Shown: one piece after another, positions 1 through 33,970 of the stretch
How positions within the stretch are numbered: the first letter of the stretch is position 1
Layout of the letters: each line of letters opens with the position of its first letter
Assembly (NCBI GenBank): GCA_028684095.1
Contig: JAQUGQ010000015.1
Coordinates: forward strand, 1-33,970
DNA length: 33,970 nt
Reading direction: 5' to 3'
Source: Clostridia bacterium
GTDB taxonomy: Bacteria; Bacillota; Clostridia; TANB77; CAG-465
Program-made: the position numbers and the translations under genes
The notes under the pieces: generated by a model
Database searches by the model: none
Told to the model about the DNA's origin: nothing
What the model saw: the letters and a program-made list of their open reading frames with translations, nothing else

Positions 1-46
1 TAAAGGGTAGCTGGTAAAAATTAGTGCGGTTGTCAGTCTAAGTAGT

Positions 47-60
47 AGTCCTTAAGGACT
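47..60. other. 14-bp perfect palindrome at left edge
   Basis: AGTCCTTAAGGACT is its own reverse complement. It sits in the gene-free stretch 1-189, upstream of the rho-independent terminator, with a weaker GCC-TTATA-GGC hairpin after it (near 74-84). The stretch may be the structured 3' end of a gene lying to the left of the window. No function can be assigned. Confidence 0.4.
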
Positions 61-96
61 AGCAGGTATTATAGCCTTATAGGCGTTTATTAAAAA

Positions 97-124
97 CCGC
101 CGGTTGAACCGGCGGATATTTATT
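97..124 (+). terminator. Rho-independent terminator
   Basis: A GC-rich inverted repeat (CCGCCGGTT / AACCGGCGG, 97-115) stands out in AT-rich DNA and is followed by a short, weak T-rich stretch. It lies just before the promoter of the next gene, so it most likely ends a transcript coming from left of the window. Confidence 0.75.
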
Positions 125-151
125 GACAAATAAATTTTACTATTATATAAT
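123..151 (+). promoter_or_regulatory. Consensus sigma-A promoter of the ABC exporter
   Basis: TTGACA at 123-128 and TATAAT at 146-151 are separated by exactly 17 bases, a perfect vegetative promoter. It starts about 40 bases ahead of the first gene and right after a terminator. Confidence 0.85.
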
Positions 152-189
152 ATAATTAAATAATAATAAATATACGAGGGGGTATACAT

Positions 190-1083
190 ATGTCAGTTAT
201 ACAAATTCAAAATTTGACTAAAGACTTTGGAAATAACAAAGGTGTTTTTGATATTTCTTTTGACGTAAAAAAGGGTGAAATATTTGGATTTCTTGGACCG
301 AATGGTGCAGGTAAAACTACAGCTATCAGACATATTTTAGGGTTTTCAAAACCTCAAAAAGGAAAAACTTTTGTAAACAATTTAAATAGTTGGGAACATT
401 CACATCAAATACAAAAAGATTTAGGATATCTACCAGGAGAAATAGCATTTCCTAATGATATGACAGGAATACAATTTATACATATGATGGCTGATATGAG
501 AGACTTAAAAGATATGAGTAAAGCTAATGCTTTAATTGAAATGCTAGAACTTGATCCAAGTGGTGATTTAAAAAGAATGTCAAAAGGTATGAAGCAAAAA
601 ATAGGTATAATATGCGCATTTATGCATGACCCTAAAGTGTTAATACTAGATGAACCAACTAGTGGATTAGACCCACTTATGCAAAGAAAATTTATTGAAT
701 TGATAAAGCAAGAAAAAAAGAGTGGTAAAACAATTTTAATGTCATCACATATGTTCCAAGAAATTGAGAATACATGTGATAGAATTGCAATTGTAAAAAA
801 CGGAAAAATTATTTCAATAGTAAGTAGTAAAAAAATAAAAAATAGAGAACAAAAACAATTTGAGGTAGGGCTTACAAATAAAGATGACATAGAAATAATA
901 AGTAAAGAAGATTTAAAATTTACTGAAATAGATAAAGAGAAATCTAGATTGAAAATACATTTTGATGATAAAGATACTAACAAATTTATTAAAATTTTAT
1001 CTAATTATGATATTACATATTTTAAAGAAATTAAATTTACTTTAGAAGATTACTTTATGCATTTTTATGGGGGTGAAAAGTGA
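190..1083 (+). CDS. ABC transporter ATP-binding protein (ABC-2 exporter)
   Basis: The 297-residue ATPase would power the membrane protein encoded next. Visible motifs are a Walker A GPNGAGKTT near residue 36, a signature region SKGMKQK near residue 131 (a variant of the usual LSGGMKQ) and a Walker B LILDEPTSGLDP near residue 153, followed by the switch histidine in SSHMFQE. The last ~80 residues form the C-terminal extension common in drug, lantibiotic or Na+ exporter ATPases of the CcmA/BcrA group. The start has a strong AGGGGG site. The TGA stop overlaps the ATG of the permease, so the two are translationally coupled. The substrate cannot be told from sequence. Confidence 0.92.
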   Translation: MSVIQIQNLTKDFGNNKGVFDISFDVKKGEIFGFLGPNGAGKTTAIRHILGFSKPQKGKTFVNNLNSWEHSHQIQKDLGYLPGEIAFPNDMTGIQFIHMMADMRDLKDMSKANALIEMLELDPSGDLKRMSKGMKQKIGIICAFMHDPKVLILDEPTSGLDPLMQRKFIELIKQEKKSGKTILMSSHMFQEIENTCDRIAIVKNGKIISIVSSKKIKNREQKQFEVGLTNKDDIEIISKEDLKFTEIDKEKSRLKIHFDDKDTNKFIKILSNYDITYFKEIKFTLEDYFMHFYGGEK

Positions 1084-1868
1084 TGGTAAATATACATTTA
1101 TTAAAACAAACTATAAAATCTAATTATAAAATATTATTAATATTTACATTTGCTTTATCTGCATTCGTAACTATAGTTACAGGTGTATTTACACCTGATA
1201 AGTTAAATGGAATTGAAAATATTGCTAAAAACACGCCGATTGGTGCTATTATAGGAAGTAATAACTCATTAGTTGAATTTATATCAAATGCATTTTTTGG
1301 GATGATGGGAAGTATTCTTCCAATGATTTATGTTATAATCATAGCAAATAAACTTATTGCATCGCAAGTAGATAAAGGCTCGATGGCATATATATTATCT
1401 ACACCTATAAAAAGAAATCAAGTAACAATTACACAATCAGTATATTTAATAGGATCGTTAATATTTATGTTTACAACTATTACAACTATTGGAATTATAG
1501 CCAGTAAAATATTTCAACCAAATGCTTTAGATATTAAAACATTTATACTAGTAAATATAGGATGTCTTTTACTACACTTTGCCACAAGTGGAATTGCTTT
1601 TGCTTCATCTTGTATATTTAATTTAAGTAAAAATTCTTTAGCAGTAGCATCTGGAATACCAATAACTTTTTTTATATTTAAATTAGTTGCTGAACTTTCA
1701 AGTAATTTGGAATTTTTTAAATATTTCACAATAAATACATTATTTGATACAAAAGCGATTATAGCTAGAGATGGTTATTTGATTAATTATGCGATTTTAG
1801 CCACACTAGGAATAACACTATATTTAGTAGGAATAAAAGTGTTTAAAGAAAAAGATCTACCATTATAA
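1083..1868 (+). CDS. ABC-2 type transporter permease
   Basis: This 261-residue integral membrane protein has about six hydrophobic helices, near residues 16-36, 71-91, 120-145, 153-179, 185-205 and 233-254. That is the usual layout of an ABC-2 permease, with a helical hairpin around a conserved TPIKRNQV-type cytoplasmic loop. I prefer the ATG at 1083 because it overlaps the upstream stop as TGATG and has a GGGGGTG site at a good distance. An in-frame GTG at 1080 is the alternative. It forms the membrane half of the exporter with the preceding ATPase. Transcription ends at the strong hairpin just downstream. Confidence 0.88.
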   Translation: MVNIHLLKQTIKSNYKILLIFTFALSAFVTIVTGVFTPDKLNGIENIAKNTPIGAIIGSNNSLVEFISNAFFGMMGSILPMIYVIIIANKLIASQVDKGSMAYILSTPIKRNQVTITQSVYLIGSLIFMFTTITTIGIIASKIFQPNALDIKTFILVNIGCLLLHFATSGIAFASSCIFNLSKNSLAVASGIPITFFIFKLVAELSSNLEFFKYFTINTLFDTKAIIARDGYLINYAILATLGITLYLVGIKVFKEKDLPL

Positions 1869-1900
1869 ATAAAGAAGAGGTTAAACCTCTTCTTTATTTA
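1866..1900. terminator. Bidirectional terminator between convergent operons
   Basis: A 17-base inverted repeat with a one-base centre (arms start TAAATAAAGAAGAGG) carries A-runs on one side and T-runs on the other, so it can end both the exporter transcript and the minus-strand RHH transcript. The last codons and stop of the RHH gene lie inside the hairpin. Confidence 0.85.
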
Positions 1901-2021
1901 CGATTAAATTATTTATATAGTTACTTATAGTTCTATTATCGTTATTTGCTAATTGTTCTAGTTTTGTTAAGACATCTTTATCTAAAGTGATCTGAATTCT
2001 TTTCTTATTTTCATTAATCAT
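1881..2021 (-). CDS. Small ribbon-helix-helix (Arc/CopG-type) DNA-binding protein
   Basis: This 46-residue protein begins MINENKKRIQITLDKDVL and continues LTKLEQLANNDNRTISNYIN. That is the classic RHH pattern: a short beta strand with alternating polar residues (RIQITL), helix A, a turn and helix B. RHH proteins of this size are usually autoregulators or antitoxins. Its ATG follows the stop of the upstream 82-residue gene directly (TAAATG), with GGGGAT as its ribosome site, so the two are co-translated. A palindrome in the shared promoter could be its operator. Its function as an antitoxin is inference. Confidence 0.8.
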   Translation of the reverse strand: MINENKKRIQITLDKDVLTKLEQLANNDNRTISNYINNLIVNKEEV

Positions 2022-2270
2022 TTATTTTATATCCCCTTTTAAAAATGTAATAATGTCTTTATTATAAACTCTGGTATTATACTCTTTTCCATTTTGTTTG
2101 TTTAAAAATGAATCCCAAGTACCAAATTCATTTGTTCCTGTAGTCTGCCATTCATATTTGTGTTTATTCTTGATTATATATGTTTTGTCAACTGAAGTGT
2201 TTTCTGTATCAATAGATATGTAATCATATTCAATACAACCTATTTTTACATTTTTAAATTCTTTTATCAT
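2022..2270 (-). CDS. Unknown 82-residue protein paired with the RHH protein
   Basis: The product is small, soluble and rich in aromatic and charged residues, with a WQTTGTNEFGTWDSF stretch near residues 41-55. I do not recognise a family. It is the first gene of a two-gene minus-strand operon. It has a GGGGAGAA ribosome site and a strong promoter, and its stop abuts the start of an RHH regulator. Position and size are compatible with the toxin of a type II toxin-antitoxin pair in reversed order, but no toxin fold is evident. It could equally be a small stress or membrane-associated protein under RHH control. Confidence 0.65.
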   Translation of the reverse strand: MIKEFKNVKIGCIEYDYISIDTENTSVDKTYIIKNKHKYEWQTTGTNEFGTWDSFLNKQNGKEYNTRVYNKDIITFLKGDIK

Positions 2271-2329
2271 TATAAGTTCTCCCCTTGTGCCTTGACACTT
2301 GCTTTTTTAAAAAGCATAACTATTAATAC

Positions 2330-2358
2330 AGTATATCACTAGTGGGACACTTTGTCAA
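2330..2358 (-). promoter_or_regulatory. Promoter with embedded palindromic operator
   Basis: Read on the minus strand, TTGACA (2353-2358) and TATACT (2330-2335) are 17 bases apart. The palindrome CACTAGTG (2337-2344) lies in the spacer, where a bound repressor would block polymerase. This fits autoregulation by the RHH protein encoded by the operon. Confidence 0.75.
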
Positions 2359-2443
2359 TGTTTTCATACAAATATACTTATTAAACCTTAAATTTTAGTC
2401 ATTATATATTATGTTATTAGACAAAAAAATATAATTAATATTA

Positions 2444-2472
2444 TTGACATTTATTTAATCACGTTATATAAT
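2444..2472 (+). promoter_or_regulatory. Consensus promoter of the flavodoxin gene
   Basis: TTGACA (2444-2449), a 17-base spacer and TATAAT (2467-2472), about 29 bases before the flavodoxin ATG. Confidence 0.85.
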
Positions 2473-2500
2473 TTAAGTTAATAGCAAAGGAGATATATTT

Positions 2501-2980
2501 ATGAAAGTAGCAGTAATATATTATTCATTGGAAGGAAATACAAAGAAAGTTGCAATGAAAATATTGGACAAGTTAAATGCAGATATATATGAATTAAAAG
2601 AGGTTAAAAGTGTCATTCCTAAAACAGGATTTTTAAAGTATGTTTGGGGTGGAAAGCAGGTTGTAATGAAAGAAAAGCCTGATTTAGAAGAATTAAATAT
2701 CAATATTGATGAATATGATTGTATTTTTATTGGAACACCTGTATGGGCATCTACATATTCACCAGCTATTAGAAGCTTTTTAAGTAAATATACTATAAAA
2801 GGGAAAAAAATAGGAATTTTTTGTTCTCATAGTGGTGGACTTGGAAATACTATTCAAAATATTAAAGACGATTTACCAGGAAATGATTTTATAACTGAAA
2901 TTGATATAGTAGATCCACTTAAAAATGATATAGAGTCTAATGAAAAAATAGATAAATGGTTACAGACTATAAATATATAA
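2501..2980 (+). CDS. Flavodoxin family protein
   Basis: This 159-residue protein has the flavodoxin fold. It begins with a beta strand followed by YSLEGNTKKVA (residues 8-18), the FMN phosphate-binding loop. A GTPVWASTYSPAIRSF segment near residues 78-93 and a SHSGGLGNT segment near 109-117 form the other flavin-contact loops. Such proteins are small electron carriers or FMN reductase-like enzymes in the cytosol. It is monocistronic, with its own consensus promoter and an AAAGGAGAT ribosome site. The redox partner is not identifiable. Confidence 0.88.
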   Translation: MKVAVIYYSLEGNTKKVAMKILDKLNADIYELKEVKSVIPKTGFLKYVWGGKQVVMKEKPDLEELNINIDEYDCIFIGTPVWASTYSPAIRSFLSKYTIKGKKIGIFCSHSGGLGNTIQNIKDDLPGNDFITEIDIVDPLKNDIESNEKIDKWLQTINI

Positions 2981-3069
2981 GTGGAAATACTGATAGATTA
3001 CAATATAATAAATTAAAAAATATAATAACTAAAGATTAAGTGCTCGAAATAATATAGAGTGCTTTTTTA

Positions 3070-3098
3070 TTGCTTTAACATACAATTTATGATATAAT
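3070..3098 (+). promoter_or_regulatory. Promoter of sbcDC
   Basis: TTGCTT (3070-3075), a 17-base spacer and TATAAT (3093-3098), with the sbcD start about 40 bases downstream. Confidence 0.7.
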
Positions 3099-3138
3099 AC
3101 GTATAAAAATAATACAAAAAATCGAAAGGATGGTAACT

Positions 3139-4284
3139 ATGAAAATAATTCATTTATCAGATTTACATTTAGGAAAAATAGTATTAGAACAAAGTATGAT
3201 TGAAGATCAAAAATATATTTTAAATGAAATAATTAATATTATAACAAAAGAAGCTGTTCAAGTAGTTTTGATATCTGGAGACATTTATGATAGAAGTATT
3301 CCAATTATAGATGCAGTTAATTTGTTGAATGAATTTTTAACAAAATTAACTAATATGAATTTGAAAGTATATATAATTACAGGTAATCACGATTCAAAAG
3401 ATAGATTAAATTTTGCTAGTAAAATTTTAGAATGTAAAAACTTATATATAGAGGGGACATATACTGGTAATTTAAAATGTTTTACTCTTAAAGATGAATA
3501 TGGAAACTTAAATATATATATGCTTCCTTTTGTAAAACCAACGGATGTTAAACCATACTTTGAGGAAGATATAGATTCATATGAAGAAGCTGTTAGATTA
3601 ATAATAGAAAAAGAAAAAATAGATAATAATGAAAGAAATATTATACTAGCTCATCAATTTGTAACAAGTGGTTTAGAAAGTCCTGAAAGATCTGATTCTG
3701 AAAATTTATCACTTGGAGGAATTGATAATGTAGATGTTTCTGTTTTTGATAATTTTGATTATGTAGCACTTGGCCATATTCATGGTCCACAAAAAATCAA
3801 AAGGGATACCGTAAGGTATGCAGGTAGTCCTTTAAAATATTCTTTTTCAGAATGTAATCATAAAAAATCTGTTCCAATCATTGAATTTAAAAATGATGTA
3901 TCATACAAATTAGAACCATTAAAACCTATTAGAGATATGCGTGAAATTAAAGGACCAATACATAAATTATTAAGTGAAGAAGTATATAAACATACTAATA
4001 CAGAAGATTATATAAAAGCTATTTTAACAGATGAAGAAAATATATATGATGCAATAAGTAAGATAAGAAAAATTTATCCAAATGTTTTGAGACTAGAGAT
4101 TGAAAATAATAAAACAGCAATTAATTTGAATTCAAAAACAGCAGCAACAGGAAATATTAAAGAAAAAACAGGGCTAGAATTATTTAGTGAATTTTATTTA
4201 AATCAAAATAACACTACATTAAATGATAAGCAAATAGAAATAATGAATACAATTATTAAGGAGGTTCAAAATGAAACCAATTGA
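3139..4284 (+). CDS. sbcD: Exonuclease SbcCD subunit D
   Basis: This is the Mre11-type nuclease subunit of SbcCD, which cleaves DNA hairpins and protein-blocked ends. Manganese-binding phosphoesterase motifs are clear: SDLHLGK at the N-terminus, GDIYDRS, GNHDS, the histidine in LAHQF, and GHIHGPQ. At 381 residues it has the normal length, including the C-terminal cap that contacts SbcC. I place the start at 3139 (MKIIHLSDLH) because AAAGGAT sits 7 bases before it. An in-frame ATG at 3130 touches the ribosome site itself. It overlaps sbcC by 14 bases, so the two are translationally coupled. Confidence 0.94.
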   Translation: MKIIHLSDLHLGKIVLEQSMIEDQKYILNEIINIITKEAVQVVLISGDIYDRSIPIIDAVNLLNEFLTKLTNMNLKVYIITGNHDSKDRLNFASKILECKNLYIEGTYTGNLKCFTLKDEYGNLNIYMLPFVKPTDVKPYFEEDIDSYEEAVRLIIEKEKIDNNERNIILAHQFVTSGLESPERSDSENLSLGGIDNVDVSVFDNFDYVALGHIHGPQKIKRDTVRYAGSPLKYSFSECNHKKSVPIIEFKNDVSYKLEPLKPIRDMREIKGPIHKLLSEEVYKHTNTEDYIKAILTDEENIYDAISKIRKIYPNVLRLEIENNKTAINLNSKTAATGNIKEKTGLELFSEFYLNQNNTTLNDKQIEIMNTIIKEVQNETN

Positions 4285-7200
4285 ATTGAAAATCAGTGCT
4301 TTTGGACCATATAAAAATGAAGTAGATATAGATTTTAATAAATTAGGAAATAATGGTATTTTTTTAATAACAGGAGATACTGGTTCTGGAAAAACAACTA
4401 TTTTTGATGCTATTTGTTTTGCACTTTTTGGTGAAGTTAGTGGAAGTAATAGAACCTTAGATTCATTACGTAGTGATTTTGCTACATTTGAAGTAAAAAC
4501 TTTTGTTGAATTGAAATTTTCTCACAAGAACAAAAACTATAAAATTATAAGGTATCCGAAATATTTAAAGCAAAAAAAGAATGGCATAGGTACAACCCCA
4601 AGCATTGCAGAAGCATCTCTAATATTTGACGATAAGATAATAACTGGTTTTAAAGAAGTAACTGAAGTAGTAATAGAAATACTTGGAATTAACGTTAAGC
4701 AATTTAAACAAATAGCAATGCTTGCTCAAGGTGAATTTCTACAATTGTTATTTGCTGATGCTAATGAAAGATCAGAAATATTTAGGAAAATATTTGAAAC
4801 TAATGTGTTCTACAATATATCAGATAAATTAAGAATAAGAACAAACCAAGCTAAGAGCATATTAGATGATAAAAAACTAGAATTAGATATACATATAAAA
4901 AATATTCAATGGGAGAAAGAACCAAATACAAATTTAGAAATTTTAGAGCTTTTAGAAACATTAAATAAATTGATTGAAGATGATAAAGTAAAAGAAATAG
5001 AATATAAAAAAGAAAAAAATGAATATCAAAACAAATTGGATAATGTTAAAAAAGAATTAGATACTTCAGAATATATTAATAAAAATATTGACGAACTTGA
5101 ATTAAATAAAATTAAGTTTGAGGCAATGTTAGAAGTAAAACAAAAAAACGAAGAAGATATAGTTACAATTAATAATAATAGGATAGCGCTAGAAAAAATA
5201 AATCCTATCAAAAATGATATACAAAAAATGAAAATAGAAATTGTAAATGAAGAAAATAATATAAATAATATAGATGCTATAATTAAAAATGATAATAAAC
5301 AACTAGATATTTTAAAAGTTAAATATGACAGCTTGGGACAAAAAGAAAATGAATTAAAAAGCTATCATTCAACTATTAGCAAATTGAGTGAAAAGTTACC
5401 ACTTTATGATGAAACTGATCAGTTGAATAAAGAAATAATAGAAACAGAATACAATTTAGAAAAAACAACTACTGAACATAGTAATATAATAGAAAAAAAT
5501 ATTAAATTAGAAATAGTAATAGAAAATAAAATAAAGTTATTAAATCAAAGTAGTAATACTCAATCTAGTATTCAATTATTAGTAAAAGAACAAGATGACA
5601 TATTAAAACAAATAGGCATATATAATCAGGTAGTTAAAGAAATCAAAGAAGTAAAAGAATTAGAAAATAATTGTAAAAAGAAAAGAGAACAATTTGTAAT
5701 TAAACAGAAAGAATATGATATTATTCAAAACAAATACAATGAGTTAGAAATGAAATTTCTAACTGGTCAAGCAGGTACGTTTGCAAGTAAGTTAGTGTTT
5801 GGATCTCCTTGTTTAGTATGTGGTAGTATAGATCATCCAAGTCCAGCTAAAATAACTGGAGATGTAATAACAAAAGAAGAGTTAGATGAAACAAAAACAA
5901 ACAAAGAAAAATCATATAATGAGTTATTAGACTTTACTTCAGTTATAAAAACTTCTGATTTGACAATAGCTTTTAAAAAAGAAAAAATTTGTAAAGACAC
6001 TAATTTAAATGATGAAATTAATGTTATTGAAAGTAAAGTTTGTGAATTACTAGTTGAATTAAAACAAAATATTGATTATAAACATAAAAATATTTTAGAT
6101 AAAAAGAAGTTTTTGGAATCTTTGGAAATCATAGAAAATGAATTGAAAACAAACAAAGAGACAATAGAAGAAAACAAGAAAAAAATAAAACAGTACGAAG
6201 AATTAATTACAACAATGAGAAGTGAACTATATAGCAAAAAAGGAGAACTTTTAAACTTAATTAAAAACTTACCAAAAGAGTATTTAACTAAAATAGATTT
6301 AGAAATAAACATTAAAAGTATTACTGCTAAAAGTAGTTTGTTAGAACAAGATATAAGTGATATAAAAAACAAATATAATGAAATATGTGTTAGTATAGAA
6401 AAGAATCAAGTTCTATTAAAAAAGGTTGAAGAAATATTATTAGATAAGCGAATTCAATATATACAATTAGAAGTTCAATATAAGGATGCATATACTCAGA
6501 TAGGTTTTACTAGTGAAGAAGATTATTTTAACACTTTAATATCAAGAGATGATTTAAAATTCTTAGAAGAAAAAGTAAATAATTATCAGATGGAATTTAA
6601 AATGGTAGAAGAAAAAATTAATAGGTTGTTAATTGATACAAAAGGTAAAGTTAAGATTGATACAGCTGATTTTGTTAATAGAAAAATTAAAATTGAATTT
6701 AATCTAGATAGATTAGAAATAATATTTAAAGAATTAAATTTGAGATTACAAATCAATACAGATAATTATATAAAAATTAAATTACTTTATTTAAAGATAA
6801 AAGATATGATAGATAATTATTTGTTATACAAAGATTTGTCAGATACAGCTAATGGAACAATATCAGGAAAACAAAAAATCGTTTTCGAACAATTTGTACA
6901 AGCATCATATTTAAATATAGTAATTGCAGCTTCAAATAAAAGGTTAATACCAATGACAAGTAATAGATATTTGCTAACTAGAAAAGAAATTTCAGATAAA
7001 ATTTCAGATAAATTAGGTTTAGAACTTGAGATTATGGATAATTATACAGGTAAGATACGAAACATCAAATCTTTATCAGGTGGTGAATCATTTAAAGCTG
7101 CTCTTTCACTTGCTTTAGGCCTTTCAGATACTATTCAAAATTATGCTGGTGGTATAGTTGTAGATAATATGTTTATAGATGAAGGTTTTGGTTCATTAGA

Positions 7201-7363
7201 TTCAGAATCATTAGAACAAGCTTTAAATACATTAAACAATTTGACAGAAGGTAATAGATTAATAGGAATTATAAGTCATGTTGCGGAATTAAAAGAAAGA
7301 ATAGATAAGAAAATTATCATTTATAAAACTAATAGTGGTAGCAATGTGAAAATAGAAATATAA
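4271..7363 (+). CDS. sbcC: Exonuclease SbcCD subunit C (Rad50-like)
   Basis: This 1030-residue SMC-like ATPase partners with SbcD. Walker A GDTGSGKTT is near residue 35 and the Q-loop AQGEFLQ near 152. Two long Lys/Glu/Ile-rich coiled coils (about 190-500 and 580-850) flank a zinc hook CLVCG near residue 514. The signature SLSGGESFKAALSLALGLSD and Walker B FIDEGFGSLD lie near the C-terminus. The architecture is complete. An AAGGAGG site precedes the ATG inside the end of sbcD. The role is processing of palindromic hairpins and double-strand breaks; in many bacteria it also limits phage or palindrome-bearing DNA. Confidence 0.94.
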   Translation: MKPIELKISAFGPYKNEVDIDFNKLGNNGIFLITGDTGSGKTTIFDAICFALFGEVSGSNRTLDSLRSDFATFEVKTFVELKFSHKNKNYKIIRYPKYLKQKKNGIGTTPSIAEASLIFDDKIITGFKEVTEVVIEILGINVKQFKQIAMLAQGEFLQLLFADANERSEIFRKIFETNVFYNISDKLRIRTNQAKSILDDKKLELDIHIKNIQWEKEPNTNLEILELLETLNKLIEDDKVKEIEYKKEKNEYQNKLDNVKKELDTSEYINKNIDELELNKIKFEAMLEVKQKNEEDIVTINNNRIALEKINPIKNDIQKMKIEIVNEENNINNIDAIIKNDNKQLDILKVKYDSLGQKENELKSYHSTISKLSEKLPLYDETDQLNKEIIETEYNLEKTTTEHSNIIEKNIKLEIVIENKIKLLNQSSNTQSSIQLLVKEQDDILKQIGIYNQVVKEIKEVKELENNCKKKREQFVIKQKEYDIIQNKYNELEMKFLTGQAGTFASKLVFGSPCLVCGSIDHPSPAKITGDVITKEELDETKTNKEKSYNELLDFTSVIKTSDLTIAFKKEKICKDTNLNDEINVIESKVCELLVELKQNIDYKHKNILDKKKFLESLEIIENELKTNKETIEENKKKIKQYEELITTMRSELYSKKGELLNLIKNLPKEYLTKIDLEINIKSITAKSSLLEQDISDIKNKYNEICVSIEKNQVLLKKVEEILLDKRIQYIQLEVQYKDAYTQIGFTSEEDYFNTLISRDDLKFLEEKVNNYQMEFKMVEEKINRLLIDTKGKVKIDTADFVNRKIKIEFNLDRLEIIFKELNLRLQINTDNYIKIKLLYLKIKDMIDNYLLYKDLSDTANGTISGKQKIVFEQFVQASYLNIVIAASNKRLIPMTSNRYLLTRKEISDKISDKLGLELEIMDNYTGKIRNIKSLSGGESFKAALSLALGLSDTIQNYAGGIVVDNMFIDEGFGSLDSESLEQALNTLNNLTEGNRLIGIISHVAELKERIDKKIIIYKTNSGSNVKIEI

Positions 7364-7388
7364 TTTTCGAAAAGGTTACTATTAATTA

Positions 7389-7417
7389 TTGACTAATATG
7401 TAAATACGTTATACAAT
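7389..7417 (+). promoter_or_regulatory. Promoter of the 260-residue unknown gene
   Basis: TTGACT (7389-7394), a 17-base spacer and TACAAT (7412-7417) lie in the gap after sbcC, so the next gene has its own promoter and is not simply part of the sbcDC operon. Confidence 0.7.
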
Positions 7418-7482
7418 AATATAAGGTTAGTTAAATTTTATTCTAGAAATAATTAATATTTATATAAATGGTGGTGAAAATA

Positions 7483-8265
7483 ATGATAGAAGAAATTTCT
7501 AAAGAATATGTACAAAAAAAAATTGAGAATATGATTAATGATGAAAATAAAGTTGTTTTAAATTCATTTGTTAAATTATTACAGAGTATTCCAGACAACA
7601 AGTGGAATGAATTCATTAATCAACATGGTATGACTATAGAGAATCTAGAAAAAGTTATAACAAATAAAATGAACGTTGAGTTACAAAAAGAGAAATCTAA
7701 ATCATTAAATGTAGAAGATGAAAAAAATTTTAAAGTATTAAATGATTTTATTAGTTATGGAATTTCAAATAATACATTTCATTTACATATCATTCCTAAA
7801 GATGTTAGAGATATGCTTAATTCAGAGGGATTATTGAGAATAAATATATATCTTATAGATGCTTTGGATAAGATAAAAGATATATTAAAAAATGATGAAT
7901 TTAAAAATATTAATACCATTTTTGCTGTATCTCCAATACTAAGACTTTCAAAATTACAAGATATGTTTAAAGAATTAAATTTTGATGTAGAGCAAACAAA
8001 ACATCAAAATTTATTAGATAAATTTCTTGATGCAAAATCTGTATATCAAGCAAATTTACCCAAAGAAGTGTTTTTTACACAAGAATGGGATAAAAACAAA
8101 GAAAGCATATTGAAAGAAACAATAACTGAACTAAATAATAAGAAATATGAACATGGTAAATTCAAAGAAAATTTAAAATCACTGGTAAATAACGAGATCA
8201 CTATTAAAGATGATAAAAATATTAATACTATCGATAAGAATACAAGTTATATAGATTATATATAG
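7483..8265 (+). CDS. Unknown 260-residue protein
   Basis: I do not recognise the family. The protein is soluble and charged, with no signal peptide or membrane helix. The N-terminal ~80 residues look helical. The middle (about 85-190) has alternating hydrophobic strands and helices (FHLHIIPKDVRDML, TIFAVSPILRLSKL). The C-terminus is polar and low in complexity. I start it at the ATG at 7483 because GGTGGTGAA lies just upstream; an in-frame ATG at 7468 would put that site inside the gene. Its TAG stop lies in the first copy of an 18-base sequence duplicated at the start of the Nudix gene. Confidence 0.7.
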   Translation: MIEEISKEYVQKKIENMINDENKVVLNSFVKLLQSIPDNKWNEFINQHGMTIENLEKVITNKMNVELQKEKSKSLNVEDEKNFKVLNDFISYGISNNTFHLHIIPKDVRDMLNSEGLLRINIYLIDALDKIKDILKNDEFKNINTIFAVSPILRLSKLQDMFKELNFDVEQTKHQNLLDKFLDAKSVYQANLPKEVFFTQEWDKNKESILKETITELNNKKYEHGKFKENLKSLVNNEITIKDDKNINTIDKNTSYIDYI

Positions 8266-8305
8266 ATGAATAAGAAAGTTGGTAATTTAGATGAATAAGA
8301 AAGTT
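8263..8305 (+). repeat. Direct repeat pair duplicating a start-codon region
   Basis: The 18-base sequence TAGATGAATAAGAAAGTT occurs at 8263-8280 and again at 8288-8305, a 25-base period. The first copy carries the stop of the preceding gene plus a decoy ATG at 8266. That decoy opens a 10-codon frame running across the true Nudix start in the second copy. Confidence 0.85.
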
Positions 8306-8779
8306 AGAAATGCGGTTAGATGTTTTTTAATAAAAGATGAAAAAGTTGTTGTTATAAAATACAAAGAAGATAATAAAAAAGCAGGATATTATGATATACC
8401 TGGTGGTAAGATTGAAGATGGTGAAACTATGGAGCAAACTGTTGTAAGAGAATTTTTAGAAGAAACAGGAATGGTGGTAAGCAATATTAAACATAAGGGT
8501 ATAATACATGTAGAATATCCCCATATGGAGTTTATATTTAACACTTTTGTTACAAGTAACTATACTGGATGTCCACAAAACTTTGAGGAAAATATATCAG
8601 AATGGATAGAATTAAACGAGTTATTAAAAAAAGATAAATTATTATCCAACATAATAATACTAGATAGACCATTCATAAGAATTTTAACAGATGAAAGACT
8701 TAAATTTAAAATGTATATGAAGGTAGATGAAGAAGAAAATATTTTGGAAGTTAACTTTAAAACAGAAAAGATAAAGTGA
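8291..8779 (+). CDS. Nudix hydrolase
   Basis: This 162-residue protein has a complete Nudix box, G39-x5-E45-x7-REFLEETGM (39-61), so it should hydrolyse a nucleoside diphosphate linked to another group using Mg2+. The exact substrate (oxidised dNTP, ADP-ribose or other) cannot be read. The preceding IPGGKIEDGE and the beta strands around residues 5-25 fit the fold. No good Shine-Dalgarno site is present. Its start lies in the second copy of the 18-base duplication, so its translation may depend on the upstream gene or the mini-frame. A minus-strand transcript converges from the right. Confidence 0.9.
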   Translation: MNKKVRNAVRCFLIKDEKVVVIKYKEDNKKAGYYDIPGGKIEDGETMEQTVVREFLEETGMVVSNIKHKGIIHVEYPHMEFIFNTFVTSNYTGCPQNFEENISEWIELNELLKKDKLLSNIIILDRPFIRILTDERLKFKMYMKVDEEENILEVNFKTEKIK

Positions 8780-8788
8780 TTTACCGAA

Positions 8789-8804
8789 ATCATGTATACA
8801 TGAT
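8789..8804. other. 16-bp perfect palindrome after the Nudix gene
   Basis: ATCATGTATACATGAT is perfectly self-complementary. It lies 9 bases past the Nudix stop and has no T-run, so it looks more like a protein-binding site than a terminator. Its binding partner is unknown. Confidence 0.4.
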
Positions 8805-9050
8805 ATACAAAAATATAGAAAGAAGAAACCTGTATAAGAATACATTTATACAGGTTAAGTTTAGTTGTACAATGTAAGTTATGACTACCATATTAGTAAA
8901 AGCAATTTTGTTGGTGATGTTATTAATATTGAAATGATAGTTAATGAAATTGACTGGACCAGTGTATGAAGTAAAAAATTCTAATTTTTTAGCCAATTCA
9001 TTTAGGTTATTACTAATGTCTTTATCAGTAAAAAGTATTTTTTCATTCAT
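8790..9050 (-). CDS. Small hypothetical protein, probably altered at its 3' end
   Basis: A good AAAGGTG ribosome site 7 bases before the ATG supports translation. The first ~55 residues look like a genuine soluble protein (KDISNNLNELAKKLEFFTS, then a GPVNFINYHFN segment). The last ~30 residues are hydrophobic translation of a terminator hairpin, so the original stop was probably lost by a frameshift near 8880. I do not recognise the family. No clear promoter was found on the minus strand. Confidence 0.45.
   Translation of the reverse strand: MNEKILFTDKDISNNLNELAKKLEFFTSYTGPVNFINYHFNINNITNKIAFTNMVVITYIVQLNLTCINVFLYRFLLSIFLYIMYT
8827..8856 (-). terminator. Terminator for the minus-strand gene
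   Basis: The arms AACCTGTATA (8827-8836) and TATACAGGTT (8847-8856) form a stem followed on the minus strand by a T/C-rich tail. It lies inside the 3' part of the minus-strand reading frame, suggesting that frame originally stopped earlier. Confidence 0.6.
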
Positions 9051-9132
9051 TTACAACACCTTTAATATATTTTTTAGAATTATATCATATTAAATATTTT
9101 TTTCAATATTATAACAAAATATATTGCAATAT

Positions 9133-9240
9133 ATACAGTTTGTTATAATACAGTTATCCCCAAGGACGTGGGGACACCAGTGAAAACTTTTCAAATAAAC
9201 ATATTGTAAAAATCAAATTATAATGTTATAATGTTATTAG
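9133..9240 (+). repeat. Array repeat R1 with built-in promoter
   Basis: This is the first copy of the dispersed intergenic repeat. Two TACAGTT repeats (9134 and near 9149) are followed by ATCCCC, GACGTGGGGACAC and GAAAACTTTT, then a promoter (TTGTAA 9204-9209, 17-base spacer, TATAAT 9227-9232) that drives the HD gene. The gene-free stretch 9051-9268 holds only this element and AT-rich filler. Confidence 0.75.
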
Positions 9241-9268
9241 TATTAAATTAAAATTAAGGGGGATAAAA

Positions 9269-9940
9269 ATGTTAGAAAAATATATATCAATATTAAGACC
9301 AGAGGTTTTAGAGTTATTTAAAGAAGACTCAAGTGGACACGATATTACTCATTTAGAGCGTACTATGAATACAGCACTATTTATACAAAAGTATGAAAAA
9401 GGAGATAGAGTTATAGTAGGAATCTCGGCATTTTTACATGACATACATAGAATTATGCAAAATCAAAGCGGAAAATTTGTATCTCCAAAAGATTCTTTGA
9501 GTAAAGTAAAAGAAATATTGTCTTTAACAGATTTATCTGAAGAAAAGATCGAAAAAATATTGCATTGTATTGAATTTCATGAGGAATATAATTGGAATAA
9601 TCCTTTAAATAAAGAAAATGATATTAATACATTAATTTTACAGGATGCTGATAATTTAGATGCAATTGGAGCAATTGGGATAGGAAGGACATTTGTTTAT
9701 GGCGGAGCTCATGGAGTAGCAATGTATGATAATAGTGTTGGATTAGAAATGTCTGAAGATTATTCAGAAGAAAATGGAAATGATGAGTCAACAATACATC
9801 ATTTTTATCATAAACTTTTTAAATTAGGTGCTAATATGAATACCAATACAGCAAAAAAAATAGCAGAAAGAAAAACAGATTTTATGAAAGAATTTGTTAA
9901 TGAGTTTTTAACAGAATGGAATGTGGATTATCAATTATAA
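9269..9940 (+). CDS. HD-domain phosphohydrolase (YedJ-like)
   Basis: This 223-residue protein carries the HD metal-binding set: H24 and H28 in GHDITHLERT, H57-D58 in FLHDIHR, histidines in the EFHEEY region near 103, and D126/D128 in LQDADNLDAIG. The later GRTFVYGGAHG stretch is typical of the YedJ/uncharacterised HD hydrolase family. These are cytosolic metal-dependent phosphohydrolases of unknown substrate, probably nucleotides. It is alone in its module, with an AAGGGGG site and the promoter carried by the repeat upstream, and it is followed at once by the next repeat copy. Confidence 0.88.
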   Translation: MLEKYISILRPEVLELFKEDSSGHDITHLERTMNTALFIQKYEKGDRVIVGISAFLHDIHRIMQNQSGKFVSPKDSLSKVKEILSLTDLSEEKIEKILHCIEFHEEYNWNNPLNKENDINTLILQDADNLDAIGAIGIGRTFVYGGAHGVAMYDNSVGLEMSEDYSEENGNDESTIHHFYHKLFKLGANMNTNTAKKIAERKTDFMKEFVNEFLTEWNVDYQL

Positions 9941-9942
9941 AA

Positions 9943-10070
9943 AACACAGCTCGCAGGTTCAACTTTTCAACAAACCTTTATATATCAACATTGTATCTTT
10001 GTAAAAAGTTAAAAATACAGCTGTTTTACAGTTATCCCCATAGACGTGATGTACACTATGGAAATAAAGG
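9943..10070 (+). repeat. Array repeat R2 with tRNA-Pro T-arm fragment
   Basis: This copy begins with GCTCGCAGGTTCAA (9949-9962), which matches the 5' half of a tRNA T-arm. It is followed by a stretch (AACAAACCTTTATATATCAA) shared with copies at 13.87 and 32.47 kb. Then come TACAGCTGTTTTACAGTTA and ATCCCC with GACGTG. It separates the HD gene from the restriction-modification operon. 10071-10165 holds nothing I can identify. Confidence 0.75.
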
Positions 10071-10165
10071 AAAATAATCAAAGAGTATATTAAATCAAAG
10101 TAAAATTTATTATTATAAAAATTAAATGAAATTTAAACGGTTTAAGTATATTTTAAGAAAATATG

Positions 10166-10194
10166 TTGATTATATTTTAAATATATTATATAAT
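10166..10194 (+). promoter_or_regulatory. Promoter of the restriction-modification operon
   Basis: TTGATT (10166-10171), a 17-base spacer and TATAAT (10189-10194), 28 bases before the first methyltransferase ATG. Confidence 0.75.
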
Positions 10195-10221
10195 ACATAA
10201 GTGAAAAGGTAGAGGTGTAAT

Positions 10222-11301
10222 ATGTTAAAGGTTTTTGAAGCTTTTTCGGGTGTAGGTGCTCAAAAGATGGCACTTAGAAATTTAAACGTTGAACATGAAA
10301 TAATTGCTACTTCTGATATAGACCCTGTTGCAATAAAAGCATATGCTTACATACATGATCCAGAATATATGAGTAGTAGTTTAAATATAGATATTAATAT
10401 TGCAAAAAAATATTTAATTGATTTAAATATAATTTCTAATGAAAAAGTAGATAGAACTAAGAACAATGACATAATAGAATTGTATAAAGCCTGTATATGT
10501 TCTAAAAATTTAGGAGATATAACTAAAATAGATATAAATAATATACCAGACCATGATCTTTTTACTTATTCATTTCCATGTCAAGATATATCATCTGTAG
10601 GAAAACTAAAAGGGTTACAAGAAAATAGTGGGACTAGAAGTTCATTATTATGGGAGTGTAAGAGAATAATAGAAAGTAAAAAACCGAAATTTTTATTGTT
10701 AGAAAATGTACAAAACTTAGTAAGAGGTAAAAATAAAGATTCTTTTGAACAGTGGTTAGAATATTTAAATGATATAGGTTATAAAAATACGTGGAAAATT
10801 TTAGATAGCAAAAACTTTGGAATACCTCAAAGAAGGCAAAGAGTTTTTGTTGTTTCTAAATTAGAAGAAGAGAATTATTTAGAAATATTTAATAAAAAAA
10901 TTGAGATGAAAAGTATATATGATATTTTAGATAAGTCCAATGAAACTTATTATACTTATACTAATAAAATTGATGTTGATATAAATCATGGAGAATATAA
11001 GTTTTTTGATGATAGGGATTGGAAAATGAATGGAATAATAGTAAATGATATTTGTTCAACACAAAGAGCAGGAAGAAGCGGATTGAAATGTATTCGAAAT
11101 GAAAATGGAGAATTACAGGTTAGAAAATTGTCAGATTTAGAATGTTGGAGACTTATGGGATTTTCTGATGTTGACTACAATAATTTAAAAAAAGTTAATT
11201 TTCCATCTACAAGCATACTAAAACTATGTGGTAATTCGATAGTTGTAAATGTTTTAGAAGGTATATTTGAAAATATGTTAAAGGAGAATACATATGATTA
11301 A
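10222..11301 (+). CDS. DNA (cytosine-5) methyltransferase M1
   Basis: The 359-residue enzyme would transfer a methyl group from SAM to cytosine C5 within the system's recognition site. Motif I is FEAFSGVGAQ (residues 5-14), motif IV has the catalytic cysteine in SFPCQDIS near residue 120, motif VI is LLENV, motif VIII is PQRRQRVFVV, and motif X contains LCGNSIVVNVL near the end. All are intact. It overlaps the second methyltransferase by 8 bases. Two C5-methyltransferases with one endonuclease suggest an asymmetric recognition site, each enzyme protecting one strand. AGAGGTG precedes the start. Confidence 0.92.
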   Translation: MLKVFEAFSGVGAQKMALRNLNVEHEIIATSDIDPVAIKAYAYIHDPEYMSSSLNIDINIAKKYLIDLNIISNEKVDRTKNNDIIELYKACICSKNLGDITKIDINNIPDHDLFTYSFPCQDISSVGKLKGLQENSGTRSSLLWECKRIIESKKPKFLLLENVQNLVRGKNKDSFEQWLEYLNDIGYKNTWKILDSKNFGIPQRRQRVFVVSKLEEENYLEIFNKKIEMKSIYDILDKSNETYYTYTNKIDVDINHGEYKFFDDRDWKMNGIIVNDICSTQRAGRSGLKCIRNENGELQVRKLSDLECWRLMGFSDVDYNNLKKVNFPSTSILKLCGNSIVVNVLEGIFENMLKENTYD

Positions 11302-12392
11302 TGGGGTTTCGTTGTTTGCAAATGTAGGTATAGCAGAGATATATTTGAAGAAATGTGGAATAGATATAGTAGTTGCAAATGAATTAATAGAAAAAAGAGC
11401 AGAATTTTATAAAAATATTTATCCTGATTGCGAAATGATATGTGGAGATATAAATGATAAGATGAATGAGATTATATATAAGGCTAAAGAAAAAAAATGT
11501 AAATTTTTAATGGCTACACCTCCATGTCAGCGGAATGAGTGTGGCGGGTAAACGCGATTATAATGATCCGAGGAATTTGCTAATATTTAATGTTATAGAG
11601 GCAATTGAAAAAATAGACCCAGATTATGTTTTAATAGAAAATGTACCACAATTATTAAATATGAAAGTTAATTTAGATAATGAACATTTGACTGTTGAAG
11701 AGCTTATTTACAGAAAATTTTCTCACAAATATAATATTAATAGTAATAAAATAATAAATGCAGAAGAATATGGAGTTCCTCAGAATAGAAAAAGAGCAAT
11801 GATATTAATGAGTAAAAATTCAAAATGGGAATTTCCTAAAAAAGATAAAGTCAAAGTAACTGTAGAAGAAGCAATAGGTGAACTACCTACAGTAGAGGCA
11901 ATAATAAAAGAAAAAGAATATAATAAGTTTTTTAAGGATAATAAACAAAAAATAGAAGAATGTTTAAAAGTTCATAAATGGCACTTTCCTAAAGAGCATA
12001 CATGGAGACATGTTGAAATAATGATGCATACACCTACTGGAAAATCTGCTTTTGAGAATGATATTTATTTTCCTAAAAAGGAAAATGGAGAAAAAGTAAG
12101 AGGGTATAATACTACTTATAAGAGAATGCAATGGGACAGGCCTGCACCTACGATAACAATGGCAAATGGTTCTATATCGTCTCAATGCAATGTTCATCCA
12201 GGAAGAAAGAGAAAGGATGGAACTTATACTGATGCAAGGGCACTTACTATATATGAAATTATGAGACTGTTTACAATTCCAGATGATTGGAATATACCAG
12301 ATTGGGCTAATGATAATTTTATAAGACAGGTAATCGGTGAAGGAGTTCCACCATTATTAATAAAAAAAGTAGTAATAAATAGAGGTGATTAA
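11294..12392 (+). pseudogene. DNA (cytosine-5) methyltransferase M2, frameshifted
   Basis: The frame from 11294 encodes motif I (SLFANVGIAEIYL) and motif IV up to the catalytic TPPCQ (residues 76-80). It then breaks and stops at 11551. The frame from 11535 continues MSVAGKRDYNDP, motif VI LIENV, motif VIII PQNRKRAMILM and motif X IGEGVPPLL, ending at 12392. Removing C11531 would restore CAG-GGA-ATG, i.e. PCQGMSVAGK, and give a 365-residue enzyme. So there is a one-base insertion directly after the active-site motif: either a true mutation, a sequencing error, or possibly frameshifting at the rare CGG codon. An AAGGAGA site precedes the start. It overlaps M1 by 8 bases, and its stop overlaps the start region of the endonuclease. 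Confidence 0.85.
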
Positions 12393-12393
12393 T

Positions 12394-13833
12394 GTGTGGT
12401 TATTTCCACAACACTCAAGTAATATAGATCCGTTTTTTGAAACACTGCAAATATTTTCTGATTTGAATGGAATAAAAAAAGATGGAAGTATTCAACAAAA
12501 TTTCTTGAAAATAATGATAGAAAGAGGAATGTATAGTCCAAATACTATTCAGAGTTATGGATTTGATACTTCTACTGCAAATCATAAAATCGATGAAGTA
12601 AGATTTTATGGTGGGTTGTATGAAACTTCAGGTAGGAAAATACATATAAGTTCTTATGGAGAATTACTATTAAAATATAGAAAAGATGAATTGAAAAGAA
12701 ATAAAATTTTTCTATCAATGATTTTCAATATCCAATATCCAAATCCATATAAAAGGATTAAAGATGTTAATATTTATCCTGTAAGATTAATAATACAGTG
12801 TGCATTAGATAATCAACTAGACAAAAAAATATCTAATATTGAAATAGCACTTATATTATATAATATAGACAAAATTGAGACAAAACAAGAATATGAAAAA
12901 ATAGTAAATAAAATACTTGAATTCAGAGAAAAAAGCGATGAAGACAAGTTAATTATTTTAGAATCAAATGCTGAATGGTTTATAAAAAATTATGTAAATT
13001 GCAATTATTTTATGAACATATTAGAAAATATGCATATTAGCAATAATAACGAGAGAACACCTTTAGGAATGGTAAAATCATCAGATAGAAAAGATTCTAC
13101 AAAAATATCTAAAAAAGAAATATCTATCAACAAGAATATGTATGAATTTATTCAAAAATCCTTGGAAATCCATACAATATATGATGTTGTTAAAACAAAT
13201 GAAACATTAAAAGATGATTGGATACGTAATATATACAATGATTTAGATGAAAGTTTATTATTAGAAATAGGAGAACAAACAAAAATAATTGATTATATGG
13301 AAATACCAGAAATGTTGTTGTACACAGCGACACATAGTGATCGTTGGGATGAGTTTGAAGAATATATTACTAGAACTTTTGATATGTTTGATGATGTAAT
13401 AGCACATAGAATAAGTGGACCATCAGAACCAGATATGCTAGCATCGTATAATTATGGGGAAACTGTTTTTGTTGCTGATGCGAAATCACGAGGTAAGACA
13501 CTTTTTGAAATAAATGATGGAAGATTGTCGCAACATAGAGAAAAATATAAAGCAAAATATACACTGGTAATTACACCTAAATATAGGCCTAGTGCATTAA
13601 CAGACATAAGAGGAAGAAATACATGTATAATAACGTCTTATTGTTTAGTAGATTTAATTACAAAATATATATTTAAGGCATATAAAGATAGAAAAGAGTG
13701 TAGTTATAGAGCAATAAATGAAATGATTCTTAATAATTTAGGTAAAGATGTAAGTGCTAATATATATTCTTTAATTGATGAGAATTATGGTGTAAGCATT
13801 AAAGAATTGAAATTTAATTGTAATATTGATTAA
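12394..13833 (+). CDS. Type IIS-like restriction endonuclease (AlwI family)
   Basis: This 479-residue protein resembles the AlwI family of restriction enzymes. Its N-terminus begins WLFPQHSSN, a FYGGLYETSGRKIHIS segment follows, and IQYPNPY comes near residue 112. The nuclease centre is a PD-(D/E)xK variant, E345-P346-D347 followed by VADAK (D362, K364). It would cut DNA at a site protected by the two upstream methyltransferases. I prefer GTG 12394 with AGAGGTG upstream; GTG 12385 is in frame but overlaps that site. An intact nuclease beside a frameshifted methyltransferase is unexpected and would be toxic unless M1 alone protects or the frameshift is not real. Confidence 0.75.
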   Translation: MWLFPQHSSNIDPFFETLQIFSDLNGIKKDGSIQQNFLKIMIERGMYSPNTIQSYGFDTSTANHKIDEVRFYGGLYETSGRKIHISSYGELLLKYRKDELKRNKIFLSMIFNIQYPNPYKRIKDVNIYPVRLIIQCALDNQLDKKISNIEIALILYNIDKIETKQEYEKIVNKILEFREKSDEDKLIILESNAEWFIKNYVNCNYFMNILENMHISNNNERTPLGMVKSSDRKDSTKISKKEISINKNMYEFIQKSLEIHTIYDVVKTNETLKDDWIRNIYNDLDESLLLEIGEQTKIIDYMEIPEMLLYTATHSDRWDEFEEYITRTFDMFDDVIAHRISGPSEPDMLASYNYGETVFVADAKSRGKTLFEINDGRLSQHREKYKAKYTLVITPKYRPSALTDIRGRNTCIITSYCLVDLITKYIFKAYKDRKECSYRAINEMILNNLGKDVSANIYSLIDENYGVSIKELKFNCNID

Positions 13834-13840
13834 TTAAAAA

Positions 13841-13925
13841 TGAACTTGCAACCATTTGGGTTGCAGGTTCAACTTTTCAACAAACCTTTATATATCAACA
13901 TTTTATCTTTTAAAAAAGTTGAAAA
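13841..13925 (+). repeat. Array repeat R3: hairpin plus tRNA T-arm fragment
   Basis: TGAACTTGCAACC (13841-13853) and GGTTGCAGGTTCA (13859-13871) form a 13-base hairpin. Its right arm is tRNA-Pro T-arm sequence. It directly follows the endonuclease stop and may act as terminator. The following ~50 bases closely match R2 (TTTTCAACAAACCTTTATAT and on), but the ACAGTTAC repeats are missing here. Confidence 0.7.
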
Positions 13926-14084
13926 ATATGCTATACTATTGAAGTAGTAAGATTAGAACAAGAAAGCAAGTAATAATTATATGAATTAATCTATAAGCAA
14001 CAAATTATAGCAACGATGTAATGTAAAATTGATAGTAAAAAACGAATAAAAATGATATTATTATATCAGAGGAGGGGAAACTAG

Positions 14085-14552
14085 ATGGATGAAAATAACT
14101 TGAGTGATAATATTTCTATTTTAAGAAAACAAAATAATATGTCACAGGAAGTATTAGCAGAAAAATTAAATGTATCAAGGCAGGCAGTTTCTAATTGGGA
14201 AACAAATAAAACACAGCCAGATATATCTACATTAACAAGAATGGGAGTTATTTTTGGGAAAAATATTGATAATATTGTTAGGGGGGATTTTTCAATGACA
14301 TTAGATAATAAAAAAGAACAAGTAGACAATTACAAAGTATATTACGATAAATATGCTGTTGCAACAGGTTTATTCTGGGCGATTTCTACATTTTTATCAA
14401 TAGGAATTTTTACTATTGTAGGAATTATATATAATTCATCAAAGGTATGGATCATAGCAGGGATAAGCGGTTTGTGTACATTTTTGAGTTTTGGACTTAT
14501 AATGCAAGCAATAATGACATTAAAAAGAAAAGAAGCAGATAAACAAGAATAA
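14085..14552 (+). CDS. XRE-family regulator with C-terminal membrane helices
   Basis: This 155-residue protein starts with an HTH_3 domain (residues 7-62: ISILRKQNNMSQEVLAEKLN, then SRQAVSNWE as recognition helix). A linker and two hydrophobic helices follow, near 93-113 and 120-142. Membrane-tethered XRE regulators of this type are common in clostridia and often control small adjacent operons. No partner gene lies beside it here; it is alone between a repeat copy and an IS3 remnant. AGGAGGGG precedes the start. Its target and signal are unknown. Confidence 0.85.
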   Translation: MDENNLSDNISILRKQNNMSQEVLAEKLNVSRQAVSNWETNKTQPDISTLTRMGVIFGKNIDNIVRGDFSMTLDNKKEQVDNYKVYYDKYAVATGLFWAISTFLSIGIFTIVGIIYNSSKVWIIAGISGLCTFLSFGLIMQAIMTLKRKEADKQE

Positions 14553-14590
14553 ATTTAATCAATACATATTATAGAGTTTACAAATAAAAT

Positions 14591-14700
14591 TGAACTGCAT
14601 CCCAAATGTTAGACAGAAATGTTTAGTATTTGGAGGTGTATTTTTATGGCTGAAAAAACTAAAAGTAAAAATAAGTTTTGATGTTTCTAAATTTGAAGAT
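14591..14700 (+). mobile_element. IS3-family remnant (left end and start of orfA)
   Basis: TGAACTGCATCCCAAATGTT followed by AGAC resembles the terminal inverted repeat of IS3/IS150-type elements. It is followed by a TTGGAGGTG site and an ATG (14646) that reads only MAEKTKSKNKF before a stop. No matching right end was seen downstream. The rest of the gap to 14787 contains broken coding-like fragments (ISFDVSKFEDKIKK, then IDQSMRLLDSQTKLGIS) that might be phage tape-measure debris. That last point is weak. Confidence 0.55.
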
Positions 14701-14787
14701 AAAATAAAAAAATAGATCAAAGCATGAGATTATTAGATAGTCAAACAAAATTAGGTATATCTAGAGCCTAGAACACTTTGGAAGTAA

Positions 14788-14890
14788 AACAGTTACACAG
14801 GGGGAAATAAGAGACGTGGGTGATATTGGGGGAGAAATTTTTAGATACATATGTTGTAAAAACTAAATTATAGTGTTATAATATTATTAA
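14788..14890 (+). repeat. Array repeat R4 with built-in promoter
   Basis: ACAGTTAC, CAGGGGG, AGACGTGGG and a GGGGAGAAATTTTTA stretch match the other copies in order. The promoter that follows (TTGTAA 14854-14859, 17 bases, TATAAT 14877-14882) is nearly identical to that of R1 and R10. The next 190 bases before the UvrA-like gene hold nothing I recognise. Confidence 0.7.
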
Positions 14891-15081
14891 TAAATATTAC
14901 TAGAAAACAGGTTGGATATTAGAATCATGTGATGGAAAGTTTAATCATTGGTTATATCAAAAAAATATAGAAAACATTGTATAATCATAACAAGTTGAGT
15001 TAAGGTAAGATAAAATAAAATAAGAAAGTTGTAGTTTAAAGAATTTGTAATTTAGATAATGGTAGGGAGGTTATTATAATT

Positions 15082-17319
15082 ATGAACATAAAGATATTAG
15101 GAGCAAGAGAAAATAATTTAAAAAACATCAATTTAGAATTAGAAAAACATAAAGTAATAGTTGTATCAGGAGTTTCAGGTAGCGGAAAATCTTCATTAGT
15201 ATTTGATGTTATATATGCTATGGGACAGACATCTTTTTATGATACTTTATCTACTTATGTAGTTAAAAATCTTCCTAAAATAAATAAACCAGATGTAGAT
15301 GAAATAAGTAATCTATCACCATGTGTTATGATTGATCAAAAATCATTGGGTCAAAACCCTAGGTCTACAGTAGGTACAGTTACAGAAATATATAGCTATT
15401 TAAGATTGCTATACTCAAGAGTAGGATACCCTATTATGGATAGTGAGTATTTTTCATTTAATACATCAAAGGGTGTATGCCAAAAATGTGGTGGATTAGG
15501 AACAGAGTTGATACCTGATTTAAATAAATTAATTGACTTTGATAAATCATTGAATGAGGGTGCAGTAAGACATAGAACATGGGCAGTGCAATCAAGATAT
15601 TGGAATATACAGAAAGCTATAAATTATTTTGATATAAATAAAAAACTAAAAGACTATAATGATGATGAAATTAATATGTTATTATATTCAAAGCCTTTTC
15701 AGTATCAAAATAAATCAACTGGTTTCGTACAGAGTTTCTCATACGAAGGTATTATAAATAGAATAGTAAAAAGACAAAAAGATGCACGAGGATTAGATAT
15801 AAATGATTATGATGAAAAGTTCTTTACTACTCAAAAGTGCTCAGAATGCGAAGGTTCTAGATTAAATAAAATGGCAAGAGATGTATTGGTAAATAAAAAA
15901 AGTTTAATAGAACTGTTAAATATGGAGATAAATGAATTATATAGTTTTGTAAATAGTATTGAAGGTGAGATTGCTTTACCTATAATTGATAGGATGAAAA
16001 TAGACATGAAAAATATAATTGAAATGGGTATAGGATATTTAACATTAAATAGAGGTATAAATACATTGTCAAATGGCGAATCTCAGAAGATAAAGATAGT
16101 TAAGCATTTGAGGGGAAACTTAAACGAACTTATATATATAATGGACGAGCCTAGTATTGGCTTACATCATAGGGATATAAAAAAAATCATTGAAGCTATT
16201 AAAGAATTAGTGAGTAAAGAAAACACTGTTTTAATAGTTGAACATAATAGGACGATAATAGAATCAGCAGATTGCATTGTGGATATTGGACCTTTATCAG
16301 GAGAAAGTGGAGGAGAAATAATATTTGTTGGAAATGTAGAAGACATAATTCATAATGATAAATCTATAACTGGGAAATGCTTAAGACAGAGGCATAAGAT
16401 TAATATTAATAATAAATATATTAAAGACTGGTATGAAGTGAATAATATAAATGTAAATAATATACAAAATTTAAATGTTAAAATACCTAAAAATATATTA
16501 ACATGTATTACTGGTGTATCAGGTAGCGGAAAATCTTCTTTAATAAAGTACATAGCAGATATCGATGATAAAGTTATAAAGATTGGAGGAGAGCCTATAG
16601 GAATTAGTTCTAGAAGTAATCCTGCAACTTATTCAGGTGTATTTGATTTGATAAGAAAAGAGTTTGCAAATACAAATAATATAGATGTGGGAGTATTTAG
16701 TTTTAACTCAAAAGGAGCATGCGATAATTGTAGAGGACTAGGGTATAAGGTTATGGATATGCATTTCTTAGGCGATATCAAACAAACTTGTGATGTATGT
16801 CATGGAAAAAGATATAAGGATGAGGTGCTTATGTATTTATATAAAGACAAAAATATTAGTGATGTACTAGATATGACTGTAAGCTCAGCAGTAATTTTTT
16901 TTGATAATAAAGGAATAGTGGATAAATTATCGATAATTAACGATGTTGGTTTGGGATACTTAAAATTAGGACAATCTTTTAACACATTGTCGGGTGGAGA
17001 AATACAGAGAGTTAACATGGCGAGTTATCTTAGCAAAAAAGGTAATATATATATAATGGATGAACCAACTAATGGATTACATTTAAATGATATAAATGTT
17101 TTATTAGGGGTAATAAATAAACTTATAGATAGAGGTAATACAGTTATAGCAATAGAGCATAATCTTGATTTTATAATTAATGCCGACTATATAATAGACA
17201 TGGGACCAGAAGGTGGAAAAAATGGAGGTAAAATTATGTTTGAAGGCAATTTGAAAAACATACTAAATGAACAAAGTTTCACGGCAAGTGCTATAAGAGA
17301 ATATGTAAATGTGAAATAA
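15082..17319 (+). CDS. UvrA-like (DrrC/UvrA2-type) ABC ATPase
   Basis: At 745 residues it is about 200 shorter than canonical UvrA and seems to lack the UvrB-binding region, as in DrrC and other short UvrA-like proteins linked to resistance against DNA-binding drugs. Two ABC halves are visible. Half 1 has Walker A GVSGSGKSS (30-38), CxxC pairs CQKC near 133 and CSEC near 253, and signature LSNGES near 330. Half 2 has Walker A near 478, CDNC and CDVC near 547 and 570, signature LSGGEIQRV near 636 and Walker B YIMDEPTNGLH. The first signature carries N for G. It probably acts as a DNA-bound ATPase. AGGGAGG lies unusually far (about 13 bases) from the ATG. Confidence 0.88.
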   Translation: MNIKILGARENNLKNINLELEKHKVIVVSGVSGSGKSSLVFDVIYAMGQTSFYDTLSTYVVKNLPKINKPDVDEISNLSPCVMIDQKSLGQNPRSTVGTVTEIYSYLRLLYSRVGYPIMDSEYFSFNTSKGVCQKCGGLGTELIPDLNKLIDFDKSLNEGAVRHRTWAVQSRYWNIQKAINYFDINKKLKDYNDDEINMLLYSKPFQYQNKSTGFVQSFSYEGIINRIVKRQKDARGLDINDYDEKFFTTQKCSECEGSRLNKMARDVLVNKKSLIELLNMEINELYSFVNSIEGEIALPIIDRMKIDMKNIIEMGIGYLTLNRGINTLSNGESQKIKIVKHLRGNLNELIYIMDEPSIGLHHRDIKKIIEAIKELVSKENTVLIVEHNRTIIESADCIVDIGPLSGESGGEIIFVGNVEDIIHNDKSITGKCLRQRHKININNKYIKDWYEVNNINVNNIQNLNVKIPKNILTCITGVSGSGKSSLIKYIADIDDKVIKIGGEPIGISSRSNPATYSGVFDLIRKEFANTNNIDVGVFSFNSKGACDNCRGLGYKVMDMHFLGDIKQTCDVCHGKRYKDEVLMYLYKDKNISDVLDMTVSSAVIFFDNKGIVDKLSIINDVGLGYLKLGQSFNTLSGGEIQRVNMASYLSKKGNIYIMDEPTNGLHLNDINVLLGVINKLIDRGNTVIAIEHNLDFIINADYIIDMGPEGGKNGGKIMFEGNLKNILNEQSFTASAIREYVNVK

Positions 17320-17350
17320 AAGTTGTAGGTCCTTTTTATATTGGGAAAAA

Positions 17351-17494
17351 TACTGTATTACAGTTACCCAGATGGAAATATAGAACTGTATAGAAAACTT
17401 TCTACACAATATACATAAAAAATAGCATGATAACAACCAATTAATGGTTATATATCATGCTTTAAATTTGTCTAATATGGTCCGGAGTGACTGG
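17351..17494 (+). repeat. Array repeat R5 with terminator and tRNA 3'-end fragment
   Basis: TACAGTTACCC, ATGGAAATATAGAACTGTAT and GAAAACTTTC are followed by a hairpin (AGCATGATA near 17416 pairing with TATCATGCT near 17452). Then comes TGGTCCGGAGTGACTGG (17478-17494), a decayed antisense copy of a tRNA 3' end. The order repeat-hairpin-tRNA is the same as in R6. The gap continues to 17688 with AT-rich filler and a promoter. Confidence 0.75.
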
Positions 17495-17625
17495 TTACTA
17501 CTTCTTTAAATCTGAGTATTATCAATATTATTAAATTAGAATAATTTATTTTTATGTTATTAGATTATTAATTTTTAAATATTTATGATGAAATTGATAT
17601 ATTAAATGAAATATATCCTGTCTCA

Positions 17626-17654
17626 TTGCTTTTTGTATAGTAATAATATATAAT
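17626..17654 (+). promoter_or_regulatory. Promoter of the second HD gene
   Basis: TTGCTT (17626-17631), a 17-base spacer and TATAAT (17649-17654), about 35 bases before the ATG. Confidence 0.7.
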
Positions 17655-17688
17655 AAGTATAAGTAAAATAGATAGGAGAAATTATATT

Positions 17689-18255
17689 ATGTTTGATAGA
17701 ATAGTTGTGGATAAAATTCAAAATGAAATTGAAATAAGAAGTAAAAGTCCTGATAACTTTTATGGTATAGGGGTTTATTACCATATAAAAGCGGTAGAAA
17801 AAAGTGCTATATATTTAGCAAAAATATATGGAGCAGATATTGAAATAGTTCAATTAGCAGCACTATTACATGACATTGCATCTATTACTAAAAAAGAATA
17901 CACAGAAAAACATCATATATATGGAGCAGAAATTGCAGAGAAATTATTGAAAGAATTAAATTATCCAATAGAAAAAATAGAATTAATAAAAAAATGCATA
18001 TTGAATCATAGAGGTAGTGTATTAGTGGAAAAAACTACTAAAGAGGAAATATGTGTAGCTGATGCAGATGCAATGGCACATTTTGATATGTTACCAGCAT
18101 TATTTAATATGGTATATAGACAAATGGAACTTTCAATAGATGAAGGAGCAAAATATTTAAAAAATAAATTAACGAGAAGTTATAATAAATTAACTAATGA
18201 AACTAAAGAATTATATGCAGAAAAAATTAAAAGTGTAATGAGTATATTTGAATAG
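17689..18255 (+). CDS. HD-domain hydrolase
   Basis: This 188-residue cytosolic protein is a single HD domain. Likely metal ligands are H32 (YYHIKAVEKSA), H61-D62 (LLHDIASITKK), H75/H76 (EKHHIYGAEIAE), H107 (LNHRGS) and D125/D127 (VADADAMAHF). The pattern fits nucleotide or phosphomonoester hydrolases of the HD superfamily; the substrate is unknown. It is unrelated in detail to the HD proteins at 9.3 and 32.6 kb, yet occupies the same kind of single-gene module behind a repeat copy. TAGGAGA precedes the start. Confidence 0.87.
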   Translation: MFDRIVVDKIQNEIEIRSKSPDNFYGIGVYYHIKAVEKSAIYLAKIYGADIEIVQLAALLHDIASITKKEYTEKHHIYGAEIAEKLLKELNYPIEKIELIKKCILNHRGSVLVEKTTKEEICVADADAMAHFDMLPALFNMVYRQMELSIDEGAKYLKNKLTRSYNKLTNETKELYAEKIKSVMSIFE

Positions 18256-18274
18256 TTAATTTGTTAGTTATTTT

Positions 18275-18312
18275 GCAGTTACTTATGTGAAAATTGTGGG
18301 CACAAACTTAAA
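18275..18312 (+). repeat. Degenerate array repeat
   Basis: GCAGTTACTTATGTGAAAAT followed by TGTGGGCAC keeps the order of the ACAGTTAC and GTGG-GACAC boxes but is decayed. It precedes the small membrane protein module, as expected for this array. Nothing else is recognisable between 18256 and 18459. Confidence 0.4.
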
Positions 18313-18459
18313 ATAAAAACAAACATAATTACTACTATCAATTATTTTAACAATTTTACTTTAAAAGTACCGCAACGAGTAAAGGAGTAAATTTTAATAA
18401 TTTTACATTTATTTTATAAAATTAGGTTTTTACAAGTTTTTTTGTTTCTAATATTTGTG

Positions 18460-18488
18460 TTGATTATTACAGCAATATGTTATATAAT
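18460..18488 (+). promoter_or_regulatory. Promoter of the small membrane protein gene
   Basis: TTGATT (18460-18465), 17 bases and TATAAT (18483-18488), followed by AAAAGGAG and an ATG at 18512. Confidence 0.7.
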
Positions 18489-18511
18489 TTAATAAATGAA
18501 AAGGAGTAAAT

Positions 18512-18727
18512 ATGAAAAGAATAAAAGGGTATATTATAATTATAGCTTTATGGATATTTTGGTTTTTGCTAAATACTATTTATTATATTTTGAATGTTTT
18601 AGGATTATATCCAATTAATGATGGAGTTATTTTAGATGTATTTATGATAACAAAGACAATATTAATCGCAATAACAATTCTATATCTGATTGTGTATACT
18701 GCAGTTAAAATTAAAAATAATAAATAA
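18512..18727 (+). CDS. Small two-helix membrane protein
   Basis: The 71-residue product is mostly two hydrophobic helices (about residues 6-29 and 42-64) with a short loop containing YPINDGV, and positive residues at both ends (MKRIKGY, KIKNNK). The AAGGAG site is good and it has its own promoter, so expression is likely. No family is recognised. Similar small membrane proteins in mobile DNA can be toxins, immunity proteins or membrane-protein partners, but nothing here decides between these. Confidence 0.6.
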   Translation: MKRIKGYIIIIALWIFWFLLNTIYYILNVLGLYPINDGVILDVFMITKTILIAITILYLIVYTAVKIKNNK

Positions 18728-18820
18728 ACATACAAATTGAATATTAAGAAATGAAATAATAGAGGGAGCTGTATAGGAAATAATTTCCACATTAATTTAG
18801 AATAAAAAAGTAGCAAAATT

Positions 18821-18862
18821 AAAAACTGATATGTGGAAACTTTTCCAAATATCAGTTTTTTC
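18821..18862. terminator. Bidirectional terminator
   Basis: AAAACTGATATGTGGAAA pairs with TTCCAAATATCAGTTTT, followed by TTTTTCT on the + strand and preceded by A-runs for the minus strand. It lies between the convergent small membrane gene and the FGE-like gene. Confidence 0.75.
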
Positions 18863-18909
18863 TAGAATTTTAAAAAATGTGTATCAATAAGTATAAAAAT
18901 CTGAAAATA

Positions 18910-19851
18910 TTAAGGTAGTATTCCACGAAAATGTGTCCAAAAACTTGATATAGATCCAGTATCGAGCATAACAGAGGGGTAACAGATGTCAGTGCTACCA
19001 TAAAGCACCCCGCCGAAGCCTATACTATCGTATACATCATCAGTCCGACTGATATTGCGATAGAACGCGGGATAGTTGTAACTATAATCGTAGAACGAGC
19101 CACCACGACAGGCTGTTCGTTCTGTTCCAAAACTTTCCTGTGTCCATCTCCAGACACAACCAGCGAGACCGTATAACCCACCTACCATGTATTCGGGTTT
19201 TGCTCCGGTTTTTAAGAGCTTGCCTTCTTCGTTGTTGTAGTAATTTCCCAAATGATTTGAGTTTTTTACTACTTCCCAGAAAGTTGCTATTTCCCTGTCG
19301 ATTAAGGATTGGCAGGCATAATCCCAAAGTTCTCCATACTCTATACAGAATTTAATGCCATCTTTAAACGTATCAGCGTATTTCTTTGATTCGCGGACTA
19401 CATCTGTTTTATTGGACGAATCTTCATAACAAATGTTTACCCACGGATCTGCACTAGGCACGAATTTTGCGATTTCTTGTTTGCCTTTATTTCCTTTGGA
19501 TGCGGGGAATGTCGCCATATAAAAGCCACCGTACATCCGGATAAAATCATGAATTGCTTCAAGTTCCGGAGTTACTTCCTCATGGAAGTGTTCTCTGCCA
19601 AATGTATCTTCGTCCAAGTTAAGTCTACCAAAGCTGTTTTCGATTATTTCATCTGATACAGGAACCCAAGTAAAATAGCTTCCGTCAGCTTTGTTTTTAA
19701 TCAAAAACTGGCCTGGTGCGATATCGAAAACTCTTTTGAAGCCCGGAAAAACCGGAATGCCGCTTGCTTCTTTGATTTCGATTTCCTCGCTGTTGTTGAT
19801 AATACCTTCAATTGCAAACTTTTTGTGAGTGATTTTTACTGTTTTCAACAT
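18910..19851 (-). CDS. FGE/C-type-lectin domain protein, DGR-target-like, GC-rich
   Basis: This 313-residue protein has the formylglycine-generating-enzyme/C-type-lectin fold used by DGR variable proteins. Examples are FTWVPVSDE (near 60), GGFYMATFPAS (near 112), VWRWTQES (near 234), and the variable-type segment CRGGSFYDYSYNYPAFYRN ending GFGGVLY (near 248-286). No signal peptide or membrane segment is present. About 29 residues follow where such domains normally end; the DNA there shares GTAGCACTGAC with the 3' end of the pilin-FGE gene, where that TAG is the stop. So the tail probably comes from a frameshift. The gene is visibly richer in GC than all neighbours, implying transfer. An AGGAGG site precedes the ATG. 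Confidence 0.8.
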   Translation of the reverse strand: MLKTVKITHKKFAIEGIINNSEEIEIKEASGIPVFPGFKRVFDIAPGQFLIKNKADGSYFTWVPVSDEIIENSFGRLNLDEDTFGREHFHEEVTPELEAIHDFIRMYGGFYMATFPASKGNKGKQEIAKFVPSADPWVNICYEDSSNKTDVVRESKKYADTFKDGIKFCIEYGELWDYACQSLIDREIATFWEVVKNSNHLGNYYNNEEGKLLKTGAKPEYMVGGLYGLAGCVWRWTQESFGTERTACRGGSFYDYSYNYPAFYRNISRTDDVYDSIGFGGVLYGSTDICYPSVMLDTGSISSFWTHFRGILP

Positions 19852-19881
19852 AGTTTTTCCTCCTGTTCTATTTGTTTTATT

Positions 19882-19905
19882 TTTCGGAGGCTTATGCCCC
19901 CGAAA
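19882..19905 (-). promoter_or_regulatory. Leader hairpin of the FGE-like gene
   Basis: TTTCGGGGGC-ATAA-GCCTCCGAAA on the minus strand is a 10-base stem with one G-T pair, in the 5' leader about 30 bases before the ATG. No T-run follows, so it is a stabilising or regulatory hairpin rather than a terminator. Confidence 0.5.
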
Positions 19906-19939
19906 TTTTCGAGAGCATTTAAAATTTACTCATATTATA

Positions 19940-19968
19940 ATTATATCATAAAATTAATCTAATGTCAA
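19940..19968 (-). promoter_or_regulatory. Promoter of the FGE-like gene
   Basis: On the minus strand TTGACA (19963-19968) and TATAAT (19940-19945) are 17 bases apart, with a ~85-base leader to the start codon. The promoter is in AT-rich DNA like the neighbours, while the coding region is not. Confidence 0.8.
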
Positions 19969-20140
19969 TATTTATGTAAACTCACCAGCCATGTCTGATT
20001 TTTAGACTAAAAATTCCGAAATGCTAGGCTTTAATGGAAAGCAATTAATCAAAATTAACAAATCAGTAAAAAAATATTATATAACTACTGAAATGAGAAA
20101 TATATTGTATATAGTTTGTTTAACTAAATTGGAAATAAAT

Positions 20141-20598
20141 AAAGATAAAATTGAATCAAAATATAGTTTTAAACATCTGATTTTAGAAGATAGATATATT
20201 ATTGAAATGTTATACACAAGTAAATTTTCAAAAAACTTTATTTCTACCTTTTTAAATAAAAATAGGAGTACAATATGCCTGATGAAATAAAAGAAAACAA
20301 GGTAATAACTCATTTTCAAGGCGACAGTATAATAGGTCAAAGGGTTGGAAAAAATAATACATTACTTACATTTGCTAATCCAGCAAATCAATTTTTAATA
20401 GTTTTAAGATCAAAGAATAAGACAGCAGATTCGACTGTTAATACGTTAAATATTTTAGAAAATAAAATACCTAATTTAAACGAAATAATGGAAAATATAT
20501 TATTTGATAATGGCCTAGAATTTAGCAAAATAAATGAGATTTTGTTAGTGGATATTATGGATAAATTATTAGAAAGAGTGTGTTGCATTTTTTTCTAA
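20141..20598 (+). pseudogene. IS30-family transposase remnant
   Basis: The first part, in frame from about 20141 to 20290, reads SFKHLILEDRYIIEML and NRSTIC, the N-terminal HTH of IS30 transposases. A different frame from 20275 continues with GDSIIGQRVGKNNTLLTFAN, RSKNKTADSTVNTL and ILFDNGLEFSK, the DDE catalytic core up to the second aspartate (FDNG). The middle of the protein and the C-terminus are missing. So this is an internally deleted, frameshifted and truncated relic. No intact terminal repeats were identified. The gap 19969-20140 holds no other gene that I can support. Confidence 0.75.
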
Positions 20599-20674
20599 AA
20601 TGATATATAATTATAAATAATTACAAATATTGTCTAATTAGAATATATTTTTAAAATTTTAGGAGGTAAAATTT

Positions 20675-21544
20675 ATGAATGATAATAAACCACCATTTAT
20701 GATTTTAATACCATTTATGTTAATAGGCATATTATTATTAATAATAGGAGCTAATAACATATACACAACTAATTTAAAGACTAAAGATTATGTTGCTGTT
20801 GATGGTAAATTTATCAAAAGTTCTATTTACTCAAATAATAGTGATGAAACAACATATAAATTAACATATTCATATGTTGTAAATAATCAAGAGTATTATA
20901 TATCAACTGATTATGGAACATCAAGTGTTCCGAAAGTTGGAAGTACAAAGACTATTAAGTATGATATGAATAATCCAGAACAAGCAATACTAAGTGGATT
21001 TGGCACAAACGAGTTTCTATTATATGGAGGAATTTTATTTTTAGGAATACCATTAATAGTTATATTTAAATCAGCAGCACTTGTTGGTATAATTTTTACA
21101 TTAATGGGCTTTGGAGCATATTATATGATGTGTTCGTCAACCAATAGTCTATCTCCGATAGAAGCATTTAAAATAAATGGTTTATGGATATTAATACCAA
21201 TAATATTTATAGTGGTTGGTATATGGACTTTAATAGGACGATTATTTATGAAAAAAGAAAAATTTATAATTATTAAAATAGAAAAAATTGAAAATATAGG
21301 AACAGAAGGTAAATCTAATATTTTATTTATTGATGAAAAAATTTCAGACAATTCTTTTGTTGCAATAACTAGTAAATATTTTGTATATGAATCAAATTCA
21401 GAGAATAAATTTGTAGAAGGTAAAAAATATAAAATAAACTTATATAAATATGGAATTATGTTTGGATGCCAACCTATAACTGATATAATTCAAGCACGAG
21501 TATTAAGTTCATTTAATGATGAAGATTTTGTTGAGGAGTTGTAA
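20675..21544 (+). CDS. DUF3592-like membrane protein
   Basis: This 289-residue protein has a membrane helix near residues 8-25. A beta-rich extracytoplasmic domain (about 35-112) follows, containing a YDMNNPEQAIL segment typical of DUF3592. Three more hydrophobic helices come near 114-134, 136-151 and 166-188, then a cytoplasmic C-terminal domain with strands (IIIKIEKIENIG). The biochemical role of the family is unknown. AGGAGG precedes the start. The stop overlaps the ATG of the next membrane protein (TAATG), so the two are coupled. Confidence 0.75.
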   Translation: MNDNKPPFMILIPFMLIGILLLIIGANNIYTTNLKTKDYVAVDGKFIKSSIYSNNSDETTYKLTYSYVVNNQEYYISTDYGTSSVPKVGSTKTIKYDMNNPEQAILSGFGTNEFLLYGGILFLGIPLIVIFKSAALVGIIFTLMGFGAYYMMCSSTNSLSPIEAFKINGLWILIPIIFIVVGIWTLIGRLFMKKEKFIIIKIEKIENIGTEGKSNILFIDEKISDNSFVAITSKYFVYESNSENKFVEGKKYKINLYKYGIMFGCQPITDIIQARVLSSFNDEDFVEEL

Positions 21545-22278
21545 TGATGAAAAAAAATATTTACTATTATGAAGATGAAAAAATAAAATTATATCCATTT
21601 GTTATGTTTGGTATAGGTGTTATTGTGATGATATTTTTAACTGTATTAAAAATAAAAGATCCTAATAATTGGGCACCTTACGGATATTTAATTGCTATGT
21701 GTTTTATGTTTTTTTGGACATGGATTGCGTTCGCATTTGCATATTATATGACTATAAAACCAAGATATCTTTTTTTAAAAGAAAAGAAAGATATTTTAAA
21801 TAATGGTAATATGATAAACGGAGAAATAATTGATAATAAAAAAGAAGTAAAACTATATGTTAATGGAAAACCTGGAGCATGGAGATATTATGCCAAAATC
21901 AAATTAAATGAGGGGCTTGAAGAAAAAACATTTTGGACTCCAGAATTATTATTTAATCCTAATAACTTATTAACAAACAATGTATTAGTTTATAAATATA
22001 ATAACAAATATTATACAACAGGTTTTGAAATATCAGATAACCCAATAAATGAAAAAACAGATACAGAAAAAACAGAAAACGAAAATATTGATAATAATAA
22101 GATTTTTAAAAATCTAGGAATGAAAATTTACTTAATTGGATTTAGTTTATTTTGGTTTGGTTTTTTGATAATTTTCGATTATACAGCAATACAACAAAAA
22201 AATGTAGAATTACTTTTATTCTCATTAATTTTTTGGATTGCCGGGTTATTTGTTGTAAAAAAAATATTTAAAAATTAA
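21544..22278 (+). CDS. Membrane protein with DUF3592-like middle domain
   Basis: The 244-residue product has two N-terminal helices (about 16-36 and 43-66). A soluble middle follows with NGEIIDNKKEVKLYVNGK and LVYKYNNKYYTTGFE strands, like the extracytoplasmic part of its neighbour. After a charged TDTEKTENENIDNN linker come two C-terminal helices (about 194-212 and 219-240). The ATG overlaps the upstream stop and uses GAGGAG within the preceding gene. The pair probably forms one membrane complex; function unknown. Confidence 0.72.
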   Translation: MMKKNIYYYEDEKIKLYPFVMFGIGVIVMIFLTVLKIKDPNNWAPYGYLIAMCFMFFWTWIAFAFAYYMTIKPRYLFLKEKKDILNNGNMINGEIIDNKKEVKLYVNGKPGAWRYYAKIKLNEGLEEKTFWTPELLFNPNNLLTNNVLVYKYNNKYYTTGFEISDNPINEKTDTEKTENENIDNNKIFKNLGMKIYLIGFSLFWFGFLIIFDYTAIQQKNVELLLFSLIFWIAGLFVVKKIFKN

Positions 22279-22394
22279 AACAAACAATAAAATACAAATA
22301 TTATAAGATAAAGAGTTTTAAATACGGAGCAAAAAATTGGTAACTATATATTTTTCAGGAACAGATAACACAAAACAAATAGTGTTATAAATGT

Positions 22395-22510
22395 ATTTAA
22401 ATAGCTGTTTTAAGCTATTTAAATTCTACTAAAAAAGAAATTACAGTTACAATACAATTACCCAGGTGGAAACTGTGGAAATATAGAACTGTATGGAAAA
22501 CTTATTGTAT
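22395..22510 (+). repeat. Array repeat R6
   Basis: A 12-base perfect hairpin (ATTTAAATAGCT 22395-22406 with AGCTATTTAAAT 22413-22424) leads into TTCTACTAAAA. Then come TTACAGTTACAATACAATTACCC, interrupted direct repeats, and GGAAATATAGAACTGTATGG with AAAACTT. This arrangement is shared with R5, R7 and R9. It is followed by a hairpin and a tRNA fragment rather than a gene. Confidence 0.78.
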
Positions 22511-22527
22511 AATTTTGAATAAAAAAT

Positions 22528-22570
22528 AAGCTTGATATATAACCATTAAATGGCTAAATATTAAGCTTTT
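22528..22570 (+). terminator. Hairpin, probable terminator, within the repeat unit
   Basis: AAGCTTGATATATAACCATT pairs imperfectly with the mirror half ending ATTAAGCTTTT. The same type of hairpin with related sequence stands at the same place in R5. Confidence 0.6.
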
Positions 22571-22584
22571 ACCATATATAATTA

Positions 22585-22623
22585 TGGTCGGAGTGACAGG
22601 ACTTGAACCTGCAACCCCATGGG
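22585..22623 (-). pseudogene. tRNA-Pro 3'-end fragment (antisense)
   Basis: Read on the minus strand the sequence gives GGGGTTGCAGGTTCAAGTCC and then TGTCACTCCGACCA: a variable loop, complete T-arm, 3' acceptor strand CACTCCG, discriminator A and CCA. The acceptor sequence fits a proline tRNA. D-arm, 5' acceptor strand and most of the anticodon arm are absent, so this is not a functional tRNA. It has the look of an attachment-site remnant left by an element that integrates in the 3' end of the tRNA gene. Confidence 0.8.
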
Positions 22624-22639
22624 CTGAAAAGTATAAAAA

Positions 22640-22790
22640 AATTGATAGTGCTACAAATGGCTTGAAATAGGTGTTTGTAACTATTTTAATTTTACTAAAA
22701 GTACAGTTTTACAGTTGTTTTACAGTTACCCCTATAGACGTGGTAGACACAGTGGAAAACTTCTAGTAAAAACTAAACAGATTATGTAAA
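22640..22790 (+). repeat. Array repeat R7
   Basis: GTGCTACAAATGGCTTGAAA and a weakened AATAGC hairpin are followed by TTTTACTAAAAG. Three repeats then follow (TACAGTT, TACAGTTG, TACAGTTACCCC), with GACGTGG, GACACAGTGGAAAACTT and a TAGTAAAAACTAAA stretch. It heads the pilin-FGE module. Between R6 and R7 no gene is present, only the hairpin and the tRNA fragment. Confidence 0.78.
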
Positions 22791-22987
22791 ACATTATATA
22801 ATTAATCTAAAAAAAGATTGGATTTTGAAAAAATATATATGATAAAATTAGTACTTGAATTATTTGACATATGTCTGTAATATTAGATGAAACTATTGAT
22901 AAAAAAATAAATACATAATATAATGTAGATGATAGTTATTTATCTTGTAACTAAGCATATTTATTCGAAAGAGAAAAGGAGAAAATT

Positions 22988-24292
22988 ATGAAAAAGAAAA
23001 ACGGAATATCTTTAATAGTGTTAGTAATAACAATAATAGTTATAATAATACTAGCAGGAGCAGTGATTTTAAGTTTAGCAAATAATAATCCAATAGAACA
23101 AGCAAATGAAGCATTATTTAAAACAAATGTAGATGAATATAATTCAGAGCTTACTCTGGCTATATCCAATCAATATTTGCAGGATCAATCATTTGATCCA
23201 ACTATATTTGATAAAGAGGTATGGAATGGTGGAACTATAGGAGAAACAATAAAAAAATATATACCAAGTATAACAGTAGCAGATGGATTAAAATTTGAAA
23301 TACAAGATAGTAAGTTGGTATATGTAGGAACAAATGAAACAGAACAAGAATGGTTTACAAGTATGAGTATGACAAGTGAAGAAGAAACAGGACTTGGATT
23401 AGATGTAATAGCAACAGATAATATAACATTTAATGGAGAGGCAGCTGCATATAATAATCCGATAATACCAAAAGGATTTAAAGCAATAAATACAACTGAT
23501 GCAAGTTGGGTTAATCTAAGTACAGATTGGAATACTGGTTTAGTAATAGAAGATACTAGTGGAAATCAATTTGTATGGGTACCAGTAGATGGAACAAATG
23601 TGCCATATGCAAAGTGGTGTACAACTAATATTGCATGGAATCATGCAGATATATCTGATGATACTGTAGTAGGAGTAACTAATGAAGCAGCTCAAGTTAC
23701 AAAGTACGGTGGATTCTATATAGCAAGATATGAAGCAATGTTTGACTTTAATGGTGGAGCTTTAAGAGTAGCAAGTAAACCATCTACAAATAAAACAACT
23801 ACAGACTGGAGAGCAACAAGAACGGAAGCATATAACGGATACTTATGGAACTATATAAATTACACAGATGCTAAATCATATGCAGAAAACATGGATACAC
23901 ATTATGCATATGATACATCTAAAGTAATAACAACATTAGTATCTGGAACTCAGTGGGATACAGTTTTAAAATGGATCCAAAATTCAGGTAAAAGTGTAAT
24001 AGATAGTAGAACTTGGGGAAATTACAGTGATTCAATATTTCCAGCAAACGTAGCAGGATTTGCAAGTTTACAAATATCTGGATTCAGTGAAAACTGGAAA
24101 GCAAATAACATATATAATATAGCTGGAAACACATTAAAATGGACAAGTGAAATATATAGCTCTAGCCGTGTCTTTCGTGGAGGCAGTTTCTTTCATAGTG
24201 GCAGTAGCGGTCCTGCTGCTTACCGCAGCTACGATCCAGTTACGAATGTCCGCAACAATCTAGCCTTCCGTCCCAGTCTTTATATATTGTAG
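22988..24292 (+). CDS. Prepilin-like protein with C-terminal FGE/C-lectin variable domain (DGR target)
   Basis: This 434-residue protein starts like a type IV prepilin: KKKNG then ISLIVLVITIIVIIILAG, with the G-I processing site at residues 6-7 but V instead of the usual E5. A ~110-residue pilin-like region follows, then an FGE/C-type-lectin domain (FVWVPVDG near 197, GGFYIARYEAM near 239, LKWTSEIYSSS near 379). The last ~45 residues (SRVFRGGSFFHSGSSGPAAY to FRPSLYIL) look like a DGR variable region. The DNA there is clearly GC-richer, with AGC, TAC, GAT and AAC codons where template adenines would be mutated. It is probably a surface pilus tip or adhesin. No reverse transcriptase or template repeat is nearby. 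AAGGAG precedes the start. Confidence 0.85.
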   Translation: MKKKNGISLIVLVITIIVIIILAGAVILSLANNNPIEQANEALFKTNVDEYNSELTLAISNQYLQDQSFDPTIFDKEVWNGGTIGETIKKYIPSITVADGLKFEIQDSKLVYVGTNETEQEWFTSMSMTSEEETGLGLDVIATDNITFNGEAAAYNNPIIPKGFKAINTTDASWVNLSTDWNTGLVIEDTSGNQFVWVPVDGTNVPYAKWCTTNIAWNHADISDDTVVGVTNEAAQVTKYGGFYIARYEAMFDFNGGALRVASKPSTNKTTTDWRATRTEAYNGYLWNYINYTDAKSYAENMDTHYAYDTSKVITTLVSGTQWDTVLKWIQNSGKSVIDSRTWGNYSDSIFPANVAGFASLQISGFSENWKANNIYNIAGNTLKWTSEIYSSSRVFRGGSFFHSGSSGPAAYRSYDPVTNVRNNLAFRPSLYIL

Positions 24293-24300
24293 CACTGACC
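24150..24300 (+). repeat. Candidate DGR variable region and flanking 3' element
   Basis: The GC-rich 3' end of the pilin-FGE gene stands out in the AT-rich background. It ends with CTTTATATATTGTAGCACTG, where TAG is the stop. GTAGCACTGAC recurs at the equivalent place of the minus-strand FGE gene (18988-18998). A matching template repeat was not seen in this window. Confidence 0.6.
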
Positions 24301-24392
24301 ACTGAAAATACACTGGCAAGGGCACAATAGTAATTTGAGTAGAGATAGAATAAATATGTAACAAATCAAGATAAAATAATAGAATGGACGGG

Positions 24393-24541
24393 TTTCAAAT
24401 AAAGTAACGCTTCATGTGAAGCCCGCATAGAAATTTTTTGGTAGTATGCCAAAAAAATTCTAGCGGGATACCCCTAGCGGGATACCCCTAGCGGGATACC
24501 CCTAGCGGGGTAGCTAACGGTAATTTTTTTACCGTAGCTAC
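24393..24541 (+). repeat. Structured region with 14-bp tandem repeats
   Basis: Three tandem copies of TAGCGGGATACCCC (24461-24474, 24475-24488, 24489-24502) are followed by a partial TAGCGGGG. They lie between an AATTTTTTGG/CCAAAAAAATT hairpin (24432-24459) and a GTAGCTAACGGTA/TACCGTAGCTAC hairpin (24510-24541). A GCTTCA/TGAAGC stem and CGGGTTTC/GAAGCCCG pairing lie just before (24390-24426). The block sits between the DGR-type gene and the RsgA-like gene. It could be terminator structure, DGR target structure or a regulatory leader. Confidence 0.7.
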
Positions 24542-24635
24542 TTCGAGAGAGAGGATTTTTTATAAAAATATTATAAAAAAATTTAATTTCTTGTTAATTA
24601 GATAAATCAAACTAAATTAATAGGGGGATATGAAG

Positions 24636-25679
24636 ATGAATATAAAAAAATATGGATTTAAAGACAGTTTGGTTAAAAGTAAAACAAATGAAATACCAGC
24701 TAGAATAATAACAACTTATAGAGATAGGTATGAAATAATATGTGATAAAGGAAAAGGATTTGCAAAATTAAAAACTGGAAGTTATTATAATAATCCTAAT
24801 TCAATTTATCCAACAATAGGGGATTTTGTTTTAATAGATTGGAATGATAATGGTGATAGCAGAATAATAGAAACATTAAAAAGAGAAAGTTCTTTTTCAA
24901 GAGTTGATCCATCATCAGATAGACAACATGAGCAACTTATTGCTGCTAATTTTGATTATGTGTTTATTATGCAGTCATTAAATAGTAACTATAATTTGCA
25001 GAGAATAGAGAGATATTTAACTCTTAGCTGGCAATCAGGAGCTATACCTGTAATTATACTTACAAAATGTGATTTAGTAGAAAATTATGAAAAATATTTA
25101 TTAGAAGTAGAAAGTATAGCAATAGGTGTAAATGTATATGCAATAAGTTGTAAAACAGGATATGGTATTGAAAATTTGAAAAGGTATTTTAAACAAGGGA
25201 ACACTCTTGTGTTTTTAGGTTCTTCAGGAGTTGGAAAATCAACTTTAGTAAATACTTTAATTGGTACAAAAATTATGCAGACAAGTGAAATTAGAGAGGA
25301 TGATTCAAGAGGCAGACATACTACAACTAATAGACAATTGATTATGTTACCGAATGGAACAATGATTATAGATACTCCTGGTATGAGAGAACTTGGTATG
25401 TGGGATGTTTCAGAAGGACTTGATAAAACTTTTCAAGATGTAGAAAAACACCTAGGGAAATGTAAATTTTCAGATTGTTCACATATTAATGAGCTAGGAT
25501 GTAGAATATTGGAAGCTATTGAACAAGGAGAATTATCAAGGGATAGATTTAGTTCATATATGAAATTAAGAAATGAAGCTAAATATAATAATGATAGTGA
25601 AAATTATTTAAAAGAAAAAAATAAAAAGTTTAAAGAAATTTCAAAATATAATAAAAATAATAAAACAAACAAAAACTAG
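24636..25679 (+). CDS. rsgA: RsgA-family ribosome-associated GTPase
   Basis: This circularly permuted GTPase of about 347 residues assists maturation of the 30S subunit. An N-terminal OB-fold part (about 18-85) is followed by G4 TKCDL (143-147), G5 AISCKTG, G1 GSSGVGKST (195-203), the switch region RGRHTT, G3 DTPGM (246-250), and the C-terminal zinc knuckle C276, C281, H283, C289. All motifs are intact and the length is typical. The start at 24636 suits AGGGGGAT; ATG 24630 is too close to it. It lies in an accessory array, so it may be a second copy beside a core rsgA, which cannot be judged here. Confidence 0.9.
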   Translation: MNIKKYGFKDSLVKSKTNEIPARIITTYRDRYEIICDKGKGFAKLKTGSYYNNPNSIYPTIGDFVLIDWNDNGDSRIIETLKRESSFSRVDPSSDRQHEQLIAANFDYVFIMQSLNSNYNLQRIERYLTLSWQSGAIPVIILTKCDLVENYEKYLLEVESIAIGVNVYAISCKTGYGIENLKRYFKQGNTLVFLGSSGVGKSTLVNTLIGTKIMQTSEIREDDSRGRHTTTNRQLIMLPNGTMIIDTPGMRELGMWDVSEGLDKTFQDVEKHLGKCKFSDCSHINELGCRILEAIEQGELSRDRFSSYMKLRNEAKYNNDSENYLKEKNKKFKEISKYNKNNKTNKN

Positions 25680-25846
25680 TATTATTTATATAAATTAAGA
25701 GGATATAAATGATGTATAATACTAATTTGCTTTTTATAATAAATTTGTGGTTTGTGACAAAGTGGTAGCAGGTTTAATAATATTATAATACTTTTAAAGT
25801 ATTGATATTACTAAATTTGCAACTTTTTATTTATAGGTATTTGAAA

Positions 25847-25863
25847 GTTACATTACAGTAACT
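25847..25863 (+). repeat. Degenerate array repeat
   Basis: AGTTACATTACAGTAAC keeps paired AGTTAC-like repeats but lacks the other boxes. The gap 25680-25987 otherwise holds AT-rich filler and the promoter of the next gene. Confidence 0.35.
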
Positions 25864-25910
25864 TCAAGTTAAAATTATTAACATATATTAGCTGAATTTC
25901 AAAAACTTGA

Positions 25911-25939
25911 TTCTTTTATCTTTTTGTGGTATAATTCTA
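25911..25939 (+). promoter_or_regulatory. Promoter of the 129-residue unknown gene
   Basis: TTGATT, a 17-base spacer and TATAAT precede the gene by about 50 bases; AAGGAGGAG is its ribosome site. Confidence 0.65.
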
Positions 25940-25987
25940 ACAATTATTTTTTATAAACTTAAATAACTATTTTAAGGAGGAGTCACA

Positions 25988-26377
25988 ATGTCATTTGAAA
26001 GTATGTACGAAAAGTACCAAGAGAAAAATGAATATGTTGAACTGCTGGGAATAAAAGAAGGGGAAATAAAATGTTCATATATTTCAATATCTTCAGAAAT
26101 TACTGTTGCTGAAGACGATCAAGTGTGTTGTAAAATAGATACAAAAACTCATGCAACTGTTTATATTAAAGACATGAATGGAGTGTATTATGCTACTGTT
26201 GCAAATAAAACAACACTTTCAGAGTTATGCACATTAATTAGCAGACTTAGAAGTATGGGCTATGAAAATATAATTGTTACACATGAAAAAGTAACGATTG
26301 AATGTAAGGGCTCTATGTATTATCAGCAAATTTTTGATTCGTTTTCAGAGGCTATCAAAAAAATCTCATCAAATTAA
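25988..26377 (+). CDS. Unknown 129-residue protein
   Basis: A soluble alpha/beta protein with a strong AAGGAGGAG site and a clean terminator, so very likely expressed. Visible features are two nearby cysteines (QVCCKID near 47-48), alternating strands (HATVYIKDMNGVYYATV), a helix LSELCTLISRLRSMGY and a final helical segment. I do not recognise a family. It forms a single-gene unit. Confidence 0.68.
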   Translation: MSFESMYEKYQEKNEYVELLGIKEGEIKCSYISISSEITVAEDDQVCCKIDTKTHATVYIKDMNGVYYATVANKTTLSELCTLISRLRSMGYENIIVTHEKVTIECKGSMYYQQIFDSFSEAIKKISSN

Positions 26378-26397
26378 GTAGGTGACACCATTTTCAT

Positions 26398-26425
26398 AAA
26401 AAACAGCTTAACCAAGCTGTTTTTT
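26398..26425 (+). terminator. Rho-independent terminator
   Basis: AAAAAACAGCTT and AAGCTGTTTTTT form a perfect 12-base stem with an AACC loop and built-in T-run. Confidence 0.85.
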
Positions 26426-26442
26426 CGTGGTTAAATGCTTAA

Positions 26443-26460
26443 ATTTACAATACAGTAACC
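26443..26460 (+). repeat. Degenerate array repeat
   Basis: ATTTACAATACAGTAACC resembles the paired ACAGTTAC boxes of the array. It abuts the start of the next small frame. Confidence 0.35.
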
Positions 26461-26467
26461 GCTATGT

Positions 26468-26716
26468 ATGTGTTTACATCTAAAAAATTTACAATTAATA
26501 TTTTGTGCAATGACAATCAGTATTTTGTATGTGGCGATAATGCCATTTGTTTATCTCGTAGCAGATTTAGACGATGCACCAGGTCTTATCATAGTTGGAA
26601 TGGTTCCTGTTTTTGCTTCAATAGTGACTGCAGTTTTTACTGCTGTTCTTCAAAAATTATTAAAAAATGTCATAAATATAAAATTACCAAAAATTTACAC
26701 AAAAATTTTAATTTAA
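26468..26716 (+). CDS. Small two-helix membrane protein, possibly a gene remnant
   Basis: The 82-residue frame encodes two hydrophobic helices (about 11-32 and 38-61) joined by VADLDDAPG, followed by a basic tail. That composition looks like the end of a real membrane protein. However, there is no ribosome site ahead of the ATG, and a degenerate array repeat lies only 7 bases upstream. It may therefore be a 3' fragment of a larger gene cut off by insertion of the repeat. An overlapping frame from 26464 is rich in Cys, Ser and Tyr and is not credible. Confidence 0.4.
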   Translation: MCLHLKNLQLIFCAMTISILYVAIMPFVYLVADLDDAPGLIIVGMVPVFASIVTAVFTAVLQKLLKNVINIKLPKIYTKILI

Positions 26717-26743
26717 TTTATTTACTTATTATCAATTAAGTGA

Positions 26744-26925
26744 TATAATATAATTAGTTAGAAATAATGTGCTAATATGAAAAAACTACAATTAAACGAT
26801 AGGGAATCAGGAATATTGCATCCAGTGTTGAAAGCTCTTGTTTTATAAATATAGAGAATCCTAAAAGATGCAACAAGATACCCACCTTAAAAAAAGGTTT
26901 TTGTCGTTATAGCCATTATATCTAA
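26744..26925 (+). ncRNA. Candidate structured RNA, loosely 6S-like
   Basis: A promoter (TTTACT 26721-26726, 17 bases, TATAAT 26744-26749) precedes a stretch with no gene. Long-range pairings are visible: AACGA (near 26795) with TCGTT (near 26905), AGGG with ACCC, and TTGCATC (26816-26822) with GATGCAA (26867-26873) around an AT-rich apical region with CTCT/AGAG. The 3' side holds ACCTTAAAAAAAGGT, a local hairpin. A long interrupted stem with a small 3' hairpin resembles 6S RNA, but the length is short and no diagnostic sequence is certain. It also might just be the terminator area of the convergent membrane gene. Confidence 0.35.
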
Positions 26926-26928
26926 CTT

Positions 26929-27552
26929 TTATTTTGTCTTATTATATATCTTTTTTGCAAGAGCTGTTGAAATCAAATTTTGTATTAATATTAGTAGCAT
27001 TGCTCCAGAAATTATAATTGTCCATAACATTGAATTAGTTAAAGAAAAATTCAAATTAAACATACCCTCTAAGTTAGATGCAGTATATTTATCCGAAAGT
27101 GCTATATATGCAGAACAAAAACATATGAAAATAAGTACTACAGATGAATATATATTAGACAAAATGAGATTATGCTCAAATATTTTTTTACTCTCGTTTT
27201 TTATACTTGCTTGTCTTCCAATATATATACCTCCAAGTATTCCAGGTATTATATTAAATACCGGGACACCCATAAAAAATCCAAATATACATATTGAAAA
27301 GAATAAATGTATTAATATTAAAGAAAACCTATTAATGTTATAAAAATTATTAATAAATTTTATAAGTAAAAATATATTTAAGACTATAGTTATTAAAAAA
27401 CCTATCATTATACCAATAAATATATTCCATTTAAGTAAATAAAAACTCCACCAAAAGGTTAAAAATGGCAATATAAAGAAAATAATTTCAATTATTAAAA
27501 TAGAAAATAGTTTATCGAATATTTCAATTTTTTTATTCGTGTGCAGATTCAT
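26929..27552 (-). CDS. Multi-pass membrane protein of unknown function
   Basis: The 207-residue product has about six hydrophobic helices, near residues 14-36, 41-65, 76-98, 100-112, 132-153 and 172-194, with short polar loops. No signature motif or family is recognised. GTAGGTGAT is a good ribosome site before the ATG on the minus strand. It is one of the few minus-strand genes in the window and has no operon partner. It could be a transporter component, an immunity-type protein or an unknown permease. Confidence 0.65.
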   Translation of the reverse strand: MNLHTNKKIEIFDKLFSILIIEIIFFILPFLTFWWSFYLLKWNIFIGIMIGFLITIVLNIFLLIKFINNFYNINRFSLILIHLFFSICIFGFFMGVPVFNIIPGILGGIYIGRQASIKNESKKIFEHNLILSNIYSSVVLIFICFCSAYIALSDKYTASNLEGMFNLNFSLTNSMLWTIIISGAMLLILIQNLISTALAKKIYNKTK

Positions 27553-27654
27553 AAAATCACCTACTATAATTATATATTATTTTTATAAAAATAACAACCA
27601 TTAGAATTTTTTTATTTCCAACGGTTGATATATGTCTAATTCTATTTTTTAGAG

Positions 27655-27690
27655 TGACTTTTATTATGATCGAAGTGTCAGGTTGTGATA
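27655..27690 (-). repeat. Possible decayed tRNA 3'-end fragment
   Basis: TGATCGAAGTGTCAGGTTGT (from 27667) resembles the antisense tRNA-Pro end at 22585 (TGGTCGGAGTGACAGGACTT) with several changes. It is at the expected place, ahead of the AbrB-ABC module. It is weak on its own. Confidence 0.3.
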
Positions 27691-27764
27691 TGCTTAAAAG
27701 CAAGCTAATATATAAAGCAATAAACAAATATTTGTGAAATCAATGGTAATTTTTATAATTATTG

Positions 27765-27793
27765 TTGCTTTTTTTATAATTATAAAGTATAAT
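27765..27793 (+). promoter_or_regulatory. Promoter of the abrB-ABC operon
   Basis: TTGCTT (27765-27770), 17 bases and TATAAT (27788-27793), 41 bases before the regulator's ATG. Confidence 0.75.
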
Positions 27794-27834
27794 AAGTATG
27801 AAAAGTATAATTTGTGTAAGGAAGGATAATTAAA

Positions 27835-28047
27835 ATGAAAAAAGAAAAAAATAAATTTATGGGAGTTTGCAAAGTTGGAGAAAAAGGTCAAATCGTAATT
27901 CCAAAAGAAGCAAGAGATATGTTTTCAATAGCACCAGGAGATACTGTAGTTGTGTTATGTGACAAAAAAAGAGGAATGGCAATTGTTAAGGCAGATTTTT
28001 TTGAAGGGATTACTGAAAATATTTTCGGAAAAGGGAGTGATAAATAA
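27835..28047 (+). CDS. AbrB/SpoVT-type swapped-hairpin regulator
   Basis: This 70-residue protein has the AbrB DNA-binding domain: GVCKVGEKGQIVIPKEARDM (about 10-29), then FSIAPGDTVVVLCDKKRGMAIVK. Such dimers bind AT-rich promoter DNA. Its stop overlaps the ATG of the ABC ATPase (TAATG), so it is the first gene of a three-gene exporter operon and probably regulates that operon itself. AAGGAAGG precedes the start. Confidence 0.9.
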   Translation: MKKEKNKFMGVCKVGEKGQIVIPKEARDMFSIAPGDTVVVLCDKKRGMAIVKADFFEGITENIFGKGSDK

Positions 28048-28781
28048 TGATTTCAATTGAAATAAAAGAACTAACAAAAAAATATAAAAATAAAATAGCA
28101 GTAGATAATTTGAATTTAGAATTAAATCAAGGTGAACTATTTTCATTATTAGGAGTGAATGGAGCAGGAAAATCTACAACAATTAAAATGCTTACTTGCT
28201 TAGTTACTCCAACTAATGGAGATGCTATATTAAATAATTATAGTATTATTAAAAATAAAAATGAAGTAAAAAACATAGTTAATGTATCTCCTCAAGAAAC
28301 CGCTATTGCACCAAATCTAACTGTGAAAGAAAATCTAGAATTTATTGCAGGTGTATATGAAATTAAAAATAAAAAAGACAAAGTATCAGAATTATTAAAA
28401 GAATTCAAACTTAATGAAGTAGAAAAACAAAAAGCAAAAACTTTATCAGGTGGTTGGCAAAGAAGATTATCTATTGCCATGGCCTTAATAAATGATCCTA
28501 AAATATTATTTTTAGATGAGCCAACTTTAGGACTTGATGTAATAGCTAGAAAAGAATTATGGAATATTATAGAGAGTTTAAAAATTAAAACAACTATTAT
28601 ACTCACAACTCATTATATGGAAGAAGCAGAAATTTTATCCGATAGGATTGGTATAATGGCAATGGGTAAATTAATTGATGTGGGAACTTCACAAGAATTA
28701 ATTAAAAAAGCAAAGGCAAGAAACTTTGAAGATGCATTTATAAAAATTGTGACAGGAGGTGATATTAATGAAAGCAATTAA
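28047..28781 (+). CDS. ABC transporter ATP-binding protein
   Basis: This 244-residue ATPase has Walker A GVNGAGKST near residue 35, a Q-loop VSPQETAI near 76, signature LSGGWQRRLSIAMAL near 135, Walker B ILFLDEPTLGLD near 152 and the switch histidine in LTTHYMEEAE. It belongs to the DrrA/NatA group that drives ABC-2 exporters. AAGGGAG gives its ribosome site. It overlaps the permease by 14 bases. Substrate unknown; drug or peptide efflux is plausible. Confidence 0.92.
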   Translation: MISIEIKELTKKYKNKIAVDNLNLELNQGELFSLLGVNGAGKSTTIKMLTCLVTPTNGDAILNNYSIIKNKNEVKNIVNVSPQETAIAPNLTVKENLEFIAGVYEIKNKKDKVSELLKEFKLNEVEKQKAKTLSGGWQRRLSIAMALINDPKILFLDEPTLGLDVIARKELWNIIESLKIKTTIILTTHYMEEAEILSDRIGIMAMGKLIDVGTSQELIKKAKARNFEDAFIKIVTGGDINESN

Positions 28782-29496
28782 TTTTGCAAAGAGGAATATT
28801 AAAGAATTAATACGAGATCCGTTAAGTATAATATTTGCAATTATATTACCTTTATTTTTGCTTGTTATATTTCAACAATTTAAGATACCAAGTGATGTAT
28901 ATAAAATTGAAAATTTTACTCCTGGAATTATAATATTTAGTTTTTCATTTATAACACTATTTACTGCTACATTAGTTGCAAATGATAGAAATTCATCATT
29001 ATTAACAAGATTATTTTCGAGCCCTATGAAACCAATGGATTATATATTTGGATATACCTTAGCAGTATTGCCAATAGTTATACTTCAAAGTATATTATTT
29101 TATACAGTGGCGTTATTTTTTGGATTAAGCTTTAGCGTTAATATTATCTTATCAATAATAGTTGCAATTCCAATTTCAATACTTTTTATTGCATTAGGAA
29201 TAATAATAGGAACTATTACCACAGCGAAAGCATCAAGTGGAGTAGGAAGTATAATTGTTCAATTAGTTGCTTTTACTAGTGGTATGTATTTTTCAAGCGA
29301 TATGATTGGAAAAACATTTAATAGTATTTGTAAAATATTACCGTTTTCTAGGGTGCTTGATTTAGTTAAAGGTGTTTTAAATAGTGATTATACAAATGTG
29401 ATTTCTAATGTTATAATTTCAACAACTTATATAATTATGGTTACGATAATTGCAATAATATTGTTTAAAAATAAAATGAATAGTGATAATAAATAG
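28768..29496 (+). CDS. ABC-2 type permease (DrrB-like)
   Basis: This 242-residue membrane protein has about six helices. It begins with the usual N-terminal NFAKRNIKELIRDPLSIIF, and a SSLLTRLFSSPMKP loop follows the second helix, both typical of ABC-2 exporters. The ATG at 28768 has AGGAGGTGAT at the right distance; an in-frame GTG at 28759 overlaps that site. It is the third gene of the abrB-ATPase-permease operon. Confidence 0.9.
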   Translation: MKAINFAKRNIKELIRDPLSIIFAIILPLFLLVIFQQFKIPSDVYKIENFTPGIIIFSFSFITLFTATLVANDRNSSLLTRLFSSPMKPMDYIFGYTLAVLPIVILQSILFYTVALFFGLSFSVNIILSIIVAIPISILFIALGIIIGTITTAKASSGVGSIIVQLVAFTSGMYFSSDMIGKTFNSICKILPFSRVLDLVKGVLNSDYTNVISNVIISTTYIIMVTIIAIILFKNKMNSDNK

Positions 29497-29540
29497 TTAT
29501 ATAAATTACAATTTATTTAAATGAATAAAAAAAATAACAA

Positions 29541-29710
29541 GGAGTGACAGGACTTGATGAGAATTACTGGAAAATTTATAGTGCTGCAAATGGCTTAATA
29601 TAGCTGTTTGTGGCTATTTTAATTCTACTAAAATAAAAAATTACAGTTATAATACAGTTACCTCCAGGGACGTGGGGCATGCTAGGGAAAACTTTATAAA
29701 ACGAGAGATA
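29541..29710 (+). repeat. Array repeat R9 with tRNA 3'-end fragment
   Basis: GGAGTGACAGGACTTGA (29541-29557) is an antisense tRNA-Pro 3'-end fragment. GTGCTGCAAATGGCTTAATA, a TAGC..GCTA hairpin and TTCTACTAAAAT follow, the same order as in R7. TTACAGTTATAATACAGTTA, CCTCCAGG, GACGTGGGGCATG and GGGAAAACTTT complete the unit. The gap 29497-29827 contains this repeat and a promoter-like TATAAT near 29791. Confidence 0.8.
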
Positions 29711-29827
29711 CGGAGGAATTATTATTTAACATAATATTTATAATAAATGAAATATTTGATATATATTCTTTGTTATTATATAATATTATGATATAATATT
29801 TTAGTAAAGACTTGGAGTGTGAATTAT

Positions 29828-30625
29828 ATGTCATTAGAAAAGAAAGAATATATAAAATATGGTAACTATGATATTTTATTTGATAAATATACTATTATCT
29901 TAAATTATAACAATAATAATTTAAAATATATAATAGATAATAATTATTACAATTATAAACAGTTTAGCAAAATGAAATTTTCAAACACAAATAAATTATT
30001 TTTTAAATTTGACTTTTCAGAAAAATATCTTGAATTATCAGAAGCAGATTATATAATGCAAATAATAAAAAAAACTAAGAAAATAGTTAAGAAAAATAAA
30101 ATAAATATAGGGATAACAGAAGAAGGAAAAACTATTGTAGCAAATATAATTAGAGGTAAATCAGATTATGAATTAAATATAATAACAGCTATAGGTGTAT
30201 TTTTATGTAATGATTACAAAAAGAAATGTGAATTTGTATATGATGAAATATGTAATTATTTAGATGAAAAAGTAGTAAATAGAAATGTTTGTGGATTTGA
30301 AAATAATAAATGTATTGCTAAAAGGAATAAAAATTGTTCAACAGGTTGTTGTAATCATTTTAAAAATAAATATTTTGGAGTTCTATATCAACGTAAGTTA
30401 TATCCTTGTAAATATTTAATAGATAAAAGATGTACTGCAAAATGCTTAACATGTAAAATGCATATGTGTGATTATATTATAAAAAAAACTGGTATAAAAT
30501 TTACCACAAAAAATATTCTTCCTCTAAAATATTATTTTAATCCAATTCAAAAATTTATTTTGAAAGTAGAATATTTTACACCGAGAGATAAAACATTAAA
30601 AAAGTTAATGTTTTTTGATTTTTAA
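29828..30625 (+). CDS. Cysteine-rich protein of unknown function
   Basis: The 265-residue product has an N-terminal region rich in Asn, Tyr and Lys (1-80), a helical basic segment, and a C-terminal half with about 15 cysteines. These include VCGFENNKCIAKRNKNC, TGCCNHF, PCKYL and CTAKCLTCKMHMC. The spacing suggests several metal sites, zinc or Fe-S. I recall similar uncharacterised proteins in clostridia but can give no function. GGAG 11 bases ahead supports ATG 29828; GTG 29819 is too near that site. It is the sole gene of its module and ends at a strong terminator. Confidence 0.7.
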   Translation: MSLEKKEYIKYGNYDILFDKYTIILNYNNNNLKYIIDNNYYNYKQFSKMKFSNTNKLFFKFDFSEKYLELSEADYIMQIIKKTKKIVKKNKINIGITEEGKTIVANIIRGKSDYELNIITAIGVFLCNDYKKKCEFVYDEICNYLDEKVVNRNVCGFENNKCIAKRNKNCSTGCCNHFKNKYFGVLYQRKLYPCKYLIDKRCTAKCLTCKMHMCDYIIKKTGIKFTTKNILPLKYYFNPIQKFILKVEYFTPRDKTLKKLMFFDF

Positions 30626-30638
30626 TATAAAACAAAAA

Positions 30639-30671
30639 AACCTTTGCTTCTATAAAAAATAGGCAAAGGTT
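30639..30671. terminator. Bidirectional terminator
   Basis: AACCTTTGC (30639-30647) pairs with GCAAAGGTT (30663-30671), with A-runs to the left and TGTTTTAAG to the right. It can serve the Cys-rich gene and the convergent 65-residue gene. Confidence 0.75.
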
Positions 30672-30707
30672 GTTTTAAGTTATACAGATGAGTTTATAAT
30701 AATAAAA

Positions 30708-30905
30708 TCAATCATCATTGCGTGGAACCTGAGATGTTCCTGTCTTCTTTCCATGTTTATCATAATTATCTGTATGGTTATAATCACTGCTTGTTAAATT
30801 GTACCGATCAACAGAAGATCCAACTTTTTGACCATTTTCATAATAGTCTGTATGTGTTGGCTTACCACTTAAGTCGTATCTTATTAAAGATTCGTCTTTA
30901 CTCAT
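30708..30905 (-). CDS. Small hydrophilic protein with YxxxGKKxG-type repeats
   Basis: This 65-residue protein has a very good ribosome site (AAAGGAGG) and a strong promoter with an operator-like palindrome, so it should be expressed. It contains repeated tyrosine/glycine units (IRYDLSGKPTHTDYYENGQK, then NYDKHGKKTGTS) reminiscent of MORN or toxin-linker repeats, but is too short to assign. No membrane segment or signal peptide is present. Confidence 0.7.
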   Translation of the reverse strand: MSKDESLIRYDLSGKPTHTDYYENGQKVGSSVDRYNLTSSDYNHTDNYDKHGKKTGTSQVPRNDD

Positions 30906-30956
30906 AATAGAAGTCCTCCTTTCTAAAATTATTTAGTTAAGTATAATAAATTACTA

Positions 30957-30993
30957 TATGGTAAATTATACCATACTTTAATATAGTTTTCAA
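30957..30993 (-). promoter_or_regulatory. Promoter with palindrome over the -10
   Basis: On the minus strand TTGAAA (30988-30993) and TATAAT (30965-30970) are 17 bases apart. TATGGTA (30957-30963) and TACCATA (30969-30975) form an inverted repeat overlapping the -10, a probable repressor site. The stretch 30994-31153 holds nothing I recognise. Confidence 0.75.
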
Positions 30994-31153
30994 TAGAGGG
31001 CATCTATATTTTCGTATTGTGTCTAAAATATTTTTCAGTAAAGAATCGACAGATGAATGGATCAAAACTTAAGAGAAACTAAATAGTAGTTGAATACAAA
31101 ATAATAATAAGATTAGACCAATAAAATAATATGTTATCAATATTTAGTTATAT

Positions 31154-31265
31154 CACAGTTTTAAAACAGTTACCCAGGGGGAAACAGAGGAAAAGAGGGA
31201 CATCAGGGAAAACTTTTTAAATTAATACATTGAAAAAATTAGAATATAGTGTTATAATATTAGTA
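31154..31265 (+). repeat. Array repeat R10 with built-in promoter
   Basis: CACAGTTTTAAAACAGTTAC, CCAGGGGGAAACAGAGG, GGGACATCAGGGAAAACTTT and a promoter (TTGAAA 31230-31235, 17 bases, TATAAT 31253-31258). The spacer ends ATATAGTGT, as in R4 (TTATAGTGT) and nearly as in R1 (TTATAATGT). Confidence 0.78.
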
Positions 31266-31324
31266 ATATAAGTGAAGAAGATTAAGTTTGCATTATAAGA
31301 TGAAATAGTTAGGAGATAAAAGGC

Positions 31325-31989
31325 ATGATAAATTATTTAATACAAGAAATATCAAAACTAAATGATCATGGATATTTCGATTATTTTGCATATATAATAA
31401 TACCGGTACTCGTCATGATACTTAATATATGGGCTGTTAATATAAATACTAACAGACAAATTAAAAATCAGAATAAAGAGACATATAAACCAAGGTTGAA
31501 ATTATTAAATTTCCAAACAGTACAGCATTTCGATAATGAGTTAGTTTTAATGCAATTTGTAGAAATGTAAAAGGAGATTCGAATAGTTATTATATAAAAA
31601 CTAAAATGAAACTAAAAAATATAGGAAATGGAATAGCACAAGATATTTCTTTTTATACATTACAGAATGGAGAGTATTGCTATAGATCAATGACCAATGA
31701 AGAGAGTAAAAGCCAAAAAAGTTTTTGTACTGAAGAAATTTCTAAAAACTAAACTGGAAAATTTAACATAAATATAATATATAACTTGTTAGAGCATAAC
31801 GAGGAAAACCTTGAAAATGGAGATATTTGTGATATGATACAAAAAGATGTTATAGTAGATACATATTATTATCAAGAAGGAACAAAAGCTTTTAATAATA
31901 TGGTAAATAAGAAGTATTATAAAAAAATTATAAAAATATATTACAAAAAATCATATGAGTATTTTAGAAAAAATGTAAAGGAGATATAA
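31325..31989 (+). pseudogene. Broken single-helix membrane protein gene
   Basis: The gene starts MINYLIQEISKLNDHGYFDY with one membrane helix (about 21-38) and a good AGGAGAT site. The frame is lost near 31555. The adjacent frame continues RNVKGDSNSYYIKTKMKLKN with an immunoglobulin-like NIGNGIAQDISFYTL strand pattern, meets an in-frame TAA at 31750 (SKN-stop-TGKF), then carries on to KKSYEYFRKNVKEI and stops at 31989. So one frameshift and one nonsense change disable an original ~220-residue protein. Function unknown. Confidence 0.7.
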
Positions 31990-31990
31990 G

Positions 31991-32401
31991 ATGGAAGAAA
32001 CTTTTGAATTTTTAAAAAACACAACAAAAGTAAATTTTGTTGCTACTATAAATGGTGATGCACCAAGCAACAGACCTTTTGGAGATCCAGTATTATTTGA
32101 AAATAAAATATATGTATTAACAAATAAAAAAAAGCAAGTATCTAAACAAATAAAATTAAATAATAAAGTTTGTATAGTTGCTTATGATGCAGAAAATGAA
32201 AACTGGATAAGAATAAATTGTGAACTAATAGATGATAGTAATAATATATCGGCAAAACAGGCAATTATAGATGAATTTGATTGGGCTGAAGAAGCAGGCT
32301 ATACATTAGATAATCCAAATTTTCAAGCATTATATATAGCAAATGCTGATGTAAAAATATACAATATTGATGGAAATGTACTAAATTCATACACATTTTG
32401 A
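31991..32401 (+). CDS. Pyridoxamine 5'-phosphate oxidase-like flavoprotein
   Basis: This 136-residue protein has the split-barrel FMN-binding fold of PPOX/general stress protein 26-like proteins: FVATINGDAPSNRPFGDPV (about 16-34), then IYVLTNKKKQVSKQIKLNN (38-57) and VCIVAYDAENENWIRINCEL (58-77). Family members bind flavin and act in redox chemistry, sometimes in nitroimidazole reduction. Its precise substrate is unknown. AAAGGAGAT precedes the ATG. It follows the broken membrane gene by 1 base, so they once formed an operon. Confidence 0.85.
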   Translation: MEETFEFLKNTTKVNFVATINGDAPSNRPFGDPVLFENKIYVLTNKKKQVSKQIKLNNKVCIVAYDAENENWIRINCELIDDSNNISAKQAIIDEFDWAEEAGYTLDNPNFQALYIANADVKIYNIDGNVLNSYTF

Positions 32402-32436
32402 ATATAATAGTTAATTGCTTTTTATAACAATTAAAC

Positions 32437-32467
32437 TGTGGTTTGGGACACATTGCTCGCAGGTTCA
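32437..32467 (+). pseudogene. tRNA-Pro(UGG) anticodon/T-arm fragment
   Basis: TGTGGTTTGGGACACA carries the proline anticodon loop TTTGGGA (anticodon TGG), with one C apparently lost from the 3' stem. CTCGCAGGTTCA, the 5' part of the T-arm, follows. The rest of the tRNA is replaced by array sequence. This identifies the tRNA behind the array fragments as tRNA-Pro(UGG). Confidence 0.75.
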
Positions 32468-32570
32468 TAACTTTAACAAACCTTTATATATAAACATTCT
32501 ATCATTTGAAAAGACTAAAAATACAGTTGTTTGACAGTTACAATATAGTTACCCGGATGGAAATGACAGT
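32456..32570 (+). repeat. Array repeat R11
   Basis: From the tRNA fragment the sequence runs AACAAACCTTTATATATAAA, as in R2 and R3. Next come TACAGTTGTTTGACAGTTAC, a third degenerate repeat ATAGTTACCC, and GGATGGAAATGACAG. It heads the SpoT-like HD/kinase operon, whose TATAAT is near 32598. Confidence 0.75.
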
Positions 32571-32628
32571 TTCTAAAAAAGATAAAAGAGTTTAATGATA
32601 TAATAAAATTATATGGGAGGATTATAAT

Positions 32629-33207
32629 ATGCAAAGAAACAAACACAGTAATAAGATGTTTGATGCGATCAACTTTGCTACAATTGCGCATGATGGACAA
32701 ATTAGAAAATCTAATGGAATTCCTAAAATTACTCACTTATACGGAGTAGCAATGCTAATATTGCAATTTGGATACTCGGAAGAATTAGCAATAGCGGGAT
32801 TGTTGCACGATGTAGTTGAAGATTGCAAAGGCTACTCTCTTGAAACTATTAAGGACAAGTTCGGTAAAGATGTTGCCGATTATGTATTTGATGTTACAGA
32901 GATGGACAAGAGTTTATCATGGAAAGAGAGAAAACTACATCACATAGAGTATATGAAAACAGCTTGTATTGATTCAAAAGTGTTATGTGCTGCTGATAAA
33001 ATTCATAATTTGCATTCTTTGTATGAAGATTTACAGAAGCAGGGAGAAAATATTTGGAATAAGTTTAATGCAACAAAACAAGAAACACTTTGGTACTATA
33101 CTGAGATGTATAAAAGTATAACATCAAATTGTGAACATCAAGAAATATTTTCTTTGCTACAAGAAAAACTAAATAAAATTATAAAGGGGGCAAACTGTAA
33201 TGATTAA
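32629..33207 (+). CDS. SpoT/MESH1-like HD hydrolase
   Basis: This 192-residue protein matches the hydrolase domain of RelA/SpoT without a synthetase, TGS or ACT domain. Visible are AHDGQIRKSNG (H21), THLYGVA (H36), LLHDVVED (H60-D61, E64-D65) and CAADKIHNL (D123, N127). Small alarmone hydrolases of this type cleave (p)ppGpp or related nucleotides using Mn2+. It overlaps the next gene by 8 bases and shares an operon with it. GGGAGG precedes the start. Another nucleotide substrate is equally possible. Confidence 0.88.
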   Translation: MQRNKHSNKMFDAINFATIAHDGQIRKSNGIPKITHLYGVAMLILQFGYSEELAIAGLLHDVVEDCKGYSLETIKDKFGKDVADYVFDVTEMDKSLSWKERKLHHIEYMKTACIDSKVLCAADKIHNLHSLYEDLQKQGENIWNKFNATKQETLWYYTEMYKSITSNCEHQEIFSLLQEKLNKIIKGANCND

Positions 33208-33847
33208 ACCTATATTAGTTGAGTTTACAGGTACTCCTGAAGCTGGTAAAACTTCTACTATTGCGATACTTAAAAAGAAATTAGAAGATAAAGGATATTC
33301 TATTGGTATAGTAACAGAAGCAGCGGAAAGAGTATATGATAATCTTTCAAAGGAAACTAATGACTATGGTATTTGGGTTATAGCCACAACTATAAAAGAA
33401 ATAGTGGAAACTATGAATAGGCCATATGACATTGTCATAGTAGATAGAGGAATATTGGACAGAATATTTTGGAATACATTTACATTCAACAAAGGGAATA
33501 TTACAAAAGAAGTAATGCAAATAAGAGATGAATTTATGCTTAGTAGCTATATTCCATACAAAAGTGATTTTCTTATTGTTTTTAAAGTTTCTGTTGAAGA
33601 ATGTATAAGGAGAAAAGGTAAAGAGGGCAAGTTTGTTACTAGTGATAATATAAAGTTATATAATGATAGTTTAGATGAATTTTTAGAGCGAGTATCAATG
33701 TTAGCTGAAAAAGCAGAAGTACATGTAATTAACACAGATAATACACCAAAAGAAGAGGTATCTGAAAACGTTTACAAAGTAATAACAAATTTTGTAAATA
33801 CAAAAAGTCAAAGTAATAGTTGTAATAAAAAAGAGTTAGATAAATGA
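33200..33847 (+). CDS. P-loop kinase / AAA-type NTPase (dNMP kinase-like)
   Basis: This 215-residue protein begins with Walker A GTPEAGKT (11-18) and has a DRG motif in IVDRGILDRIFWN (82-84) like nucleoside or nucleotide kinases. A lid-like RRKGKEGKFVTSDN segment lies near 151-164. The overall shape matches thymidylate-kinase-like or AAA_28 NTPases. It overlaps the HD hydrolase and uses AAAGGGGG within it, so the two act in the same pathway, perhaps phosphorylating and hydrolysing a nucleotide signal. That role is inference. The last ~15 residues are polar and low in complexity, and its TGA stop falls inside an IS3-like end. Confidence 0.82.
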   Translation: MIKPILVEFTGTPEAGKTSTIAILKKKLEDKGYSIGIVTEAAERVYDNLSKETNDYGIWVIATTIKEIVETMNRPYDIVIVDRGILDRIFWNTFTFNKGNITKEVMQIRDEFMLSSYIPYKSDFLIVFKVSVEECIRRKGKEGKFVTSDNIKLYNDSLDEFLERVSMLAEKAEVHVINTDNTPKEEVSENVYKVITNFVNTKSQSNSCNKKELDK

Positions 33848-33970
33848 ACTATACCCAATAAATTAGACTTGAAAAAGAAAGAGTACTGAAAGTATTGTAA
33901 TTAATTTTGCAATACTTTCTCGTTTTTTAACCTTTTTATTTCTTTTTGTTTAAATTGATTAGGCGTTAAA
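33845..33970 (-). mobile_element. IS3-family remnant at right edge
   Basis: TGAACTATACCCAATAAATT followed by AGAC resembles the end at 14591 and IS3 terminal repeats. On the minus strand a frame reads LTPNQFKQKEIKRLKNEK up to a stop, typical of an IS3 orfA C-terminus, but it lies too near the end for an intact element. The element runs off the window, so its full state is unknown. Confidence 0.55.
33888..33927 (+). terminator. Rho-independent terminator after the kinase gene
   Basis: GAAAGTATTG (33888-33897) and CAATACTTTC (33910-33919) form a 10-base stem followed by TCGTTTTTT. Confidence 0.8.

Follow-up and report, generated by a model that had tools for sequence, protein, structure and literature searches.

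Tyrosine integrases bind arm-type and core-type sites, and the tRNA gene into which they insert is rebuilt on insertion. Among described systems, CIMEs and tandem accretion resemble the array reported here in keeping attL and attR without integrase or transfer genes and in standing in tandem at one site (PMC5704250), and the Dehalococcoides ssrA genomic islands resemble it as tandem islands bounded by copies of the 3' end of an RNA gene; 15 of the 31 ssrA islands are without an integration module, and the islands involve a serine recombinase and a 20-bp repeat at ssrA (PMC3146451). Additive flexible genomic islands, e.g., at tRNA-Lys in Methylopumilus, share with the array the recurrent copies of a tRNA end before variable cargo, and tycheposons are likewise tRNA-anchored cargo elements with a tyrosine recombinase (PMC10872708); these likenesses refer to the sections of the three papers considered here.

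The window, i.e., the whole stretch of DNA analyzed, is the entire contig C16 (33,970 bp) of an uncultured Clostridia-like genome (G000; 1.46 Mb, 38 contigs). We consider it probable (roughly 0.64) that elements without an integrase accreted here in tandem at tRNA-Pro(UGG), that a helper related to the integrase on contig C96 of genome G002 acted on them in trans, and that the array is now partly decayed.

Modules and repeated ends in the window

A reading of the sequence alone (the sequence-only reading) had placed a chain of modules between 9133 and 32570. The modules are present, but module content continues beyond 32570 to the contig end, as listed here (A, right end; B, left end):

9135..9190, +: leftmost end copy, arms plus GACGTGGGG and GTGAAAACTT, without tRNA core; a truncated HPRT-like ORF starts 85 bp away
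9269..9940, +: cargo, HD-domain phosphohydrolase (Pfam PF01966, 2.6e-7)
9944..10064, +: module 3' end fused to an arm/GACGTG copy at 10016, with a truncated tRNA-Pro-like box (9950-9961) and AACAAACCTTTATATATC (alignments, profile)
10222..13833, +: cargo, type II restriction enzyme (PADLOC REase_II, 6e-44) and two C5 cytosine methyltransferases (PF00145), the second of which is broken into two frames (11294-12392)
13850..13944, +: module 3' end, truncated box at 13854-13871, arms not recognizable (alignments)
14085..14552, +: cargo, HTH_3 protein (Pfam PF01381, 7.8e-14), its C-terminal half hydrophobic-looking by eye
14783..14839, +: end copy with GGGGGAAA insert and GACGTGGG box (profile)
15082..17319, +: cargo, UvrA-like protein of 745 aa (NCBIfam TIGR00630, 6e-224; 746.2 bits, cut-off 729.8)
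17353..17494, +: right end (A), arms, hairpin (17424-17461) and truncated tRNA-Pro 3' core at 17477 (alignments, profile)
17689..18255, +: cargo, HD-domain protein (Pfam PF01966, 2.2e-15)
22359..22503, +: hybrid end, B-type lead fused to A-type arms (alignments)
22585..22622, -: tRNA-Pro(UGG) 3' end (core), identical to the host tRNA over 33 bases
22625..22762, +: left end (B), lead, ACAGTT arms, GACGTGG and GGAAAACTT (alignments, profile)
22988..25679, +: cargo, pilin-like protein (assigned by eye; no Pfam match) and RsgA GTPase (PF03193, 2.1e-51)
25751..25860, +: module 3' end, tRNA-Pro-like box at 25751-25774, arms decayed or not recognizable (alignments, pattern)
26786..26897, +: 6S RNA (34.3 bits, below the family cut-off of 46.4)
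29541..29695, +: truncated tRNA-Pro core (29541-29557), left end (B) and arms (alignments, profile)
31154..31216, +: end copy with GGGGGAAAC insert (profile)
32439..32570, +: module 3' end, class II right end, tRNA-Pro-like box at 32442-32465, arms at 32523 and 32534, then CCCGGATGGAAATGACAGTTT (alignments, pattern, profile)
32629..33847, +: cargo near the contig end, HD_4 hydrolase and a protein weakly matching dTMP kinase (29 bits; cut-off 83)

The functions of the modules are indeed unrelated, as had been claimed: R-M, HD hydrolases, UvrA-like protein, RsgA and others were assigned by Pfam, NCBIfam and PADLOC.

A 56-position profile, built from eight of the nine window copies and four copies outside the window, finds nine copies of the repeat in the window, all on the + strand and all between genes, starting at 9135, 10016, 14783, 17353, 22441, 22709, 29641, 31154 and 32533. 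None of the nine overlaps an ORF, though only 24% of the stretch from 9.0 to 34.0 kb is intergenic, and they lie 59-485 bp upstream of the next ORF. The motif ACAGTTAY occurs 12 times on the + strand and once on the - strand of the window, compared with means of 1.6 and 1.4, respectively, in 200 dinucleotide shuffles (maximum on the + strand, 6); two of the + occurrences (15376, 17140) are inside the UvrA-like gene and outside any repeat copy. The same-orientation intergenic repeat of the sequence-only reading is thus real and far above chance, with nine clear copies by profile. Of the three weak copies also proposed, at least two were found (13850-13944 and 25751-25860), both being module 3' ends, and the statement that a copy heads most modules holds insofar as copies are present at module edges, but they occur in two settings, before and after a tRNA core. 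Across the genome, the exact pattern TACAGTTAYC-(6-16)-GACGTG is found in five places, of which four lie in the window and the fifth close to the end of contig C28 (its reversed control has no match in the genome), and the profile gives 11 matches, eight on C16 and three in the last 4.4 kb of C28, the ninth window copy passing in a separate profile search outside these 11. The repeat is therefore confined to cargo edges on C16 and at the end of C28 rather than spread genome-wide; at E<=1, no Rfam family matches it.

The arms are paired ACAGTTAC direct repeats at a spacing of 11 bp, with conserved boxes, and displaced 3' ends of tRNA-Pro(UGG) accompany arms and boxes. The left (B) end reads core, a lead of ~80 nt, paired ACAGTTAC arms, then the GACGTGG and GGAAAACT boxes, and the right (A) end reads paired arms, hairpin, core; elements run from core to core, so that a right end, a core and the next left end make up an A-core-B junction. 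The window has one complete junction of this kind (22436-22775), and a second is on C28 (182.64-182.97 kb). The remaining window copies are fused or incomplete, and every window junction except one is without an intact core: the tRNA fragments at 17477 and 29541 are truncated, and the copies at 9135, 14783 and 31154 consist of arms only. The tRNA fragment noticed beside the direct repeats is genuine, 22585-22622 agreeing with the host tRNA-Pro at 33 of 33 positions of the test stretch, and the paired arms together with the tRNA-Pro 3' cores bear out the proposed arm and core anatomy of a tyrosine recombinase. From its composition, the repeat appears to be the terminal attachment apparatus of integrative elements, comprising arm-type sites and tRNA cores. 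The hybrid end at 22359-22503 is read as an element that may have been emptied by recombination between its own ends.

Module 3' ends also contain a sense tRNA-Pro-like box, extending from the anticodon stem-loop to the T-loop, ~75 nt upstream of the arms. A pattern locates it at C16:25751, C16:32442, C28:178962 and, in genome G006, C26:103544, with truncated versions at 9950 and 13854, in the orientation opposite to that of the tRNA cores; changes within the box leave its stem intact, as judged by eye (CAATGTG..CACATTG, TTTG..CAAA). The 6S RNA is the sole match in the genome, a piece of backbone sitting among modules, and its order with its neighbor is swapped relative to G001, a genome of the same genus. 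The HPRT-like remnant has no Pfam match, its intact counterpart in G001 being a phosphoribosyltransferase. Simple stacking at one tRNA does not explain this lone 6S RNA and HPRT-like remnant among the modules.

Complete elements at tRNA-Pro and occurrence in relatives

No tRNA gene lies in the window; the tRNA-Pro(UGG) gene is on C28, which probably adjoins C16, because contig C5 of G001 carries markers of both. A complete element of ~4.1 kb with the same layout is present on C28, with tRNA-Pro(UGG) at L006:8646-8721 and a second 3' core, identical to tRNA-Pro at 33 of 33 positions, ending at 12812. The order there is arms and hairpin before the tRNA 3' end, element, arms, second core, and the arms of the next element; the A and B arms lie inside the element, and its cargo is an NgoPII-type restriction enzyme, a C5 methyltransferase and AIPR. 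In G041, a genome of a different family, a single element of 12.7 kb with the same two ends occupies tRNA-Pro (C40:17515-30205). Both of its cores have the sequence of G041's own tRNA, which differs from that of G000 at 5 of 33 positions, and its cargo, with long intact ORFs, includes type I R-M (HsdR, HsdS and HsdM by Pfam) and a PDC-S18 protein; none of the ORFs of the element encodes an integrase. The C28 and G041 elements both have an intact tRNA at one end and a displaced tRNA 3' fragment at the other, and both (n=2, both ends intact) keep attL and attR without integration and transfer genes, the latter judged from Pfam matches of the scanned ORFs and from reading the G041 ORFs. Comparison of end regions gave identities of 64-81% for 10 G041-G000 pairs and 56-82% for 19 pairs within G000; since the G000 copies are no more alike than copies across two families, they are not recent local duplicates.

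Among 385 genomes of the order, 29 have a profile match at E<=0.01, and the match is credible in four (G000, G001, G006 and G041), where the copies are located on the tRNA-Pro contig or on the inferred neighbor of that contig. Each of the other 25 genomes had one weak match (G158 two); the loci checked, one per genome (L100-L124), were judged to be due to chance, 24 of the 25 being in open frames of at least 118 aa. Among 391 genomes of the class, G000 alone passes E<=5e-4; the order and class searches used stricter filters, which may lose weak matches. G001 shares the C28 backbone at ~82% up to the tRNA 3' end and, beyond it, only small markers, i.e., synteny stops at the tRNA 3' end and the content at the same tRNA-Pro differs between relatives. 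At their tRNA-Pro sites, G001 and G006 have elements with integrases and different repeats, and their copies of the array repeat are farther from the tRNA (G001 C5:67247; G006 C26:103637 and 105556). Homologues of the cargo DNA (query 9100-29099, 20,000 of 24,871 bases) were found in 245 of the 385 genomes at E<=1e-20, among the matches listed mostly 65-83% identical and scattered.

A related integrase family and the search for a helper

Integrase domains are present in all of the 10 relatives searched, and G000 has six PF00589 matches (two on C2, one on C4, two on C7 and one on C21), with none on C16 or C28. A tblastn search of the array with 78 integrase queries, some of them duplicated, gave one match at E<=0.01 (E=0.003, inside an SbcD gene; next best 0.025). 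Thus, neither PF00589 nor tblastn revealed a convincing integrase or relic in the array, in agreement with the earlier claim that the modules are without an integrase.

In G002, which belongs to the genus of the window, a 407-aa integrase (PF00589) on contig C96 ends inside GTACAGTTATAGGTACAGTTAT, ~120-140 bp before tRNA-Gln, and this autonomous element uses ACAGTTAT at its integrase end. Autonomous members of this tyrosine-integrase family end with the integrase stop, paired repeats, a hairpin and a tRNA 3' end, which is the anatomy that the right ends of the array seem to have, with cargo in place of the integrase. Relatives of the G002 integrase occur in 200 of 385 genomes at E<=1e-30. Direct repeats of 6 nt or more, spaced 10-14 bp (observed, 11 or 12) and lying within -20 to +60 of the integrase stop, were found at 16 of 29 family loci (the best 30 of the family, one of which had no open integrase frame), compared with 107 of 1000 random 80-bp windows; by the same test, they were absent at 13 of the 29. 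At other family ends, a hairpin and then a tRNA 3' end come after TTGCATTA or TTGTTGTA pairs. TTGCATTA pairs occur in 49 places in 39 of 297 genomes, and 30 of the 49 were examined with an integrase query set that overlapped these loci in part: in 16, the flank contains an integrase match, which ends within 22 nt of the pair in 11 cases, and 14 have no integrase match within the examined flank. Three of these 14 sites (L246, L252 and L256) directly adjoin a tRNA 3' end and lack an upstream integrase; L234 has a tRNA in the flank in a different arrangement. In G015, G031 and G034, family members with other repeats lie ~0.4 kb from tRNA-Pro, and in G024 one lies ~1.4 kb away from it; the member in G000, on C2, is split over two frames and adjoins a DpnII-type R-M set.

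The proposed integrase with a matching attachment site was found in part: the end of the G002 element shares the arm octamer with the array, but not the flanking boxes, its site is tRNA-Gln, and the scans of genome_contigs, viral_contigs, plasmids and phages yielded no tRNA-Pro helper with ACAGTTAC arms. Among the loci compared, apart from the array and L126, L127, L129 and L132, the ACAGTT pair occurs in G002 only. The pattern scan of genome_contigs yielded six stretches, of which L128 is G006, L130 and L131 are G041, and L126, L127 and L129 were judged to be chance after reading around the match; the single viral_contigs stretch from three patterns (L132) was judged unrelated. The G002 integrase protein has no match in viral_contigs, blastn against plasmids and phages returned just short matches within the tRNA part of the query, and the recombinase stretches of G000 (C7, C2:1-10000, C21:14000-26000) and of G041 (C49) contain no ACAGTT pair. 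Because 48 distinct family ends were inspected, the likelihood that a heptamer pair matched once by chance should not be neglected; we put it roughly at a few per cent.

Origin of the array and relation to known systems

We suggest that the repeats represent the two ends of elements that insert into the tRNA-Pro(UGG) gene at its 3' end, and that each element consists of a B end, one to several cargo genes and an A end, with no integrase. A tyrosine integrase, coming in trans from a helper akin to the G002-C96 integrase, would bind the arms, and strand exchange would take place inside the 3' half of the tRNA; each insertion would rebuild the tRNA and displace the elements that had presumably arrived earlier, giving a stack of one orientation. 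Neither a circular form nor an empty site nor a strain pair turned up, which counts against this reading. It is possible, though in our view unlikely, that the modules were instead once islands with integrases of their own, deleted after insertion, with no mobilization in trans now, i.e., decayed accretion of the CIME type. Tandem accretion and integrase-less islands have been described, in the sections considered of PMC5704250 and PMC3146451, and most junctions here are partial or fused; because this applies to all but one of the window junctions, the successive decayed integrations that the sequence-only reading named as its alternative hold in part. The 14 of 30 TTGCATTA arm sites without an integrase match in the flank, three of them beside a tRNA 3' end, and the split family member next to the DpnII-type R-M set on C2 point the same way, but the array has no convincing integrase relic, and cargo stops where autonomous relatives have the integrase stop, 34 bp from the arms in the window (17319 to 17353) and ~21 bp in the G041 element (L051:7689 to 7667), whose long intact ORFs likewise argue against decay.

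Common operator or promoter sites would agree with the single orientation of the copies 59-485 bp ahead of the next ORF, but copies also stand after the last gene, by a hairpin and a tRNA 3' end, the tRNA cores are duplicated with the element, and there is no match elsewhere in the genome, so that a regulatory role as the explanation is very improbable. Equally slight are the chances of an integron or integron-like array with folded single-strand sites, which the small cargo in one orientation and the single-stranded folds of one junction strand (z -3.05) and of the class II end (z -2.82; 0 of 100 shuffles each) might suggest: the other junction strand reaches only z -1.75, and much of the fold is due to terminator-type hairpins. 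In its strict sense, the term integron-like could not be upheld, because tRNA 3' ends form the cores and the array showed no attC-type site. As a more tentative extension of tandem accretion with a helper in trans, which we regard as doubtful when taken as a whole, the array might belong to a cassette system that parallels integrons but is based on phage-type tyrosine-integrase sites, and in which cargo-only modules (~1 to 13 kb, several with R-M) circulate between families and gather at tRNA-Pro, borrow a helper integrase via the paired arms, and use the inverted tRNA-Pro-like box as a further recombination core. If modules do move without their own integrase, defence and other genes would spread as bare cargo sitting between an arm pair and a tRNA core, and integrase-first surveys would miss them; the repeat pair at a fixed spacing of 11-12 bp by the integrase stop is a simple signature by which orphan islands in other genomes can be matched to helper integrases.

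No closer described system was found in the literature searched, which took in few of the subscription journals. Pfam scans of 20 window and 3 C28 ORFs (small ORFs left out) gave none of the int, replication and packaging families of PICI-like phage satellites. tRNA-integrated genomic islands carry an integrase, whereas none was found in the array or in the C28 and G041 elements, and tycheposons carry their recombinase beside the tRNA (PMC10872708, in the sections considered), whereas the elements of the array carry none. The additive islands have recurrent tRNA-end copies, but a conserved structure of arms and boxes like that of the array is not described in those sections of PMC10872708. In contrast to the serine recombinase and 20-bp repeat of the ssrA islands, the array has tRNA-Pro and paired arm-type sites of a tyrosine-integrase pattern. 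Compared with CIMEs as presented in the sections considered of PMC5704250, it differs in its many small cargo-only modules, its uniform ends, the lack of convincing integrase relics, and the same ends on unrelated cargo in two families. Accretion and CIME-type elements are already known; what is new here is uniform ends on cargo-only modules common to two families.

tRNA-Pro-like boxes ahead of the arms

Boxes resembling tRNA-Pro stand ahead of the paired arms at six sites, all in sense orientation:
Window 9950-9961, tRNA-Pro-like box
Window 13854-13871, tRNA-Pro-like box
Window 25751-25774, tRNA-Pro-like box
Window 32442-32465, tRNA-Pro-like box
L006 8963-8986 (contig C28 of the same genome, G000), tRNA-Pro-like box
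L046 7544-7567 (contig C26 of G006, another genome of the order), tRNA-Pro-like box

The arms follow about 75 nt downstream of the box, which is inverted relative to the cores (the displaced tRNA-Pro 3' ends), and the stem of the box appears to have been kept through paired changes.

Genes within and beside the array

Window 8790-9050, truncated HPRT-like ORF, directly left of the first repeat
Window 22988-24292, pilin-like gene, identified by eye
Window 24460-24509, short CTAGCGGGATACCC tandem repeat, 3' of the pilin-like gene

In G001, a genome of the same genus, the counterpart of the HPRT-like ORF is intact (173 aa). A 6S RNA and the remnant of its neighbour gene sit amid the modules (window 26494-26933), and their order is swapped relative to G001 (L049 6289-7173). 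The C-terminus of the pilin-like gene looks FGE-like by eye, and related stretches form a row on G000 C2:52546-56165. The kilobase around the gene at window 18910-19851 (-) is clearly higher in GC (39%); Pfam and NCBIfam gave no match for this gene.

Recombinase loci and similar repeats elsewhere

On G000 C2, a tyrosine integrase split into two frames adjoins a DpnII-type restriction-modification set (L014 4536-9546), possibly another decayed island. On G000 C7, a tandem pair of differing tyrosine recombinases adjoins a uvrB-like gene (L013 8126-10604), a locus from which array-type arms are absent. An IMG/VR viral contig carries about nine 11-bp ACAGTTA/ACAGCTA units head-to-tail (L132 3660-3760), for which no connection to the array was seen. 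In G209, a related genome, two TTGCATTA arm pairs lie 819 bp apart upstream of tRNA-Gln, without an integrase (L256, C16:12706-13543); this locus may be a miniature element of the type found in the array.

Follow-up and report, generated by a model that had tools for sequence, protein, structure and literature searches.

The window analyzed here is a stretch of 33,970 nucleotides from a Clostridia bacterium (contig JAQUGQ010000015.1). It carries two genes, gene B and a pilin-FGE gene, whose 3′ end regions share an 11-mer, GTAGCACTGAC, at positions 18988–18998 (-) and 24289–24299 (+). The TAG at position 24290 is the stop codon of the pilin-FGE open reading frame. In B the 11-mer is read GGT AGC ACT GAC and the open reading frame stays open to residue 313. 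The question is what this shared sequence represents, and how bases that terminate one gene come to be translated in the other. The positions confirm the preliminary description, which had noted the common 11-mer with its TAG as the pilin-FGE stop and the same bases one frame off in B, adding about 29 residues (residues 285–313). No copies of the 11-mer are expected in shuffled sequences, and the whole 1.46-Mb genome has no exact copy besides these two.

Table 1. Features of gene B and of the pilin-FGE gene in the window.
Feature	Position	Strand	Remarks
Gene B, FGE-like DGR-type target protein	18910..19851	-	Complete ORF, 313 aa, compositionally foreign
Variable-region core of B	19024..19098	-	Codons 252–276; codon-position shift vs L040
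Conserved VR end of B	19000..19023	-	IGFGGVLY, ...CTTTAT; corresponds to where TR/VR homology ends in intact DGRs
C-terminal extension of B	18913..18999	-	Residues 285–313, 29 aa; first 13 (GSTDICYPxMxD) largely common with L040
Post-VR tag of B, TAGCACTGACATCTGTTACC	18978..18997	-	+1 frame, read ..GSTDICYP
Sigma-70-type promoter upstream of B	19940..19968	-	TTGACA-17-TATAAT, perfect consensus, 12/12 matches
Leader inverted repeat of B, TTTCGGGGGCATAAGCCTCCGAAA	19882..19905	-	Read from sequence
Terminator-like inverted repeat downstream of B	18821..18860	-	19-nt arms, 95% complementary
Pilin-FGE gene	22988..24292	+	VR-like 3′ end about 24176–24289
Post-VR tag of pilin-FGE gene, TAGCACTGACCACTG	24290..24304	+	TAG is in-frame stop

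Gene B and its surroundings

Gene B had been proposed to be unlike its surroundings in composition, and it is indeed an outlier. Its GC content is 0.409 and its GC3 is 0.39, compared with a mean GC of 0.260 (sd 0.022) and a mean GC3 of 0.15 (sd 0.04, maximum 0.27) in the 19 other genes of the window. Directly upstream of B, at positions 20021–20598 (+), there are two overlapping open reading frames that resemble remnants of an IS30-type transposase; an HTH_38 match (E = 0.0003) is below the cut-off and the second open reading frame was judged by eye. The remnant is a possible trace of the arrival of B, and composition and IS remnant together suggest that B arrived horizontally. Phage, plasmid and IMG/VR searches with the B protein or profile gave no matches, and an IMG/VR pattern search for the tag region of B found none.

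The B protein displays a Pfam FGE-sulfatase match with an E-value of 0.017 (the best among its relatives is 3e-7). Its profile matches to SUMF2 (E = 0.0014) and to TvpA (E = 0.46) are weak. An AlphaFold model made from 12 sequences has a pLDDT of 37.5 and is unusable. An FGE-like fold is weakly predicted for B.

The leader of B has an inverted repeat that resembles a repeat before the homologous gene in L040 (L040 positions 5952–5976), with stem bases changed, which suggests a 5′ UTR hairpin conserved between the two genes. Rfam shows no match within the window.

A sequence tag at the end of DGR targets

The consensus of the tag that follows the variable repeat (VR) is the 15-mer TAGCACTGACCACTG, a longer form of the 11-mer, and it was searched in 385 genomes of the order. 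There are 31 exact matches in 27 of these genomes and 0 matches of the reversed control pattern. All of the places fetched (30/30) are at the ends of VR-like coding regions. The TAG is the in-frame stop codon in 27 of the 30, and in two (L186 and L187) the gene is disrupted. The exact 15-mer in L202 is read one frame off, where the protein ends ...GSTDH (stop), and L122 has a tag variant, TAGGACTG, that is also off-frame. An off-frame tag in these two further target lineages is as expected of a DNA element. In L197 and L200 the tag terminates targets in which an FGE VR pattern is not evident. There are also 29 matches of the 15-mer in IMG/VR, 0 of them at a VR end.

As judged by this distribution, the tag characterizes one class of DGRs and the 11-mer is not a chance match. 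The papers searched contain no report of the 15-mer and none links DGRs with type IV pilins; the post-VR tag is apparently undescribed in this literature.

Intact DGRs and the reverse transcriptase clade

DGR loci were taken as stretches around reverse transcriptases (RTs) in genomes of the same order, picked by score and ORF size and not randomly, and were searched for pairs of template (TR) and VR that are mismatched at template adenines. The order has many intact DGRs, and the tag class includes e.g. L119, L120, L121, L157, L158, L162, L163 and L164. The best 100-nt TR/VR windows of these eight show 0–1 non-adenine mismatches (L120: 6) and 8–27 adenine mismatches. L121 has a pilin-FGE target (FGE, E = 2e-8), bAvd (E = 3e-14), an RT (RVT_1, E = 1e-20) and a TR; its TR/VR pair displays 0 non-adenine and 12 adenine mismatches.

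In the tag class the homology ends with CTTTA(T) in the VR and CTCTAA in the TR. The sequence TAGCACTGAVCACTG, or a close variant, is found after the VR alone, starting 3–10 nt beyond the TR/VR homology. Since it follows the VR and not the template, the tag is target-side only. Absence of the 11-mer from any DGR template or initiation sequence had been named as evidence against the preliminary reading; the tag is absent from templates, yet it is located immediately 3′ of the variable repeat.

In the RT tree the tag is confined to one clade (support 98/97). About 13 of the 18 loci inside the clade carry it, where the doubtful L112 and L115 are not counted as tag-bearing, and 0 of the 11 RTs outside the clade do so. 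The exceptions inside are L115 and L118, whose VRs have no clear tag, and L112, which has a weak variant; no VR was found in L111 and L117. The RT of the congener G001 (L170) shows no TR/VR pair and is not treated as a DGR.

Two other features of these loci were seen. A conserved stretch, ..TATATTTTAAGGAATATATACAG..TATTAGATATTAAAGAGGTTTATTCCTTCC.., is present about 10–80 nt 3′ of the TR in L119, L121, L123, L145 and similar loci; the template RNA probably has a structured portion here. L163 (G247:C12) and L187 have CGAGGTCGG in both TR and VR, and the target frame is broken by a stop codon in the VR. The template at these loci may carry the same frame-breaking change.

The variable region of B and its homologues

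The closest homologue of B is in L040/L066 (69% aa identity), which are of the same GTDB family but another genus. More distant relatives form a 301-aa family in f3 genomes, with 30–33% identity. The 301-aa homologues in L157 and L158 (G165 and G021) are targets in intact DGRs, where the TR/VR pairs show 0 non-adenine and 17–18 adenine mismatches. The target end is CTTTATATTAAGTAGCACTGACCACTG in L158 and is the same in L157 with ATCAAG.

Nucleotide differences between B and L040 at codon positions 1/2/3 number 13/10/9 in the VR core and 47/31/111 in the body of the gene (Fisher p = 0.0018). This pattern is consistent with that expected from diversified AAC/AAT template codons. A template for the VR end of B was not found in the 385 genomes of the order, and neither the genome of B nor that of its 69%-identical homologue shows a matching one. 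The TR of G020 likewise does not match the B gene of that genome, and the DGR of G020 belongs to a different class that lacks the tag. As judged by descent and codon pattern, B is a DGR-type target, and it appears to have once been diversified by a DGR of the tag class.

Read-through of the tag in B

The spacing from CTTTAT to TAG is 2 nt in B and L040 (CTTTATGGTAGCACTGACATCTGTTACC; CTTTAT-GG-TAG) as against 6 nt in relatives (CTTTAT-ATTAAG-TAG). The stop codon is out of frame in B and L040 due to this net 4-nt difference. Read-through is derived, since the more distant relatives (30–33% identity) retain the in-frame stop, and it is old, since it is common to B and L040. Past GSTDICYPxMxD, L040 stops and B is 16 residues longer, with nothing conserved after D297. 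Conservation of the extension in distant homologues had been named as evidence against a frameshift; this is the case in L040/L066 for the first 13 of the 29 residues and is not the case for the remainder.

A different explanation is that GSTDICYP is a mere conserved protein segment and that B has the 11-mer in common with the pilin-FGE end by coding coincidence. The conserved extension in L040 and the presence of just two exact 11-mers in the genome would fit with this. However the match is within a few bases of the tag site of more than 30 other targets, and B's TAGCACTGACATCTGTTACC is identical at 17 of 20 positions, ungapped, to TAGCACTGACCACTGTTAGC, which follows the VR of the intact DGR L121. 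In addition, a comparison of B with L040 shows that CTTTATGGTAGCACTGACATCTGTTAC has nine consecutive codons (CTT..TAC) with no third-position change, whereas 111 of the 244 body codons are changed. Retention of the extension and of the tag DNA at synonymous sites in the homologue, which also speaks against a coincidence, is partly seen. A coding coincidence is thus improbable.

It is also quite improbable that B has the decaying end of a pseudogene, where a recent frameshift in a single strain removed the normal stop codon. The net 4-nt difference from relatives, the unconserved residues after D297 and the lack of a detectable DGR in the genome are in line with decay, but the open reading frame, promoter and terminator-like repeat of B are intact. 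The preliminary description had the end of B as apparently frameshifted. A recent or damaging frameshift is not supported, since in L040/L066 a 69%-identical protein from another genus is read in this frame too and retains GSTDICYPxMxD. On this comparison the frame change in B is old and fixed and is not a fresh lesion.

Recent gene conversion or mis-homing that copied the tag of B from the neighbouring pilin-FGE gene is highly improbable: the two tags are about 5.3 kb apart and their 11-mers are identical, but the bases after the 11-mer are ATCTGTTACC in B and CACTGAAAAT in the pilin tags of the genome, and since L040 is identical to B at these bases, the tag of B predates the arrangement in the window.

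DGR targets in the genome of the window

The genome of the window (G000) has about 15 distinct VR-like ends of paralogous pilin-FGE genes, and most of these then carry related post-VR sequences, e.g. TAGTACTGACCACTGAAACTATATTAGAAAAGGTACAA. In the VR core of these genes the variation at codon positions 1/2/3 is 0.38, 0.31 and 0.29; at the ends most of the variation is at position 3. The draft genome, which is 96.7% complete, shows no RVT_1 match in a search that recovers DGR RTs in relatives, nor was the TR-end pattern found in it. The DGR of this genome is either in the missing part of the draft or has been lost.

B is therefore an orphan target, with no matching template and no detectable RT in its genome. 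The earlier suggestion that B and the pilin-FGE gene are served by, or descended from, one system is upheld in its second form, descent from targets that belonged to one type of system, as both are DGR-type targets with the class-hallmark tag. That they are served by one system is not demonstrable here because the genome has no detectable RT or template end.

Downstream of the pilin-FGE gene, at positions 24460–24512 (+), CTAGCGGGATACCC is present three times in tandem.

Proposed mechanism and comparison with known systems

The probable explanation of the locus is that B is an orphan, horizontally acquired DGR target and that the target-side tag of one DGR clade begins with the shared 11-mer, the stop codon in the tag being out of frame in B by a net 4 nt. 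The 3′ part of B would represent a variable region within an FGE-like fold. The tag is positioned immediately behind the variable repeat in one DGR clade of this clostridial order and probably marks the target for retrohoming, where BPP-1 has a stem-loop; in most targets it additionally supplies the stop codon. In the B/L040 lineage the interval from the last TR/VR homology to the tag has lost a net 4 nt, which put the stop codon off-frame, and the protein now reads through the tag. We infer that the tag is recognized by the DGR machinery, as a linear element used by the RT clade for recognition or priming. Its retention behind targets without the FGE pattern (L197, L200) and where the frame slips (B/L040, L202, L122) argues for linear recognition. 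Evenly balanced, in our estimate, is the broader proposal that TAGCACTGACCACTG acts as a portable, sequence-specific address for RT complexes, one that would replace the stem-loop, serve many and even unrelated targets in any frame, and have been absorbed into the protein in B.

The Bordetella phage BPP-1 has a 24-bp stem-loop behind the VR that contains the TAG stop codon and is required for efficient retrohoming; its target site consists of the IMH plus a downstream hairpin/cruciform (PMC3240598). The BPP-1 retrohoming system has been reconstituted (PMC12875486). The tag class is similar in that it also has a target-side DNA element directly 3′ of the VR, with no template copy and with a TAG stop codon at this place. 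Unlike the BPP-1 element, the tag is a conserved linear sequence and not a stem-loop, and it is off-frame in two lineages besides that of B. An element of the BPP-1 type was defined as a GC-rich inverted repeat with a 7–10 bp stem and a 4-nt loop shortly downstream of the VR. Stem-loops are not in excess in 30 tag loci, where the mean best perfect stem is 4.37 bp compared with 4.33 bp in shuffles, and the best perfect stem in 23 tag-bearing ends is 5 bp, short of the 7–10 bp of the BPP-1 type. A hairpin role for the tag was dropped; B can form a 7-pair stem that includes one G-T pair, but this stem is not conserved. The difference between CTTTA in the VR and CTCTAA in the TR of the tag class corresponds to that between IMH and IMH* of BPP-1, the homology being by position only.

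TvpA of Treponema denticola and other FGE-fold DGR variable proteins have an FGE-like domain whose variable region is C-terminal, as is predicted for B. However B and its 301-aa relatives have no lipoprotein signal (by eye), and B differs from TvpA-type proteins in its C-terminal extension and in having no linked RT. The DGR operons of the order (pilin-FGE or 301-aa FGE target, bAvd, RT and TR) have in common with B a homologous target, the CTTTAT VR end and the tag. The tag gives an in-frame stop codon in these operons, whereas B is unlinked to RT and TR and reads through it.

Significance and other observations

Target finding by DGRs is understood mainly from one phage element, which needs a stem-loop behind the variable repeat. 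A short linear tag of one RT clade that is frame-independent and is present behind many targets would, if true, represent a second kind of target mark. With such an address one DGR could act on many, even unrelated, target proteins. Such a tag would open target finding to direct experiment and would help to detect orphan targets where a genome lacks the RT, and it could be used in laboratory hosts to direct diversification to genes of choice.

Elsewhere in the window, at positions 11294–12392 (+), a DNA cytosine methyltransferase is apparently split into two overlapping open reading frames, with a frame change near position 11530 (..ATPPCQR / ..MSVAGKRDYND). Next to it are a second methyltransferase and what may be a restriction gene.
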